64,000 bases of DNA, taken from NCBI RefSeq assembly GCF_008245005.1, contig NZ_CP043427.1, positions 930,001-994,000 of the forward strand, read 5' to 3'. The first letter of the stretch is position 1. Every line of letters begins with the position of its first letter. The translations under genes and the position numbers were made by a program. Source of the stretch: Campylobacter sputorum subsp. sputorum. GTDB lineage: Bacteria > Campylobacterota > Campylobacteria > Campylobacterales > Campylobacteraceae. Below the pieces are notes generated by a model. That model was not told the DNA's origin. It did no database searches and saw nothing but the letters and a program-made list of their open reading frames with translations. This document shows, piece after piece, positions 1 through 64,000 of this stretch.

Positions 1-91
1 ATAAATTATTTACGAGATAAAATTAAAGCATATAAATATGATAAACATTTTTATTACAACAATGCACTAAAAAAATTAATTAATGATATAA

Positions 92-168
92 TGGTGGGCC
101 TAATAAGACTTGAACTTATGACCTCACCCTTATCAGGGGTGCACTCTAACCAGCTGAGCTATAGGCCC
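92..168 (-). tRNA. tRNA-Ile (GAT)
   Basis: A full cloverleaf can be read on the minus strand. It has a 7-bp acceptor stem, a standard D-arm, the anticodon loop CTGATAA with anticodon GAT, and an encoded 3' CCA at 92-94. It is the second spacer tRNA of the rRNA operon, after tRNA-Ala. The 23S gene is expected left of position 1. Confidence 0.96.
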
Positions 169-208
169 TTTACGGATAACGGATATTTGATTAATTATGT
201 TATCTGAA

Positions 209-284
209 TGGTGGAGAATAGCGGGATCGAACCGCTGACCTCCTGCGTGCAAAGCAGGCGCTCTCCCAGCTGAGCTAATTCCCC
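209..284 (-). tRNA. tRNA-Ala (TGC)
   Basis: The minus strand reads GGGGAATTAGCTCAGC at its 5' end. It has a TGC anticodon inside a CCTGC/GCAGG stem and an encoded CCA at 209-211. It lies between the 16S gene and tRNA-Ile, the usual 16S-Ala-Ile-23S order. Confidence 0.96.
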
Positions 285-395
285 GTCTTTATATATATTA
301 TTATGCAAATAAACTAAATTGCACGCAGTATGCTTACTGGTTCGCTCTGCTCACAACAGTAATCACTTAAAAAGCAAAGCAGTTTGCTTTTTATT

Positions 396-433
396 GTGCA
401 AAGCCCACACTCTCCCAGCTGAGCTAATTCCCC
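396..433 (-). pseudogene. 5'-half tRNA-Ala remnant in the 16S spacer
   Basis: These 38 bases repeat the 5' half of the adjacent tRNA-Ala (247-284), from the anticodon to the first base. They are identical except for a 5-base block in the anticodon stem. No matching 3' half follows. The flank ATTATGCAAA also occurs upstream of both copies, near 300 and 442, so the fragment looks like a roughly 149-bp duplication that has decayed. It should not give a functional tRNA. Confidence 0.8.
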
Positions 434-593
434 AATACATATTATGCAAAACTGAGAATAGATAACGGAATAAAGCTCACATATTCTGTTTTAGATAGCT
501 TTAAACAATAAAATAAATTATTCTTTTATTTTTTATTTAAGTAAAATCTAAATTATATAATTTCTTTTTAGCACTATATATCTTTATTAACAT

Positions 594-625
594 CAATCTC
601 TGAAAACTAAACAAGGATGATTGAG
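594..625. other. 16S processing stalk, trailer arm
   Basis: This arm is complementary, with a few mismatches and small gaps, to 2722-2755 on the other side of the 16S gene. In the leftward rRNA transcript the two arms would pair and close the whole 16S into a loop. That is the classic form of the RNase III site that releases pre-16S. The pairing is seen in the sequence; the RNase III role is inferred. Confidence 0.7.
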
Positions 626-696
626 TAGATTAGTTTATATACTAATCTAAAATTTTCCTTTGATGAATATTTTGTGAGAAATATTCATTGTACTCT

Positions 697-2443
<1,747 letters not shown>

Positions 2444-2450
2444 ACTTCGC

Positions 2451-2496
2451 AGATTAGCAAAGCTAATCTTTGCGACAGGGAGTGTAAACACTCCCT
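2451..2496 (-). promoter_or_regulatory. 16S leader hairpins
   Basis: Two compact inverted repeats lie just upstream of the 16S 5' end: an 8-bp stem with a 4-base loop at 2451-2470 and the palindrome GGGAGTGT-AA-ACACTCCC at 2479-2496. They would fold in the pre-rRNA leader and probably belong to rRNA processing or to an antitermination-type leader. The role is inferred. Confidence 0.5.
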
Positions 2497-2721
2497 TGAC
2501 CCACCTAAAGTTATAAAGATTTATTAAAAGCTACGCTTTAAATAAATCATAAAATTAAGGTTTAATTAAACCTAACAACTTTAAGTAAATCACTAACTAT
2601 AACTATGAAGTTTTAATCTAAAAACTTTTTATTTTTTAATAATTTGATTTTTAATCTTTATTATTAATAATTATATTTTTTACTACTTTTTACTTTCCAA
2701 AGAAAGCCTAAAAGTAGATGG

Positions 2722-2755
2722 CTCAATCGATCACTTGTTTAGATTTCAAAGATTG
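2722..2755. other. 16S processing stalk, leader arm
   Basis: This is the partner of the arm at 594-625. The rest of the gene-free stretch 2497-2991 is the leftward rRNA promoter region plus the start region of the rightward gene at 2992. A weak -10-like TATACA on the minus strand at 2855-2860 is the only promoter candidate I see, and it is unsure. Confidence 0.65.
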
Positions 2756-2991
2756 ACTAAAAATGTTTAACAATATTAATTTAAAAAACACACTTAACAA
2801 CAAAAAAAGATCTTTTAGGATTAAAAGGTTTTTCTGTGAAGCGGAAATTGAATTGTATAGAAATATTGCTTAAAGGGAGCTGAAAAAAGTAAGGGGTTGT
2901 GGGGGAAATTAGAATTTATTTTTTAGGTGAAATAAATGTTATTACAATATAATTATATATTAATTTAAAGATACTATTTTTAAGGAATATT

Positions 2992-4701
2992 ATGATGATT
3001 ATTTTACAAATTTTATTTTTTATCATTCTTTTATATATAGCAATGCTTTTTGTCTATGATAGATATGTTCAAAGGAAATCGGCTCTACTTATAAATTATC
3101 CTGTTATTGCTAGATTTAGATATATTTTTGAAATTTTAAGAGAGCCGCTTAGGCAATATTTTGCCGAAGAAAATTTTTATGAATCTAGAGATAAGATAAA
3201 TTGGGTCTATAAAGCTGCAAAAGGAGATAATCTACTTATGTCTTTTAGTGTTTCAAAAGCATATGACGGAAGTAGATTTATGCTAAAACACTCATCAAGC
3301 GTTTTAAACAAAAATGAAGTTAGCAATAATTTTAGTGTTAATATAGGAAATAAAGATTGCAAAATACCATTTGTAACAAAATCTGTCATTGTTAGATCAG
3401 CAATGAGCGATGGTGCCTTAAGCCCAGAAGCAACAAGAGCTTTTTCCCTTGGTGCAATAAAGGGCAAATTTCCTATCAATATAGGCGAGGGTTCGCTTAC
3501 TAGCAACTATTTTTTTAAGCACAAACTAACACTAGAGAGAGAAAAATATTTAGAAGTAATAAATCCGGATGAAAGTGCTAAAAAAATCTATCATTTATAT
3601 AAAAAGCTATTTAACCACACCGTTGCTTCAAGAAAATATAAAGATTTGGCATTAAAAGGTAAAGCCAAAGATAGCTTTGTTTTAGACAAAGAGAGTCTTA
3701 AATTTTATAGAATAAACTGGGATGCTCCTATAGAAGCATTTCCACAAAATGTACCAGATGATGTGGCAGATATAATATTTCAAATTGGCTCAGGATTATA
3801 TGGCGTAAGAGATGAAAATGGCAACTTTGATGAACTTAGATATCAAAAAGTAATGAAATTTTGTAAAGCAACTGAAATAAAAATAGCTCAAGGTGCAAAG
3901 CAAACAGGAGGAAAGCTACTAGGAACTAAAATTTCGCCAGAAATTTCTTATTATCGTGGTGTTCCTCAAGGCGTTGATCTTTTTAGTCCAAATAGATTTC
4001 CATATGCAAAAACATATGATGAATTGTTTGATTTTATCGAAAAACTAAAAAAACTTTCAGATAAGCCAGTTGGATTTAAGATAGTTGTTTCAGACATTAA
4101 TGAAATTAAAAAAATGTGCCAAAATTTAGCTAATCGCAAAAAAGATGGAAAAATGCTTCCAGATTTTATAAGCATTGATGGTGGTGATGGCGGAAGCGGT
4201 GCTGCTCCGCTAGAACTAATGGAATCTGTTGGACTAAGCATAGCACACGCACTATATATAGTAGATAAAGAGTTAAAAGATGCTTCATTAAGGGATGATA
4301 TGAAAATCATAGCTAGTAGCAAAATTCTAACACCAGATGATGTCGCCATAGTATTATGTTTAGGAGCCGATTTGACTGGAATTGCAAGAGGCTTTATGAT
4401 GAGTGGCGGATGCATTAGAGCTAGAGTTTGTGCAGGTGCTGGAAAACACACTTGTCCTGTTGGCATGGCAACGCAAGATAAGAAAAAAAGATTTTCGTAT
4501 CTTATAAATGAAAAGTCAGAACACATTGCAAATTATCACAATAGACTGCTAGATAGTTTAAAAACAATAATGGAAATAATGGGTATAAGTAGCCTTGATA
4601 AATTTGATAAAAGTATGATTACATATAGAAGTAGAAGTGGTGAATATTACTTTAATATAGATGATTATTTTAAAGAAAAAATTCACAATAAAGAAATATA
4701 A
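2992..4701 (+). CDS. FMN-binding glutamate synthase family protein, membrane-anchored
   Basis: The protein has 569 aa. Residues 1-22 form a hydrophobic segment, followed by the FMN/TIM-barrel domain of the glutamate synthase large subunit. The glycine-rich FMN loop GDGGSG lies near residue 396. Three cysteines in the C..RVC..HTCP pattern near 473-488 match the 3Fe-4S ligands of GltB. The amidotransferase and C-terminal GXGXG domains of a full GltB are absent, so it is the short form. The partner and true electron donor cannot be told from sequence. AAGGA precedes the start by 8 bases. It is a single gene with a hairpin downstream. Confidence 0.88.
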   Translation: MMIILQILFFIILLYIAMLFVYDRYVQRKSALLINYPVIARFRYIFEILREPLRQYFAEENFYESRDKINWVYKAAKGDNLLMSFSVSKAYDGSRFMLKHSSSVLNKNEVSNNFSVNIGNKDCKIPFVTKSVIVRSAMSDGALSPEATRAFSLGAIKGKFPINIGEGSLTSNYFFKHKLTLEREKYLEVINPDESAKKIYHLYKKLFNHTVASRKYKDLALKGKAKDSFVLDKESLKFYRINWDAPIEAFPQNVPDDVADIIFQIGSGLYGVRDENGNFDELRYQKVMKFCKATEIKIAQGAKQTGGKLLGTKISPEISYYRGVPQGVDLFSPNRFPYAKTYDELFDFIEKLKKLSDKPVGFKIVVSDINEIKKMCQNLANRKKDGKMLPDFISIDGGDGGSGAAPLELMESVGLSIAHALYIVDKELKDASLRDDMKIIASSKILTPDDVAIVLCLGADLTGIARGFMMSGGCIRARVCAGAGKHTCPVGMATQDKKKRFSYLINEKSEHIANYHNRLLDSLKTIMEIMGISSLDKFDKSMITYRSRSGEYYFNIDDYFKEKIHNKEI

Positions 4702-4800
4702 AAATCTTTTAGGATTTAAAGGCATTATATCAAACAATGAATTAATAACAATAAAAACTATTTAAAAATTCAAAGAAATTATAAATATTAAAATATTTTT

Positions 4801-4848
4801 AAAATGCTTAAATTGTTGTCTATATCAAGATGTAAATTTAAGCATTTT
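4801..4848 (+). terminator. Hairpin downstream of the glutamate-synthase-like gene
   Basis: The arms 4801-4814 and 4834-4848 (AAAATGCTTAAATT / AATTTAAGCATTTT) are complementary across a 20-base loop. The stem is AT-rich, so termination is plausible but weak. It separates the rightward gene from the leftward decayed genes. Confidence 0.45.
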
Positions 4849-4909
4849 AAAAATTTATGATTTTAATGAGAAATTTTAATAAAAAATTATGATACAGAAA
4901 AATATTCGA

Positions 4910-5345
4910 CTAAATTTGAATATTAGAGAGTGTAATTCCCTCGCGTTTTTTTACTTCTACTCCAAGATTTAATCGCTTTATATCTCCTATATAAGTTTGA
5001 TATATTTCACAACCTTTACCTCTATATTGTATAAAAAAATTAAACCAATCATTGCTACTATTAATATTTTGTCTTATTTCATCTGTTAGCCATAAATCGG
5101 CATGTCTTTCATCAACCAAAAACTCATCACTATGATTATTTAACAAAAAGCCCAAACAATATCTTTGTTCAAGTACATGGTTGTAAGAATATAACTCCAC
5201 CCCAATAGTTTGTTACATTTAATAGTTTTTTAAAGTAATCAAAATCATCTCCTTTTTCAGATATATAGGATATAATTCCAGCATCCTCAAGCTTTTTAAA
5301 GTTGTTACTAAAGCTAATACCACAAATCCTAAGTATATAACGCAT
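4910..5345 (-). pseudogene. Frameshifted small gene of unknown function
   Basis: A gene starts at 5345 behind an ideal AAAGGAG site and reads MRYILRICGISFSN... for about 47 codons. It then hits a stop just past a GGGG run (5200-5203 on the minus strand). The downstream frame stays open to 4910 (..VELYSYNHVLEQRYCLGF..). Removing one G joins the halves into a protein of about 145 aa. I recognise no family. The second half alone can only start with GTG. It is either a real frameshift mutation, a variable G run, or a sequencing error. Confidence 0.65.
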
Positions 5346-5367
5346 TTATGCTCCTTTATAACAATTT

Positions 5368-5718
5368 CTATATCAACTCATTAGCCATATCGCCAATAAG
5401 ATATAATGCATCTAATCCATCTTTAATCTCTTTTATATTTATTTTCTATGTGTTGATTTATCTGAGAGTCTGGATTAAATTTTTAAGGGCTTGAATTTTA
5501 TCTTTTGATATATCAAAGTCAAATTTTTCTTCTTTAATAGCATATAAAACATCTTTTGTTTCTAATATCATAGCTATCTTTTCTAAATAAGCCATTACAG
5601 CTGGCTTAGCTAAGCACATTATAGCAAATGAGCTATCATCAATATGCTCTTTGTTAAATTGTTCTTGGATTACTCTAGTGCATTGCTCTAATCCTGTAAA
5701 TCTACTTTTTACTTGCAT
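5368..5718 (-). pseudogene. Small gene with two probable frameshifts, unknown function
   Basis: An 86-aa frame (5458-5718, starting MQVKSRFTGLEQCTRV) stops at TLR. Coding-like sequence then continues in a second frame (..NPDSQINQHIENK) and, after another shift near 5430-5445, in a third frame (..IKEIKDGLDALYLIGDMANELI, stop at 5368). A single intact protein of about 115 aa probably once existed. It lies 22 bp upstream of the frameshifted gene at 5345, probably as its operon partner, so both seem to be decaying together. Family unknown. Confidence 0.5.
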
Positions 5719-5798
5719 ATTTATTCTTATTTTAAATTTATTTGATTTTACAAAAAAATAAATAGTAAATTTTAACTTTAAATTTTAAAAAAGATAAA

Positions 5799-6362
5799 TT
5801 AAGCCCTTTTTTTAGTAGTTTGTTTAAAATAAAATATAATTAGCCCAAAAATAACAAATATTATAAGTGGCATTACCCAAGGATATTCTTTTAGTTTTTC
5901 ATAAGATTGTATCAGATAATCTCCCATAAAATAACTTAGCAATCCCAAACTAATTCCCCATACAATAGAACCAATTATATTAAAAATAGTAAATTTATAA
6001 AATGGATATTTTGTAAAAGCAATAGCAATAGGTATAATTGTCTTTATACCATAAATATATTTTTTAACAACTATTATAAAACTGCCATATTTTTTAAATA
6101 AAATTTGTGAAAGTGCCACATTTCGCCTTTGCTTTTTTAGGTATGGTAAAAATTCTTTTTTATTGTATCTACTAAGATAAAAAATAATACTATCTCCTAT
6201 TATATTGCCAAGAATTGCTATAAATATACTTAAAGTTATATCCATTTTGCCAACACTACTAAGCACTCCAGCTGCTATAATAGCAACCATGCCGCCGCCA
6301 AGAGAGTAGAAAAATAAAATAAAATATCCATATGTAGATAAAGAAGTTAACATATCTTGCAT
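5799..6362 (-). CDS. DedA family membrane protein
   Basis: The protein has 187 aa and about five membrane segments. It shows the DedA/VTT pattern: a GGG-containing first loop, a GDSIIFYLSR-like segment and a KKYIYGIKTIIP segment that resembles the family's F.R.G..R motif region with weaker conservation. DedA proteins are inner-membrane proteins linked to lipid flipping and the proton motive force. It is the last gene of a leftward set (formyl-THF ligase, rny, SYLF, dedA) and begins 9 bases after the SYLF gene ends. Confidence 0.85.
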   Translation of the reverse strand: MQDMLTSLSTYGYFILFFYSLGGGMVAIIAAGVLSSVGKMDITLSIFIAILGNIIGDSIIFYLSRYNKKEFLPYLKKQRRNVALSQILFKKYGSFIIVVKKYIYGIKTIIPIAIAFTKYPFYKFTIFNIIGSIVWGISLGLLSYFMGDYLIQSYEKLKEYPWVMPLIIFVIFGLIIFYFKQTTKKRA

Positions 6363-6371
6363 TTTTACACC

Positions 6372-6983
6372 TTAGAATTTCAAAAAAGCTTTTATCAAAG
6401 ATGAGTATGCATAAGAATCTTTTGAATAACTAAATTTATCGCCTAAGCCAATAATCGCTCCACTAAAGCTAGCTCCTGCAAAAAATCCACTATTATTAGC
6501 GTAAGCATAAATATCATTAGTAAATTTAATATCACTAACTCTGCTATATTTTTTCCCAAAATCTCCAAAAGAAACTGAAATATCAGAACTTATTGTAAAT
6601 TTTGAATTTAATATATCATTTACTATACTATCTTTTAAAATGAATAAAACAAGGGAACTACTATCATATCCAATTTGAAGCCCAAGACTTCCGCCACCTA
6701 TTTTTACATTTTCTATATGAGAAATTTCATTACCGTTTTTGATAACCATAACACCACTTCCGCCCATTCCGCCTACTATAAAGCCTATTTTAGTAAGCTT
6801 TGGAAATATAACTATTGCCTTAGCTTGAGCATAAAGCTGTTTTACTGGTGCATTTTGATTTTCTTTCATTACCAAAACATAAGAATTCGATGCATTTAAC
6901 AACAACTCATTATTTGCAAAAAGCGGTGTTATAAAAAATAAAAAAAGCAGTATTTTGTTTAAAAAAAATGATTTATTTAGCAT
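6372..6983 (-). CDS. SYLF/Ysc84-type lipid-binding protein
   Basis: The protein has 203 aa, with a signal peptide of about 23 residues ending ..FANNE. The body is glycine-rich with KAIVIFPKLTKIGFIVGG and GGGSLGLQIGYDSS, typical of the SYLF domain that binds phosphoinositides in eukaryotes and is found as exported proteins in bacteria. Its ATG lies inside the last codons of rny (11-base overlap), so translation is probably coupled. Function in this organism is not known. Confidence 0.85.
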   Translation of the reverse strand: MLNKSFFLNKILLFLFFITPLFANNELLLNASNSYVLVMKENQNAPVKQLYAQAKAIVIFPKLTKIGFIVGGMGGSGVMVIKNGNEISHIENVKIGGGSLGLQIGYDSSSLVLFILKDSIVNDILNSKFTISSDISVSFGDFGKKYSRVSDIKFTNDIYAYANNSGFFAGASFSGAIIGLGDKFSYSKDSYAYSSLIKAFLKF

Positions 6984-8526
6984 AATTTACCGCCCTAATT
7001 TCTCGTATAACATTAACTTTTATTTCACCAGGGTATTGAACTTTTTCGTGAATTTCATCAGCTATCTCTTTTGCCATAAGCACTGCTTCATCATCATTTA
7101 TAAGTTTTGCATTTGCTATAACTCTTATTTCGCGACCAGCATTTATGGCGTAAGCCTGTTTTATGCCGTGTTTTCCTTTAGCTATTTCTTCTATAGCTTC
7201 AACTCTTTTTAAGAAAGATTCCAAAACTTCTCTTCTAGCACCAGGTCTTGCTGCACTTAGTACATCTGCTGTACAAACTGCCGCACTTTCAATACTAGTT
7301 GCTTCCTCATGCCCATGGTGAGCATAAATAGCATTTATGACAACATCGTGTTCTTTGTATCTTTTACAAATCTCAGCCCCTAAATCAACATGACTTCCTT
7401 CATATTCGTGCGTTAAAGCCTTACCTATATCATGCAAAAGCCCAGCTCTTTTAGCAAGCTTTTCATCCCCGCCTGTTTCAGCAGCTATTATGCCAGCTAA
7501 ATGTGCAACTTCTAAGCTATGAGAAAGAGCATTTTGTCCGTAGCTTGCCCTAAATTTAAGCTTACCTATAAGTTTTACTATCTCTGGATGTATGCCATTT
7601 AAACCAAGGTCCATAACTATATTTTCGCCCTCTTCTTGCACACTTTGTTCAAATTCATCAAAAACTTTTTTATAAATATCCTCTATTCTAGCAGGCTGAA
7701 TCCTACCATCTTCAACTAAAAGCTCTATAACTTTGGTTGCTATTGCTCTTCTATAAAGATTAAAACTACTTAAAACTATGGCATGAGGAGTATCATCAAT
7801 GATAACATCAACACCTAAAACCATCTCTAAAGTTTTAATATTTCTACCCTCTTTTCCTATGATTCTACCTTTTAGTTCATCATTTTTTATATTTACAACA
7901 TTTATAAGTCTCTCAGCAGCAAATTCTCCGGCAAAACGCGTAGTAGCCTGAGCTAATATATAATTTACTCTTCTTTTTGACTCTTTTTTAGCCTCTTCTT
8001 CGTGTTTTCTTACTATATGGGCGATATCTGCTCTGCTTTTTTCTTCAACTTGTTTTAATATATTATATCGTGCTTCTTCTTGCGTCATTCCAGCAGCACG
8101 CTCAAGAATTTGCAAAGATTGAGCTAATTTTTCTTCATAAATTTTCTTTAGACTTAAATTTTCTTCTTTGAGTTTCTCTAAATTTTGCTTTTCTTTTTCA
8201 AAATCAGATTTGGTATTTTTTAAAATTTGCTGTTCGCTTTGCAAAATACTCTCTTTTTTAGCAATATCATCAAATTTTAGACTGTATTCTTTTTGAAGTT
8301 TATAACTTTTATCTTCATAATTTTTTCTAGCCTCAAACTCAGCCTTTTGAACCTTAAGATCAGATTCCATTAGCTTTTTTTCAGCTTCTTTTTCTATAGC
8401 CTTTGCTTTTTCTTTAGCTTGAACTATATATATCTCATGACTAGCATCATTTATCTTTTTAGCTACTAAATAACCTCCGCCTGCTCCGATTACACCTGCT
8501 CCTAAACCTATTAAAATATCTATCAT
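6973..8526 (-). CDS. rny: Ribonuclease Y
   Basis: The protein has 517 aa, the family's usual length. In order: an N-terminal membrane anchor (about 1-22), a long charged coiled coil (about 30-180), a KH domain containing GKEGRNIKTLE near 225, and an HD domain with LLHDIGK near 365. It is the membrane endoribonuclease that starts mRNA decay. The ATG at 8526 follows AGAGGA. The upstream ligase gene runs 68 bases into it in another frame. Confidence 0.97.
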   Translation of the reverse strand: MIDILIGLGAGVIGAGGGYLVAKKINDASHEIYIVQAKEKAKAIEKEAEKKLMESDLKVQKAEFEARKNYEDKSYKLQKEYSLKFDDIAKKESILQSEQQILKNTKSDFEKEKQNLEKLKEENLSLKKIYEEKLAQSLQILERAAGMTQEEARYNILKQVEEKSRADIAHIVRKHEEEAKKESKRRVNYILAQATTRFAGEFAAERLINVVNIKNDELKGRIIGKEGRNIKTLEMVLGVDVIIDDTPHAIVLSSFNLYRRAIATKVIELLVEDGRIQPARIEDIYKKVFDEFEQSVQEEGENIVMDLGLNGIHPEIVKLIGKLKFRASYGQNALSHSLEVAHLAGIIAAETGGDEKLAKRAGLLHDIGKALTHEYEGSHVDLGAEICKRYKEHDVVINAIYAHHGHEEATSIESAAVCTADVLSAARPGARREVLESFLKRVEAIEEIAKGKHGIKQAYAINAGREIRVIANAKLINDDEAVLMAKEIADEIHEKVQYPGEIKVNVIREIRAVNYAK

Positions 8527-9088
8527 TAAATCCTCTTTTAGAATAAATTTTAGTAGGGGTTAAATAAAAATCACATTTTATATCGTGTTTTTCACATACA
8601 CGGTAATTAACAAAATAGTTGCTTATGCTTATAAAAACTATGATTGGGCGATAATTTAAATTTGAAAAAAACATATCGTAAAATCCCTTTCCATGTCCTA
8701 TTCTAGCAAAATCCATATCAACCCCAACGACAGGGACTATAGCCAGATCTATTTTTTTTGTATAAGCATTTGAAAAATTTGGTTCTTTGACACCAAAACG
8801 CTTAATATGTATTGGCTGTCTTAATTTTACCATTTTTAAACTTTTACTTAACATAAACGGAACATATAATTCATATTTTCTACGCATATATCTCATTATT
8901 TTGTATAAATTTGGCTCACTTTGTAAAGGCAAAAAAATTAAAATTCGTTTAGCACAAATAAAATTTATTAAATTCAAAAGATTTCCAAACATTCTATAAT
9001 GGGTAGATTTTGCACTAATTTTAACTCTTTTAGACAAATCTTGCTTTATAGATTTTCTCAAACTATTTTTATCTTTTTTAACACACAT
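8459..9088 (-). CDS. 5-formyltetrahydrofolate cyclo-ligase
   Basis: The enzyme makes 5,10-methenyl-THF from 5-formyl-THF with ATP. The nucleotide/folate motif GHGKGFYD is clear, as is an N-terminal LRKSIKQDLSKR segment of the family. I place the start at the ATG at 9088 (209 aa); a frame open to 9127 has only a TTG. The last 20 or so residues (RSRCNRSRRR...) are unlike the family and overlap rny by 68 bases, which suggests the original stop was lost. The leftward promoter probably includes a TATATTATAA box just upstream of 9088. Confidence 0.88.
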   Translation of the reverse strand: MCVKKDKNSLRKSIKQDLSKRVKISAKSTHYRMFGNLLNLINFICAKRILIFLPLQSEPNLYKIMRYMRRKYELYVPFMLSKSLKMVKLRQPIHIKRFGVKEPNFSNAYTKKIDLAIVPVVGVDMDFARIGHGKGFYDMFFSNLNYRPIIVFISISNYFVNYRVCEKHDIKCDFYLTPTKIYSKRGFNDRYFNRFRSRCNRSRRRLFSS

Positions 9089-9142
9089 TTTATTTACTTT
9101 ATAATATAATAATTCCAAAAAAAACAATGAGGAACTTACTAT

Positions 9143-9709
9143 ATGAAATTAAGATTTTTAATTATAACATTAATTTGCGTTATATTTTTTTATGGATGTG
9201 AGAAAAAAACACAAGATGATAAGCAAAACTCAAATTTAAAAGAAGACAACCAAACGGCGATGATAGAACAAGATTATACTGCACCTTTTTTATTAAATTT
9301 ACAAAATAAAAAACTTCTATCAATGCAAAAAAATGAAGATGGATTTAAAATAGAAAATAACGATAAAGCTATACTTTTTACATTTTTTACGACTTGGTGC
9401 CCACCTTGTAAAGCAGAAATCCCCCATCTCAATGAAATACAAAATATGTTTAAAGATAATCTTATGATTGTTGGTGTTTTAATGGAAGAAAAAACACAAG
9501 AAGAAGTGAATGAATTTATAAAACAAAACAACATAAATTACGAAATATCTAGCGGTGAGTCAAATTTCTTTTTTAGTAACGCAATTGGCGGAATAAACGG
9601 CGTCCCATACACTATACTTTATGATAAAAATGGAAAATATATATCAAGATATCTTGGTCTTGTTCCAAGAGAAATGTTGATTTCGGATATAAATAAGGTT
9701 TTATTATAA
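9143..9709 (+). CDS. TlpA-like thioredoxin lipoprotein
   Basis: The protein has 188 aa. An N-terminal lipoprotein signal ends in the lipobox FYGC (Cys19). A thioredoxin fold with the active site TWCPPC near residues 87-91 follows, and a cis-Pro segment GVPYTIL near 150. It probably acts in periplasmic disulfide exchange, anchored to a membrane by lipid. The stop overlaps the ftsY ATG by one base, so the two are cotranscribed. The same pair occurs in C. jejuni. Confidence 0.9.
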   Translation: MKLRFLIITLICVIFFYGCEKKTQDDKQNSNLKEDNQTAMIEQDYTAPFLLNLQNKKLLSMQKNEDGFKIENNDKAILFTFFTTWCPPCKAEIPHLNEIQNMFKDNLMIVGVLMEEKTQEEVNEFIKQNNINYEISSGESNFFFSNAIGGINGVPYTILYDKNGKYISRYLGLVPREMLISDINKVLL

Positions 9710-10563
9710 TGCTTGACTTTCTTAAAAAAACATTTAGTGCAATCAATAGCGCAAAACCAAAAAATAAAATAATTTCAAAAGAAGTTTTAGAAGATATGTT
9801 ACTTGAAGCTGATGTTGATTACTCTATAGTAGAAGAAATTATTTACTACCTGCCGCCAAATGATATGGTAAAAAGAGATGACTTAAAAAGAGTTATGCTT
9901 ACATATTTTTTATACCCAAAACAAGAAGAGAAAAATGCAATACCTTTTGTAGAACTAATACTTGGTGTAAATGGGGCTGGAAAAACAACAACTATAGCAA
10001 AACTTGCAAATTTATATAAAAATAATGGCAAAAAAGTTATGCTTGGAGCTTGTGATACATTTAGAGCAGGAGCGGTTGAGCAGTTAAAATTATGGGCAAA
10101 TAAAATAAATATCCCTATAGTGTTTTCTGCACAAGGTCACGATCCTGCTGCAGTTGCTTACGATACTATAAGCTCTGCAATAGCAAAAAAAATTGATAAT
10201 GTTTTAATTGATACAGCAGGAAGACTACAAAATAAGAAAAACCTAGCAAATGAACTTGAAAAAATTGTCAGAATTAGCTCTAAGGCTATGCAATCAGCAC
10301 CACATAGAAAAATTTTAGTTTTAGATGGCACTCAAGGAACTGCCGGTTTTTCTCAAGCAAAAGCATTTAACGAGATAATAAAACTTGATGGCGTAATTAT
10401 AACAAAGCTCGATGGAACTCCTAAAGGCGGGGCACTTTTTAGCATAGCAAGAGAGCTAGAGCTTCCTATACTTTACATAGGAACAGGCGAAAAACAAGAT
10501 GACATCTTAGAGTTTAGGGCACAAGATTTTGTTGATTCTATATTAGAAAGTATATTTGAATAA
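9709..10563 (+). CDS. ftsY: Signal recognition particle receptor FtsY
   Basis: The protein has 284 aa and only the NG domains, without the acidic A domain, as in other campylobacters. GTPase motifs are GVNGAGKT (about 86-93), DTFRAGA, DTAGR and TKLDGTPKGG. It receives ribosome-SRP complexes at the inner membrane. A strong hairpin follows the stop codon. Confidence 0.97.
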   Translation: MLDFLKKTFSAINSAKPKNKIISKEVLEDMLLEADVDYSIVEEIIYYLPPNDMVKRDDLKRVMLTYFLYPKQEEKNAIPFVELILGVNGAGKTTTIAKLANLYKNNGKKVMLGACDTFRAGAVEQLKLWANKINIPIVFSAQGHDPAAVAYDTISSAIAKKIDNVLIDTAGRLQNKKNLANELEKIVRISSKAMQSAPHRKILVLDGTQGTAGFSQAKAFNEIIKLDGVIITKLDGTPKGGALFSIARELELPILYIGTGEKQDDILEFRAQDFVDSILESIFE

Positions 10564-10589
10564 TTCAAGAGAGTATAACTCTCTTGAAT
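10563..10589. terminator. Bidirectional terminator between ftsY and brnQ
   Basis: A perfect 12-bp stem (ATTCAAGAGAGT / ACTCTCTTGAAT) with a 3-base loop is followed by a T run on the plus strand and lies between convergent genes. Confidence 0.85.
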
Positions 10590-10594
10590 TTTTA

Positions 10595-11920
10595 CTAAAT
10601 TCCATCCTTTTTTCTAAAAAGATGAATTATATAAGTTATCATAAGGCATAAAATTTCTGGTATTATCCAACCAAGACCTATATCATAAAAAGGTATTTTT
10701 GCAAAAACTTCAGAAATCATAGGAATTTTTATACCAGCTGCATCAAATCCATTTACAATCCCCATTATCACAGCAACATAAACACAAGTTCTATAAATAA
10801 GCTTAGATGAGTTTATAAAGTTATTAATCAAAGCTAAGATTATTAAAACTATGGTTATTGGATATAGAGCTATTAATACAGGTATGCTATATGTTAAAAG
10901 AGCATTTAAGCCTACATTTGCAACACAAAAACTAAGGAAAGACCAAGTTATAACCCAAAATTTATAGCTTGTATTTTTAACTAAACCCGAGAAAAATTCA
11001 CTAGCTGATGATATAAGTCCAACCGTTGTAGTTATACAAGCTAGTAAAAATATAGTTCCCAAAACAAACACTCCAAACCCACCAAAAAGCTGATTTGTGA
11101 TATTAGAAAGCAAAGCTGCACCATTTTTCACATCTGGAAACAACGAAGATGTGCTAGCACCAATATATGCAAGCATCATATAAATAGACATTAGTATGGC
11201 ACCGGCTAAAATTCCTGATTTGATAGTTGATTTTACTATTACTCTATTGTTTGTTAATCCAAGATTTTTTATAGCATTAATCACAACTATACCAAAAACT
11301 AATGAAGCAAGAGCGTCCATAGTCTCATAACCTGCTAAAAATCCAGATGCGATAGGATGCGATGCATATTTTCCAACAGCGGGTCCAAATTCCCCTATAG
11401 GATTAATAATATTTGATATGAATAGAAAAACAATCAAAATTAACATAAGCGGTGTTAGTATTTTTCCAAGCATTTCAACCATTTTACTAGGATTTATGCA
11501 TATCAAATAGTTTATTATAAAATATATAAGAGTATAAACAAAAAGCCCAATTGATTGATTCTCAGTAGATATAAATGGGGCTATAGTAACTTCAAATGGC
11601 ATATTTGCAGCTCTTGGTATAGCAAAAGCTGGTCCTATGGTAATATAAATTAAAATAGTAAAAATCATCGCAAAATACGGATCTACTCTTCTTACCAAGT
11701 TATCCATGCTATGGCTTTTTGCAACAGCTGCTATCCCAAGAACAGGAAGAGCTACACCAGTAATACAAAAAAACAAAATTGCTTCATATACATTTACACC
11801 AGCTTCTTTTCCAAGCATTGGGGGAAATATAAAATTTCCTGCTCCAAAAAACATTGAAAATAACATAAGCGATATAACCAAAAACTGCTTTTTACTAATC
11901 TTTGTCATAGGCTTCTCCAT
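10595..11920 (-). CDS. brnQ: Branched-chain amino acid transporter BrnQ (LIVCS family)
   Basis: The protein has 441 aa and about 12 membrane segments. The N-terminal FSMFFGAGNFIFPP is the hallmark of the LIVCS family of Na+-coupled Leu/Ile/Val carriers. It is a single gene with its promoter in the AT-rich gap 11921-12100. Confidence 0.93.
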   Translation of the reverse strand: MEKPMTKISKKQFLVISLMLFSMFFGAGNFIFPPMLGKEAGVNVYEAILFFCITGVALPVLGIAAVAKSHSMDNLVRRVDPYFAMIFTILIYITIGPAFAIPRAANMPFEVTIAPFISTENQSIGLFVYTLIYFIINYLICINPSKMVEMLGKILTPLMLILIVFLFISNIINPIGEFGPAVGKYASHPIASGFLAGYETMDALASLVFGIVVINAIKNLGLTNNRVIVKSTIKSGILAGAILMSIYMMLAYIGASTSSLFPDVKNGAALLSNITNQLFGGFGVFVLGTIFLLACITTTVGLISSASEFFSGLVKNTSYKFWVITWSFLSFCVANVGLNALLTYSIPVLIALYPITIVLIILALINNFINSSKLIYRTCVYVAVIMGIVNGFDAAGIKIPMISEVFAKIPFYDIGLGWIIPEILCLMITYIIHLFRKKDGI

Positions 11921-12101
11921 TTTTGAAAATAATCTGTTATTTTATATTTATTAATATTAAAATTATATTAAATTTAATCAATATTGTTTTTAATTATACT
12001 TAATATTTGATAAAATATAAAATATTAAATTTAAGAATAATATAATTTTAACATAGATATAATTTCATTTTTGTAACTTATTAATAAATTTATATAAAAA
12101 T

Positions 12102-12112
12102 GGGGGGGGGGG
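12102..12112 (+). repeat. Poly-G tract (11 G) at the start of a chemoreceptor gene
   Basis: Eleven consecutive G lie 7 bases upstream of the ATG at 12120. Long G runs are the standard slippage (phase-variation) elements of Campylobacter. An in-run ATG at 12100 would be in frame with the receptor only if the run had 9 or 12 G. With 11 G the run stands where a ribosome site would be, so slippage could change initiation. Confidence 0.85.
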
Positions 12113-12119
12113 TCGAACA

Positions 12120-13215
12120 ATGTTTGAAAAAAATGTAGTTAAAAAACTAAACAAAGAAATAGAGCTTCTTAAAAGAGTTATGTGATGAAAATTCTGCATT
12201 AAAAGCACAAGTAGCAGAGCAAAGCGATACTAAAAAAACAAACCAAGATGAATCCATAAAAGCACAAATTTCCAAATCTCTTCAAGATATGACATTTAAT
12301 AATGTCAAAATTGTTCAAAAAGATATGGAATCAAATTTAGAAAATGCTAAAGAAATTGACCAAAAAAGTAAAGAAATTTCTAATGACATACATGAGTTAT
12401 CAGATGTATTTAAAAGCGTTGTATCATCATTAGAACAAATTTCAAGTTCATCAAATGAAGCACATTCTATCGCAGATAAATTGCATAAAGTTGTTGATGA
12501 AATTTCAACAGTTGTAAATTTAATAAAAGATATATCAGATCAAACAAATCTTTTAGCACTAAATGCTGCTATTGAAGCTGCAAGGGCTGGAGAAGCTGGA
12601 AGAGGATTTGCCGTAGTTGCTGATGAAGTTAGAAAACTGGCTGAAAGAACACAAAAAGCAACAAGTGAGGTTGAATTAAACATAAATATTTTAAAACAAA
12701 GCACAAATGAAATGTTTACACACAGCCAATCTGTCCAAGAAACTGTAATAGAATCAAATACAAATATAGAAAAATTTTATAATAAATTTAAAGAATTAAA
12801 TAATGATTCAAAAATTATAAGCAGTGATGCTATGGAGATTATGTATAAAATTTTTATTACTTTAGTTAAACTTGATCATGTTTTATTTAAAGTTGGCGGA
12901 TATGGAGAAATTTTATCTGAGAATTTAAATCAATTAAGTGATCATTTACATTGTCGTCTTGGAAAATGGGCTTGCACAAACGGAAAAGAGAACTTTGGAG
13001 ATACAAAAGCATTTAGAAAAATAGAAACACCTCACAAAATGGTTCACGAATTAATCAATAAATCTATAAAAGATTTTTCAAATCAAGAAAATAAAAGTCA
13101 AATTATAAACAATTTCAAAGAAGCAGAAAAACATACTATAGAACTTTTTAATATTTTTGATGAAATGCTTGAAGAAAAAATTCCAAAAAATAATTCATTA
13201 TATGTGGCTAAATAA
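12120..13215 (+). pseudogene. Cytoplasmic chemoreceptor with CZB domain (TlpD-like), frameshifted
   Basis: The first 21 codons ([18 protein letters not shown]..) end in a stop. One base fewer in the AAAA run at 12171-12174 joins them to the downstream frame (..[15 protein letters not shown]..) that runs to 13215, giving about 364 aa. There is no membrane segment. A methyl-accepting signalling hairpin holds the conserved core [20 protein letters not shown]. The C-terminus is a zinc-binding CZB domain with [17 protein letters not shown] and PHKMVH supplying the His/Cys ligands. H. pylori TlpD has this plan. A shorter protein could still start at an internal ATG, for example near 12289. Confidence 0.8.
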
Positions 13216-13225
13216 AAGCCACATA
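13201..13225. terminator. Terminator between the two chemoreceptor genes
   Basis: A perfect 9-bp stem TATGTGGCT / AGCCACATA includes the end of the rightward coding region and stands between convergent genes. Confidence 0.7.
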
Positions 13226-13239
13226 TATTTTATATTTTA

Positions 13240-15394
13240 TTAAACCTTAAATTTCCCAAGCTCATTATCAAGTTTAGAAGTCATATTTGATAGATGTTCA
13301 CTAGCACTTGCTATCTCTTCAACACTTCTAGCATTTGCACTAGCAATTGAATCAACTTCTTTTACTTTATCCATAATCTTTTTAATACTATCAGAAACTT
13401 CTTTATACTCTTTTATACTATTTAAGTTAGAGTTAATGCTTTCTTGAATGATAATAGTATTTTTACTTACTACATCTTCTAAGCTTTTAGCATTTTCAGA
13501 AACATCTGTTATATTTTTAGTAGATTCTTCCATTTGAGAGCTTGCATCATTAACTGATTGAACTACTAAATTTATAGTTGTATTTATCTCATCTAAACTC
13601 TTTTGAGTTTTTTCTGCCAGTTTTCTAACTTCATCAGCAACTACAGCAAATCCTCTTCCTGCTTCTCCTGCTCTTGCAGCTTCAATAGCAGCATTTAATG
13701 CTAAAAGATTTGTTTGATCTGATATATCATTTATAACAGTTAAAACAGTTTTAACTTCTTCAGTGTTTCTACTTGTTTGATTTAGTTTTTGAGATAGTTC
13801 AATTTCTTTTTGAGCAATACCGCTTAATATATAGTTTAGTTTTACCATATCATTTTTTATAGATTCAAGACTATCATTTGCTTTTGATAACTCTTTTGAA
13901 TTTGTTTCAGCATTTTCAACTGATACACTAATATCTTGTATTATCTTTTCGCCATCTTTTGTTACGTTATTTACTACAGCACTCTCTTCTTCAACTTTTT
14001 ACCAACTGCAAGTGAAGTTTGAGATAGTTCATTTGCAACAGAAGCGTTTTCAGAACTTGTTGCTTTTGAATTTACTATGAGTGTTTGAATTTTTTGTATA
14101 AATGTATTTACATCTTTGCCAATCTTAGCTATTTCATCTTTTCCTGTTATATTAACTCTTTTGAATTTGTTTCAGCATTTTCAACTGATACACTAATATC
14201 TTGTATTATCTTTTCGCCATCTTTTGTTACGTTATTTACTACAGCACTCTCTTCTTCAACTTTTTTACCAACTGCAAGTGAAGTTTGAGATAGTTCATTT
14301 GCAACAGAAGCGTTTTCAGAACTTGTTGCTTTTGAATTTACTATGAGTGTTTGAATTTTTTGTATAAATGTATTTACATCTTTGCCAATCTTAGCTATTT
14401 CATCTTTTCCTGTTATATTAACTCTTTTTGTTAAATCACCCTCTCCAACTGCTAAATCTTTTATCATTAGTCCTAAGCGGTTTAGGGGTTTGAATAAAAA
14501 TGCCAAAACCAAGATAACTATGCCCAGAGTTAAAACAATGAAAACAATTGATAGAATTCCTAAGATTTTACCCAAACTAGTTACTTTTTCATAAGCAGTA
14601 TCTATATCAATTGCTACAATTACTACCCATTGACTAAGCGGTTCTGTATCGAAAAATAGGATTTTATCGCGTCCATCAATTTGATAAGAAAATGTGCCTT
14701 TATCTTTTGCATAGAATTCTTTTACCATATAAGAAAAATTTGGTAAAACTTCTTCAAATTTCTTACCAACTTCATTTTCGTCTGCATAACCAATAATCAT
14801 TCCATCTGAGTCTAAATATCTGGCACTAGCACCTTTTAATTTAAAAGATTTTGCAAGATTTGAAATATTATCTAAGGCAATATCTATAGCCAAAACACCC
14901 ATAAATTTACCATTTTTACTATATGGCGCAGAAACAGTAACCGTCATTTTTTTAGTTAGTGTATCAGCATAAGCACTAGAAACAACAACTTTATTTGCTT
15001 TTTTCGCATTTACATACCAATCTCGTGTTTTAAAATTGTAACTAGCATCAGGAACCCAATCAGTAGAATCAAAATATCGCCCATCTTCTAATCCCATATA
15101 CATCGTTACTACACCAGAACTTTTAGCTGAACCTTTGAGTATCCTTAATACTATATCATTATCAATATAAGGCAACTCATTAAATGTATCAAGCACTGAA
15201 TTTAGTTGTATAACTCGATTTTCTATCAAATGAGAAACTATACCTACGCTATCACTAACTTTTGCTTTAAGCTGCTCTTCGATATTATCATGTAGTATAT
15301 TTGCACTATTTGTGTAACTAACAAAGCTAAAAATTCCATATCCTAAAATAAGCAATGTGCCTATTGTCAAATAAACTTTTTGTTTAAAACCCAT
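13240..15394 (-). pseudogene. dCache chemoreceptor interrupted by a tandem duplication
   Basis: The N-terminal part (15394 to 14147, 415 aa) has a membrane segment, a periplasmic dCache domain, a second membrane segment near residues 275-300 and a HAMP-like region. The sensor shows TRDWY and SAYAD with GVLAIDI, matching the amino-acid-binding dCache motif (R, W, Y, D). The frame then stops inside a duplicated segment. The C-terminal signalling part (13848 to 13240) has the core [20 protein letters not shown]. One repeat copy alone would give an uninterrupted receptor of about 629 aa. The C-terminal core is nearly identical to that of the convergent receptor. Confidence 0.88.
13889..14419. repeat. 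265/266-bp tandem duplication inside the chemoreceptor gene
   Basis: Unit 1 (13889-14153) and unit 2 (14154-14419) are identical as far as I can see, except for one T missing from a T run in unit 1 (5 T against 6). Neither length is a multiple of three, so the second unit puts the gene out of frame and brings a TAA into frame at 14147. Confidence 0.93.
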
Positions 15395-15493
15395 TGTTAA
15401 TCCTTATTAATTTGTATTTTAAAATCAATATTTTATTGAAAAGTTAATAAAATATTGATAAAATTTATTAATCCAAAATATAAAGAAAACAAA

Positions 15494-16837
15494 ATGGCAA
15501 AAACAAAAACAACGATATTTGAGTGTGAGCATTGTGGCAATCAACAAAACAGATGGCTTGGAAAATGCCCAGAATGTGGTGCTTTTAATAGTTTTGTAGA
15601 GTTAAAAGCAGATCAAATAAAAGCCTTAAAGGAAATTTCTAAAATTCACATTAGCACTTCAAAAGCAAAACCTATCAGTGAAGTTGAGATAGAAAAAATT
15701 TCAAGACTTAGCACAGAAGATGAAGAGCTTGATTTGGTTTTAGGTGGCGGTGTTGTAGAAGGTTCTTTGGTGCTTATTGGCGGAAGTCCTGGGATTGGAA
15801 AATCAACCCTACTTTTAAAAATAGCTTCAAATTTAAGCAAAAATGATAGAAATGTTTTATATATAAGCGGCGAAGAAAGCGAAAGTCAGATTAAAATGCG
15901 AGCAGATAGGCTTAATGCAATAAATAAAAATCTATTTTTATTAACAGAAATTTGCCTTGAAAATATCAAATCTGAACTAGCAAATAAAGAATATAAAATT
16001 ATCGTAGTTGATAGCATACAAACACTTTATAGTGAAAATATAAGCTCAGCTCCTGGAAGCGTTTCACAAGTAAGAGAGATTACATTTGAACTTATGCGTA
16101 TAGCAAAAGAAAAAAATATATGCATTTTTATAATCGGACATATAACAAAAGAAGGTAGCATTGCGGGTCCAAGGGTGCTAGAACATATGGTTGATGTAGT
16201 TTTGTATTTTGAAGGAGATGCGAGTAAAGAACTTAGAATTTTAAGAGGATTTAAAAATAGATTTGGATCAACTAGCGAAGTTGGAATTTTTGAAATGAGT
16301 CAAAATGGTTTAATACCTGCAAAAAACATCGCAAGTAAATTTTTTACAAGAGGTAAAGCAATAAGCGGAAGTGCAGTAACCGTCATAATGGAGGGCTCTC
16401 GCCCATTAGTCGTAGAAATTCAAGCTTTGGTTTGCGAAAGTTCATACCCAAAAAGAAGCTCAACAGGATATGATAGAAACAGACTTGATATGATACTAGC
16501 TTTGCTTGAGAGAAAAATAGAGCTTCCTTTGGGGCATTATGATGTTTTTATAAATGTTATAGGCGGAGTTAAGATAAATGAAACCGCAGCAGATCTTGCC
16601 GTGGTTGCTGCGATAGTTAGTAGCTTTAAAAACAGACCAATAAGTAAAGAAACTATTTTTATAGGAGAAGTTAGTTTAAATGGGGAAATAAGAGATGTTT
16701 ATAACTTAGATATAAGGCTAAAAGAAGCAAGTATACAAAAATTTAAAAATGCTATAGTCCCACTAAAAACAACATCTAATAGCACAATAAAAACTTTCAT
16801 AGCAAAAGAAATAAATCAAGTTTTAGACTGGATGTAA
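15494..16837 (+). CDS. radA: DNA repair protein RadA
   Basis: The start at 15494 gives 447 aa beginning MAKTKTTIFEC. A C4 zinc finger (CEHCG..CPEC) lies at residues 10-27, the RecA-like P-loop GGSPGIGKST near 96-105, the KNRFG motif near 253, and a Lon-like C-terminal domain. RadA is a branch-migration helicase for recombinational repair. A frame reaching 13 codons upstream exists but lacks family similarity. It is followed by mnmG in the same direction. Confidence 0.96.
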   Translation: MAKTKTTIFECEHCGNQQNRWLGKCPECGAFNSFVELKADQIKALKEISKIHISTSKAKPISEVEIEKISRLSTEDEELDLVLGGGVVEGSLVLIGGSPGIGKSTLLLKIASNLSKNDRNVLYISGEESESQIKMRADRLNAINKNLFLLTEICLENIKSELANKEYKIIVVDSIQTLYSENISSAPGSVSQVREITFELMRIAKEKNICIFIIGHITKEGSIAGPRVLEHMVDVVLYFEGDASKELRILRGFKNRFGSTSEVGIFEMSQNGLIPAKNIASKFFTRGKAISGSAVTVIMEGSRPLVVEIQALVCESSYPKRSSTGYDRNRLDMILALLERKIELPLGHYDVFINVIGGVKINETAADLAVVAAIVSSFKNRPISKETIFIGEVSLNGEIRDVYNLDIRLKEASIQKFKNAIVPLKTTSNSTIKTFIAKEINQVLDWM

Positions 16838-16888
16838 ATTTAATAAATTTTATAGTATAATCTAAGCTTTTTAAATAAGGAAAATTTT

Positions 16889-18760
16889 ATGGATTATGAT
16901 GTAATTGTTGTTGGTGGCGGTCATGCTGGGATAGAAGCTAGTATGGTTGCTGCAAATATGGGCAAAAAAACTCTTCTTATAACTATTTTAGCAGAACAAA
17001 TTGGTGCGGCAAGTTGCAATCCTGCAATAGGCGGACTTGCAAAAGGACATCTTGTAAAAGAAATTGATGCACTTGGCGGAATTATGGGACTTACAACAGA
17101 TAAATGCGGCATTCAATTTAGAGTATTAAATGAAAGCAAAGGACCGGCAGTTAGAGGCTCAAGAGCTCAAATAGATATGGATAGATATAGAGTTTATATG
17201 AGAAATTTACTTTTAAGCACTCCAAATTTATCCATAACTCAAGAGATAGCAACCCAAATTTTAACTAAAAATAATGAAATAATAGGCGTAAAAACTCATC
17301 TTGATAATATATATAATTCATCAAAACTGATTATAACTACCGGAACTTTCTTAAACGGACTTATACATGTTGGATTTAATAAACTAAAAGCAGGAAGAGT
17401 TGGTGAGCTAGCTTCAACATCACTTTCAAGCTCATTAAAATCACTTGGATTAAATATGGGTAGGTTAAAAACAGGAACTTGCCCTAGAGTATTAGCCTCA
17501 AGCATAGATTTTTCTGTGTTAGAAAAACAATGCGGCGATGAAAAAACAAAACCTTTTAGTTTTAGAACTAAAAATTTTAATCCAACACAACTTCCTTGTT
17601 ATATAGCTTATACAAACCAAATCACGCACGATATAATTCGCTCAAATTTTGATAGAGCTCCGCTTTTTACCGGTCAAATCGAAGGTGTTGGCCCAAGATA
17701 TTGCCCTAGCATAGAAGATAAAATAAATCGTTTTGCAAACAAAGAAAGGCACCATCTTTTCATAGAGCCACAAACAAAAGAAGCCACAGAGTACTACATA
17801 AATGGCTTTTCAACAAGTCTTCCTTATGATGTGCAAGTTTCTATGCTTCGCTCTGTCAAAGGCTTTGAAAATGCGGTAATTGTAAGACATGGATATGCTA
17901 TAGAATATGATTATGTAGATCCGCTAGAACTAACACACACACTTGAGACTAAAAAGATAAAAGGACTTTATCTAGCAGGACAGATAAACGGAACAACTGG
18001 ATACGAAGAGGCAGCCGCACAAGGTTTAATGGCTGGAATAAACGCTTCTTTGGCTTTGATGGATAAAGATGCTTTAGTTTTAAGAAGAGATGAGGCGTAT
18101 ATAGGTGTTTTGATTGATGATTTGGTAACAAAAGGCACAAAAGAGCCATATAGAATGTTTACAAGCAGAGCGGAATATCGCTTGCTTTTAAGAGAAGATA
18201 ACGCTCATCTTAGACTCCATTCATACGGATATGAACTGGGCTTGATAGATGATGAAACATATCAAAAAACACTGCGTTTAAAACAAAATTTAGAACAAGG
18301 TTTAAATATCCTTACAAATAAAATAATAACACCTACAAATGAGATAAATAACTTTTTGCAAAGCATAGACGAAGAAAAAATCAACGATAAAATATCTCTT
18401 CAAAAAATAGTTGCCAGAAAAACATTTACGCTTGAGAAATTAAAAAAATTAGACAAATTTTTTGAAGATTTAGATGAAGAAAGTTTGGAACAAATTTTAA
18501 CAGAAGCGAAGTATTATTTTTATATAAATATACAAAAAAAAGAAGTAGAGCGTATGAAAGATATGGTAAATATAAAAATTCCAGATAATTTTGATTTTAG
18601 AAGTGTTTCTGGGCTTAGTAATGAAGTAGTTGAAAAGCTGGAAAAATTCACTCCTCCTACGCTTTTTGCAGCAAGTGAGATAAGTGGCATTACTCCAGCA
18701 GCTATAGACATACTTCAAATTTATATAAAGCTTTATAACAAAAGAAAGAAAGAAAAGTAA
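16889..18760 (+). CDS. mnmG: tRNA uridine-5-carboxymethylaminomethyl modification enzyme MnmG
   Basis: The protein has 623 aa, full length. The FAD-binding GGGHAGIEA is at residues 9-17, and [16 protein letters not shown] occurs near 370. With MnmE it modifies wobble U34 of tRNAs. TAAGGA precedes the start. A small gene follows 2 bases after the stop. Confidence 0.97.
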
Positions 18761-18762
18761 AT

Positions 18763-18975
18763 ATGGATTATAGAAATTTAAAAAATCCTATTGTAATGAA
18801 AATAGTTCAAAACGCCATAAAATTTGACAATGATTTGTTAAAAAATGAAGAAGTGGTAAAAATACTTTTAAAAAAAGAAAAAATTAAGCTAAATGAAGAT
18901 GAACAAAAACTTTTAGAAGAGATATTTGAAAAACTTCATTTAGCCAAAGACAACATACAGCTCAGTAAAAATTAG
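18763..18975 (+). CDS. Small conserved-looking protein, unknown function
   Basis: The protein has 70 aa, very Lys/Glu-rich and predicted all-helical (MDYRNLKNPIVMKIV...). It starts 2 bases after mnmG, so it is probably translated from the same mRNA. Its end overlaps the convergent gene's end by 4 bases. I recognise no domain. Confidence 0.6.
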   Translation: MDYRNLKNPIVMKIVQNAIKFDNDLLKNEEVVKILLKKEKIKLNEDEQKLLEEIFEKLHLAKDNIQLSKN

Positions 18976-19460
18976 CACTTTTTAGATATGCAAGATAAAC
19001 ATGGAAATTTTATAAAAAACAATATAACCTGTGCTATCATCATTATTTTCATTACAAGTTCGCTTGCACTATGAATTTGTTTAAACTGCTCATTTTGAGT
19101 AGCTTCTACTCCTATTTTTTGAGCTTGCAAAATATATTCTGTGAAATAAAACACAAAAGATAAAGCCAAAACTAGTATAATAAAACTAAGTGCAAATGAT
19201 GATACTTTCTTATAAAAACTACTATCAAATTTTAAATTTATGATCTCATAAATAAAACTTACAGCACTCACGCAAAGCAAAACATAGTTGTATTTCACGA
19301 AAATATTACTCATCAATTGTCCGCTTTGAAAATGCGTTAAAACGCCCTCGCCTATTATATTTTGCGGGAAAAATATAACTGGAGCTAAAAATGCACCAAT
19401 TGACACTTCAATTCCTATAACCATAGCCAATAAAAAAAGATATATATTTAAAAATTTCAT
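18972..19460 (-). CDS. DUF4149-type membrane protein
   Basis: The protein has 162 aa and four membrane segments. Its pattern (GIEVSIGAFLAPVIF..., a HFQSGQLMSNIF loop, and an IHSASELVMKI C-terminus) fits the DUF4149 family. Function unknown. It is the last gene of the leftward M48-prmC-GNAT set and overlaps the GNAT gene by 4 bases. Confidence 0.8.
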   Translation of the reverse strand: MKFLNIYLFLLAMVIGIEVSIGAFLAPVIFFPQNIIGEGVLTHFQSGQLMSNIFVKYNYVLLCVSAVSFIYEIINLKFDSSFYKKVSSFALSFIILVLALSFVFYFTEYILQAQKIGVEATQNEQFKQIHSASELVMKIMMIAQVILFFIKFPCLSCISKKC

Positions 19461-19939
19461 TTTTTTCCTTTGTTTAACAAGTTGTCAAAATCATCTTCAC
19501 AAAGCCTATATTTTCTCCATATTTTTAAATGTTTTGCACCTAATTTTTCATAAAAATTTATGCCAAGTTCATTTGTATTAAGGCAATCCCAATCAATCCT
19601 ACCAAATCCATTATCTTTACAAATTTGTATAAGTTTTTCAAAAATCTTGGTTGCAATACCCATTTTTCTATACTCTTCTCTAACATAAAGATCTTCTAAA
19701 AAAATACCACCTTTACCTAAAAAAGTTGAAAATGTAATAAAATAAAAAGCACAAGCTACCATTTTATCATCTATCATACAAACTAAACACTTTGCATAAT
19801 TTTTTTCAAATATATTTTTTTTAAACTCAATTTTATTAAATTTTATCCCATCGCTAAGATTTTCATACTCTGCAAGTTCGTCTATAAGTATCAACAACTC
19901 ATCAAACTCATTTTCTTTTATCTCTCTTATTTCAAACAT
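19457..19939 (-). CDS. GNAT-family N-acetyltransferase
   Basis: The ATG at 19939 behind AAGGAGAG gives 160 aa. An upstream in-frame extension to 20008 lies inside prmC and is unlikely. The acetyl-CoA loop motif REEYRKMGIATKIF occurs near 100-113, and the C-terminal NELGINFYEKLGAK is typical of the diamine/thialysine acetyltransferase branch. The actual substrate is not known. It overlaps prmC by 8 bases. Confidence 0.88.
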   Translation of the reverse strand: MFEIREIKENEFDELLILIDELAEYENLSDGIKFNKIEFKKNIFEKNYAKCLVCMIDDKMVACAFYFITFSTFLGKGGIFLEDLYVREEYRKMGIATKIFEKLIQICKDNGFGRIDWDCLNTNELGINFYEKLGAKHLKIWRKYRLCEDDFDNLLNKGKK

Positions 19940-20729
19940 TTTCTCTCCTTGCAACAAATCCTCTATCAAATCCAGCCAAATCTTTATAAAACTCAGCTTT
20001 AAATCCAAATTTTATTAGCTTTTCTTGTAAAGATTTTTTCTGATCATAGCCCATTTCACAAGCTAAAAAATTTGTCCTATTTGCTGAAATTTCTATAATT
20101 TTATGCAAAATTTCATCTCCAATTTCGCCTCCAATTAGAGCTTCTTTTGGCTCATTTAAAACCCATTTATCAAGTTTGTATGAGTTTGATATATAAGGCG
20201 GATTTGATATAACAAAATCAAAATTTCCATTAATTCTATCAAGCAAAGATGTATTTACAAACTCAACATTTACACCATGAGTTTTTGCATTACAAATGGC
20301 AACTTCAAGTGCTATTTTACTGATATCTGTTGCGATAATACTAGCATTTTTAAGGTTTTTTGCAAGGATTATAGATATAATGCCAGATCCAAAACCTATC
20401 TCACAAATTCTAGGTGAGTTTATATTTGAGAGTAAATTTATAGCTTTTTGTATCAAAATTTCCGTTTCAAATCTAGGTATCAAAACACCTTTTTTAACAA
20501 AAAAATTTAAACCATAAAACTCGCAACTATTAGTTATATATTCTAACGGTTCGCCATTAGCATATCTTTTTATGAGTTTTATATAACCATCTTCGTCTTT
20601 TATAATTGTATTTGAATTTAAAAAAATCTCTTCAAAACTCAATTTTGTATGAAATTTCATAAGTTCTTTTGCTACAAAACTAGAATCTGTTAAATTCTCG
20701 CCTATTTTCAAAAGTTCTGAAATTTTCAA
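19932..20729 (-). CDS. prmC: Release factor glutamine methyltransferase PrmC
   Basis: The protein has 265 aa. The SAM-binding motif CEIGFGSGIISI and the catalytic FVISNPPYIS are clear. It methylates the GGQ glutamine of RF1/RF2. It overlaps the upstream metallopeptidase gene by 4 bases (ATGA-type). Confidence 0.93.
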   Translation of the reverse strand: MKISELLKIGENLTDSSFVAKELMKFHTKLSFEEIFLNSNTIIKDEDGYIKLIKRYANGEPLEYITNSCEFYGLNFFVKKGVLIPRFETEILIQKAINLLSNINSPRICEIGFGSGIISIILAKNLKNASIIATDISKIALEVAICNAKTHGVNVEFVNTSLLDRINGNFDFVISNPPYISNSYKLDKWVLNEPKEALIGGEIGDEILHKIIEISANRTNFLACEMGYDQKKSLQEKLIKFGFKAEFYKDLAGFDRGFVARRENV

Positions 20730-21946
20730 CTCTCTAGCCTACTTATGCGTTCATAAAGCGTTGGATGAGAGTGATAAATAGCAGAGTAAAGTTTATGCGA
20801 TATAGGAAAAGCTTTGTTTTCACTACCAAGTTTTTTAAGTGCATTTATCATATCGTTTTTACTTTTCATATTTGCACCAAATTCATCTGCATTAAACTCA
20901 TTATTTCTACTAAGTTTTGATATGATTGGCTCAAAGATAGCTGATAATACAGGCGAAAAAAGTAAAAATACTATTATAATTCCAACTCCGTCATCAACAA
21001 TACCAAGTGAGTTTATAATAGAATTTGGAATATGAGAAAAAACAAAAAACATAACAAAAATCATAAAACAAGAAATTGTAAGCATTTTTAATATATCTTT
21101 GTGTTTGAAATGCCCAAGTTCGTGTCCTAAAACAGCTAAAATTTCCTCTTTTGATAATTTTGCAATAAGAGTATCAAACAAAACAACTCTTTTTGTAGAG
21201 CCAAGACCACCAAAGTATGCATTTAATCTAGCGTCTCTTTTGCTAGCATCCAAGACAAAAACACCCTTACTTTTAAATCCACAACTTTGTAAAAGTGAAT
21301 TTATAGATGAACTTAAATTTTCATCTTGCAATGGTTTTATCTTATTAAAAATAGGTGCTATTAAAGTAGGATAAATAAGCTGAATAATGAGTAAAATCAC
21401 AAAACTAGCTACAAATGCCCATATCCACCAAGAAGAGCCAAGTGTTTTAAAACACCATAATATCATAGCAATAAAAAGCCCGCCAAAAACAATAAGTAAA
21501 AGAAGTGATTTTATATTGTCTTTTGCAAAAAGCATTGGCGTTGTTTTCGAAAATCCTAGTTTTTTATCCTTTACAAAAGTTCTATAAATTTCAAGTGGTA
21601 AAGTAAGCAAACTGCTAATTATCAAAAAAGATAAAATATAAAGTGTTCCGCCCAAAATTGAGCTATGATCTTTTATGAATATATTTAAGATATTTAGTCC
21701 AACAAAAAGCCAAAACATTATCAATACAAACGAATAAATACTCTCTATTATAGAAAATTTTTGATTTATTATAGCAGTATTTCCAGCTCTTTTATAATCA
21801 TACTCATTAAGAACCACTGGATTTTTGTTAATATTTTCTTTTATAAAATTTATCTCTAAAGTTGAAAGATAAATTTTATAAATCGTATATGTAATGTATA
21901 TAAAAATTAAAGTAAAAATCACTATTTTTCTCCATTTTTTAGGCAA
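20726..21946 (-). CDS. M48 family metallopeptidase (Ste24-like)
   Basis: The protein has 406 aa and several membrane segments. The zinc motif LGHELGHFKHKD and the downstream NEFNADEFG glutamate region define an M48A CAAX-protease-like enzyme in the inner membrane. The likely role is membrane-protein quality control, as in related bacterial enzymes. It begins 31 bases after the transporter gene. Confidence 0.92.
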   Translation of the reverse strand: MPKKWRKIVIFTLIFIYITYTIYKIYLSTLEINFIKENINKNPVVLNEYDYKRAGNTAIINQKFSIIESIYSFVLIMFWLFVGLNILNIFIKDHSSILGGTLYILSFLIISSLLTLPLEIYRTFVKDKKLGFSKTTPMLFAKDNIKSLLLLIVFGGLFIAMILWCFKTLGSSWWIWAFVASFVILLIIQLIYPTLIAPIFNKIKPLQDENLSSSINSLLQSCGFKSKGVFVLDASKRDARLNAYFGGLGSTKRVVLFDTLIAKLSKEEILAVLGHELGHFKHKDILKMLTISCFMIFVMFFVFSHIPNSIINSLGIVDDGVGIIIVFLLFSPVLSAIFEPIISKLSRNNEFNADEFGANMKSKNDMINALKKLGSENKAFPISHKLYSAIYHSHPTLYERISRLES

Positions 21947-21977
21947 TCCTATCTAAATTTGATAAATAGTTTTAAAA

Positions 21978-23357
21978 TCATTTTAAAAAGTTATCATAAA
22001 AACTGCTAAAAAATACAATAATTATCAAAATAGGTATAATAAATTTAATATAAAAAAACCAAATATTAACAACTCTTAAGCTAAATTTTGTACCAAGCAA
22101 AACTTCTGCTTTAGCCTCATCTTTTAAAACCCAACCAACAAAAATGGCACACAAAAGAGATGTTAAAATAAAAAATATCGTCGCACTTATGGTATCAAAC
22201 GCGTCAAATATATTTTTTCCAAATATACTTATATCATCTAAAATATTTGTAGCCATTAATGATGGCAAATTTCCAAATACAAAAATTCCGCCCAAAACTA
22301 AAGCAATAGAGTTATTTCTTGAAATTTTTGTTTTTTCACAAATAGAAGTAATCAAAACCTCATAAATAGGCAAAGATGTAGTAAGTGCTGCTATCATTAA
22401 AAGTGAAAAAAATGCAACAGCAAAGAAATTACTAAAAATCATATTTGAAAACACAATAGGCAAACTTTTGAAAACCAAACTTGGTCCACTATCAGGCGAA
22501 AGCCCAAAACTAAATAAAGACGGAAATATCATAAAACCAGCAACAACTGCTATAACTGTATTTAAAATACCTGTTGCTACAGATGTTTTTATAAGATCTA
22601 TGTCTTTTTTTAGATAGCTAGACATTGTTATCATAACACCAAAACCTAAAGAAAGTGCGAAAAATACCTGACCTAAAACATCCACAAAAAGTTTTAATGT
22701 GATTTTTGAAAAATCAGGTGTTAAATAAAATTTAATGCCATCCATCGCACCATCTAAAGTTATATTTCTTAAAACCATAACAATCATAAGCAAAAACAGA
22801 ATTGGCATAAGAATTTTTGCCGCATTTTCTATACCTCTTACAGCTCCAAATTTAAGTATAAAAAAGTTTATCAAAACAAAAATAGTAGTAGATATAGTTA
22901 TGGCAAATGGATTGCTAACTATATTTTTTTCATAAAAATCTATGGTTAGCTCTTTGCTAATAACTCCATTTGATAGATTAAAGTCTCCAAAAATTATAGA
23001 ATAAATATACTCTAAAACCCAACCACCTATAACCATATAGTAAGCCATAATTCCAAATGCACCAAGCAAACCCATATATCCAGCTATCTTCCAGAGCTTA
23101 GATATATTTTTACCATTTGCTTGACCGCCAAAAGCATCAACTGCATTTACACGAAGTCTTCTACCTATGGCATTTTCAACAAGTATCATTGGGATACCGA
23201 TTAAAATCATTGCTATACAAAAAACTAGCACATAAGCTCCACCACCATTTAATCCTGTAAGGTATGGAAAACGCCAAGTACAACCAAAACCAACAGTTGC
23301 ACCAGCAACTGCTAGAATATAAGTAAATTGAGAACTCCAAGTTTGTCTATGTTTCAT
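21978..23357 (-). CDS. Sodium-dependent transporter (NSS/SNF family)
   Basis: The protein has 459 aa and 11-12 membrane segments. The N-terminal motif GFGCTWRFPYLTGLNGGG is the NSS Na+/substrate site. Bacterial relatives carry amino acids; the substrate here is unknown. It lies 18 bases downstream of rpoD. Confidence 0.93.
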   Translation of the reverse strand: MKHRQTWSSQFTYILAVAGATVGFGCTWRFPYLTGLNGGGAYVLVFCIAMILIGIPMILVENAIGRRLRVNAVDAFGGQANGKNISKLWKIAGYMGLLGAFGIMAYYMVIGGWVLEYIYSIIFGDFNLSNGVISKELTIDFYEKNIVSNPFAITISTTIFVLINFFILKFGAVRGIENAAKILMPILFLLMIVMVLRNITLDGAMDGIKFYLTPDFSKITLKLFVDVLGQVFFALSLGFGVMITMSSYLKKDIDLIKTSVATGILNTVIAVVAGFMIFPSLFSFGLSPDSGPSLVFKSLPIVFSNMIFSNFFAVAFFSLLMIAALTTSLPIYEVLITSICEKTKISRNNSIALVLGGIFVFGNLPSLMATNILDDISIFGKNIFDAFDTISATIFFILTSLLCAIFVGWVLKDEAKAEVLLGTKFSLRVVNIWFFYIKFIIPILIIIVFFSSFYDNFLK

Positions 23358-23375
23358 ATCATTGCTTTTAAATAA

Positions 23376-25256
23376 TTAGCTTTCCATGTAGTTTTTAAGT
23401 TTTCTACCAACTTTTGGATGTTTTAGTTTTTTTATGGCTGAACTTTCTATCTGCCTAACACGCTCTCTTGTTACATTAAGCTCTTTGCCTATTTCCTCAA
23501 GAGTTCTATCACTCTCATCTTCCATAAGTCCAAAACGCATTCTAATAACAGATCTTTCTCTATCATTTAATTGATCTAAAACTTCATCAATTTGTTCTTG
23601 CAAATCGCCCTTTAAAATCTCTTCCATAGGCGAAAGTGAGCCTCTATCTTCTACAAAATCCCCAAATTTACCATCATCTTCATTTCCGATTGGTGCTTCT
23701 AAGCTTATTGGTTCTTTTGTGATTTTTATAACTTGTTTTACTTTATCAACACTAAGTCCAACTTCTTTGGCTATAGTTTGAACATCTGGCTCTTTGCCTG
23801 TTTCTTGTAGGTATTTTCTATTTATTTTATTTATGCGATTTATAGTTTCTATCATATGTATAGGAATTCTTATAGTTCTTGCTTGATCCGCAATTGCCCT
23901 AGAAATCGCTTGTCTTATCCACCAAGTAGCATAAGTTGAAAATTTATAACCCTTTTTGTATTCAAATTTATCAACAGCTTTCATAAGACCGATATTTCCC
24001 TCTTGTATGAGGTCAAGAAACGGAAGACCGCGGTTTGTATATCTTTTTGCTATACTTACAACAAGACGCAAATTTGACCTAGCCATTCTTCCTTTTGCTT
24101 CATCTGATATATTTTTACCTCGTTTTATCTGTTCTAAAATTTCTTTAAGAAGTTTTGGATCTAGGTTAAAACCTTGTTTGCTAGCCTCTTTTGTTAAAAA
24201 AAGTTTTTTTATCTCAACATAAGTTGAAACCATTGTAGTTTCTGGAACTCTAGCAGCTATATCTTCTTTTGAAAGTTTAGTGATATCTTTTAGTATTGAT
24301 TTATGATTTTTTTTGAGTTCTGCACTAAACATAGGAAGTTTGTATTCAAGTCTTTTTAACTCTTTATCAAACTCATCATCACTCTTTAAAGCTGTTTCCA
24401 TAGATTTTACAATCTCTGTTATAAGCTTACTTGTAGGGCCTAAATCCATAAGTTTTTCTTTTAAAATTTTCTTTTTAAAGCTAATTGAAAGTTTTGATAA
24501 TAAATCATCAGCTTCTTCTACTGTTTTTTCTTGTTTTGCAATTATTTTTAGCCAATCTTTTTTAGCTTTTTCAAGTGCTTTAAAGCTCTCTGTTACTTTC
24601 AAAGCCCTTTTATCAAATTTTTTAGGAAGTTCTTTTTTTACACCTTCTTCGTCATCACTATCAAATTCTTCATCATCTTCGTCATCTATAACATCTTCTT
24701 CGTCATCATCTTCGCCTATTTTATCATTATCAAAACTTTTAAAAAGCTCTTTTACTCTTCTTTCTCTATTAATGAGAGGATCTTTATACTCTAAAATAAA
24801 ATCTATCAAAAAAGGAACAGAACAAAATGCATCTATGATTATATCTTCTCCAAGTTCTATTTTTTTGCTTATTTCTATCTCTTCATCTTTACTAAGAAGT
24901 GAAATTTGACCCATTTCGCGAAGATACATTCTAACAGGGCTATCCGATCTACTCCATTCCAAAAGATCATTTTCATTTGATAGATTAAATTCCTCTTCCA
25001 AACTTTCACTTTGAATCTTTTGTCTTTGTGCTTCTGCTTTTTTAGCATCTTCTAAATTTTTCATTTTTGCAACTTGAGCTGCACTTATAAGTTTTACTTT
25101 ATAAGTTTTACTCAAAGATTCTATTTTTTTTGCAATGCTCATATTTGGTGCTTTATCAAAAAGTCTAATTAATTTCTCAAATGTTATATACCCTTCTTTT
25201 TCATTTTCTTTAAATAACTCTTCTAACTGTGAATTCAGTTCTTTTATAGCACTCAT
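23376..25256 (-). CDS. rpoD: RNA polymerase primary sigma factor RpoD
   Basis: The protein has 626 aa. Region 1.2 contains [10 protein letters not shown], a long acidic non-conserved region follows at about 170-215, regions 2-3 contain [12 protein letters not shown] and [13 protein letters not shown], and region 4 contains [20 protein letters not shown]. It is the housekeeping sigma. The gap to argG (25257-25448) must hold its leftward promoter and the rightward argG promoter. Confidence 0.97.
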
Positions 25257-25448
25257 GAATATTCTCTCCTATGCAAGAATTAAAATCTAATATTTTATAC
25301 AAAATTTAATAAATATTACATTAAAACGACTAAAAATTTTAATCAAACTAAAATAAAAACAATATTTATGCGATGTTAAGTTAAAAATAAATTTAATATA
25401 TTTTAGATAAAATACTACTTCATTATAAATTATTTCAAGGGGTTTTTC

Positions 25449-26669
25449 ATGTCAAAAAATATTAAAAAAGTAGTTTTAGCTTATTCTGGCGGACTTGATA
25501 CTAGCATTATTTTAAAATGGCTAGGCGATAATTATGGATGCGAAGTTGTTACTTTTACAGCAGACATCGGACAAAAAGAGGATTTAGAGCCTGTAAAAAA
25601 TAAAGCTATGAAACTTGGTATAAAACATGAAAATATTTTTGTAGAAGATTTAAGGGAAGAATTTGCAAAAGAGTATGTATTTCCGATGTTTAGAGCAAAT
25701 ACAGTTTATGAGGGCGAATACTTACTTGGAACATCAATTGCTAGACCTCTTATCACAAAAAAACTAATAGAAATAGCAAAAAAAACAGGAGCCGATGCGA
25801 TCAGCCATGGTGCAACCGGAAAAGGAAATGATCAAGTTAGATTTGAACTTGGTGCGTATGCACTAAATCCAGATATCAAAATAATTGCTCCATGGAGAGA
25901 ATGGGATTTAAATAGTCGTGAAAAACTTCTTGATTATGCACAAAAAAATGGCATAGATATAAGCAAAAAACCAGGAAAATCTCCATATTCAATGGATGCA
26001 AATTTACTTCACATATCTTATGAAGGTCTTGTTTTAGAAGATCCTGCTGCAAAACCAGAAAATGATATGTGGAGATGGACAAATAGTCCAAAAGATGCTC
26101 CAAATGAAAGTGAAACTATAACTATAGAGTATGAAAATGGCGATCCTATTGCGATCAATGGCAAAAAAATGAAAGCACATGAAATTTTAGAAACATTAAA
26201 CGAACTTGGTGCTAAACATGGAATTGGCAGACTTGATTTAGTTGAAAATAGATATGTTGGTATGAAATCAAGAGGCTGCTATGAAACACCAGGTGGCACA
26301 ATTATGCTAAAAGCTCACAGAGCTATTGAAAGTCTTACTTTAGACAGCGGTGCTGCACATTTAAAAGACGAAATAATGCCAAAATATGCAGAACTTATCT
26401 ATAATGGTTATTGGTTTTCACCAGAAAGAAAAATGCTTCAAGCACTTATAAACGAAAGTCAAAAACATGTAAATGGTGTCGTAAAACTTGAATTATATAA
26501 AGGAAATGTTACCATAATAGGCAGAGAAAGTAAAAATGATAGCTTGTTTAATACAGAATTTTCAACTTTTGAAGAAGATGTTGTTTTTGATCAAAAAGAT
26601 GCAAATGGATTTATAAAATTAAACGCTTTAAGATTTATAATAGCTGGAAAAAACGGAAGAAAAATTTAA
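25449..26669 (+). CDS. argG: Argininosuccinate synthase
   Basis: The protein has 406 aa, full length. The ATP motif AYSGGLDTS is at residues 9-17. It condenses citrulline and aspartate in arginine synthesis. A strong AAGGGG site precedes the ATG. It is the first gene of the argG-rplI-hslV-hslU-era series, also seen in C. jejuni. Confidence 0.97.
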
Positions 26670-26685
26670 CAAAAAGGATTATTTT

Positions 26686-27132
26686 ATGAAAGTTTTACTG
26701 ATAAAAGATGTGAAATCTCTTGGAAAAGCAGGAGAAATAAAAGAAGTAAAAGATGGATATGGTAATAATTTTTTGATAGCAAAAGGTTTTGCAAAGGCTG
26801 CAACCACAGAGGTTTTAAGAAAATATGAAGCCGATCAAAAAAGAAAAGCCGAAGAATTAAGATACGAGATTGAAAGTGCTAATAAACTAAAAAATGAGAT
26901 TGAAAAAATCACGCTAACTATAAAAAAACCTATTGGAGAAAATGGGTCTTTATTTGGCTCTGTTACAAAAGATGAGATAGCAAATGCACTTGATGAACAG
27001 CACAAATACAAAATAGATAAAAAAAGTTTTGATATAAGTGAACATATAAAAAGCACTGGGATTTATGATATAAAAGTAAAATTAGGTAATTCTATAAGTG
27101 CAAATTTAAAAGTCAATGTGGAGGGCGAATAG
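26686..27132 (+). CDS. rplI: 50S ribosomal protein L9
   Basis: The protein has 148 aa, starting [18 protein letters not shown] with the L9 N-terminal domain ([13 protein letters not shown]), a connecting helix and a C-terminal domain. It ends directly against the hslV GTG. Confidence 0.97.
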
Positions 27133-27678
27133 GTGTTTCACGCTACAACAATACTTGCTTATAAAGGTAAAAATTGCTCTGTTGTTGGAGGAGATGGGCA
27201 AGTTACTTTTGGAAATACGGTTTTAAAAGGTAGTGCAACAAAAATAAGGCAAATAGGCAAAAACAAAAGCGTTCTTGCTGGGTTTGCTGGAAGCACTGCT
27301 GATGCATTTAATCTTTTTGATATGTTTGAACAATGCTTAGACTCAGCAAAAGGCGAACTTGAAAAAGCTGTAATAAATTTTAGTAAAGAGTGGAGAAAAG
27401 ATAAATATCTTAGAAAACTAGAAGCTATGATGCTTGTAGTTGATAGAAAAAACATATTTTTACTAAGCGGAAACGGAGATGTTGTAGTTCCTGATGATGA
27501 GAAATTAGCAGCTATAGGAAGCGGTGGAAATTATGCACTCTCAGCAGCTAGAGCACTAGATAAATTTGCAAATTTAGATGAGGAAGAGCTTGTAAAAGAG
27601 AGTTTAAAAATAGCTGGAGAAATTTGCATTTATACAAACAATAACATAAAAACTTTTACAATCAAGGATGAAAAATAA
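27133..27678 (+). CDS. hslV: ATP-dependent protease subunit HslV
   Basis: The protein has 181 aa with a GTG start abutting the rplI stop. The catalytic N-terminal threonine of the mature subunit lies in HATTILAYK. The GGDGQVTFG and [14 protein letters not shown] motifs are present. It forms the proteolytic core with HslU; one base overlaps hslU. Confidence 0.96.
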
Positions 27679-29000
27679 TGATTTACACGCCAAAGCAAAC
27701 TGTTGAGTTTTTGGATCAATACATAATCGGACAAAAAAATGCGAAAAAAACCATAGCAGTTGCACTTAGAAATAGATATAGAAGAATGCAACTTCCAAAA
27801 GAACTTCAAGATGATATAATCCCAAAAAACATACTTATGATAGGCTCAACCGGAGTAGGAAAAACTGAAATTGCAAGAAGATTATCAAAAATGCTTGCAC
27901 TACCTTTTATAAAAATAGAAGCTAGTAAATACACTGAAGTTGGCTTTGTAGGTAGAGATGTAGAATCCATGGTAAGGGATTTAGCAGCCGCAGCAGTAAA
28001 TTTAGTAAAACATGAACACATAGAAAAAAATGCCGATAAGATAAGTGAATATATAGAAAATAAAATCATAGAAAAACTTCTTCCCCCACTTCCAAAAGGA
28101 GCTAGCGAAGAAAAACAAAATGATTATAAAATAAGCTATGATAAAATGCTTGAAAAATTTAAAAACGGAAAACTCGATGATTTAGATATCGAAATAGAGG
28201 TTAGTGAAAGCACAGTTCAACCAGATGCGTCTCTTCCGCCAGAAATGGCATCAATACAAGAAAATTTTATAAAAGTTATAGGAATAAGCAGTAAAAAAGT
28301 TAAAAAAGATATGAAAGTAAAGGATGCTAAAATAGCACTTAAAAACGAAGCTAGTGATAAAATACTAGATATGGAAAGCATAAAAATAGAAGCTATAAAA
28401 AGAGCAGCAAACGAAGGTATTATCTTTATAGATGAGATAGATAAAGTAGCAGTTTCAAGCTCAAATTCAAATCGTCAAGATCCAAGTAAAGAAGGCGTTC
28501 AAAGAGATTTACTACCTATAGTTGAAGGCTCTAGTGTAAATACTAAATTTGGTATTTTAAACACAGATCATATACTTTTTATAGCTGCTGGAGCATTTCA
28601 TATAAGCAAACCAAGTGATTTGATACCCGAACTTCAAGGCAGATTTCCGCTTAGAGTAGAACTTGATAGTTTGGACGAAGACGCACTTTATGATATATTA
28701 ACAAAACCAAAAAATTCTCTTTTAAAACAATACATTTCGCTATTAAAAACAGAAGATGTTGAGCTTAAATTTGACGATGATGCCATAAAAGCTATAGCAA
28801 AAATAGCAGCAAATGCAAATAACAAAATAGAAGATATTGGTGCAAGAAGGCTACATACTGTTATAGAAAAAGTTCTTGAGGATATAAGCTTTGAAGCCGA
28901 TGAATACAAAGGAAAATCAGTTATCATAACAAAAGAAATGGTAGAAGAAAAACTGCAAGATATTTGTGAAAATGAAGATTTGGCAAGGTATATACTTTGA
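27678..29000 (+). CDS. hslU: HslU ATPase subunit
   Basis: The protein has 440 aa. The P-loop GSTGVGKTE is near 56-64 and the Walker B IIFIDEIDK near 250, with the I-domain between them. It unfolds substrates for HslV. The end overlaps era by 4 bases. Confidence 0.97.
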   Translation: MIYTPKQTVEFLDQYIIGQKNAKKTIAVALRNRYRRMQLPKELQDDIIPKNILMIGSTGVGKTEIARRLSKMLALPFIKIEASKYTEVGFVGRDVESMVRDLAAAAVNLVKHEHIEKNADKISEYIENKIIEKLLPPLPKGASEEKQNDYKISYDKMLEKFKNGKLDDLDIEIEVSESTVQPDASLPPEMASIQENFIKVIGISSKKVKKDMKVKDAKIALKNEASDKILDMESIKIEAIKRAANEGIIFIDEIDKVAVSSSNSNRQDPSKEGVQRDLLPIVEGSSVNTKFGILNTDHILFIAAGAFHISKPSDLIPELQGRFPLRVELDSLDEDALYDILTKPKNSLLKQYISLLKTEDVELKFDDDAIKAIAKIAANANNKIEDIGARRLHTVIEKVLEDISFEADEYKGKSVIITKEMVEEKLQDICENEDLARYIL

Positions 29001-29860
29001 AAAGCGGCTTTGTAAGCTTAGTTGGCAGAACAAATTCCGGTAAAAGTAGCCTGCTTAACTATCTTTTAAACGAGAAAATAGCTATGGTTTCTCATAAAAT
29101 AAATGCAACAAGACGCAAAATAAGCGGAATTGTAATGCATGAAAATAACCAGATTATTTTCACAGATACTCCAGGACTTCATGAAAGCAACAAAACGCTA
29201 AATTCTTTTATGATAGATGAAGCTAAAAAAATGATAGGTGATTGTGATTTGATACTATTTCTTGCATGCATTCATGATTCATTGCAAAACTATGAAAAGT
29301 TTTTATCACTTGAGCGAAAAAATCCGCATATATTAGTATTAACCAAAATAGATGAAGCCAATGATAAAAAGATATTACAAAAAATAACAGAGTATCAAAA
29401 ATACCAAAATGAATTTTTATCCCTAATCCCGATTAATACAAAAAAACAAATTTTTAAAAAATTGATACTAGATGAGATATGTAAATTTTTGCCAACTCAT
29501 GAATACTACTATGATCCGCAAATAATCAGCACAAATAACCAAAAAGATATTATAAGAGATCTTATCTTAGAAGCTGTGTATGAAAATGTAAGCGATGAAG
29601 TGCCTTATGGTAGTGATGTGAAGATTGATAAGATTATAGAAAAAAACGATATAATTGAAATTTATGCCACCATATATACTGATACAAAAAGTCATAAATC
29701 CATATTAATCGGTAAAAATGGCGAAACTTCAAAGCGCATAGGAATAACATCAAGAAAGACAATATCTAACTTTTTACAAAAAAAAGTATTTATAAATTTA
29801 AATATACATATAATAAAAAACTGGACAAAAAATATAAATTTAATAAAAAATTTAATATAG
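28997..29860 (+). CDS. era: GTPase Era
   Basis: The protein has 287 aa with a TTG start inside the hslU stop. GTPase motifs are GRTNSGKSS near residue 10, DTPG near 57 and TKID near 115, with a C-terminal KH-type RNA-binding domain (ILIGKNGETSKRIG). It acts in 16S/30S maturation. A short AT-rich gap with a TATAAT-like box at about 29900 precedes the next operon. Confidence 0.95.
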   Translation: MKSGFVSLVGRTNSGKSSLLNYLLNEKIAMVSHKINATRRKISGIVMHENNQIIFTDTPGLHESNKTLNSFMIDEAKKMIGDCDLILFLACIHDSLQNYEKFLSLERKNPHILVLTKIDEANDKKILQKITEYQKYQNEFLSLIPINTKKQIFKKLILDEICKFLPTHEYYYDPQIISTNNQKDIIRDLILEAVYENVSDEVPYGSDVKIDKIIEKNDIIEIYATIYTDTKSHKSILIGKNGETSKRIGITSRKTISNFLQKKVFINLNIHIIKNWTKNINLIKNLI

Positions 29861-29943
29861 TTAAATTTTTATTTTTATATGTTAAGTTTTATTTTTTTTT
29901 GATATAATATCATAGAAAGTTAATAAAAATAAAGTTTGGAATA

Positions 29944-31458
29944 ATGCTAAAAAAAGAAAACACAAATAAACATATAATAACTATTGATGTTGCAGAAAAT
30001 ACTGCGTTTAGTTTTAAAGAAAACAGAGCTAGCATGCATGACTTGTTGCAGCCGCCCGAAAAAAATGACTTTTATATATCTTATTTACCCTATAACGAAG
30101 CAAAAGCAAACACTATCATAGAAATTCCAAGTTCTACTCCAGAAGAAGACATAGCAAACACTATAACTATAAAAGCATATGAAGAACAGAATTTAGATCC
30201 AAACGAAGAGTATAAAATTTCCTATACGGAAGTTTTAAATACAAACAGTCAAGATGTTAGAATTTTTAATATATTTGTCATAGAAAACTCAAAACTAAAT
30301 ACTATATTTTCAAAGATTGTTGATAAAAAGAAATATATAGATTATATCGCATATGCACCACTTTTAGTAAAATCCTTATATACTAAAAATATTTTGCCAA
30401 GTAGCAGTTGTGATTGTTTTATAGTTATGATGAAAAACGAAGCTTTTTTAACTATATATAACAACGCAGAATATATTCACTCTAGATCTTTTAGATATTC
30501 TTTAAGATATTTAAGCGAAAAATATGCAGAATTAAATGCAAGCAGAATTAATGAAGAATCATTTTTTCAAACTCTTATGCAAGATGGACTAAATAATAGT
30601 GATGAAAATTTACATCAAATTTTTGAAGATATGATTTATTATATGTCAGATCTCACAAAAAATATATCTAGAATGCAAAATATCTCTATTAACAATATCT
30701 ATATATACACAGATATAGGAAATATACCGAAATTTAACGAATTGGTAGAAAATATAACAGAAATAAAAACTAATGATTTTTCTTTTGATATAACAATAAA
30801 TTCAAAAACATTAAAATTAAACATTTTTCATAATCTTATGTTTTTAACAGCACAAGACTACATCGAACATAAGGATGATGAGTTTAACTTCTCGACATTT
30901 TTAAGACCACCGCCTCTTTTTCAAAGAGACTCAGGAAAGCTTATATTAACGATATTAGTAGCCATTTTACTTTCTACTGGTGTTCCTGTTTATAATTATA
31001 TAAGTGCTTTTGTCTTAAATTTACAAACAAAATATATGAAAGAAGAGCTTTTGATCAAAGATGCTAAAAAAAGACAGATAGAAATACAACTAGCCGCAAT
31101 TGCAAAAGAGCAAGACGATGTTGATAAAATAATACAAGCAGAAAACGAAAAGCTAGAATTTAGAAAAAAGCTACTAAACGAACTATATAATAAAAAAGAA
31201 AATTATCCTATGAAAAGTATTGCATTACACAATCTATCAATACTTATCAACAAATACAATACAAAAGTCTATCAGATAAAAAATACAGATAACAATCTAA
31301 CAGTTACTATAAGAAGCGATAGCGATACGAAATTAACAGAGCTTATAAAAGAAATAAGCAAAACAAAATCATATTCAGTATCTACAAAACAAATTGCATT
31401 AGATGAAAACGATACAAGAACATATGAAAGCAATGTTACTATAAGGATAAATCAGTGA
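29944..31458 (+). CDS. GspL/PilM-PilN-like assembly protein of the DNA-uptake system
   Basis: The protein has 504 aa. About 320 residues of a cytoplasmic, actin-like type (weak similarity to PilM/GspL) come first, then one membrane segment near 335-355, a coiled coil and a ferredoxin-like periplasmic tail (VTIRSDSDTKLTELIKEI) like PilN/GspL. One polypeptide thus seems to do the job of PilM plus PilN. It is the first gene of the operon leading to secretin, ATPase and GspF genes. The family call rests on topology and context. Confidence 0.6.
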   Translation: MLKKENTNKHIITIDVAENTAFSFKENRASMHDLLQPPEKNDFYISYLPYNEAKANTIIEIPSSTPEEDIANTITIKAYEEQNLDPNEEYKISYTEVLNTNSQDVRIFNIFVIENSKLNTIFSKIVDKKKYIDYIAYAPLLVKSLYTKNILPSSSCDCFIVMMKNEAFLTIYNNAEYIHSRSFRYSLRYLSEKYAELNASRINEESFFQTLMQDGLNNSDENLHQIFEDMIYYMSDLTKNISRMQNISINNIYIYTDIGNIPKFNELVENITEIKTNDFSFDITINSKTLKLNIFHNLMFLTAQDYIEHKDDEFNFSTFLRPPPLFQRDSGKLILTILVAILLSTGVPVYNYISAFVLNLQTKYMKEELLIKDAKKRQIEIQLAAIAKEQDDVDKIIQAENEKLEFRKKLLNELYNKKENYPMKSIALHNLSILINKYNTKVYQIKNTDNNLTVTIRSDSDTKLTELIKEISKTKSYSVSTKQIALDENDTRTYESNVTIRINQ

Positions 31459-32102
31459 ATAAAATATCATATATAGATAAGATTGATGACTATTTTTCTC
31501 TAAAAACAAAAAATGAAACTTCTTTGATATTTATGGGAGTTTTTTTAATTGTTGCTTTTATTTTTTACATATTGCTTTTTGACTCTTCTATTTATGAGAT
31601 AGAAGATGCTCAAAAAAACTATAATGCTACATACAAAAACCTAACAAATACAAACCAATATCTAAAAAGTGTTTCTCAAAATAATGATGATAATTTTTTA
31701 GTAAATCAAAAAATATCGGCTCTTAATAACTCAAAACAAAATTTACAAAGCATAAAAGATGCAAACAAATATTTTGACGATAAATTAACAAAGTTATCTT
31801 ATTTACTATTTAATGAACAAAATTGGACTATATTTTTAAACACAATTACAAATTTAGCAAATGAAAACAGCATAAAAATACAAAAAATAAAAAATGAATT
31901 TAAAATGCTAACTCCACAAAAAATAGAACAAGCTTTAAATATAAGCATAGATTTAGAAGGTAAATTTGATAATATTTTAGAGTTTATAAATTCCATAGAA
32001 GAATCAAAACTTATAGTAGATATTCATAAAATGGATATAGTAGCCACACAAAACAATCTTAGCGGCAAAATAGATATTTCTGTATGGGGAGTAAAATATT
32101 AA
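31455..32102 (+). CDS. PilO/GspM-like inner-membrane protein
   Basis: The protein has 215 aa with a GTG start overlapping the previous stop by 4 bases behind AAGGA. One membrane segment lies near 25-43, followed by a periplasmic coiled coil and a C-terminal ferredoxin-like domain (ISIDLEGKFDNILEFINSIE), the PilO plan. It probably pairs with the previous protein. C. jejuni CtsX may be the counterpart, but I cannot confirm this. Confidence 0.6.
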   Translation: MNKISYIDKIDDYFSLKTKNETSLIFMGVFLIVAFIFYILLFDSSIYEIEDAQKNYNATYKNLTNTNQYLKSVSQNNDDNFLVNQKISALNNSKQNLQSIKDANKYFDDKLTKLSYLLFNEQNWTIFLNTITNLANENSIKIQKIKNEFKMLTPQKIEQALNISIDLEGKFDNILEFINSIEESKLIVDIHKMDIVATQNNLSGKIDISVWGVKY

Positions 32103-32103
32103 C

Positions 32104-32538
32104 ATGAAAAAAATAGTAAATATTTTTATATTTTTAATCCTTGGTTTATCTTTTTCATTTGGTGCTCAAAACGATCAAATATCAGATATGATAAAGCATT
32201 ACGAGGGGCTTTTCAACTCTTTAGATAAGGCTAGAAAAGGCCTTAGTAATGAAGAGCTAAGCAAGTCCGTAGATCCATTTATAAGTATAAAAAATACACC
32301 CATAACTACTTATGATCAACCATCCGTAAATGTAGAGCAAGAGCCAGAATACGCTTTGTATGCTATATTAAACAACAGAGCAAAAATAAATAATACTTGG
32401 TATAGCGTTGGCGATGATGTTAGAGGATACAAATTAAATGCTATACTAAAAAATAGTGTCAAACTCACTAAAAATAGTGAAACTTTAATTTTAAATTTAG
32501 TAAAAGGAAACGAGAATGTCATTATCTCACATAATTAA
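32104..32538 (+). CDS. Exported small protein of the DNA-uptake operon (PilP/CtsR-like)
   Basis: The protein has 144 aa. A signal peptide of about 21 residues ends ..FGAQ. The C-terminal part (YALYAILNNRAKINNTWY.. GDDVRGYKLNAI) resembles the HR/PilP-type domain of GspC/PilP that contacts the secretin. It lies 1 base after the previous gene and overlaps the secretin gene by 23 bases. It is similar in position to C. jejuni CtsR. Confidence 0.6.
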   Translation: MKKIVNIFIFLILGLSFSFGAQNDQISDMIKHYEGLFNSLDKARKGLSNEELSKSVDPFISIKNTPITTYDQPSVNVEQEPEYALYAILNNRAKINNTWYSVGDDVRGYKLNAILKNSVKLTKNSETLILNLVKGNENVIISHN

Positions 32539-34117
32539 AAAAAATAAATTGATATATATAGTTTGCGTTTTATTTATGACAACTTCATTATATGCAAATT
32601 GCGAAAACAGGCTTTTTAACCTAAAAGTAAGCAAAAAAGTAACATTAAATGAAATTTTAAACCAGTTTTCAGATATGTGTAATTTTAGTATAATCACAAA
32701 AGACCAGAATGCAACTATGTTGCTAAATAATGAAGTTTCTGGTATAAATATAAAAAATTTAAAACTAGATCAAATTTTTAATTTACTTCTTGCAGAAAAA
32801 AATATTAATTATAATTTTGATAAAAATATTTTAAAAATTTCATCACTAGATACAAAAACATTCAAAATAGACTACATTACTTCAATAAGAGAAGGAACTG
32901 CTGTTATAAAAGCTTCTGTTGACTCAGCTCCGGTTGAAGTTGGAGAAGAAGATAAAGTCAATAATAGCAGTAATAATAACTTGGAAAACCTAGATAACTC
33001 TATAAAAACAACAGAAAAATTTGATTTTTGGGCAAATTTACAAGCTGAGCTTTTAGCTGTTTTAAATAATGGATCAGAAAGTATAAAAGCACCAATGCCT
33101 ATTGTAAATCAAAATGCAGGACTCATAACCGTAACTGGTACAAAGTCTCAACTAGATAGAATAGAAAAGTATATAAAACTTATGCAGCAAAGACTTAAAA
33201 AACAAGTCATATTGGATGTTAATATTATATCTGTTGAGCTAGAAAATGAGTATAAAAAAGGAGTTGATTGGAGTAAATTCCAAATAGGATTTAATTCATA
33301 TTTAGGAAATGACCCAACAAAACCAAGCGGATACACTTGGGGAAATAGAAATGAAAGACCAGTTATAACAAAAGGTCCAAAATATGACAATGGTATATTA
33401 AGCGAAGCTGGAACTTGGGCGTGGGACACATTTCTTGGTCTAAAATCTAGCCAATCAAATGGTGCTTGGCGAATAGGCGCAAATGTAAATTTTAACCTTG
33501 ATGGCGTTTTAAATTTCCTAGAAACAAAAGGGAGAACAAAAGTAGTATCTAGTCCAAAAGTTATGACTCTAAATAACCAACAAGCTTTGATAACAGTTGG
33601 AGATAATATAAATTATAGAGTTCAAGAAGAATCAACAAACGATAATACTATAGGAGGAAGAACTAATTTTACTTGGAAACAGTATTCTGTTTTTATAGGA
33701 ATTTTATTAAATATCTTACCTTCTATTAGTGATGATAATAAAATAATGCTTAGAATCAACCCATCTTTAAGTAACTTTAAATACGACCAAGACAACGCAT
33801 ATCAAGGAAATTTAGAACCTAGAGTTATAGCTCCTGATACATTGCAAAAAAAACTTTCTACTGTAGTTCAAGTAAATAACGGCGATACAGTTATCATAGG
33901 CGGTCTTATAGGAGAAACAAAAGGTAAAGATAACACAAAAGTTCCTTTTTTGGGTGATTTGCCATATATAGGAAATCTTTTTAGTAGTACAAGAGATAAA
34001 GTTAGCACAACTGAGTTAATATTTTTAGTTACACCAAGAATCATAGAAACTACAAGCACTCCAGTTCAAGAAACAGTAAGGGAATTAGGTTTTTCCAAAT
34101 CTTTAATCAATCAGTAA
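32516..34117 (+). CDS. ctsD: Secretin of the DNA-uptake system (CtsD-like)
   Basis: The protein has 533 aa. A signal peptide ends near ..LYANC, an N-terminal STN/N0-like domain follows, and then a secretin domain with VSSPKVMTLNNQQALI and the closing TTELIFLVTPRIIE. It forms the outer-membrane pore for DNA uptake, as in the Cts system of C. jejuni. It starts inside the previous gene behind AAAGGA. A long hairpin separates it from the ATPase gene. Confidence 0.9.
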   Translation: MSLSHIIKKNKLIYIVCVLFMTTSLYANCENRLFNLKVSKKVTLNEILNQFSDMCNFSIITKDQNATMLLNNEVSGINIKNLKLDQIFNLLLAEKNINYNFDKNILKISSLDTKTFKIDYITSIREGTAVIKASVDSAPVEVGEEDKVNNSSNNNLENLDNSIKTTEKFDFWANLQAELLAVLNNGSESIKAPMPIVNQNAGLITVTGTKSQLDRIEKYIKLMQQRLKKQVILDVNIISVELENEYKKGVDWSKFQIGFNSYLGNDPTKPSGYTWGNRNERPVITKGPKYDNGILSEAGTWAWDTFLGLKSSQSNGAWRIGANVNFNLDGVLNFLETKGRTKVVSSPKVMTLNNQQALITVGDNINYRVQEESTNDNTIGGRTNFTWKQYSVFIGILLNILPSISDDNKIMLRINPSLSNFKYDQDNAYQGNLEPRVIAPDTLQKKLSTVVQVNNGDTVIIGGLIGETKGKDNTKVPFLGDLPYIGNLFSSTRDKVSTTELIFLVTPRIIETTSTPVQETVRELGFSKSLINQ

Positions 34118-34120
34118 TTA

Positions 34121-34150
34121 TATAAAGCTATAATTCATTATAGCTTTATA
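34121..34150 (+). terminator. Hairpin between ctsD and ctsE
   Basis: A perfect 13-bp stem (TATAAAGCTATAA / TTATAGCTTTATA) with a 4-base loop lies between genes of one operon, directly before the TAGGAGGC ribosome site of ctsE. It may weaken read-through or stabilise an mRNA end. Confidence 0.6.
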
Positions 34151-34165
34151 TTTAGGAGGCTTTAA

Positions 34166-35905
34166 ATGAAAGAGAGTTATCAAACACTTATAAATCAACT
34201 TATAAAAGATGAAAAAATCTCGCAATCTCAGCAAGAAGAAATTTTTGTCAAACTAGAAAACAGTGATAATTTTGAGCATATTATAACCGAATATATAAGC
34301 AAAGACGATTTTATAAATGTTTTAGTTGAACTATACAGAAGACAAAGAATAGACATAGGTAATATCGGTAATGATTTTACTCAAGATATAAAAGAATTTT
34401 TAAAAATAGTCTCAAATAGATTTAAATTTACTTTTTATAATCTAGATAGCATTGATATAGACTATAGAATATCAGAAAAAACAAATTTATCTCAGCTAAA
34501 AAAATTTGGTGCCATGCCAATAAAAGAAGATGAAATAAATGTCTATGTTGCTTTTAAAAACCCTTTTGATATAAATTCACAAGATGCGATACAACATCTT
34601 TTCAACAGAAAACTACTTAAAATAGTAGTAGCAGATCCAACACAAATAGATAAATATTTAAACAAAGCAGAATTAAATGAAAATATAAAAGGTATTATAA
34701 ACGAAATAAGAAAAGAAATCTCAAGTTCTGCAAATGATGATAGCACAAATGCTAGTGGTATATTAAGACTGATTGAAATTATTTTAAAAACATCAATAAC
34801 ATCAAGAGCAAGCGATATACATATAGAGCCAACAGAAACAAATTGTATAGTAAGAAGCCGTATAGATGGAATGCTAACAGAACTTTTTATATTTGATAAA
34901 GATATTTATCCACCTATGGTATCTCGCATGAAACTACTTTCAAACATGGATATAGCAGAAAGAAGAAAACCGCAAGATGGCAGATTTTCAGCCCAAATTT
35001 TAGACAAAGAGTATGATTTTCGTATCTCAACTTTGCCTGTTTTAAATGGTGAAAGTATAGTTTTAAGGATACTTGATAAATCAAAAGTTATAATTAGTCT
35101 AGATAATCTAGGAATGCATCCTCAAAATTTATCCAAATTTAATAATGCTATGAAATCGCCTTATGGCATTATACTTGTAACTGGACCAACTGGTAGCGGT
35201 AAAACAACTACATTATACGCTGCACTAAATGACTTAAAAAGCATAACAACAAAAATAATCACGGTCGAAGATCCAGTTGAATACCAGCTAAATATGATTC
35301 AACAAGTTCATGTAAATGAAAAAGTTGGACTATCTTTTGCTTCGGCTTTAAGATCGATATTAAGACAAGATCCAGATATCATAATGATAGGCGAGATTAG
35401 AGATCAAGAAACACTTAGGATAGCTATACAATCAGCACTAACAGGGCATTTAGTTTTTTCCACATTACACACAAATGATGCAATATCTGCTATTCCAAGA
35501 GTTATAGATATGGGGATAGAGCCTTATTTGATAAGTGGATCCATAATAGGCATAGAAGCTCAAAGGCTTGTTAGAAAATTATGTCCTCATTGCAAACAAC
35601 CTATAAATTTACCAGATACTACATTAAAATCTATAGAAAAATACCTTCCACAAAATTATCAATTTTATAAAAATATAGGTTGCGAACACTGTTCACAAAC
35701 AGGGTATCTTGGAAGAGAAATGATAAGCGAAATTTTACCGATAAGCGATAAAATGTCTAGTTTGATTGCATCAAATGCTTCAAAAGATGATTTAAAGCAT
35801 ATAGCATACGAAGAAGGATTTATAGATATGTTCCACGATGGAATTTTAAGAGCAGCTAAAGGAATAACAACATACGAAGAAATTTTAAGGGTTGCTAAAA
35901 CATGA
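34166..35905 (+). CDS. ctsE: GspE/PilB-type secretion ATPase (CtsE-like)
   Basis: The protein has 579 aa. An N-terminal GspE-N domain is followed by the ATPase domain with P-loop GPTGSGKTTT near 340, Walker B IIMIGEIRDQET, and the tetracysteine CPHC..CEHC near 472-510. It powers the pseudopilus/DNA-uptake machine. It overlaps the next gene by 4 bases. Confidence 0.93.
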   Translation: MKESYQTLINQLIKDEKISQSQQEEIFVKLENSDNFEHIITEYISKDDFINVLVELYRRQRIDIGNIGNDFTQDIKEFLKIVSNRFKFTFYNLDSIDIDYRISEKTNLSQLKKFGAMPIKEDEINVYVAFKNPFDINSQDAIQHLFNRKLLKIVVADPTQIDKYLNKAELNENIKGIINEIRKEISSSANDDSTNASGILRLIEIILKTSITSRASDIHIEPTETNCIVRSRIDGMLTELFIFDKDIYPPMVSRMKLLSNMDIAERRKPQDGRFSAQILDKEYDFRISTLPVLNGESIVLRILDKSKVIISLDNLGMHPQNLSKFNNAMKSPYGIILVTGPTGSGKTTTLYAALNDLKSITTKIITVEDPVEYQLNMIQQVHVNEKVGLSFASALRSILRQDPDIIMIGEIRDQETLRIAIQSALTGHLVFSTLHTNDAISAIPRVIDMGIEPYLISGSIIGIEAQRLVRKLCPHCKQPINLPDTTLKSIEKYLPQNYQFYKNIGCEHCSQTGYLGREMISEILPISDKMSSLIASNASKDDLKHIAYEEGFIDMFHDGILRAAKGITTYEEILRVAKT

Positions 35906-37143
35906 AAATATATGAAGTAGAATACATTAAAAACAATAAAAAAAATAAGATAAAACTAAGTGCAGAAAATAGAGCTCAAGCTATAAATATAGCCAAAAAA
36001 AGTGGAACTATAACAAAAATAGGCGAAATAAAATCAACTTCATTATCCGTTCAATTTGAAGAAGGCAAAGATAAAATACTTAATTTTATATCAGGATCAA
36101 AGGTAAAAACACCAAATTTGATTGCATCTATAAGACAATTAGCCGTTATGATAAATGCTGGTATTCCTATCACAGACTCAATAAAAGAAATAGTAGCTTC
36201 TAGTGAAGATAAAAAATTAAAAAATATTTTTGCATCTGTTAATGAAATGCTAGATAATGGACAGAATTTTGCAGATTCCATGGAAAAATACAAAGATCAA
36301 GTTGGAGATATAGTTATTGCTATGATAAGACTTGGAGAAAATACTGGTAAATTAGCAGAATCTTTAAATAATCTAGCAAATATACTAGATGATGTTTGGA
36401 AAAATAAACAAAATGTCAAAAAGGCTTTAAGATACCCTACTATTGTTATAATTGCTATAGCCGGAGCTTTTACTTTTTTAATGTTAGTAATAGTTCCAAA
36501 ATTTAAAGCTATATTTGACGAACTTGGTGCAAATTTACCACTTCCAACCATACTTCTTTTAAAAATTGAATATGTCCTTAGTAATTATGGTATTTTCATA
36601 CTTGCTGCATTATTTTTGGCTTTTGTATTTGCAAAACACCAATACAAAACAAACGATAAATTTAGAGCATATTTTGATACATTTATAATAAATAAAGTTT
36701 ATCTTATTAAAAATATACTATTTTATTCTAGCATGTATAGATTTAACTTGATTTTTGGAGAGCTTATTAATGCTGGTATTCCTATATCTAAAGCACTAAA
36801 TACAGCTACTATGACTATTCCAAATTTTTATATAAACAAAAAACTATCTTCTGTTAGCACATCTATACAAAATGGAAAGAATTTTACTCAAAGTATAAAA
36901 GAGACAGAACTTTATGAAAGTATGTTAGTTCAAATGATAAAAGCTGGTGAATTAGGCGGTAATTTAGAAGGAATGATGGAAAAAGTAACAGCTTATTATA
37001 AAACTAAATTTGATGATATTATAGAAAATATATCAAGCTATATAGAGCCGATATTAATACTTGCGATAGCTGCTATGGTTGTATTGCTTGCACTTGGAAT
37101 TTTTATGCCTATGTGGGATCTTGGATCAGCCGTAAGAAGCTAA
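35902..37143 (+). CDS. ctsF: GspF/PilC-type inner-membrane platform protein (CtsF-like)
   Basis: The protein has 413 aa with two repeated GspF cytoplasmic domains (SIRQLAVMINAGIPI and FGELINAGIPISKAL) and three membrane segments. It is the platform protein for the ATPase encoded just upstream. Confidence 0.93.
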   Translation: MKIYEVEYIKNNKKNKIKLSAENRAQAINIAKKSGTITKIGEIKSTSLSVQFEEGKDKILNFISGSKVKTPNLIASIRQLAVMINAGIPITDSIKEIVASSEDKKLKNIFASVNEMLDNGQNFADSMEKYKDQVGDIVIAMIRLGENTGKLAESLNNLANILDDVWKNKQNVKKALRYPTIVIIAIAGAFTFLMLVIVPKFKAIFDELGANLPLPTILLLKIEYVLSNYGIFILAALFLAFVFAKHQYKTNDKFRAYFDTFIINKVYLIKNILFYSSMYRFNLIFGELINAGIPISKALNTATMTIPNFYINKKLSSVSTSIQNGKNFTQSIKETELYESMLVQMIKAGELGGNLEGMMEKVTAYYKTKFDDIIENISSYIEPILILAIAAMVVLLALGIFMPMWDLGSAVRS

Positions 37144-37144
37144 G

Positions 37145-37753
37145 ATGTTTAATGGATTAATAAGAGAAATAGGCAAAGTTACAAGTTTTAACGGCGATAT
37201 ATTAGATGTAAAATCAAATTTAAAACCAAATTTGGGAGATAGTATATCTATAAACGGGGCTTGCCTTAGTGTTGTGAAAGTATCTAATGACGGATTTAGT
37301 GTAGAAATAAGCTCACAAAGTAAAAAAATGTTAGCCTTGCAAAATTACAAAGACAAAGTTCATTTAGAACCGGCAATGAAGCTTGGAGATAGTATTGACG
37401 GACATTTATTACAAGGTCATATAGATGGCATTGGAGAAATTTATGCTATCAATAAAAACTCAAATGGAACAGATTTTTTTATAAAACTTCCACAAGAACT
37501 TATGAAATTTACCTCTTCACAAGGAAGTATAGCCATAGACGGAGTTAGCCTTACCATAGCTCAAACTATGCAAGATTCAATAAGAATATGCGTAATACCA
37601 ATAACTATGAGAGACACTCTCTTTGGCACTTTTAGTATCGGTAGAAAAGTAAATATAGAAACTGATATGTTTGCAAGATATATTTATAAAATAATATCTA
37701 ATAAAAATACCGCTACTTGGGATGATATAGATAAAATAATGAGTATTTATTAA
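37145..37753 (+). CDS. ribC: Riboflavin synthase alpha chain
   Basis: The protein has 202 aa with two lumazine-binding repeats. The first begins MFNGLIREIGKV and carries INGACLSVV; the second carries GHIDGIG and IDGVSLTIA. It dismutates dimethyl-ribityllumazine into riboflavin. It starts 1 base after ctsF and overlaps pgeF by one base, so it sits at the tail of the competence operon. Confidence 0.93.
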   Translation: MFNGLIREIGKVTSFNGDILDVKSNLKPNLGDSISINGACLSVVKVSNDGFSVEISSQSKKMLALQNYKDKVHLEPAMKLGDSIDGHLLQGHIDGIGEIYAINKNSNGTDFFIKLPQELMKFTSSQGSIAIDGVSLTIAQTMQDSIRICVIPITMRDTLFGTFSIGRKVNIETDMFARYIYKIISNKNTATWDDIDKIMSIY

Positions 37754-38427
37754 TGAGTGTATTTTACGGCTTTAGCGATACTAAAGGCGGTGTATCAAAT
37801 AGAAATTATAGTAGTTTAAATTTAGGACTACATGTAAATGATGATGAAAATTTAGTTATACAAAATAGAAAAATTTTTGCAAATAAATTAGGTTTTAAAA
37901 GTGAAAATTTGGTATTTATGGATCAAATTCATTCAGATAATATTTGCATCATAGATAAAATCCCCTACCCAACTCCAACTTGCGATGCAATAATCACAAA
38001 TTTAAAAAATGTAGTTTTATGTGTTATGGTAGCAGATTGTATGCCGGTGCTACTATTTGATAAATCAAAACAAATTATATCAGCCGTGCATTTAGGAAGA
38101 GCTGGAATTTGTGCAAATTTACTAACAAAAGTAATTCAAAAAATGATAGCTAAATTTGAATGCAAAATAGATGATTTAAAACTAATAGTTGGTCCGCACA
38201 TTCAAGGAAAATGTTATGAGATAGGAAATTTAAATCTTGAAAAATTTAATAAATTTAAAAAAGATGGAAATTTTTATATGAACAAAGCACTGCTTAGTGA
38301 GATAAACGAAATCGGACTAAAAGATTACACGATAAGTGAGATTTGCACACATTGCGATAAAAACTATTTTTCATATAGAAGAGATAAAATAACAGGAAGA
38401 TTTTGTGGATATATTTATATAAAATAA
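37753..38427 (+). CDS. pgeF: Peptidoglycan editing factor PgeF (YfiH family)
   Basis: The protein has 224 aa. The zinc-site segments MDQIHSDN, VADCMPVLL and SAVHLGRAG and the C-terminal CTHCDKNYFSYRR fit the DUF152/YfiH family, which removes wrong residues from peptidoglycan precursors. A strong terminator follows. Confidence 0.9.
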   Translation: MSVFYGFSDTKGGVSNRNYSSLNLGLHVNDDENLVIQNRKIFANKLGFKSENLVFMDQIHSDNICIIDKIPYPTPTCDAIITNLKNVVLCVMVADCMPVLLFDKSKQIISAVHLGRAGICANLLTKVIQKMIAKFECKIDDLKLIVGPHIQGKCYEIGNLNLEKFNKFKKDGNFYMNKALLSEINEIGLKDYTISEICTHCDKNYFSYRRDKITGRFCGYIYIK

Positions 38428-38443
38428 CCCCGTAAAAACGGGG
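38428..38443. terminator. Bidirectional terminator pgeF/rpsO
   Basis: The stem CCCCGT/ACGGGG with an AAAA loop lies between convergent genes, one of the few GC-rich spots here. Confidence 0.85.
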
Positions 38444-38447
38444 AAAA

Positions 38448-38720
38448 TTATTTGTCTTTTAAACCTAATTCTTCAATAAGTTTAATATAAGCATTATAAT
38501 CTTTGCCTTTAAAATATTTCATAAGACGCTTTCTTTGTCCTACCATTTTTAAAAGACCAAGGCGAGAACTGAAATCTTTTTTATAAATTTTCAAATGCTC
38601 AGTTAAATCGCTTATCCTTTTTGTAAGAAGTGCGATTTGAACTTCTGGTGAACCTGTATCACCACTTTTTCTAGCAAATTTTGCAACTATTTCTGCTTTT
38701 GTAGCCGAATCCAAAGCCAT
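38448..38720 (-). CDS. rpsO: 30S ribosomal protein S15
   Basis: The protein has 90 aa with the S15 core [15 protein letters not shown] and [21 protein letters not shown] precedes the ATG. It binds the 16S central domain. The order rpsO, Rrf2 gene, flhA is that of C. jejuni. Confidence 0.98.
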
Positions 38721-38867
38721 TTTAGACCTCCTGATTGGTAAAATTAAACTTTGATTATACCTAAAGAACTTAAAATTATGCTGAATTATGTAAAATACAG
38801 AGCCGTTTAATATAAATTATAGTAAAAACAAGCTAAAATACTTCCTTGAAGATTTCAAAGGAGTATC

Positions 38868-39272
38868 ATGCTTTTTACAAAGGCTAGCGAATATGCACTT
38901 TTATCTTTGATTTTACTTGCAAAATCAAATAATCCAAAAGATGTAGAAAATATATCAAAAGAATTAAATATATCAAAAAGTTTTTTAGCAAAAATTTTAC
39001 AAAATCTTGCAAAAAATGGTGTTTTAAAATCTACTCGTGGAATAAATGGCGGTTTTTTGTTAGCTAAAGATCCAAAACAAATAACGATAGCAAGTATTAT
39101 AGAGTATGCGGAAAAACGCCCTACAAATGTTTTTGAATGTTCTGGAGATATAGAAAATTGTCATAATCAAAATGGTGATATTTGCACTATTTGGCCTATT
39201 TTTAGCAAACTTCAAAACATTGTAGATGATTTTTTAAAAAAAATAACATTAAAAGATATTATGCAAAAGTAG
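38868..39272 (+). CDS. Rrf2-family transcriptional regulator
   Basis: The protein has 134 aa. A winged helix (ISKSFLAKILQNLAKNGVLKS) is followed by three cysteines (..FECSGDIENCHNQNGDICTIW) placed as in Fe-S-binding Rrf2 proteins such as IscR/NsrR. It probably senses iron-sulfur or redox state. The ribosome site is AAAGGAG. The target is unknown. Confidence 0.9.
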   Translation: MLFTKASEYALLSLILLAKSNNPKDVENISKELNISKSFLAKILQNLAKNGVLKSTRGINGGFLLAKDPKQITIASIIEYAEKRPTNVFECSGDIENCHNQNGDICTIWPIFSKLQNIVDDFLKKITLKDIMQK

Positions 39273-39278
39273 ATAAAT

Positions 39279-41441
39279 TTGGCTAAATCAAAAAATAATA
39301 TAATAACTCTAATAGCTCCTTTTTTAGAGCCGATTGTAAAGATGAAAAGCCTTTCTATAGTTGCTTTAATCATATCGATTATAGCAATCATCATAGTTCC
39401 GCTTCCAAGCATGGTGCTTGATTTTTTCTTAGCACTTTCCATATCTTTATCAGTTTTGATTATACTTATTTCGATTTATATACCAAAACCAACTGATCTT
39501 ACTACATTTCCAACACTAATTTTACTTATCACTCTTTTTAGACTTTCTTTAAATATCGCTACAACTAGAATGATATTAAGCAAGGGTCATCATGGTCCAG
39601 ATGCCGTAAGTGAGATTATCTCAAGTTTTGGGCAATTTGTAGTTGGTGGAAATTATGTAATTGGTATCATAGTTTTTACGATACTTGTGCTTATAAATTT
39701 TATGGTTGTAACAAAAGGATCAACTAGAGTTAGTGAAGTTCAAGCAAGATTTACACTTGATGCAATGCCAGGAAAACAGATGGCAATAGATGCAGATCTA
39801 AATGCCGGTTTGATCGACGAACAAACAGCTAGAAAAAGAAGGCAAGAAATTATTGGAGAAGCAAACTTTTATGGAGCAATGGATGGTTCTAGTAAATTTA
39901 TAAAAGGCGATGCAGTTGCTGGTATTATCATCACTATAGTAAATATAGTTGGTGGTTTTTTGATAGGAACTTTTCAACATGACTTAACTATGGCTGATGC
40001 TGCATCAACATATACTATACTAACGATAGGAGATGGGCTAGTAAGTCAAATTCCTGGTCTTATCACTTCAACAGCTACTGCTATTATTATAACAAGAGCT
40101 AGCAAAGATGATGATAACTTTGCAGAAGGTGTTTTAAAACAACTTCTTGGCGAGTATAGAACTATGTTTATAGTTGGCTTTATACTAGTCATTTTTGCAC
40201 TAGTCCCAGGACTTCCAACATTTTCTTTGGGCTTCATTGGGTGTATTTTCCTTGGAATGGGATATTTGATGAGAAGATCAAAAGGCGAAGCTCCACTTTT
40301 GCTAACACCTAAGAAAAAAGAAGAAATGAAGCAAAAAGCACAACAACAAGACGCAGCAGCTACAAAACCGCCTAAAAAAAGCGAAGAAGAGATAGCAAAA
40401 GAGGAAGAAAAACGCATAAACGATATACTAAAATTAGAAATTTTAGAACTTGATTTGGGGTATGGACTACTTAAATTAGCAGATAGCGATCTTATAGAAA
40501 GAATTAGATCTATGAGAAGAAATATAGCAAATGATCTTGGATTTTTGATGCCAAAAATACGTATCAGAGATAATTTGCAACTTCCGCCAAATGTTTATAA
40601 TTTTAAATTAAAAGGTATAGTTATAGGAAGTAGCGAAGTTTATCCTGATAAATTTATGGCAATGAGTGATGGGATGGTAAGCGAGGAGATAGAAGGGATT
40701 CCTACAAAAGAACCAGCTTTTGGATATGACGCACTTTGGATAGATGCTAGTGCTAAAGAAGATGCAATGGTAAAAGGCTATATACCAATAGAACCAGCAG
40801 CAGTTATATCAACACATATGAGCGAACTTGTAAGACAAAACGCATCTGAGCTTTTAACAAGGCAAGAAACTCAAAATATCCTAGATAAATTAAAAGAAGA
40901 TTATCCAGTTCTTGTAGATGATACGCTAAGGGTTGCAAGTGTCGGACTGATACAAAAAATCCTAAAATCTCTTTTAAAAGATAATATTCCTATAAAAGAT
41001 ATGTTAAGCATACTTGAAGCTATCGGAGATATGGCAGAATACACTAAAAACCTTGATATGCTAATAGAATATGTTAGAAAATCTCTTTCAAGAGTTATAA
41101 CATCAATGTATAGCGATGAAAACGGACAGCTAAATTTCTACATACTAAACTCTGCAGATCAACAAAAACTTATAGATGCTCTTCAGTTAAAAGATGGAAG
41201 CTATAATCTAATGTTAAATGTAGCACAAACTAGTGCCGTAGTAACAGCCCTTAGAGATCAAAGAGATAAAAAACCTATAACGCAAAACAATATGGTGCTT
41301 TGTGTAGAATCTTCTATAAGAAAATTTATCTCAGATATCTGCTCTCAGTTTGGCATAGATATAGTTGTGCTTAGCTTTGCCGAAATTTCGCCAAATACAC
41401 CTTTTGAAACTCTTGGCGTGATAAATATAGAAAACTTATAA
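39279..41441 (+). CDS. flhA: Flagellar export protein FlhA
   Basis: The protein has 720 aa with a TTG start. Eight or so membrane segments (to about 340) include the FHIPEP-type VSEVQARFTLDAMPGKQ segment, and a large cytoplasmic domain follows. It is the export gate of the flagellar type III apparatus, so the organism is or was flagellated. Confidence 0.97.
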   Translation: MAKSKNNIITLIAPFLEPIVKMKSLSIVALIISIIAIIIVPLPSMVLDFFLALSISLSVLIILISIYIPKPTDLTTFPTLILLITLFRLSLNIATTRMILSKGHHGPDAVSEIISSFGQFVVGGNYVIGIIVFTILVLINFMVVTKGSTRVSEVQARFTLDAMPGKQMAIDADLNAGLIDEQTARKRRQEIIGEANFYGAMDGSSKFIKGDAVAGIIITIVNIVGGFLIGTFQHDLTMADAASTYTILTIGDGLVSQIPGLITSTATAIIITRASKDDDNFAEGVLKQLLGEYRTMFIVGFILVIFALVPGLPTFSLGFIGCIFLGMGYLMRRSKGEAPLLLTPKKKEEMKQKAQQQDAAATKPPKKSEEEIAKEEEKRINDILKLEILELDLGYGLLKLADSDLIERIRSMRRNIANDLGFLMPKIRIRDNLQLPPNVYNFKLKGIVIGSSEVYPDKFMAMSDGMVSEEIEGIPTKEPAFGYDALWIDASAKEDAMVKGYIPIEPAAVISTHMSELVRQNASELLTRQETQNILDKLKEDYPVLVDDTLRVASVGLIQKILKSLLKDNIPIKDMLSILEAIGDMAEYTKNLDMLIEYVRKSLSRVITSMYSDENGQLNFYILNSADQQKLIDALQLKDGSYNLMLNVAQTSAVVTALRDQRDKKPITQNNMVLCVESSIRKFISDICSQFGIDIVVLSFAEISPNTPFETLGVINIENL

Positions 41442-41449
41442 GGATGATA

Positions 41450-42475
41450 ATGAAATTTTTTCACCTCTCACATACAGATTTAGATGGATACTCAGCACAA
41501 ATTGTAACAAAAGCTTACTTTAATGATATTACATTTTTTAACTCAAATTATGGAAAAGAAATAGATGAAAAATTTAATCAAATAGTAAATTTGCTTGATG
41601 ATGAAAAATCTATAATTTTAATCACTGATTTAAATTTAACGCTTAAACAATGCGAAGATTTTGAAAATTTAATAAAAGATAAAAATGCAAAGCTTTTTTT
41701 ACTAGATCACCATCAAAGCGGTTTAGAATGCTCACAGAAATTTAAGTGGTATTATCTTGACAACTCCAGATGTGCAACGCTTATAACATATGATTTTTTT
41801 GCATCTATGTATGGACAAAAAGAAAACTTACACGAGTATTGTAAAATGGTAAATGCAGTTGATATATGGTTAAAAGATGATAAATATTTTGAGTTTGGAA
41901 AAGTATGTTTAAACCTTGTAGCAAATTCAAAAGAGATAAATAAAGTTATGTTTCAAGACAAATCAAATGAATATATATTTTTCTTACTACAAAAGGCAAA
42001 TGAATATATGTGGTCACAAAATGCACATATAAATTTAGATGATGATACACACAAAATAAAAAAAGAGTATTTTTTTGACAAAACAAACGATACTCTTAGC
42101 AATATGATTTCAAATTTCATAGTAAAAAATCTCTCAAACCAAAAGGATAAATTTAGTATAAATTACAGAGAATTTAAAGGCATATTAACGCATAATATCG
42201 GAAATACTTCTGTGATAGGAAATGACTTTTTAGTAGCAAATCCTGAATTTGATTTTTTTATGGATGTAAGCTCTAAAAAAACAATAAGTCTAAGAGCAAA
42301 TAACAAAATAGATGTAAGTGCAATGGCGGCTGAACTTTTTAACGGAGGTGGTCATAAAAATGCAAGCGGTGGTTTATTTGCAGCTTTTAAAGATAGTTTT
42401 GATTATGAAAATATAAAAAATCAAATAAAAGATCACATTTTTAAAAAAACTACTCAAAATAAGGAAGAAAAATGA
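41450..42475 (+). CDS. DHH-family phosphoesterase
   Basis: I prefer the ATG at 41450 (341 aa) because TAAGGA sits at the right distance; an ATG two codons upstream is too close to it. The DHH motifs SHTDLDGYSA and LLDHHQSG, and the DHHA1 motif FNGGGHKNASGG near the end, are present. It is probably a nuclease or phosphatase acting on short RNA or cyclic dinucleotides; the substrate is unknown. It overlaps the next gene by 4 bases. Confidence 0.88.
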   Translation: MKFFHLSHTDLDGYSAQIVTKAYFNDITFFNSNYGKEIDEKFNQIVNLLDDEKSIILITDLNLTLKQCEDFENLIKDKNAKLFLLDHHQSGLECSQKFKWYYLDNSRCATLITYDFFASMYGQKENLHEYCKMVNAVDIWLKDDKYFEFGKVCLNLVANSKEINKVMFQDKSNEYIFFLLQKANEYMWSQNAHINLDDDTHKIKKEYFFDKTNDTLSNMISNFIVKNLSNQKDKFSINYREFKGILTHNIGNTSVIGNDFLVANPEFDFFMDVSSKKTISLRANNKIDVSAMAAELFNGGGHKNASGGLFAAFKDSFDYENIKNQIKDHIFKKTTQNKEEK

Positions 42476-42705
42476 AAAATCAAGATACGGAAATTTCGCA
42501 AGATGAACTAATGTATGAAATTAGTGTTTTACTAGAAGGGCTTTTGTATTATGCTGGAGTAAAAAAAGATAATCTTCAAGAAGCAGTTAAAATTTATGTT
42601 GAAAATATCGATGATATTTTAAAAGACAGCAAAGCCGAGGGCGTTGATGAGATTATAGAAGTTATAGAATATATAAAAAAAGAAAATCCAAAACTATTTT
42701 TATAA
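42472..42705 (+). CDS. Small acidic protein, unknown function
   Basis: The protein has 77 aa, acidic and helical (MKNQDTEISQDELMYEISV..). Its ATGA overlap with the DHH gene implies cotranslation. I recognise no domain. Confidence 0.7.
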   Translation: MKNQDTEISQDELMYEISVLLEGLLYYAGVKKDNLQEAVKIYVENIDDILKDSKAEGVDEIIEVIEYIKKENPKLFL

Positions 42706-42780
42706 ATTTAATAATATTTTTATTATTAAAGCTAAATTTAAATTACTTTTATATAAAATACATTTTCTAATTTACTAAGT

Positions 42781-42850
42781 GGGTTCATAGCTCAGTTGGT
42801 TAGAGCGTATAACTTGTCACTAAAGATAGTCTTAGATTCAAGTATTTATT
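42781..42850 (+). pseudogene. tRNA-Met 5' fragment / degenerate tRNA
   Basis: The first 26 bases (42781-42806) are identical to the 5' end and D-arm of the tRNA-Met at 43567, which lies 786 bp away. The rest loses the anticodon stem, T-arm and acceptor pairing. The pair of tRNA ends brackets the gene at 42852-43511, as an integration or duplication would leave them. Confidence 0.8.
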
Positions 42851-42851
42851 T

Positions 42852-43511
42852 ATGAAAAAATTTTTTTTAAGTCCGTTTTTTGCTCCAATTTTTATGATTA
42901 TTTTTTTGATATCTATGTTTATATTAAGCATTTTATCATCAGATATATTATTTTTTTATGATGAGGGCGGTGGCCTTGATTATATAACATATGTTTGTTA
43001 TGTGATTGCGTTTTTTGCTATTTTTTATTATAAAAAAGATTTTAACGATCATTTAATTGATTTTTATTGTTATGTATTTTTATTGACCTGTGCTCTTTTA
43101 AGAGAGATGGGTATACAACACTACTTAACTTCTACTGATACAACGGCATTTAAAATAAGATTTTTTACAAATCCAAACAATCCTATAATTGAAAAAATTT
43201 TATCATTTTGTTTAATCATTATATTACTATCAGTTATAATATACCTCTTAAAAAAATATTTGGTAAAAATAATAAAAGGCTTTTTTAAATTTGATACTTT
43301 ATATTGGACCATAGCTATGTTTGGTGGAATTGGCATTATATCAAAAATTGCAGATCGTTTTCCTAGTAATTACCACAAATCTACAGGTTATTATTTAGAA
43401 GAAAATACTAGAATTTTGTTATCGCTGATAGAAGAAGGTGGAGAGGCACTACTTCCGCTTTTACTTGTTATAGGATTAATTCAATATCACAAACTAAAAC
43501 AACATTTATGA
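42852..43511 (+). CDS. Multi-spanning membrane protein, unknown
   Basis: The protein has 219 aa and five or six membrane segments. Polar motifs LLREMGIQHYLTS near 80-92 and LIEEGGEALLPLL near 195-207 lie at membrane edges and could be functional. I do not recognise the family. No clear ribosome site precedes the ATG; the start lies where the degenerate tRNA ends. It is bracketed by the tRNA fragment and the intact tRNA-Met, so it is probably acquired. Confidence 0.7.
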   Translation: MKKFFLSPFFAPIFMIIFLISMFILSILSSDILFFYDEGGGLDYITYVCYVIAFFAIFYYKKDFNDHLIDFYCYVFLLTCALLREMGIQHYLTSTDTTAFKIRFFTNPNNPIIEKILSFCLIIILLSVIIYLLKKYLVKIIKGFFKFDTLYWTIAMFGGIGIISKIADRFPSNYHKSTGYYLEENTRILLSLIEEGGEALLPLLLVIGLIQYHKLKQHL

Positions 43512-43541
43512 TAATTTTAGCTATTTTAAAGCTAAAATTAT
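43511..43541 (+). terminator. Hairpin after the membrane-protein gene
   Basis: An 11-bp perfect stem (ATAATTTTAGC / GCTAAAATTAT) with a 9-base loop begins at the stop codon. Confidence 0.6.
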
Positions 43542-43566
43542 GTAGGATTATATCCTTATTTTGATT

Positions 43567-43643
43567 GGGTTCATAGCTCAGTTGGTTAGAGCATCCGGCT
43601 CATAACCGGATGGTCGTAGGTTCGAGTCCTACTGAACCCACCA
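43567..43643 (+). tRNA. tRNA-Met (CAT)
   Basis: A complete cloverleaf has acceptor GGGTTCA/TGAACCC, anticodon loop CTCATAA and an encoded CCA. The standard paired first base argues for an elongator or Ile-CAT tRNA rather than the initiator. It marks the left border of the toxin island. Confidence 0.95.
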
Positions 43644-43783
43644 CTTTATTTTTTTCTTAGCTACTTGTCTATCTTTTAAAGATTAATTATGGTTTGGGAT
43701 AGCATTTGAATATTTTTTAAGTTATCTTGTATAAATAGAGTAGCTAAAATTAAAATAATAATATTTTCAAGTAAAATTCCTAA

Positions 43784-43812
43784 AAAGATAAAATCCAAGC
43801 TTTTTTATCTTT
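43784..43812 (-). terminator. Hairpin at the left end of the toxin island
   Basis: AAAGATAAAA / TTTTATCTTT arms enclose a short loop. It could end leftward transcription of the island. Around it (43780-43910, minus strand) coding-like frames with stops (..SYRLGYIIGKEYCKDKKAW..) suggest an eroded gene end; otherwise 43644-43876 holds nothing clear. Confidence 0.4.
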
Positions 43813-43876
43813 ACAATACTCTTTACCGATAATATAACCCAGTCTATAACTATTTTGGGATTATCGTCTCTGTTTG

Positions 43877-44077
43877 TTAAATTCCATAAACACATCTTGC
43901 ATTTTGAGTATATGTTGTTTTTTTAGATAAAAAGCCTTTGGAGGTTATTTTGGTATCTAGATAGTTATGGTTTGCTGGTAAATATAAATTTGCTAGTAAT
44001 GGGTTTATACTTAATGATAAAATAAGTATAAATTTAAATATGTTTGAGATATTTTGTCTTAGAAATTTATACTTCAA
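43877..44077 (-). pseudogene. Fragment of a TpsA-like exoprotein
   Basis: The 66-aa fragment has a hydrophobic signal-like stretch (FKFILILSLSINPLLANL) and then LPANHNYLDTKITSKGFLSKKTT, which resembles the internal repeats of filamentous-haemagglutinin proteins. The frame ends soon after in an unrelated tail. It overlaps the upstream immunity candidate by 11 bases. I read it as a joined remnant, not a working protein. Confidence 0.45.
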
Positions 44078-44429
44078 ATTTTATCCATTTTTTAAAATAT
44101 TTTTTATTACTTGCAATTTCATTAGATAAATTCTTAGCCCATATTTCATCAAATAATTCATATTGAATATTTAAAAATTTTATCATTATTAAAAAACTTT
44201 CTTTTAAGGTAAGTTTTGTAGAATTTGAAATTTTACTAGCACTTATAATCCATTGATTATATAAATCTTCATCACCAGCGTTTTCACCAATCCAAATTTC
44301 TGGCGACATTCCACCTAAAAATCCACCCAAATCATCATCTAAATTCTGAAAATACAAATCACTTAAAAATTTATATGAGTAAATATATGCTTCATTTATA
44401 GTTAAATATTTTTTCATATTTATTTCCAA
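44067..44429 (-). CDS. Probable immunity protein for the toxin at 44420-45280
   Basis: The ORF has 120 aa; the ATG at 44417 (MKKYLTINEAY..) is the better start. It has an acidic middle (LDDDLGGFLGGMSPEIW) and a W-rich C-terminus, of the kind seen in small CDI/polymorphic-toxin immunity proteins. It directly follows the toxin gene with an overlap, the standard toxin-immunity arrangement. Family not named. Confidence 0.55.
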   Translation of the reverse strand: MEINMKKYLTINEAYIYSYKFLSDLYFQNLDDDLGGFLGGMSPEIWIGENAGDEDLYNQWIISASKISNSTKLTLKESFLIMIKFLNIQYELFDEIWAKNLSNEIASNKKYFKKWIKFEV

Positions 44430-45280
44430 TTCGGTCTTATTGGCGATGATAGACCAGTTTCTGAATTAAAATTTTTTGGTGTTTTATTTATTCCGCCGTT
44501 GATAATTTGTCCATTTCTAGTTTGCGTCCAAACCTGCTCTCCGTTATCTAAAAGTTTTGCACTCCATGTATTGCCAAATTTATCTTTACCTAAAACTAAT
44601 TTTGTATCATTTGCAACATTTATCAAAAGTTCTCTATTTTGTGGTGTGTCTATAATATGCCCTTCTCGTGTTCCAAATATTTTTTTAGCTTTGTTGTCTG
44701 TTATAATATTTACTTCAATATTTTTGTTAAATTTACCAGTTTTCCCCATAGGTATAAACATAAAACTCATATCACTTAAACCTTGTGGAGTGTTTGGATT
44801 GTAGCTGTGATTATAAAATTGTTCATCTGTTACACTAAAGAAATTAGTTGGTGTAAAGTTTTCTTTGTAATGGTCTATGAATTTTAATCCTTGTGACTTT
44901 TGATATATAAAGTTTATTCCTGTGTTTAGTTCATCTTTGCTAAAGTCTGTTTTACCAAAGAAATTTAATATATTAAATGTACCATTTTCTTTTGCATCTA
45001 CAATATATCTACCAGATAGAAATAGTAAGCTTTTAGCTTCGCTGTCTGTTAATGTTTTTCCAGTTTGTGTTTCATAATATGATTTAAACTCTTTACTATG
45101 CTTGTTTAAAAATTCTTCTTCATCTTTATGAAGTTGTCTATTATAAACTTCAGATGAAGTAGCTAAGTTATATCCTTTATTGGCTCCTTTATCTTCATCT
45201 ATTATAGCTTCAGTTAGTAGTAAATTTGATGATAATAACAATGTAGCTAGAAAGATTAAATTTAAAAATTTAAGCATCAC
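44420..45280 (-). CDS. Secreted polymorphic toxin with pretoxin region
   Basis: The protein has 286 aa. A signal peptide is visible at about residues 1-24. A region HKDEEEFLNKHSKEFKSYY with FSVTDEQFYNHSYN is like the pretoxin part of CdiA/FHA proteins. The C-terminal domain (REGHIIDTPQNRELL.. then NGQIINGGINKTPKNFN) is of a type I associate with the tips of haemagglutinin and RHS toxins, probably an RNase; that call is from memory. The large filament domain is absent, so it is either a secreted toxin by itself or a displaced tip fused to a signal peptide. Confidence 0.6.
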   Translation of the reverse strand: MMLKFLNLIFLATLLLSSNLLLTEAIIDEDKGANKGYNLATSSEVYNRQLHKDEEEFLNKHSKEFKSYYETQTGKTLTDSEAKSLLFLSGRYIVDAKENGTFNILNFFGKTDFSKDELNTGINFIYQKSQGLKFIDHYKENFTPTNFFSVTDEQFYNHSYNPNTPQGLSDMSFMFIPMGKTGKFNKNIEVNIITDNKAKKIFGTREGHIIDTPQNRELLINVANDTKLVLGKDKFGNTWSAKLLDNGEQVWTQTRNGQIINGGINKTPKNFNSETGLSSPIRPNWK

Positions 45281-45283
45281 TAT

Positions 45284-45604
45284 TTATTCCGTTATAAATT
45301 TTTCATACTCTTTAGGAACAACTGGATTTTCTGAAAATAGTAGTGGCATATATTTATAGATATCTACCATTACAATTTCTTGATAAACATTGTCTAAACG
45401 CCAATCTATCGTATCATAGTGTATAGTTGTGTCTTTTACATTTTCTATAACTAAATCCCAATTTTTGATGCCAAAATTTATTATTTCGTTTAATTCATCT
45501 AATGAATATTTCCACTCATTATGGAAAAAATTAAAAACCACAGATATAATTCCATCTCCTTCTATTGAAGACGCTAACAATTCTATTAAATGTTCTTTTT
45601 TCAT
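45284..45604 (-). CDS. Immunity-like protein, family D copy 1
   Basis: The protein has 106 aa (MKKEHLIELLASSIEGDG..). It is a clear paralogue of the proteins at 47654 and 48764, sharing FHNEWKYSLDELNEIINFGI, DWRLDN.YQEIVM and PKEYEKFIT. Acidic and single-domain. It probably counteracts a toxin lost or displaced from this island; family unknown to me. Its start is at 45604. Confidence 0.6.
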   Translation of the reverse strand: MKKEHLIELLASSIEGDGIISVVFNFFHNEWKYSLDELNEIINFGIKNWDLVIENVKDTTIHYDTIDWRLDNVYQEIVMVDIYKYMPLLFSENPVVPKEYEKFITE

Positions 45605-45643
45605 AATTTTCCTTTATTTAAGTGGTATGCGTACTTTTTTACT

Positions 45644-45766
45644 TCCAATTGTTGTTTTAAATATGGAGCTCCATGTATTGGTCTTTAAAATTTTTATATC
45701 CTTTATTAAACTCAAAAAAGCCACCTTTTTATAGTTATCTTTTTAAATTTACTTAGCTATGATTTA
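45644..45766. repeat. Spacer repeat, copy 1 (partner at 49121-49243)
   Basis: This spacer between a family-D and a DUF596-like gene recurs almost unchanged 3,477 bp away. On the minus strand one frame reads ..GFFEFNKGYKNFKDQYMEL.. before a stop, which looks like an eroded toxin tail. The duplicated unit therefore spans immunity gene, spacer and family-D gene. Confidence 0.75.
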
Positions 45767-46231
45767 TTAATAAATTTGTCCTGTATCTTTATCTACCCAG
45801 CGAATATGTGGGCAATTTCCGTACCAAAATTTACCCCATTCAGATTTACCCCACTCATCGTTTTCATCATCCGCTCCATTTAGATATTTTAAATCTGAAG
45901 GAAACTCACTTCTTATATACTCTATCATTTTATCAGATGATACATCCCAAAACTGATCTCCTTGTAGTTCTTTTTCAGGTTCATCTTTTATAGGAGAATG
46001 AGCTAAAATAAGTCCATCATCTATCATTCTTTTAAATAGAGCTAGAAATATCTCAGCTTCTTCTTCATAAGTTATTTTTCTTCCTAGGTCTTTAGCGAAT
46101 AATTCTTTTCCCCAACCATATAAAGAACTTACCCAATTTGAAAAAGCCCAATCATATATTTCTTCTATTTGTTCATCACTAAACATTTTACTATTAATGA
46201 GTAATTTATTTGAATTTGAGTTCTGTTCCAT
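45767..46231 (-). CDS. DUF596-like immunity protein A1
   Basis: The protein has 154 aa from the ATG at 46231 behind AAAGGA; the frame is open to 46267 but those codons belong to an old toxin tail. Its features are EEEAEIFLALFKRMIDDGLI, a WDVSSDKMIEYIRS segment and the C-terminal IRWVDKDTGQIY. It is nearly identical to A2 in the second half and to A3 in the first half. Proteins of this type sit beside CDI/haemagglutinin toxins as immunity factors; the family name is from memory. Confidence 0.7.
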   Translation of the reverse strand: MEQNSNSNKLLINSKMFSDEQIEEIYDWAFSNWVSSLYGWGKELFAKDLGRKITYEEEAEIFLALFKRMIDDGLILAHSPIKDEPEKELQGDQFWDVSSDKMIEYIRSEFPSDLKYLNGADDENDEWGKSEWGKFWYGNCPHIRWVDKDTGQIY

Positions 46232-46302
46232 CTTTAATTCCTTTCGCATCTTTGATTTCTCACTCAAAATAATTCCAGCCTTTTTTAAACACTCTATTGT
46301 TG

Positions 46303-46611
46303 TTACTTAAGCCACCAACCATAATCCAAGTAAATTTTTGGTATTTTATCATTATGGATATCAACTCCAAGCCTATCCATTAAATTAAACCATTTATTTC
46401 TCTTAGATGGTGGGAGTTTTGCACCACAAAAAGGGCAAAATTTTATTAAAATTTCGCTTTCTCCACCATCATGAATAATAATGCCATACTCGTCAAATTT
46501 TGGCGAATATGAAAATAATGCATCTGGACATTCATATTTATTTTTATGAATATCACAATTAAATTTTAAAGCTTGTCTCATTTTATGGCAACAATGTTTT
46601 ATTTTAGACAT
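46303..46611 (-). CDS. Zinc-ribbon immunity candidate (DUF6980-like)
   Basis: The protein has 102 aa. An N-terminal HCCHKM and a central FCPFCGAKLPPSKR suggest a Cys4 metal site; FDEYGIIIHDGGES is the other conserved part. It overlaps the E3-like toxin tip by 8 bases, so it is the natural candidate for that toxin's immunity protein. It does not look like the classical Im3 fold. Confidence 0.6.
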   Translation of the reverse strand: MSKIKHCCHKMRQALKFNCDIHKNKYECPDALFSYSPKFDEYGIIIHDGGESEILIKFCPFCGAKLPPSKRNKWFNLMDRLGVDIHNDKIPKIYLDYGWWLK

Positions 46612-46921
46612 TAGTTTTTCTTCCTTTCACAGCTGGTTTTTCTTTTTTTGTTTTATGATTAATTGAGCCTTGATGTATTCCGCGTTTATTATAAATTTCT
46701 ATATCTCCATGCTGATAGTCCCATTCGTAAATATTTCCATTTTTCTCATCAATCCATCTTTTTCTTTGACTTTTACTACCAACATTTTTTGCATTTGGGA
46801 ATATATCGTTTATATCTTTTGGCGGCGTTTCATAATGATAAATTCCAGCTTTTAGTTTTTTACTTCCATCGCCTTCAGTTGTAATAGGTCCTACATTTAC
46901 AACACCTCTATACCCTATCAA
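46604..46921 (-). pseudogene. Orphan CdiA tip with colicin-E3-type 16S rRNase domain
   Basis: The frame opens near 46976 without an ATG; a TTG at 46921 is the only start. Residues 1-25 repeat the CdiA junction (RGVVNVGP, EGDG, KKLKAG). The rest matches the colicin E3 cytotoxic domain: RKRWIDEKNGNIYEWDYQHG, with Asp68, His71 and Glu75 in the places of E3 Asp510, His513 and Glu517, and a basic tail PAVKGRK. E3 cuts 16S rRNA in the decoding site. Without its own start and export domain it is a silent cassette, though its reading frame and active-site residues are intact. Confidence 0.8.
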
Positions 46922-46976
46922 ATCACTATTATTAAATTCAACGATTTTTTCATTTTTATCTACCGTAATTTTTTGT

Positions 46977-47582
46977 TTATATTAAATATACTCCACATTT
47001 TTTGGCTATTTTGCTGTATTTTTCTATTATAAATTTATTTTTAAAAAATATTGGAAAAAGTTGGTCATAATTGCTTATTAAACAAATTTCATTTTTTGGA
47101 AAAATAAAAAAATGACTAATCCACTGCTCTTTTAATATAAAAGTTATAAAAAGTTTAAGTAATTCAACATCTTTTATCATAAAATACTCACTTTTTATAT
47201 TATGAAAATTTATATATTGGTGAAGTAAAATATACTGAAATTTTATATCTATACCACTATTTAGATATGATAAAAAAGTATCATAATTCATGTTGAAAAA
47301 ATCAGTTTTTATAATACACTTCTTATCATTATCCAAAAAAACTTCCTCAATAAAATTTATAAATTTACACTCTTGTAAGCTCATATAGTATCTATCAGAT
47401 AAGAGCTTAATTCTTTCATCATCTTTGCTTAAAATCATCTCAAAATTACTAAGCAAAGTCTGATTATAATTTAGTCTCATACTTTCAAGTGCTTCATCAA
47501 TATCATCCATAAGTAACTCCGGAAAATGATTTTCGATCAAACTGCTATCTTCTAATATTTTTAATAAAGGTAAATTTTTCAT
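46977..47582 (-). CDS. Island protein of unknown function
   Basis: The protein has 201 aa (MKNLPLLKILEDSSLIENHF..), soluble, rich in Phe, Ile and Lys. It stands just before the E3-like tip, in the place an older immunity gene would have. No family recognised. It may itself be an immunity protein. Confidence 0.5.
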   Translation of the reverse strand: MKNLPLLKILEDSSLIENHFPELLMDDIDEALESMRLNYNQTLLSNFEMILSKDDERIKLLSDRYYMSLQECKFINFIEEVFLDNDKKCIIKTDFFNMNYDTFLSYLNSGIDIKFQYILLHQYINFHNIKSEYFMIKDVELLKLFITFILKEQWISHFFIFPKNEICLISNYDQLFPIFFKNKFIIEKYSKIAKKCGVYLI

Positions 47583-47653
47583 TATTAATCCCTTAAACGT
47601 TTCCCATTCTTATCATAACTACCTTTAATTTTCAATTATCCCAAACATTAAAT

Positions 47654-47974
47654 TTAATTTGTAATAAATTTCTCATACTCCTTTGGAATAACTGGATTTG
47701 ATGAAAATAGCAATGGCATATATTTATAAATATCTATCATAACTATTTCTTGATATATATTATCTAATCGCCAATCTACTCTGTCATAATGTATGTTAAT
47801 ATCATTAACATTTTCTATCAACAAATCTCCGTTTTCTATTCCAAAATTTATAATTTCGTTTAATTCATCTAATGAATATTTCCATTCATTATGAAATAAA
47901 TTATAAATTCTACTTATTATCGCATCTTCTTCAATTGTTGATGATAAAAATTCTATTAAATGGTCTTTTTTCAT
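47654..47974 (-). CDS. Immunity-like protein, family D copy 2
   Basis: The protein has 106 aa and differs from copy 3 (48764) at only a few residues; it is more distant from copy 1. It overlaps the 155-aa gene upstream by 4 bases. Confidence 0.6.
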   Translation of the reverse strand: MKKDHLIEFLSSTIEEDAIISRIYNLFHNEWKYSLDELNEIINFGIENGDLLIENVNDINIHYDRVDWRLDNIYQEIVMIDIYKYMPLLFSSNPVIPKEYEKFITN

Positions 47975-48438
47975 AATTTTTCTTTGTTTAAATTTAAATA
48001 TAAATTCTCTTTTATTTTATGAAATTTTAAATCTTTTATATCTAAAAACTCTATACAATATTCCTTAAAATCATTTAAAATAAATAAAAAATAAAATATT
48101 TTATTTTCATAGATAACTTCACTTGTGATTATCTCTTTTTTAGTTATATTTTTATGCAAACTAAAATCTTTAGAAACTATAAAATTTACATTTAATTCAT
48201 AATATCCGTTTTGTAAGTCGCCTATATAAAATTTTACAAATAAGCTCTTATTTTTATTATTAATCTTAACAATTTTTGCGTCATTAAAATTAATATCGCA
48301 AAAATGCCTAATTATAATATTTGTACTATTTTTAATACTATGTATATAATTATCATACTCTTTTTGTCTTTTGTCATATTCTATATCTAAAATATCGCCC
48401 TTAATCCATTCTAAATTAAAAAATTTCATTTTCTTCAT
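47971..48438 (-). CDS. Island protein of unknown function
   Basis: The protein has 155 aa (MKKMKFFNLEWIKGDILDIEYD..), predicted soluble and beta-rich. It might be an immunity protein by size and place. No family recognised. Confidence 0.5.
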   Translation of the reverse strand: MKKMKFFNLEWIKGDILDIEYDKRQKEYDNYIHSIKNSTNIIIRHFCDINFNDAKIVKINNKNKSLFVKFYIGDLQNGYYELNVNFIVSKDFSLHKNITKKEIITSEVIYENKIFYFLFILNDFKEYCIEFLDIKDLKFHKIKENLYLNLNKEKL

Positions 48439-48467
48439 TTTGGCAAACTTTAATTTGTTAGGTGAAT

Positions 48468-48719
48468 TTATATTTTACTATCTGTATTTTGTATCAAAAT
48501 TCCAAATTTAGCTTTTTTAGAAAAGAATTTACTTCCGGCAACGCTTTTTCCTATACAAATATTATCGTTTCTCGTCTCTTTGGCTTGTGCTTTTATTAAG
48601 TCAGCTAAAAACATTAAAGTTTTTGAATCTCCTTTTATAAAAAATATATCATCTTCTATCCAAGTGTTTATGGATATATTTTCTTTTGAATATTTTTCAC
48701 AAATTTTATCTGTTTTCAT
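48468..48719 (-). CDS. Small immunity candidate (possibly Imm32-like)
   Basis: The protein has 83 aa. FIKGDSKTLMFLADLIKAQA resembles the helical motif of Imm32-type immunity proteins; this is a weak, remembered likeness. It is a separate gene between two other immunity candidates. Confidence 0.45.
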   Translation of the reverse strand: MKTDKICEKYSKENISINTWIEDDIFFIKGDSKTLMFLADLIKAQAKETRNDNICIGKSVAGSKFFSKKAKFGILIQNTDSKI

Positions 48720-48763
48720 TTATTGTAATTCCTTTTAGTTTTTAATTATCTAAAAAATTAAAT

Positions 48764-49084
48764 TTAATTTGTAATAAATTTCTCATACTCCTTTGGAATA
48801 ACTGGATTTGATGAAAATAGTAATGGCATATATTTATAAATATCTATCATAACTATTTCTTGATATGTATTATCTAATCGCCAATCTACTCTATCATAAT
48901 GTATGTTAATATCATTAACATTTTCTATAAATAAATCTCCATTTGCTATTCCAAAATTTATAATTTCGTTTAATTCATCTAATGAATATTTCCATTCATT
49001 ATGGAAAAAATTATAAATTCTACTTATTATCGCATCTTCTTCAATTGTTGATGATAAAAATTCTATTAAATGGTCTTTTTTCAT
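48764..49084 (-). CDS. Immunity-like protein, family D copy 3
   Basis: The protein has 106 aa, almost the same as copy 2. Together with the spacer at 49121 and immunity gene A2 it mirrors the unit at 45284-46231, so the order A gene, spacer, D gene was duplicated as a block. Confidence 0.6.
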   Translation of the reverse strand: MKKDHLIEFLSSTIEEDAIISRIYNFFHNEWKYSLDELNEIINFGIANGDLFIENVNDINIHYDRVDWRLDNTYQEIVMIDIYKYMPLLFSSNPVIPKEYEKFITN

Positions 49085-49120
49085 TTTTGCTCATTTTAAT
49101 GAACTATGCATAATTTTATC

Positions 49121-49243
49121 TCCAATTGTTGTTTTAAATATGGAGCTCCATGTATTGGTCTTTAAAATTTTTATATCCTTTATTAAACTCAAAAAAGCCA
49201 CCTTTTTATAATTATCTTTTTAAATTTACTTAGCTATTATTTA
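49121..49243. repeat. Spacer repeat, copy 2
   Basis: It is nearly identical to 45644-45766 and has the same genes on both sides. Confidence 0.75.
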
Positions 49244-49696
49244 TTAATAAATTTGTCCTGTATCTTTATCTACCCAGCCCCAGCGAATATGTGGGCAATT
49301 TCCGTACCAAAATTTACCCCATTCAGATTTACCCCACTCATCGTTTTCATCATCCGCTCCATTTAGATATTTTAAATCTGAAGGAAACTCACTTCTTATA
49401 TACTCTATCATTTTATCAGATGATACATCCCAAAACTGATCTCCTTGTAGTTCTTTTTCAGGCTCATCTTTCATAGGAGAATGAGCTAAAATAAGTCCAT
49501 CATCTATCATTCTTTTAAATAGAGCTAGAAATATCTCAGCTTCTTCTTCATAAGTTATTTTTCTTCCTAGGTCTTTGGCAAATAATTCATCTCCTAAGCC
49601 ATACAATGCATCTACCCAATATCCAAAATAATATTCCAAAACATATTCTATATGTTCTTTTGTAAACATATTAGAATTTATTAATAACTCTTTCAC
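49244..49696 (-). CDS. DUF596-like immunity protein A2
   Basis: The GTG at 49696 behind AAAGGA gives 150 aa; upstream codons to 49711 have no start signal. The C-terminal two thirds are nearly identical to A1, while the N-terminus (TKEHIEYVLEYYFGYWVDALYGLG) is like A4, so it is a mosaic. It follows the orphan toxin tip at 49721 and is its likely cognate. Confidence 0.7.
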   Translation of the reverse strand: MKELLINSNMFTKEHIEYVLEYYFGYWVDALYGLGDELFAKDLGRKITYEEEAEIFLALFKRMIDDGLILAHSPMKDEPEKELQGDQFWDVSSDKMIEYIRSEFPSDLKYLNGADDENDEWGKSEWGKFWYGNCPHIRWGWVDKDTGQIY

Positions 49697-49720
49697 AACT
49701 ATTCCTTTCAAACTAAATTT

Positions 49721-50044
49721 TTATTCAAACTTAAATTCATACTTTCTCATAAAATCTTTCATTTCTGGACTTGATTTATTTGGTTTAAAATCCATAGTCC
49801 ATTTTGGCTTACTACCATCTTGTAAGTTTGATTTAGAAAAATCTCTTAAATTAAATTTTCCTTGTTTGTTATGTATAGTGTATCTATTTCCTACAAATTT
49901 ACCAGTTTTTTTATCAAACACTTTTTCTATTTTTGGCATCTCCTTAACTCCTGCTGTATCTTTAAAGAATTTAAATACATCTTTATCTGGTACATTTTTA
50001 AATACCTTAACACCGCCTTTATTTGTATATTTTACTACTACCAA
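49721..50044 (-). pseudogene. Orphan CdiA toxin tip, copy 1
   Basis: The frame of 107 codons opens inside the end of the previous immunity gene without ATG (TTG at best). Its first 30 or so residues, NKGG.KVFKNVPDKDVFKFF and TAGVKEMPK, equal the segment before the toxin domain in the full CdiA. The toxin part (GKFNLRDFSKSNLQDGSKPK, then EFKFE at the end) differs in sequence from the CdiA tip but belongs to the same family. It is followed by immunity gene A2. Confidence 0.75.
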
Positions 50045-50204
50045 CCCATCTCTATTTTACCTGTATCTTTATCAACCCAGCCTATTCTAGGACAATAATT
50101 TCCAAACCAGTATGGAATTGTATCATCATCTGAGTAGTCTGGGTCTAATGGCATATGTTTTCTAATATATTCTATAGCTTCATTGGATGATATGTCCCAT
50201 ATTC
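49931..50204. repeat. Direct repeat of toxin junction plus immunity end (partner 52302-52575)
   Basis: About 274 bp recur with only a mismatch or two at an offset of 2,371 bp. They cover the conserved toxin lead-in and the C-terminal end of immunity genes B1 and B3. The first roughly 97 bp also recur in cdiA at 54187-54283. These are natural crossover sites. Confidence 0.85.
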
Positions 50205-50475
50205 TAAAATTTTGCTTAATTTGTATAGGTGTGATGTAATCTTCGATTTTTTCTTTATAAAATTCCTCTGGAGGAAAAAGAAAAGCAAATCCTTCATCTA
50301 ATAAGGCTTTTAAAATTATAAAAAAAAGTTCATTTTCCTCTTCTTGGCTTAATAGTCTATCAAAAAACAACTCATCCCCCCACCAATTATAATGCAAAAT
50401 GCTTATCCAAGAACCATAAGAATACTCATATATTCTATTTAATAAATCATCTGTTATTTTTATATTACTAAGCAT
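50038..50475 (-). CDS. DUF596-like immunity protein B1
   Basis: The protein has 145 aa from the ATG at 50475; a TTG at 50493 is less likely. The pattern is WISILHYNWWGDELFFDRLLSQEEENELF, then FPPEEFYKEKIEDYITPIQI, then YCPRIGWVDKDTGKIEMGW. The first part is identical to B3, while the middle is like C. It precedes orphan tip copy 1. Confidence 0.7.
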   Translation of the reverse strand: MLSNIKITDDLLNRIYEYSYGSWISILHYNWWGDELFFDRLLSQEEENELFFIILKALLDEGFAFLFPPEEFYKEKIEDYITPIQIKQNFRIWDISSNEAIEYIRKHMPLDPDYSDDDTIPYWFGNYCPRIGWVDKDTGKIEMGW

Positions 50476-50485
50476 TACTTCTTCT

Positions 50486-50640
50486 TTATTCAAATTTTAA
50501 TTCATACTTTCTCATAAAATCTTTCATTTCTGGACTTGATTTATTTGGTTTAAAATCCATAGTCCATTTTGGCTTACTGCCATCTTGTAAGTTTGATGTA
50601 AAAAATAGATTTTTAACAATAACCTTACTCAAAATCAAAC
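50486..50640 (-). pseudogene. Eroded toxin tip (3' end only)
   Basis: It reads ..TSNLQDGSKPKWTMDFKPN.. and ends in YELKFE at 50486. The N-terminal part is lost into the end of immunity gene C. The tail overlaps the start of B1. Confidence 0.7.
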
Positions 50641-51059
50641 TCGATTTTACCATTTTTACTAACCCACCCAATTCTTGGACAAAAATTACTAAAACAATAA
50701 CCATCGCTCATTTTTTGATTAAATACCATATAGAGCTTTTTTGGAATTTTTTTACGCATATAATATATTACATCTTTAATAGGAATGTCCCAAATTTGAT
50801 ATCCTTGATTTATCCTTATAGGCGTTATATATTTTTTTAAGTTTTTATTATAAAATTCTTCTGGTGGGAAAAAAACTATTTTGTTTTCATATGCCCATAT
50901 TTCTAAAAGAATAAAAAAAGACTTATAGACATATTTATTGTTTATAATAGTAGATAAATACCAAGGAATCTGATCTATCCAAGAATTATACAATTCTTTA
51001 AAAATATCATCTTTTTTATTAAAAATATATTTTTCTATATTACTCAAATTTGATTTCAT
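50625..51059 (-). CDS. DUF596-like immunity protein C
   Basis: The protein has 144 aa and is the most divergent of the nine (MKSNLSNIEKYIFNKKDD..). It keeps the family pattern FFPPEEFYNKNLKKYITPIR, IWDIPIKDVIYYMRKKIP and FCPRIGWVSKNGKIEFDFE. Its ATG is inside the previous toxin tail. Confidence 0.65.
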   Translation of the reverse strand: MKSNLSNIEKYIFNKKDDIFKELYNSWIDQIPWYLSTIINNKYVYKSFFILLEIWAYENKIVFFPPEEFYNKNLKKYITPIRINQGYQIWDIPIKDVIYYMRKKIPKKLYMVFNQKMSDGYCFSNFCPRIGWVSKNGKIEFDFE

Positions 51060-51172
51060 AATTACTTACTTTACTTTTATCAATCAATTTAATATCCATA
51101 GTCCATTTTGGCTTATTGCCATTAGATAATTTAGATTTTAAATTATATCTTAAATAATTGATTTTACTATTA
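51040..51172 (-). pseudogene. Eroded toxin tip (3' end only)
   Basis: The frame reads INYLRYNLKSKLSNG, NKPKWTMDIK and ends YEIKFE at 51040, overlapping the start of gene C. No start codon or junction remains. Confidence 0.7.
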
Positions 51173-51176
51173 TTTA

Positions 51177-51623
51177 TTAATAAATTTGTCCTGTATCTTT
51201 ATCTACCCAGCGAATTTTAATACTTCTTTCATACCAAAATTTACCCCATTCATCATTTTCATCATCTACGCCATCTAGATATTTTAAATCTGAAGGAAAC
51301 TCACTTCTTATATACTCTATCATTTTATCAGATGATACATCCCAAAACTGATCTCCTTGTAGTTCTTTTTTTGGTTCTCCAAGTGGGGCATGAGCTAAAA
51401 TAAGTCCATCATCTATCATTCTTTTAAATAGAGCTAGAAATATCTCAGCTTCTTCTTCATAAGTTATTTTTCTTCCTAGGTCTTTAGCGAATAATTCATT
51501 TCCCCAACCATATAAAGAACTTACCCAATTTGAAAAAGCCCAATCATATATTTCTTCTATTTGTTCATCACTAAACATTTTACTATTAATGAGTAATTTA
51601 TTTGAATTTGAGTTCTGTTCCAT
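51177..51623 (-). CDS. DUF596-like immunity protein A3
   Basis: The protein has 148 aa from the ATG at 51623. The N-terminal half is nearly identical to A1 (SDEQIEEIYDWAFSNWVSSL) and the C-terminal half identical to A4 (LGEPKKELQGDQF, YERSIKIRWVDKDTGQIY), so it is another mosaic. Confidence 0.7.
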   Translation of the reverse strand: MEQNSNSNKLLINSKMFSDEQIEEIYDWAFSNWVSSLYGWGNELFAKDLGRKITYEEEAEIFLALFKRMIDDGLILAHAPLGEPKKELQGDQFWDVSSDKMIEYIRSEFPSDLKYLDGVDDENDEWGKFWYERSIKIRWVDKDTGQIY

Positions 51624-51672
51624 CTTTAATTCCTTTCGCATCTTTGATTTCAAAAGTCCATTTTGGCTTACT
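51598..51672 (-). pseudogene. Eroded toxin tip (last 24 codons)
   Basis: GSKPKWTFEIKDAKG and GTELKFK, then the stop at 51598, overlap the A3 start. The same tail, further broken, lies before A1 near 46205-46262. Confidence 0.65.
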
Positions 51673-52093
51673 ACCAGCCCATCTCTATTTTACCTGTATC
51701 TTTATCAACCCAGCCTATTCTAGGACAATAATTTCCAAACCAGTATGGAATTGTATCATCATCTGAGTAGTCTGGGTCTAATGGCATATGTTTTCTAATA
51801 TATTCTATAGCTTCATTGGATGATATGTCCCATATTCCATATCCATCTATATCCATTCTAGTAGATACAAACTCGTCTTTTTTTACTAAATCGCTTGGTG
51901 GATATAGCACAATAAGTCCTTCATCTAAAAGACGTTTTAAAACTGCAAGAAAGAGTTCATTTTCTTCTAACCAATCAAAATCCTCATAATCACTATGATA
52001 AACAATACCTATCCAGCAACCATAAGCATCTTTATACACATTATGAGAAATTCTTTTTATTATCTCTTTTTGTTTATCTGTAAAATTATTCAA
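51671..52093 (-). CDS. DUF596-like immunity protein B2
   Basis: The protein has 140 aa with a TTG start at 52093 that has GGAG at a good distance, inside the end of the orphan tip. The C-terminal part (LIVLYPPSDLVKKDEF to GKIEMGW) is identical to B3; the N-terminal 45 residues are unique. It is the likely cognate of orphan tip copy 2. Confidence 0.7.
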   Translation of the reverse strand: MNNFTDKQKEIIKRISHNVYKDAYGCWIGIVYHSDYEDFDWLEENELFLAVLKRLLDEGLIVLYPPSDLVKKDEFVSTRMDIDGYGIWDISSNEAIEYIRKHMPLDPDYSDDDTIPYWFGNYCPRIGWVDKDTGKIEMGW

Positions 52094-52415
52094 ATTTTAA
52101 CTCCCTTGTTATGATTTTGCCTTTTGAATCTGTTCCAATAGGAACTTCCATTGTCCATCTAGCTGATTTGCCATTAGATAGTAAAGAGTTTGAATTATGT
52201 CTTAAATTTATTTTACCTTTACCTGTGTCTACTGTATAGATGGTTATTTTTTCTTTTATTTTTTTACCGTTTCTTGTGACTTCAGTAGTTGTTTTTCTAG
52301 CTTTTGGCATCTCTTTAACTCCTGCTGTATCTTTAAAGAATTTAAATACATCTTTATCTGGTACATTTTTAAATACCTTAACACCGCCTTTATTTGTATA
52401 TTTTACTACTACCAA
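52086..52415 (-). pseudogene. Orphan CdiA toxin tip, copy 2
   Basis: The 109 codons have no ATG. The same lead-in as in CdiA (NKGGVKVFKNVPDKDVFKFF) is followed by a different toxin half: RKTTTEVTRNGKKIKEKITI, then GKINLRHNSNSLLSNGKSA and RWTMEV. It is a third sequence variant of the tip family, placed before immunity gene B2. Confidence 0.75.
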
Positions 52416-52575
52416 CCCATCTCTATTTTACCTGTATCTTTATCAACCCAGCCTATTCTAGGACAATAATTTCCAAACCAGTATGGAATTGTATCATCAT
52501 CTGAGTAGTCTGGGTCTAATGGCATATGTTTTCTAATATATTCTATAGCTTCATTGGATGATATGTCCCATATTC
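52302..52575. repeat. Direct repeat, partner of 49931-50204
   Basis: This copy covers the lead-in of orphan tip 2 and the end of immunity gene B3. Confidence 0.85.
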
Positions 52576-52840
52576 CATATCCATCTATATCCATTCTAGT
52601 AGATACAAACTCGTCTTTTTTTACTAAATCGCTTGGTGGATATAGCACAATAAGTCCTTCATCTAAAAGACGTTTTAAAACTGCAAGAAAGAGTTCATTT
52701 TCTTCTTCTTGGCTTAATAGTCTATCAAAAAACAACTCATCCCCCCACCAATTATAATGCAAAATGCTTATCCAAGAACCATAAGAATACTCATATATTC
52801 TATTTAATAAATCATCTGTTATTTTTATATTACTAAGCAT
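52409..52840 (-). CDS. DUF596-like immunity protein B3 (chimera of B1 and B2)
   Basis: The protein has 143 aa from the ATG at 52840. The N-terminal part equals B1 through ..SQEEENELF; from LAVLKRLLDEGLIVLYPPSD onward it equals B2. The switch lies near 52698. This is direct evidence of recombination within immunity genes. Confidence 0.75.
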   Translation of the reverse strand: MLSNIKITDDLLNRIYEYSYGSWISILHYNWWGDELFFDRLLSQEEENELFLAVLKRLLDEGLIVLYPPSDLVKKDEFVSTRMDIDGYGIWDISSNEAIEYIRKHMPLDPDYSDDDTIPYWFGNYCPRIGWVDKDTGKIEMGW

Positions 52841-52850
52841 TACTTCTTCT

Positions 52851-52995
52851 TTATTCAAATTTTAATTCATATTTTTTCATAAAATCTTTCATTTCTGGAC
52901 TTGATTTGTTTGGTTTAAAATCCATAGTCCATTTTGGCTTATTGCCATTAGATAATTTAGATTTTAAATTATATCTTAAATAATTGATTTTACTA
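52851..52995 (-). pseudogene. Eroded toxin tip (3' end only)
   Basis: The frame reads INYLRYNLKSKLSNG and KPKWTMDFKPNKSSPEMK, ending YELKFE at 52851 just before B3. Its first part matches the remnant at 51040 and its last part the one at 50486. Confidence 0.7.
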
Positions 52996-53002
52996 TTATT
53001 TA

Positions 53003-53431
53003 TTAATAAATTTGTCCTGTATCTTTATCTACCCAGCGAATTTTAATACTTCTTTCATACCAAAATTTACCCCATTCATCATTTTCATCATCTACGCCAT
53101 CTAGATATTTTAAATCTGAAGGAAACTCACTTCTTATATACTCTATCATTTTATCAGATGATACATCCCAAAACTGATCTCCTTGTAGTTCTTTTTTTGG
53201 TTCTCCAAGTGGGGCATGAGCTAAAATAAGTCCATCATCTATCATTCTTTTAAATAGAGCTAGAAATATCTCAGCTTCTTCTTCATAAGTTATTTTTCTT
53301 CCTAGGTCTTTAGCGAATAATTCATTTCCTAAGCCATACAATGCATCAACCCAATATCCGAAATAATATTCTAAAATATATTCTATGTGTTCTTGCGTGA
53401 ACATATGTGGGTTTATTAAAAATTCTTTCAT
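53003..53431 (-). CDS. DUF596-like immunity protein A4
   Basis: The protein has 142 aa from the ATG at 53431 behind AGGAG. The N-terminus (TQEHIEYILEYYFGYWVDAL) is like A2 and the rest is identical to A3. Confidence 0.7.
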   Translation of the reverse strand: MKEFLINPHMFTQEHIEYILEYYFGYWVDALYGLGNELFAKDLGRKITYEEEAEIFLALFKRMIDDGLILAHAPLGEPKKELQGDQFWDVSSDKMIEYIRSEFPSDLKYLDGVDDENDEWGKFWYERSIKIRWVDKDTGQIY

Positions 53432-53452
53432 GGTGCTATCTCCTGTCAAAGA

Positions 53453-53560
53453 CTACTCAAATTTTATTTCATATTTTTTCATAAAATTTTGCATTTCCGG
53501 ATTTGATTTTTATAGCTATCTTGTTCCGCTAATTTAGAAAAGTTTCTTCAATCTAAAAAA
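53453..53560 (-). pseudogene. Eroded toxin tip with frame breaks
   Basis: RNFSKLAEQD and, in another frame, KSNPEMQNFMKKYEIKFE with the stop at 53453 remain of a toxin 3' end. It is the most recent displaced tip by position. Confidence 0.6.
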
Positions 53561-53997
53561 ATTTTACCCGTCTCTTTATCTACCCAATAAATTTCAGGGC
53601 AATCTTCATACCAAAATTTAATATATGCTGTATCTGTGTCCTCCAAACCTTTTAAATGTATTATATCTTTTGGAAAAACACTTCTTATATACTCTATCAT
53701 TTTATCTGATGATACATCCCATACACTAAGTCCATCTATCTCTTTTTCTGGCGCATCTTTAGTTGGCGATATTGCTAATATAAGTCCATCATCTATCATT
53801 CTTTTAAATAGAGCTAGAAATACTTCAGCCTCTTCTTCATATGTTAATTTTCTTTCTAGTTGTTCTGAAAAGAATTCATTTCCCCATCCATATAAACAAT
53901 TAACCCAGTATCCTAGATTTTCATTATAAATCACATCTATTTGTTCTTTTGTAAAAATATTAGAATTTAAAAAATTTATACCCATTTTGATGCTCAC
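53548..53997 (-). CDS. DUF596-like immunity protein A5, cognate of CdiA
   Basis: The protein has 149 aa with a GTG at 53997 overlapping the cdiA stop by 4 bases; an ATG at 53985 is an alternative. It shares the family pattern (EEEAEVFLALFKRMIDDGLI, WDVSSDKMIEYIRSVFP, YWVDKETGKI) but is more distant from A1-A4. Its place directly after cdiA makes it the immunity protein for the current tip. Confidence 0.75.
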   Translation of the reverse strand: MSIKMGINFLNSNIFTKEQIDVIYNENLGYWVNCLYGWGNEFFSEQLERKLTYEEEAEVFLALFKRMIDDGLILAISPTKDAPEKEIDGLSVWDVSSDKMIEYIRSVFPKDIIHLKGLEDTDTAYIKFWYEDCPEIYWVDKETGKIFLD

Positions 53998-56804
53998 TTA
54001 AATTTTAATTCTATGTTATTTTTTGTATTAGGTAATTCTTTTATTTGCAAAGTCCAGCTAAAGACACTCCCATCTTTTGATTTTTGTGTTGCAAAATCTC
54101 GCAAAATATAATCAACGCCATCTTTTTTAATTATATATATCTCACCTTTAAATTTTCCGCTTTTTTTATCAAACACTTTTTGAGCTTTTGGCATCTCCTT
54201 AACTCCTGCTGTATCTTTAAAGAATTTAAATACATCTTTATCTGGTACATTTTTAAATACCTTAGCACCGCCTTTATTTGTAGGATCTGCTAAGTATGTT
54301 TTACCAGCTATAGTTATAGCACCTGCTTTATTTTTTTTATCAAATAGTTTTTTTATTTGATTTTGGTTATTTCCTGGAGATGAAGTTATTTTATTATTTG
54401 TTTTGTTTTTAACTTGCTTTTTAGCATTATCCCCAGCTTTTAGTTTTTTACCTCCATCGCCTTCGATCGTAACTGGCCCTACGTTTACAACACCTCTATG
54501 CTCTATCAAATCACTATTATTAAATTTAATACCAGCTTTTATAAAAACTTTTTTCATAAACTTACTGTGATATTCATCTTTTTCTAATGCTTTAGATAGA
54601 TCATACTTAAGCAATGGTCCGGTTCTAGCTCTTCCCAAACCATCGCCATGATCGAAATCATGACATTGAACACATTTTTGAATAAATGATTTTGTTAATT
54701 TATCTATAGCTTCTTTAGATATTTTTTTAACAAAAGATGATCTAAAAGTAGCTTGGACAACTCTTGCACCTAAAGATATTACAACTGGTGCTACATTATC
54801 ACTGGAGTATTTATCTAGTTCGTTAAAAAACTCTTCATTATATAATACTTTTTTATCATAACTATTTGCTTTTGTATCTTGATACTTATATAGTGGTTTT
54901 TTATCTTTTAAGCTTTCATTCAGATAGTAAGTTAGTAGATATCCTTGATGATTTGCTAATATATCTTGTTCTTTATCATTTGGTATAAAATTACCTTTAG
55001 AAAAACTAATTAAATGATAAAGCTCATGTCCTAAAGCTTTGGTTAGTTTTACTGGATTATTTATATATGCTAAATTTATATAAATGGAATTTGGAGTAGC
55101 GGTATTAAAATTTCCTAAAAATTGAGAGTTATTTGCTCCTATTTCATAAGTATTTAATAAAACTACATTTATCTCATCGCTATAACCAAAATTTTTTGCA
55201 TAAGAGGTCATAAATTTGCTTAAAATTTCCTCTTTTTCTTTAATGTTTAAGTTATCTTGAAAAATTTCTATAAATAAATTGCTATTTGTTTTTAAAACTT
55301 TATCAATGATATTTAAGTTTTCAAATTTACTATTTTTGTTAAAAAATAGTTTTGTATAGATGTGAGTGTTATACAAATTTGAGTTTATAATATTTGTATT
55401 GTTTGATAATAAAACTCCATCTTTAGATAAAAAATTAGAATTGGTTGAAATAAAGTTATTTGTATAAATTTCTAAATGATTATTTGCTTTTATAAGTGAG
55501 TTTAAATTTATAAAATCATAAGTGTTATAAATTTCTAAATTATTAGCATAAATTTTACCTTTATTTATAATACTATCGCTATTAATAGTTGCAAAGTAGT
55601 AATTATAAATCAGACCCTCATTTGATAAAAATTTAGTTTGCAGATCTAGCTTTATGCTTTCTAATGTGTCATTATTTTTTATGCTGTTTGACTTTATATC
55701 TAAAATAGCAGAAGATATTAAGGAGTCATTATCTATATTTTTTGCTTTTAAACTTAGGGATGAATTTGATACTAAATATCCTTCATTTATTATCTCTTTG
55801 GCTTTAATTTCTATCTTTTTATTAGAGATTATATCACCACTATTAATCAAATCTCCATTAGAACTTATTTCTATAAAATTACTTGCTACTATTTTACCTT
55901 TATTATTTACACCAATACCATTCTTGGTGCCTACTAGCTTTATTTTATTAGCATACATTCCGCCAAGAGATGAGCTGTCTATAGAAAATTTTGAAGTTTT
56001 TATACTGTTTTCATTATTTGATAAGATACTACCATCTTTGTTAATAGTATTATCTCCAGTTATGATATTTATCTCATTAGCATGAATGCTTGCATTTATC
56101 TTTGCACTATGCGTTAGGATATTTAAATAATTGCTCTCATCTTTTAAACCTCTAGAAGTAATTAAAATTTCACCTTTATTAACTGCTATATTTTTAATAC
56201 CACCATTTTCATACTCTATATTTCCAGTTGTTAGTGTTGTAGATTTAGAGTTTATAAAGTGAGTTCCATCTATATTTATACCACTTGGATTTGCTATGAT
56301 TAAATCAGCCTTATCTCCTGCTATTTCTATATTACCGGTTAAAATGCTTTTTTCATTAGAATTTACTTTATTTACTATAAGCTTAGCTGAACTCTTGCTA
56401 AGGTGTGGATTTGCATGAATATAACCAGCTGTTATGGTATCGCTTCCAACCATTGAGTTATTTAAAATAGTTCCATCTTTAGATGCATCAAATTTAGAGT
56501 ATTCATTCATAGATATACCATTATTGTTAGGCTTGGTTATATCTATTAAAACTGCATTGTTTGGAGTTTTTAAAATAGTTGGCTGATTATGTTTGGGAGC
56601 ATTAATATCAGCTATAATATTAGCTAGGATTGGGTTTGGGGATATAAGGGATAAAGAGATTAGGATGGATAGAGGTTGGTTTAAAGTTTTTAAATTTATG
56701 AATTTAGGCTTTTTAATATTTAAAAAATTATAAAAAGATAGATTTTTGGTTAATACTTTATGAAAGAGAGGTTTATTATTTAATGAATTGTTTTTATTAT
56801 TCAA
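53994..56804 (-). CDS. cdiA: TpsA/CdiA-like two-partner-secreted toxin
   Basis: The protein has 936 aa with a TTG start behind AAGGA, 10 bases after cdiB. It has a long N-terminal signal (about 1-60, cleaved near ILAN) and a TPS domain with NPSGINIDG for recognition by the transporter. A short Asn/Ser-rich beta-helix runs to about 520. A zincin-like ALGHELYHLISF is near 590, CVQCH near 710, the junction RGVVNVGP..KKLKAG near 768-785, a second conserved segment KVFKNVPDKDVF near 845, and the toxin tip to 936. It is far shorter than typical CdiA (over 3,000 aa), so it is a minimal filament. The tip's activity is unknown. Confidence 0.85.
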   Translation of the reverse strand: MNNKNNSLNNKPLFHKVLTKNLSFYNFLNIKKPKFINLKTLNQPLSILISLSLISPNPILANIIADINAPKHNQPTILKTPNNAVLIDITKPNNNGISMNEYSKFDASKDGTILNNSMVGSDTITAGYIHANPHLSKSSAKLIVNKVNSNEKSILTGNIEIAGDKADLIIANPSGINIDGTHFINSKSTTLTTGNIEYENGGIKNIAVNKGEILITSRGLKDESNYLNILTHSAKINASIHANEINIITGDNTINKDGSILSNNENSIKTSKFSIDSSSLGGMYANKIKLVGTKNGIGVNNKGKIVASNFIEISSNGDLINSGDIISNKKIEIKAKEIINEGYLVSNSSLSLKAKNIDNDSLISSAILDIKSNSIKNNDTLESIKLDLQTKFLSNEGLIYNYYFATINSDSIINKGKIYANNLEIYNTYDFINLNSLIKANNHLEIYTNNFISTNSNFLSKDGVLLSNNTNIINSNLYNTHIYTKLFFNKNSKFENLNIIDKVLKTNSNLFIEIFQDNLNIKEKEEILSKFMTSYAKNFGYSDEINVVLLNTYEIGANNSQFLGNFNTATPNSIYINLAYINNPVKLTKALGHELYHLISFSKGNFIPNDKEQDILANHQGYLLTYYLNESLKDKKPLYKYQDTKANSYDKKVLYNEEFFNELDKYSSDNVAPVVISLGARVVQATFRSSFVKKISKEAIDKLTKSFIQKCVQCHDFDHGDGLGRARTGPLLKYDLSKALEKDEYHSKFMKKVFIKAGIKFNNSDLIEHRGVVNVGPVTIEGDGGKKLKAGDNAKKQVKNKTNNKITSSPGNNQNQIKKLFDKKNKAGAITIAGKTYLADPTNKGGAKVFKNVPDKDVFKFFKDTAGVKEMPKAQKVFDKKSGKFKGEIYIIKKDGVDYILRDFATQKSKDGSVFSWTLQIKELPNTKNNIELKFK

Positions 56805-56813
56805 AGCGTATCC

Positions 56814-58520
56814 TTAAAATGTGTATGTTAGACCAAAGTTTAAAGCTACTTTATCGGTCTCAAAATATTCCGGTTTACTTAGTGCTTTACCAACAAAGAT
56901 ATCATATCCAAGAGAGCCACTTGGTTTAAAATTCCCTTTTAATCCAATACCCACGCCAGCTAAAGCATTTTTTGAATCATGTAAACCAGCTTGTGGCGTT
57001 ACATTACCAATATCAAATGCAAAATATGTCTTATGATTATTTATATAGTCGTATTCTAGGGTATTGCGGATTAAAAACCCTCTATCTCCAACTAAGCTCA
57101 TCTCACCATCAAATCCACGAATAGTATAATATCCTCCTAGACTTATACGCTCTTGCATAGTTAAAGGAGTGCCATTATACATAGCTTGAAATTTTAAATC
57201 ATATGTTAAAGGTATGTTGCTAGATGATTTGCGAAAGCCAAAATTTAAAATATATTTTTCAAACCTGCTAGTTCCGCCGTTATAATCCTCTTCTAGTGCT
57301 CTTAGTGATCCTCTAGCACCTGTGCCTTTTTTATAAGAGGCGCCAAGTACAATAGATCCATTTCCTATATAAAACTGCGAATTTAACCCTATCTCATATC
57401 CAGCTGTTTTTCGTCTTTGGTTATCCAACTCGTAATCTTGTATGAAATTTTTATTTTCTCTCTCCCAAAGACGAAGATATATGCTATTTTTTGAGATTTG
57501 ATTACGATGATACAAATAATTTAGCGTTAAATTTCTATTTTTACTTTCTCCACTATATTTATAAACACCATATGCTCCAGCTATGGCTTGATCATAATTA
57601 TATTTGTATTCGTTAAAATCAAGTGAAATTCTACCAAATGGCAGAGTAAAACCATAATAAATACTATCATTGCCACCATTTTCACTCTCGTTATTTACTC
57701 TTTGATGTTCGCCTCTAAATATATTTTTAGTGTATGATAGATATAAAATTTCATTAAGTCCTAATAAATTTAAGCCTTGTACACTCGCATCACCCTTATA
57801 CTTGCCAGTAGCGTCTGAGCCTGAGTTATCGAAGCTAAGTTGAGCTATTATAGGGAAAGATTTTTGTTTAGTGATATTAATATTTGTAAAATTTGGTTTT
57901 AAAGAAGGGATGAGTTCTACGCCAACTTGTGCATTTGATGAGTTTTGAAAAACTTCAAGAGCCTGCTCAATATCTCGTAAATTTAAATCATCACTACTAA
58001 CATTACCGCCAAATGCCATAAATGCGGAAATTTTATCAGTTGTGTTATTGCTTTCATTTATAAGTATTTGATCTATTTTTCCTTCAAGCACTTCAAATGT
58101 TAATGTTTTTTCTGTTTTTATGTTTTGATTAGGGATTATCACGCTTGTAGTTATAAGTCCGCTAGATATTATCTCATTACTAAAAGCAGAGTGTAAAATG
58201 GCTATACTCTTCTTACCAAGACACTGCCCTTTTTGAAATTTTACCTTTTTAAGTACTTTTTTTAGGCGGTCTGAAAAATTATCTTTGTTTTTGCCGGTTA
58301 AATTGATATCATTTATTACAAAACAAGGTTTTTCGTTTAAAATAAGTGAAAATTTCTCATGCTTGCTTTTTGGTTGTAAATTTATGTTTGAGTTTGGCAT
58401 ATTTTCTTGAAGTTGCTTTAAATGTTGCTGTTCATTTACAAATTCTCTTTGTTGGATTTGCCTTTCGTTAGAATAAAGCAACGACAAAGCAAAAATAAAA
58501 CAAAAAATAATTTTTAACAT
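56814..58520 (-). CDS. cdiB: TpsB/CdiB outer-membrane transporter
   Basis: The protein has 568 aa. A signal peptide (about 1-17), the POTRA region PCFVINDINLTGK with FEVLEGKID, and a 16-strand barrel follow. The barrel carries YTIRGFDGEMSLVGDRG, the VRGY-type motif of the lid loop in FhaC/ShlB. It exports the TpsA encoded downstream. The last residue is Phe, as expected for BAM substrates. Confidence 0.92.
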   Translation of the reverse strand: MLKIIFCFIFALSLLYSNERQIQQREFVNEQQHLKQLQENMPNSNINLQPKSKHEKFSLILNEKPCFVINDINLTGKNKDNFSDRLKKVLKKVKFQKGQCLGKKSIAILHSAFSNEIISSGLITTSVIIPNQNIKTEKTLTFEVLEGKIDQILINESNNTTDKISAFMAFGGNVSSDDLNLRDIEQALEVFQNSSNAQVGVELIPSLKPNFTNINITKQKSFPIIAQLSFDNSGSDATGKYKGDASVQGLNLLGLNEILYLSYTKNIFRGEHQRVNNESENGGNDSIYYGFTLPFGRISLDFNEYKYNYDQAIAGAYGVYKYSGESKNRNLTLNYLYHRNQISKNSIYLRLWERENKNFIQDYELDNQRRKTAGYEIGLNSQFYIGNGSIVLGASYKKGTGARGSLRALEEDYNGGTSRFEKYILNFGFRKSSSNIPLTYDLKFQAMYNGTPLTMQERISLGGYYTIRGFDGEMSLVGDRGFLIRNTLEYDYINNHKTYFAFDIGNVTPQAGLHDSKNALAGVGIGLKGNFKPSGSLGYDIFVGKALSKPEYFETDKVALNFGLTYTF

Positions 58521-59030
58521 TCAAAACCCAAAAATAGTTAATATCTAGTAAATATTTTATCTTTTATGTTATTAAAAATATCTTAATATGTATAATAATA
58601 ATCATTTTATTTTTTATTTAAATTTAATTATGGACTCACTAATAAAATTTAGTCCAAAGATGTTTGAAATTTATTGCTTTATAAATTTACTAATAAATCA
58701 AAGCGAAATTCATAACTATGCCAAATAGCAAAAAGTATGAAATATACAATACAAAACCTCATAAATATTTTTTTAAATTGGCTTTGCAATGGATTTCAAA
58801 TCAAATATTAAATTTGAGTAGTTTTATCAAATTTATCATTAAAAAATGCTACTATAAAATAATTATTTTATATTTTTAATTTAATATAAATTTACTTTTA
58901 TAATTTTAATGAATTAAATTTATAAAAATAAATTTTATAATAATGCCAAATTTACTTGTTTAAAAACTTGGCATTATTTAGAGTTATAATTATTTTAATT
59001 AATCTTAGTTTTAAAAATCACAAAAAAACA
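58521..59030. other. Gene-free AT-rich gap between cdiB and the porin
   Basis: There is no ORF or RNA I can support. It must hold the leftward promoter of the cdi operon and the 3' end of the porin gene. A small GGACT/AGTCC hairpin at 58631-58654 is the only structure noticed. Confidence 0.5.
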
Positions 59031-60329
59031 TTAAAGCACATCAAATTTATAAGATACTCTTAACCAAATTTCATCTTGCTCTGTAGTTTTTTCATCGCTT
59101 TTGTTTGGATCTTTTTCCAATTCAGAATAAAATACAGCAGCACTTAATCCCTTAACTTGTTTTACAGCGTAATTTACAACAGTAGCCCAACCTTTTATAT
59201 CAACATCTTTGTTTGTTCTATTGTTTTTACTATCTTGCTCACCATTTACATAGTGAAATGCGGCTTTAAGACCATCTACGCCAACTTGAGCAAAATTATA
59301 CTCAAGTAAAATTTTATGAGTATCCATACCTGCTTGATTAGAATAAACAAAAGGTCCTCTTATAGGAAGAAATGTATATGTATTTCCACCATTTCCAACG
59401 CTTATGATAGTAGAATCTTTATCGCTAACAGTTGTGTATGCATAATACAAGCTAAAGCCGTAAAAATCCTTAAATCCAGCTCTAAGTCCTAACATATCGC
59501 CATCAAAATTCTCTTTATCAAACTCACCATCTACTCTTGAGCCGTTATACCTAGCGTCAAAAACTAACTTAAGCATATCCAAAGGAACTATGTAATTAAC
59601 TTCTCCAAAAAATAAATTTACATCCCCATTACCATTACCAGAAGCAAAATTTGTTACACGAGCATATGATCCTGTAAATGTTGTATCTTGTATAGATTTA
59701 TTTATGGCAGCTATAGTAAAAATATTATCAAATTCTCTTGCATATGGACTAACGCCTCCAAGAACTACCCTATCTTTAAACACAGGTGCTCTACCATCTT
59801 TATCACTATCTGCTGACATAACGGCATTTGTTCTACCTTGAAATTTATAAAACCAACCAGCTTGAATCTCAGTATCTGGTAAATTGTTATTATATACACT
59901 AACACCTTCAAATGCTTCTTTAAAAGCACGAGTATAGTTTCCACTAACAAGTGGCATATTTACATACTGACGACCTGCTTTAATATCAGTTTTATCAAAA
60001 GTATATCCCAAATACGCCTCAGATAGAACAAATCCAGTAGCCCACCACTCTGCTCTATTCATTTGTTTTGAATTTTGATCATCATTAAGAGGCGATGCAT
60101 TGCCCTGTCCTGTCAAACCAATCCTAAAACCATAAAGAGGGTCTGTTACATATGACATTTCTATGCCAGTTGTAAGCATATTTTCATTATTATAAGGACT
60201 TCCATCGTTTGTCTGATCTACATACGCAGCCTTTAACTCTGTTTTTAACTTTCCATTTACAAGAGCTTCTTCAAGATTCTCAGCAGCATTTAGAGTACCA
60301 AATGAGCATAATGCCAAACAAACGCCCAA
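59031..60329 (-). CDS. MOMP/Opr-family porin, unusual 5' end
   Basis: The protein has 432 aa with alternating beta strands (LKTELKAAYVDQT.., AYLGYTFDKTDIKAGRQY..) as in the major porin family of campylobacters. The C-terminus reads LRVSYKFDVL. The signal peptide SLGVCLALCSFGTLNAAE lacks an ATG: the frame continues upstream (..IIKHKS) to a stop without one, so a TTG at 60329 or a non-standard codon must be used, or the gene is silent. A TATAAT box sits only about 20 bases upstream of that TTG. Confidence 0.8.
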   Translation of the reverse strand: MGVCLALCSFGTLNAAENLEEALVNGKLKTELKAAYVDQTNDGSPYNNENMLTTGIEMSYVTDPLYGFRIGLTGQGNASPLNDDQNSKQMNRAEWWATGFVLSEAYLGYTFDKTDIKAGRQYVNMPLVSGNYTRAFKEAFEGVSVYNNNLPDTEIQAGWFYKFQGRTNAVMSADSDKDGRAPVFKDRVVLGGVSPYAREFDNIFTIAAINKSIQDTTFTGSYARVTNFASGNGNGDVNLFFGEVNYIVPLDMLKLVFDARYNGSRVDGEFDKENFDGDMLGLRAGFKDFYGFSLYYAYTTVSDKDSTIISVGNGGNTYTFLPIRGPFVYSNQAGMDTHKILLEYNFAQVGVDGLKAAFHYVNGEQDSKNNRTNKDVDIKGWATVVNYAVKQVKGLSAAVFYSELEKDPNKSDEKTTEQDEIWLRVSYKFDVL

Positions 60330-60562
60330 ACTTTTGTGTTTTATTATACAAAAATTAAACTTAAAAATATTTTTCTAAAATACATTATTAAGATTAAATA
60401 CAAATTTTTACACAAAAATGTATTTTTTATGCTATAAAATAGAGCTTTTAGCGGGTTTAAGTTTAAAACTTAATAATTACATTTTAATATATAGCTATTT
60501 AAAATTTAAAATAAACGCTATTTGTATAAAAACTCGCTTAATGCGGTTGATATATTAAATCA

Positions 60563-60625
60563 TACTAAATTTTGTGGTTTTATGCCTAAAACAAGCACTT
60601 TTAACATATTTTCAAAATTATGTGT
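60563..60625 (-). pseudogene. Decayed fragment of an M16 peptidase gene
   Basis: The minus strand reads NFENMLKVLVLGIKPQNLV before a stop. It matches DFENMLKMLVLDIKSPKLS of the intact M16 gene (about 63482-63526), with about 39 of 44 bases identical in the core. The rest of the gap 60330-60706 shows nothing else clear besides upstream regions of the genes on both sides. Confidence 0.75.
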
Positions 60626-60706
60626 AAAGCTTTATTTATCATTTAAATTTATTTTTAAGCAAATTTTAAATAACTAATATTAAAATTTACACCAAAAGGA
60701 TAAAGT

Positions 60707-62488
60707 GTGGTAAAGAAATTTTTTAATTATTCTGTATTAGTAGTGTTTTTTATGCTAATTTTTAATAATAAAAATTTCCTTACCATCTGCTTTGGAATAT
60801 GTCTATTTTTATACTCTCTTGAAGTTTTATCAAACAGCTTTAAGATGATGACTGGTAGTTGGCTTGAAATTTTTCTTAAAAAAGCTACAAAAAACAATAC
60901 CACAAGCTTTCTTTTTGGACTTATTAGCACGGCAATAATGCAATCAAGCGGTCTTGTTACTGTTCTTTGTATTTCATTTTTAAGTGCAGAACTCATAACG
61001 CTTCTTTCTGGACTTTTTGTGATATTTGGGACAAACATTGGCACAACTACTGGTGCTTGGCTAATTGCCGGGGTAGGACTTAAAATAGATATCGCAAACT
61101 ATGCAATGCCAATTGTTATATTTGGTGTCATTTTTACCATAATGCGTGAAAATGCTATAAAAGGTATCGGTTGTTTCTTAATTAGCATTGGTCTTATCTT
61201 AATAGCCATTATGTATATGAAAAGCGGATTTGAAAACACAAAAGAGAATATAGACTTGGCAAAATATTCAATTGCTGGTCTTAAAGGCGTAGTTATTTAT
61301 GTCATAGTTGGCACACTTATAACAGCCCTTATGCAAAGCTCACACGCAACACTTATGCTAACACTTGCCGCACTTGCAAATAACCAAATAGTCTATGAAA
61401 ATGCATTAGCTATAGCAATCGGCTCAAATGTTGGTAGCACCATAATGGCGATAATTGGCTCACTAAACGCAAATACAAATGGCAAGCGTCTTATGCTGGG
61501 TCATGTCATTGTAAATATTGTTGTAGCAATTATAGCAATAATACTTTTTAATCCTTTTGTTAATATTGTAGATATTAGTGCTAAATTTTTTGGTATCAAA
61601 AACAATGATTATATGCTTAAACTCTCGCTTTTTCACACATATTTTAACTTTCTTATTATGATAATTTTTGCTCCATTTGCAAAGCAATTTGTAAATTTAC
61701 TTGAAAAACTCATCAAACAAAAAGATTATCATAGAAATCAAATAGATAAAGCCATATATTTAAATCAAGACGCTTTAATATCTATTGAGAGTTCAAAAAA
61801 ACTTATAAATGAAGAGATTAGACATCTTGTAAAAAACACATATACAATCCTTGCAAAAAGCATAAGCATCTCATCAAACGATATTAACAACAATCAACCA
61901 GACGAGATAATAAAACTTCGCCAAACACCAATCAAAATTGACTTTAAAGAACTTTATGCGCAACGCTTTAAGCCAATTTATAATGAGATTATTGATTTTA
62001 GCACTAAAGCGCAAAACTTTGATAAAACACAGAAATTTAGCGAGTATTTTATGGCTATTAGAAAAGTATGTTTATATCTTGCTAATACGCTTAAAAATAT
62101 GGAATTAATACATAAAAATATCTATTATTTTATAAACCACGATAATGAATTTATCAAGTCAAAATACGACTTGCTAAGGCTAAATTTAACAAAAACACTA
62201 AAACTAACAAATGAAATTTTACTTAACGATAGTTTAGATGAAGCAAAAGAACATTTAATAGCATTAAAATCACTTAAAAAATCGCGCAACGATAACTCAT
62301 TTGATGCTATAAATAATCTTTTAAATAATGAGAAAATAACCTCATCTATGGCAACTTCTCTAATGAATGACAGCTCGATAGCGTGGGATATAACAAAAGA
62401 TTTTATAAAAATTTCAAAACTTATTTTACTAAATCAGGGCAAATTTGACCAAACCGAAGTAATTAAAATGTTAGATGAATTGAAATAA
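60707..62488 (+). CDS. Na+/phosphate cotransporter family protein
   Basis: The protein has 593 aa with a GTG start behind AAAGGA. It has two repeats of the Na/Pi signature: AIMQSSGLVTVLCISF with FGTNIGTTTGAWL, and ALMQSSHATLMLTLA with AIGSNVGSTIMA. About eight membrane segments are followed by a C-terminal PhoU-like helical region (from about 340). It carries phosphate or adjusts phosphate signalling. It is flanked by an M16 fragment and the M16 gene. Confidence 0.92.
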   Translation: MVKKFFNYSVLVVFFMLIFNNKNFLTICFGICLFLYSLEVLSNSFKMMTGSWLEIFLKKATKNNTTSFLFGLISTAIMQSSGLVTVLCISFLSAELITLLSGLFVIFGTNIGTTTGAWLIAGVGLKIDIANYAMPIVIFGVIFTIMRENAIKGIGCFLISIGLILIAIMYMKSGFENTKENIDLAKYSIAGLKGVVIYVIVGTLITALMQSSHATLMLTLAALANNQIVYENALAIAIGSNVGSTIMAIIGSLNANTNGKRLMLGHVIVNIVVAIIAIILFNPFVNIVDISAKFFGIKNNDYMLKLSLFHTYFNFLIMIIFAPFAKQFVNLLEKLIKQKDYHRNQIDKAIYLNQDALISIESSKKLINEEIRHLVKNTYTILAKSISISSNDINNNQPDEIIKLRQTPIKIDFKELYAQRFKPIYNEIIDFSTKAQNFDKTQKFSEYFMAIRKVCLYLANTLKNMELIHKNIYYFINHDNEFIKSKYDLLRLNLTKTLKLTNEILLNDSLDEAKEHLIALKSLKKSRNDNSFDAINNLLNNEKITSSMATSLMNDSSIAWDITKDFIKISKLILLNQGKFDQTEVIKMLDELK

Positions 62489-62568
62489 ATTTTTATAAAT
62501 AAATTAATATTTTCAAATCATCTATCAATAAAATTTATATTTATGCTAGATAAATATAAATTTAAAAA

Positions 62569-64000
62569 CTACTTTTTGGGAGAAAATATACCAACAAACA
62601 TTTTATTTGTATCAAAAAGCTCATTTAATGCAGTTTTGATATCTTGCAAAGTTACCGAGTTTATGATTTTAGCCATATCATCGTAGCTTAAAATTTGTTC
62701 ATCATTTATAACCGCTTGATTTATATGGTTTATTAAAAATGAAGATTTGTCCATATTTTTTTGAAGTGATATAATGGCTGATTTTTTATAATTTTGCAAA
62801 TACACTTCATCAACAAACTCTTTTTGATATTTTTTTATAATATCTTTAGATTTTTCAACTATAAGTTTAGCATTATTTGGCGATGAAGAGTAGTTTATAA
62901 TGCCAATAGATCTAGCATATGGCAGTTTATTTAAATCATAAGCTGCACTGATGGAGTAAACCTCGCTATCCTTTTCTCTTATATTTTCTCTTAAAATATT
63001 GCTTAATATACTTGAAGCTGCATCAAAAATGATATCTTTTTGTGGGCTAAATTTGATATCGTTGTTTGTAAATTTAATTTGAACCAAACTTCTTTCATCA
63101 TTAGATGAAAAATCTTCAAAAAAGCCATTTTTTACAGCTCTTATCCCATCATCTTTAATATTTGCAACACTTGTTTTTGTATCCATTGATCCGATATATT
63201 TGTTTATTAGCTCTTCAAATTTACTCTCACTCATATCGCCACTTACTATTAAGTTAAAATTATAAGGATTTGAGTAGTTAAATTTAATAAATTCTCTACC
63301 ATTATTTATATCAAATTTATTTATATCATCTGCATTCAAAAAGCTCTTTTTTTCGTTGTTGTTATAGTATTTTTGATTGTATTTTTTTAAAAAATTATAC
63401 ATTGGATTGGAGCTATTTTTATTTAATGCATCTAATGATTTTATTTTAAATCTTTTAGCAAACTCATCACTAAGTTTTGGCGATTTTATATCCAAAACAA
63501 GCATTTTTAACATATTTTCAAAATCATCTTTAGAGCTCTCCCCCTTGTATCCTCTTGAAGTTTCATTTATAAATTTATTCAAACTAAACATTTGTCCTTT
63601 TGTTATAACATTTATCTCAAAATCGCTGTATTTACCGACGCCGCTTCCATTTGATATATCTACGCTCATTGCAGGAAATTTAACACTCTCAAGGTTGCTA
63701 AAACCACCTTTTGAGCTAAAAATATATGTCATTTTGTTTTTTTGCTTCTCATTTGGCTTATAATAAACATTTATGCCATTTTCAAAACTATATTTTATAA
63801 CGCCGCTTTTATCAATCTTTTTATCTACAAATTTAACACTTTTTAACTCGCCAACATCCAAAGAATTTGGTAAATTTACAGAAAAATCAACTTTCATGGG
63901 TTTTATTTCTCTAATGGCTTTTATATTTTTCTCATCAAAATTAAACTTATCTTTTGTTAAAAACTCAACCATAACACCATTTTTTTCAACCATACCTTTA
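62569..64000 (-). CDS. M16 family peptidase, C-terminal part (runs off the window)
   Basis: At least 477 codons stay open to the right edge, so the start lies outside; an internal ATG at 63993 is not the true start. The visible part is the second, non-catalytic half of a PqqL/insulinase-like protease (SVDISNGSGVGKYSDFE.., FNLIVSGDMSESKFEELI, RSLVQIKFTNND). The HXXEH zinc site must be in the missing N-terminal half. Confidence 0.85.
   Translation of the reverse strand, partial: KGMVEKNGVMVEFLTKDKFNFDEKNIKAIREIKPMKVDFSVNLPNSLDVGELKSVKFVDKKIDKSGVIKYSFENGINVYYKPNEKQKNKMTYIFSSKGGFSNLESVKFPAMSVDISNGSGVGKYSDFEINVITKGQMFSLNKFINETSRGYKGESSKDDFENMLKMLVLDIKSPKLSDEFAKRFKIKSLDALNKNSSNPMYNFLKKYNQKYYNNNEKKSFLNADDINKFDINNGREFIKFNYSNPYNFNLIVSGDMSESKFEELINKYIGSMDTKTSVANIKDDGIRAVKNGFFEDFSSNDERSLVQIKFTNNDIKFSPQKDIIFDAASSILSNILRENIREKDSEVYSISAAYDLNKLPYARSIGIINYSSSPNNAKLIVEKSKDIIKKYQKEFVDEVYLQNYKKSAIISLQKNMDKSSFLINHINQAVINDEQILSYDDMAKIINSVTLQDIKTALNELFDTNKMFVGIFSPKK

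What the first reader, a model, noticed from the sequence alone, without database searches (positions are those of the whole stretch)
43877..58520. A CDI island built as a stack of immunity genes and eroding toxin tips
Downstream of cdiBA there are nine DUF596-like immunity genes (A1-A5, B1-B3, C). In front of most of them lies a toxin 3' end of the CdiA tip family: two longer but start-less orphan tips and five or six eroded tails whose stop codons overlap the next immunity start. Immunity genes stay intact while toxins decay. This looks like repeated replacement of the active tip, with old toxin-immunity pairs pushed downstream and only protection kept: a DNA record of past toxins and possibly a broad immunity bank in one operon. 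A cassette of this depth in a Campylobacter with such a short CdiA seems unusual to me.
Basis: partly seen in the sequence, partly recalled or inferred. Interest (0 to 1): 0.85.

Follow-up and report, generated by a model that had tools for sequence, protein, structure and literature searches.

The report
Recombining bank of CDI immunity genes
Behind a toxin-delivery gene pair, this Campylobacter-family bacterium keeps about seventeen intact antidote-type genes, most without a complete toxin, and several of nine related ones have been swapping halves with each other; similar arrays are known elsewhere, but this one is deep and shows the shuffling clearly.

Summary
cdiB and a short cdiA (936 aa) are followed by nine intact homologous immunity genes. 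Before them lie the active tip, two start-less orphan tips and six eroded tails. Corrections: Pfam does not support DUF596, and the array is larger: 17 immunity-type genes, three only candidates, including an orphan colicin-E3-type tip with a DUF6980 partner. Seven of nine comparisons tested show significant synonymous excess. The family occurs in 8 of 153 Campylobacteraceae genomes, this one included, and not in the sister species.

"Old toxins displaced, immunity kept" fits, and is already published for CDI, meningococcal TPS and T6SS loci. A chronological stack does not fit: A2–A5 are four combinations of two front and two back halves, with one switch point inside the gene (0 of 20,000 shuffles), and position does not track similarity to the active pair. 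Exchange points lie in the toxin linker, the toxin end and the middle of the immunity gene. In what I read, crossovers inside tandem immunity paralogues were described for T7SS (esaG, tipC), not for CDI. Expression and protection are untested.

The parts
56814..58520 (-). cdiB, outer-membrane TpsB transporter, 568 aa
   Evidence: Pfam ShlB 1.6e-81, POTRA_2 and POTRA_3; 94% identical to the sister species' copy
53994..56804 (-). cdiA, short TpsA exoprotein, 936 aa, carrying the active tip; HELYH motif at residue 593
   Evidence: Pfam TPS 6.8e-36; translation
53994..54281 (-). active tip with the shared linker (NKGGAKVFKNVPDKDVFKFFKDTAGVKEMPK) at its start
   Evidence: tip profile E 7.9e-47; linker DNA repeated at 98% (100 bp) and 94% (133 bp) in the two orphan tips
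53548..53985 (-). immunity A1, cognate of the active tip by position
53454..53509 (-). eroded toxin tail before A2, about 18 codons
53003..53431 (-). immunity A2: front like A4 (88%), back identical to A3
52851..53000 (-). eroded toxin tail before B1
   Evidence: tip profile E 2.9e-17
52409..52858 (-). immunity B1: front of B3, middle of B2, back shared by all three B genes
52086..52400 (-). start-less orphan tip 2 (before B2)
   Evidence: tip profile E 7.1e-48
51671..52093 (-). immunity B2
51598..51670 (-). eroded toxin tail before A3, its end overlapping the A3 start; its junction with B2 shares an 8-nt repeat with an intact tip
51177..51623 (-). immunity A3: front of A5 (99%), back of A2
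51040..51177 (-). eroded toxin tail before C, overlapping its start
   Evidence: tip profile E 2.5e-9
50625..51059 (-). immunity C, most divergent member
50486..50608 (-). eroded toxin tail before B3
   Evidence: tip profile E 8.0e-14
50038..50493 (-). immunity B3
49721..50029 (-). start-less orphan tip 3 (before A4)
   Evidence: tip profile E 8.3e-55
49244..49711 (-). immunity A4: front like A2, back of A5
48764..49084 (-). 106-aa immunity-type gene J3; the stretch before it, shared with J1, is taken for another toxin's tail (inference, no match)
48468..48719 (-). 83-aa ORF, candidate immunity gene only
   Evidence: no family match
47971..48438 (-). 155-aa ORF, candidate immunity gene; 46% relative in the G045 CDI locus
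47654..47974 (-). 106-aa gene J2, 96% identical to J3
46977..47582 (-). 201-aa ORF, candidate immunity gene; an ORF in the G079 CDI array begins alike (by eye)
   Evidence: no family match
46604..46921 (-). orphan tip with colicin-E3-type cytotoxic domain, with cdiA-like sequence at its start
   Evidence: Pfam Cytotoxic PF09000 1.2e-15; 77% match to CdiA 766-791
46303..46611 (-). DUF6980 partner of the E3-type tip
   Evidence: Pfam 9.5e-47
46206..46259 (-). eroded toxin tail before A5, its end overlapping the A5 start
45767..46231 (-). immunity A5: front of A3, back of A4
45284..45604 (-). 106-aa gene J1
44420..45280 (-). 286-aa orphan tip headed by a signal-peptide-like leader
44067..44429 (-). 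120-aa immunity-type gene; the 286/120 pair is 90% identical in the sister species, and the gene's product 83% in G072
43877..44077 (-). 66-aa leader plus cdiA fragment, truncated

Best explanation
This is a CDI (two-partner secretion) locus whose downstream array works as an immunity bank, maintained and reshuffled by homologous recombination. New tip-immunity cassettes enter behind cdiA; old tips lose their 5' end and then their core. The paired immunity genes are kept because neighbours may still carry the old toxins. Exchange happens between conserved stretches in the toxin linker, around the toxin end, and in the middle of the immunity gene, so crossovers inside immunity genes yield chimeras, duplications and a shuffled order. 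Shown: gene content, intactness, chimerism, block boundaries, and synonymous excess in most tested pairs. Inferred: toxicity, protection, expression, and that the N-half sets specificity.
For: CdiB and TPS domains. Nine open homologous immunity genes, nowhere else in the genome. Tip remnants before them. Synonymous over non-synonymous change: A2/A4 front 11 of 27 against 7 of 120 sites, p 1.6e-5; J1/J2 p 9.8e-14; J2/J3 p 0.011; A1 against A2 and A5 p 0.0023 and 0.00022. Chimerism: in the last part A2=A3 and A4=A5 are 100% identical in DNA (middle 100% and 98%), while in front A3/A5 are 99% and A2/A4 88%. 71 of 72 informative sites support these two groupings and separate at one switch at nt 101-216 of A2, bar one site upstream of the gene; 0 of 20,000 shuffles. 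B1 is B3 in front and B2 in the middle, chi 98 on 102 sites. One eroded junction shares 8 nt (TGGTAGTA) with an intact tip. Two other immunity-type families in G070 have constant 3' ends (97-100%), and one tip-immunity pair there is 95-100% at the tip start and 40-67% from there to the last bin (98%). The sister species has the same island site with different middle content.
Against: Expression is unknown; promoter counts match shuffles (108 against 110.2) and terminators are 1 against 4.0, which says little. Synonymous excess is not significant in B1/B2 front (p 0.29) and B1/B3 middle (p 0.34); pairs are not independent, and selection may have acted before the genes reached this array. Toxin tails do not always travel with the immunity front: A2, A4, B1 and B3 share one tail type (80-96%) although A2/A4 and B1/B3 fronts differ (48-53% identical). 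Members of the family are broken in G033, G036 and G072. Toxin activity is unproven; the main tip family has no Pfam or PDB sequence match. CdiA is short and has no VENN.
Confidence: 0.7

Rival explanations
1. Silent-cassette reservoir: the orphan modules are kept to be recombined onto cdiA, changing the active toxin and immunity, as proposed for orphan cdiA-CT and tpsC cassettes. A crossover in the shared linker would put tip 2 or tip 3 on cdiA, with B2 or A4 directly behind, and delete the genes between.
For: Orphan tips 2 and 3 begin with the cdiA linker at 98% over 100 bp and 94% over 133 bp and keep an open core; the E3-type orphan also starts in cdiA-like sequence. Recombination onto the main gene is reported, as rare, for tpsC cassettes (PMC3848433, abstract and discussion part 1).
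Against: Six of the eight orphan A/B/C remnants keep only the end of the toxin, yet their immunity genes are intact. Switching would delete immunity genes that appear selected.
Confidence: 0.35
2. Neutral debris: the array is an accumulation of tandem duplications and leftovers with no present function, intact only because it is young.
For: Some blocks are 99.6-100% identical, so recent; relatives in three other genomes are broken.
Against: Older pairs with many synonymous changes keep reading frame and amino acids (A2/A4 front, J1/J2). Toxin parts of the same array are cut down while 9 of 9 immunity genes are open.
Confidence: 0.12
3. Chronological stack: each replacement pushed the former pair one step downstream, so order records history.
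For: The general layout (active pair first, remnants behind) matches the model published for Vibrio T6SS and Acinetobacter CDI. The most distal pair (286/120) is shared with the sister species.
Against: No trend of similarity with position (rho 0.28, p 0.51, n 8); chimeric genes and repeated blocks show reshuffling.
Confidence: 0.12

Closest known systems
Tandem esaG and tipC immunity paralogues of type VII secretion (Garrett et al. 2022, PMC9484751; abstract and two sections read)
   Same: Strings of non-identical immunity paralogues with conserved blocks at which recombination swaps gene parts, changing copy number and sequence
   Different: Different secretion system and proteins; in what I read no toxin remnants were mentioned between the esaG genes (a tspA fragment lies in the tsaI cluster), while here a toxin remnant precedes each of the eight orphan members
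Orphan cdiA-CT/cdiI arrays (Poole et al. 2011, PMC3150448; passages read)
   Same: Start-less toxin tips followed by immunity genes downstream of cdiBAI; eleven pairs in E. coli EC869
   Different: There homology is at the VENN-coding sequence and the tips beyond it are unrelated; here there is no VENN, nine immunity genes are homologous, several recombined internally, and most tips are eroded
Acinetobacter type-II cdi orphan regions (PMC6336857; passages read)
   Same: Displaced remnants with a predominance of immunity genes, explained by stepwise insertion; some tandem duplication
   Different: Stepwise order was inferred there for one large region; here it is scrambled
Meningococcal tpsA/tpsC/IORF islands (Arenas et al. 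2013, PMC3848433; abstract and part 1 of the discussion read)
   Same: TPS exoprotein with downstream truncated cassettes and immunity ORFs; collection of immunity proposed as the goal
   Different: There the immunity ORFs stay with their tpsC and show no similarity to other IORFs
Vibrio cholerae T6SS immunity gene arrays (Kirchberger et al. 2017, PMC5361080; abstract, opening and one section read)
   Same: Effector displaced, immunity retained in arrays
   Different: T6SS; duplication was argued against there, while duplication or conversion is plain here
Polyimmunity loci (Zhang et al. 2012, PMC3482391; passages read)
   Same: Tandem arrays of paralogous or mixed immunity genes as defence back-up
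   Different: Described as usually without toxin cassettes; this one sits behind an intact cdiA

Membership tests
CDI two-partner secretion system | TpsB transporter of the ShlB/FhaC type with POTRA domains | tested here: met
CDI two-partner secretion system | TpsA exoprotein with TPS secretion domain and a variable C-terminal tip followed by a small immunity gene | tested here: met
   TPS 6.8e-36; tip followed at once by A1, tip variants in the array
CDI two-partner secretion system | VENN/PT-VENN pretoxin region | tested here: not met
   no such Pfam match at E<=1, no VENN in the protein; some CDI classes lack it (recalled)
CDI two-partner secretion system | contact-dependent growth inhibition blocked by the immunity protein | not testable with these tools
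   needs experiment
DUF596 (PF04591) | profile match over cut-off | tested here: not met
   no match at E<=1 for the nine proteins; genome search empty, its controls empty too
Orphan cdiA-CT/cdiI array | start-less cdiA-CT fragments each followed by an immunity gene downstream of cdiBA | tested here: met
Displacement array (effector lost, immunity kept) | immunity genes intact, toxins lost | tested here: met
Displacement array (effector lost, immunity kept) | array order reflects order of insertion | tested here: inconclusive
   no trend with position, reshuffling; no strain series available
Recombining tandem immunity paralogues (esaG/tipC kind) | discordant relationships of gene parts with switch points in conserved blocks | tested here: met
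Homogeneous polyimmunity locus | four or more tandem paralogous immunity genes | tested here: met
   nine in one family, three in another

The most novel reading that the evidence does not exclude
The array is not only a store but a generator: crossovers between conserved stretches in the toxin and in the middle of the immunity gene swap blocks around the toxin-immunity junction, so chimeric immunity proteins (A2-A5, B1) gain neutralising ranges that none of their parents had. The constant-3'/variable-5' layout of immunity genes seen here and in G070 would then be a general device for exchanging CDI specificities while toxin and antidote stay linked.
Probability: 0.2. Interest if true: 0.65.

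Novelty: new variant of a known kind. Interest (0 to 1): 0.42.

Why it matters
It shows in one locus how CDI immunity repertoires can be built and remixed: immunity genes under constraint, toxins deleted, and exchange at points inside the immunity gene and not only at module ends. It offers natural chimeras, four combinations of two front and two back halves, in which the question of which half sets toxin specificity can be tested directly. It also extends deep immunity arrays to Campylobacteraceae.

Tried and rejected
Rejected: the DUF596 label. The chronological record. Uniqueness in kind within the family: G053, G070 and G069 hold 5, 4 and 3 paralogues. That count used 18 of the 20 stretches (16 genomes, at most 20 kb each; two G001 flanks left out) besides the window. 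Five of the 18 hold no cdiB, several are cut by contig ends, two overlap in G079, and the G070 array reaches the end of its stretch, so depths elsewhere are lower bounds; 36 of 153 genomes have a cdiB, so not all loci were seen, and the 15 stretches were not counted. A first version wrongly dropped the window's nine genes because a 433-aa fused relative in G132 was treated as CdiA; corrected.

Of 19 dN/dS comparisons computed (ratios 0.10-0.78, all below 1) nine were given to Fisher's test. Tried without result: PDB sequence searches with the tip and the immunity profile (nothing below E 0.28); promoter and terminator scans; the search for related loci in named genomes, one relative, from a single pattern. 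The 106-aa family gives only sub-threshold TetR_C_5 matches. A signal-peptide test on all 53 orphan fragments gave no enrichment over other ORFs (14 of 53 against 89 of 329); an enrichment appeared only after restricting to fragments whose cdiA similarity starts at residues 13-50 (12 of 18), a cut chosen after seeing the data. The trio test for mosaics can mislead when one parent is remote (for example C), so I rely on trios with near-identical parts. I considered that G078 might support a natural short CdiA, but its frame is interrupted after the TPS part, so I do not claim it.
Full report
Setting. The window is G000:C1:930001-994000 of a 1.75 Mb single-contig genome. The family is taken as Campylobacteraceae: G072 contig C19 and a contig titled 'Campylobacteraceae bacterium' are both 6408 bases and both were hit by the same profile. 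The island runs leftwards from cdiB (58520-56814) to near a tRNA-Met gene (43567-43643). The only other genome held of the genus, G001, has cdiB at 94% identity at the same site, with two long cdiA genes (2716 and 2135 aa), a different set of tips and immunity-type genes, and the same distal 286/120 pair beside the tRNA (90% DNA). The nine-member immunity family gave no match in G001. A C. ureolyticus paper reports two hecA genes, one with hecB directly upstream (PMC3758288, passages), which resembles G001; that G001 is this species is only my guess.

Observation. The nine immunity genes, both long orphan tips and six eroded tails are there. The nine share 15 invariant columns. The array is larger than described: three 106-aa paralogues (92% mean column identity), an orphan tip with a colicin-E3-type domain (PF09000, 1.2e-15) followed by a DUF6980 gene (9.5e-47), a 286-aa tip with a 120-aa partner, and three unassigned ORFs of 83, 155 and 201 aa. 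That makes 17 immunity-type genes; apart from their position and pairing nothing here proves immunity, and three are only candidates. DUF596 was not recovered for any of the nine.

Immunity kept, toxins lost. Nine of nine are open. Of the eight tip remnants before the other eight genes, two keep a full-length frame and six keep only the end. Nineteen dN/dS comparisons all lie below 1 (0.10-0.78). Nine of them were tested: seven show a significant synonymous excess (p from 9.8e-14 to 0.014) and two do not (B1/B2 front p 0.29; B1/B3 middle p 0.34). In other genomes the picture is mixed. The profile hits 8 of 153 genomes of the family including this one, and the same 8 of 397 drawn from the class. 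Members are intact in G051, G063, G077 and G132, and broken in G033, G036 and G072. In G051 a tip with three stops stands directly before an intact immunity gene.

Chimeric genes. Block comparison: in the front part A3 and A5 are 99% identical and A2 and A4 88%, while A2/A3 and A4/A5 are only 70% and 67%. In the middle and back parts A2 and A3 are 100%, A4 and A5 98-100%, and across these pairs 90-92%. All four combinations of two front and two back halves are present. Of 72 informative sites, 46 support the front grouping, 25 the back grouping and 1 neither. They separate at one switch between nt 101 and 216 of A2, with a single exception upstream of the gene, and none of 20,000 shuffles reaches the statistic. 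B1 equals B3 in front and B2 in the middle (chi 98 on 102 sites); the back is 99-100% alike in all three B genes. The back block continues into the next toxin remnant: 416 bp at 99.8% between A2 and A3, ending just past the AAGCCAAAATGG motif of the tail. The front block travels with its toxin tail in A3/A5 (100%) and B1/B3 (96%), but the B1/B3 tail type also stands before A2 and A4 (80-96%), so there is a further exchange point around the toxin end. The two longer orphans share the toxin linker with cdiA (98% over 100 bp, 94% over 133 bp).

How tips erode. At the B2-A3 junction the sequence follows the B1/B3 downstream context up to TGGTAGTA and then an intact tip from the same 8-nt repeat onward. 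This fits a deletion between short repeats. It is one junction of six; the others were not tested this way.

Is this general? In G070 two other immunity-type families both have constant 3' ends (99% over the last two 45-column bins in one, 97-100% over the last four in the other) and variable fronts. One pair of tip-immunity modules there is 95-100% over the first 180 columns, 40-67% after that and 98% in the last bin. Trio tests with no shuffle of 2000 reaching the observed value: window A/B/C family 61 of 246, G070 2 of 12, G053 1 of 30, G069 1 of 3, the window's J family 0 of 1, the second G070 family 0 of 3. Depth: the largest same-locus immunity-type family was 9 in the window, then 5, 4, 3 and 2 or fewer in 18 other stretches (limits under Tried and rejected).

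Order. Position in the array does not predict identity to A1 (rho 0.28, p 0.51, n 8). Together with the chimeras this argues against reading the array as a time series.

Place among known systems. The layout belongs to orphan CDI arrays (PMC3150448), the logic to displacement arrays (PMC5361080, PMC6336857, PMC3848433) and polyimmunity loci (PMC3482391), and the recombination resembles that of tandem immunity paralogues of T7SS (PMC9484751). What I read of each is stated under Closest known systems. In nine searches, judged from listings and the passages named, I saw no description of crossovers inside CDI immunity genes, nor of such an array in Campylobacteraceae. The library lacks most subscription journals, so this is weak evidence of absence.

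Verdict.

Noticed in passing
45280-44420 and 44077-43877; also G001, G051, G053, G069, G070, G072, G079: Orphan cdiA fragments whose cdiA similarity starts only at residues 13-50 are often headed by a signal-peptide-like leader: 12 of 18, against 89 of 329 other same-strand ORFs (p 0.0008). The cut was chosen after seeing the data, the other contrast (1 of 31 with similarity from the start) is partly built in, and there is no enrichment over all 53 fragments.
   Followed up: partly
54330-55364: The middle of CdiA carries a HELYH motif (zinc-peptidase-like, recalled); this region matches 7 of 153 family genomes including this one, best other G078 at 66%.
   Followed up: partly
L067 1648-2949 (G132): A 433-aa ORF holds two domains of the A/B/C immunity family in one frame, a fused immunity protein.
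   Followed up: no
L053 (G001): The sister species has a second, 2135-aa cdiA without its own cdiB, 96-98% identical to the first over about 1400 residues.
   Followed up: no
L056 and L057 (G079:C1:1646700-1684199): Two cdiB genes with 100% identical products, each followed by a long cdiA (2861 and 2862 aa).
   Followed up: no
49620-48774 and 46137-45294: A4-J3 and A5-J1 are paralogous segments (851 bp, 89%) in which the last part of the immunity gene is 100% identical but the J proteins only about 80%, again pointing to local conversion.
   Followed up: partly
47582-46977 and the G079 array: A 207-aa ORF in the G079 CDI array begins much like the window's 201-aa ORF (seen by eye), which would support the latter as an immunity gene.
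   Followed up: no
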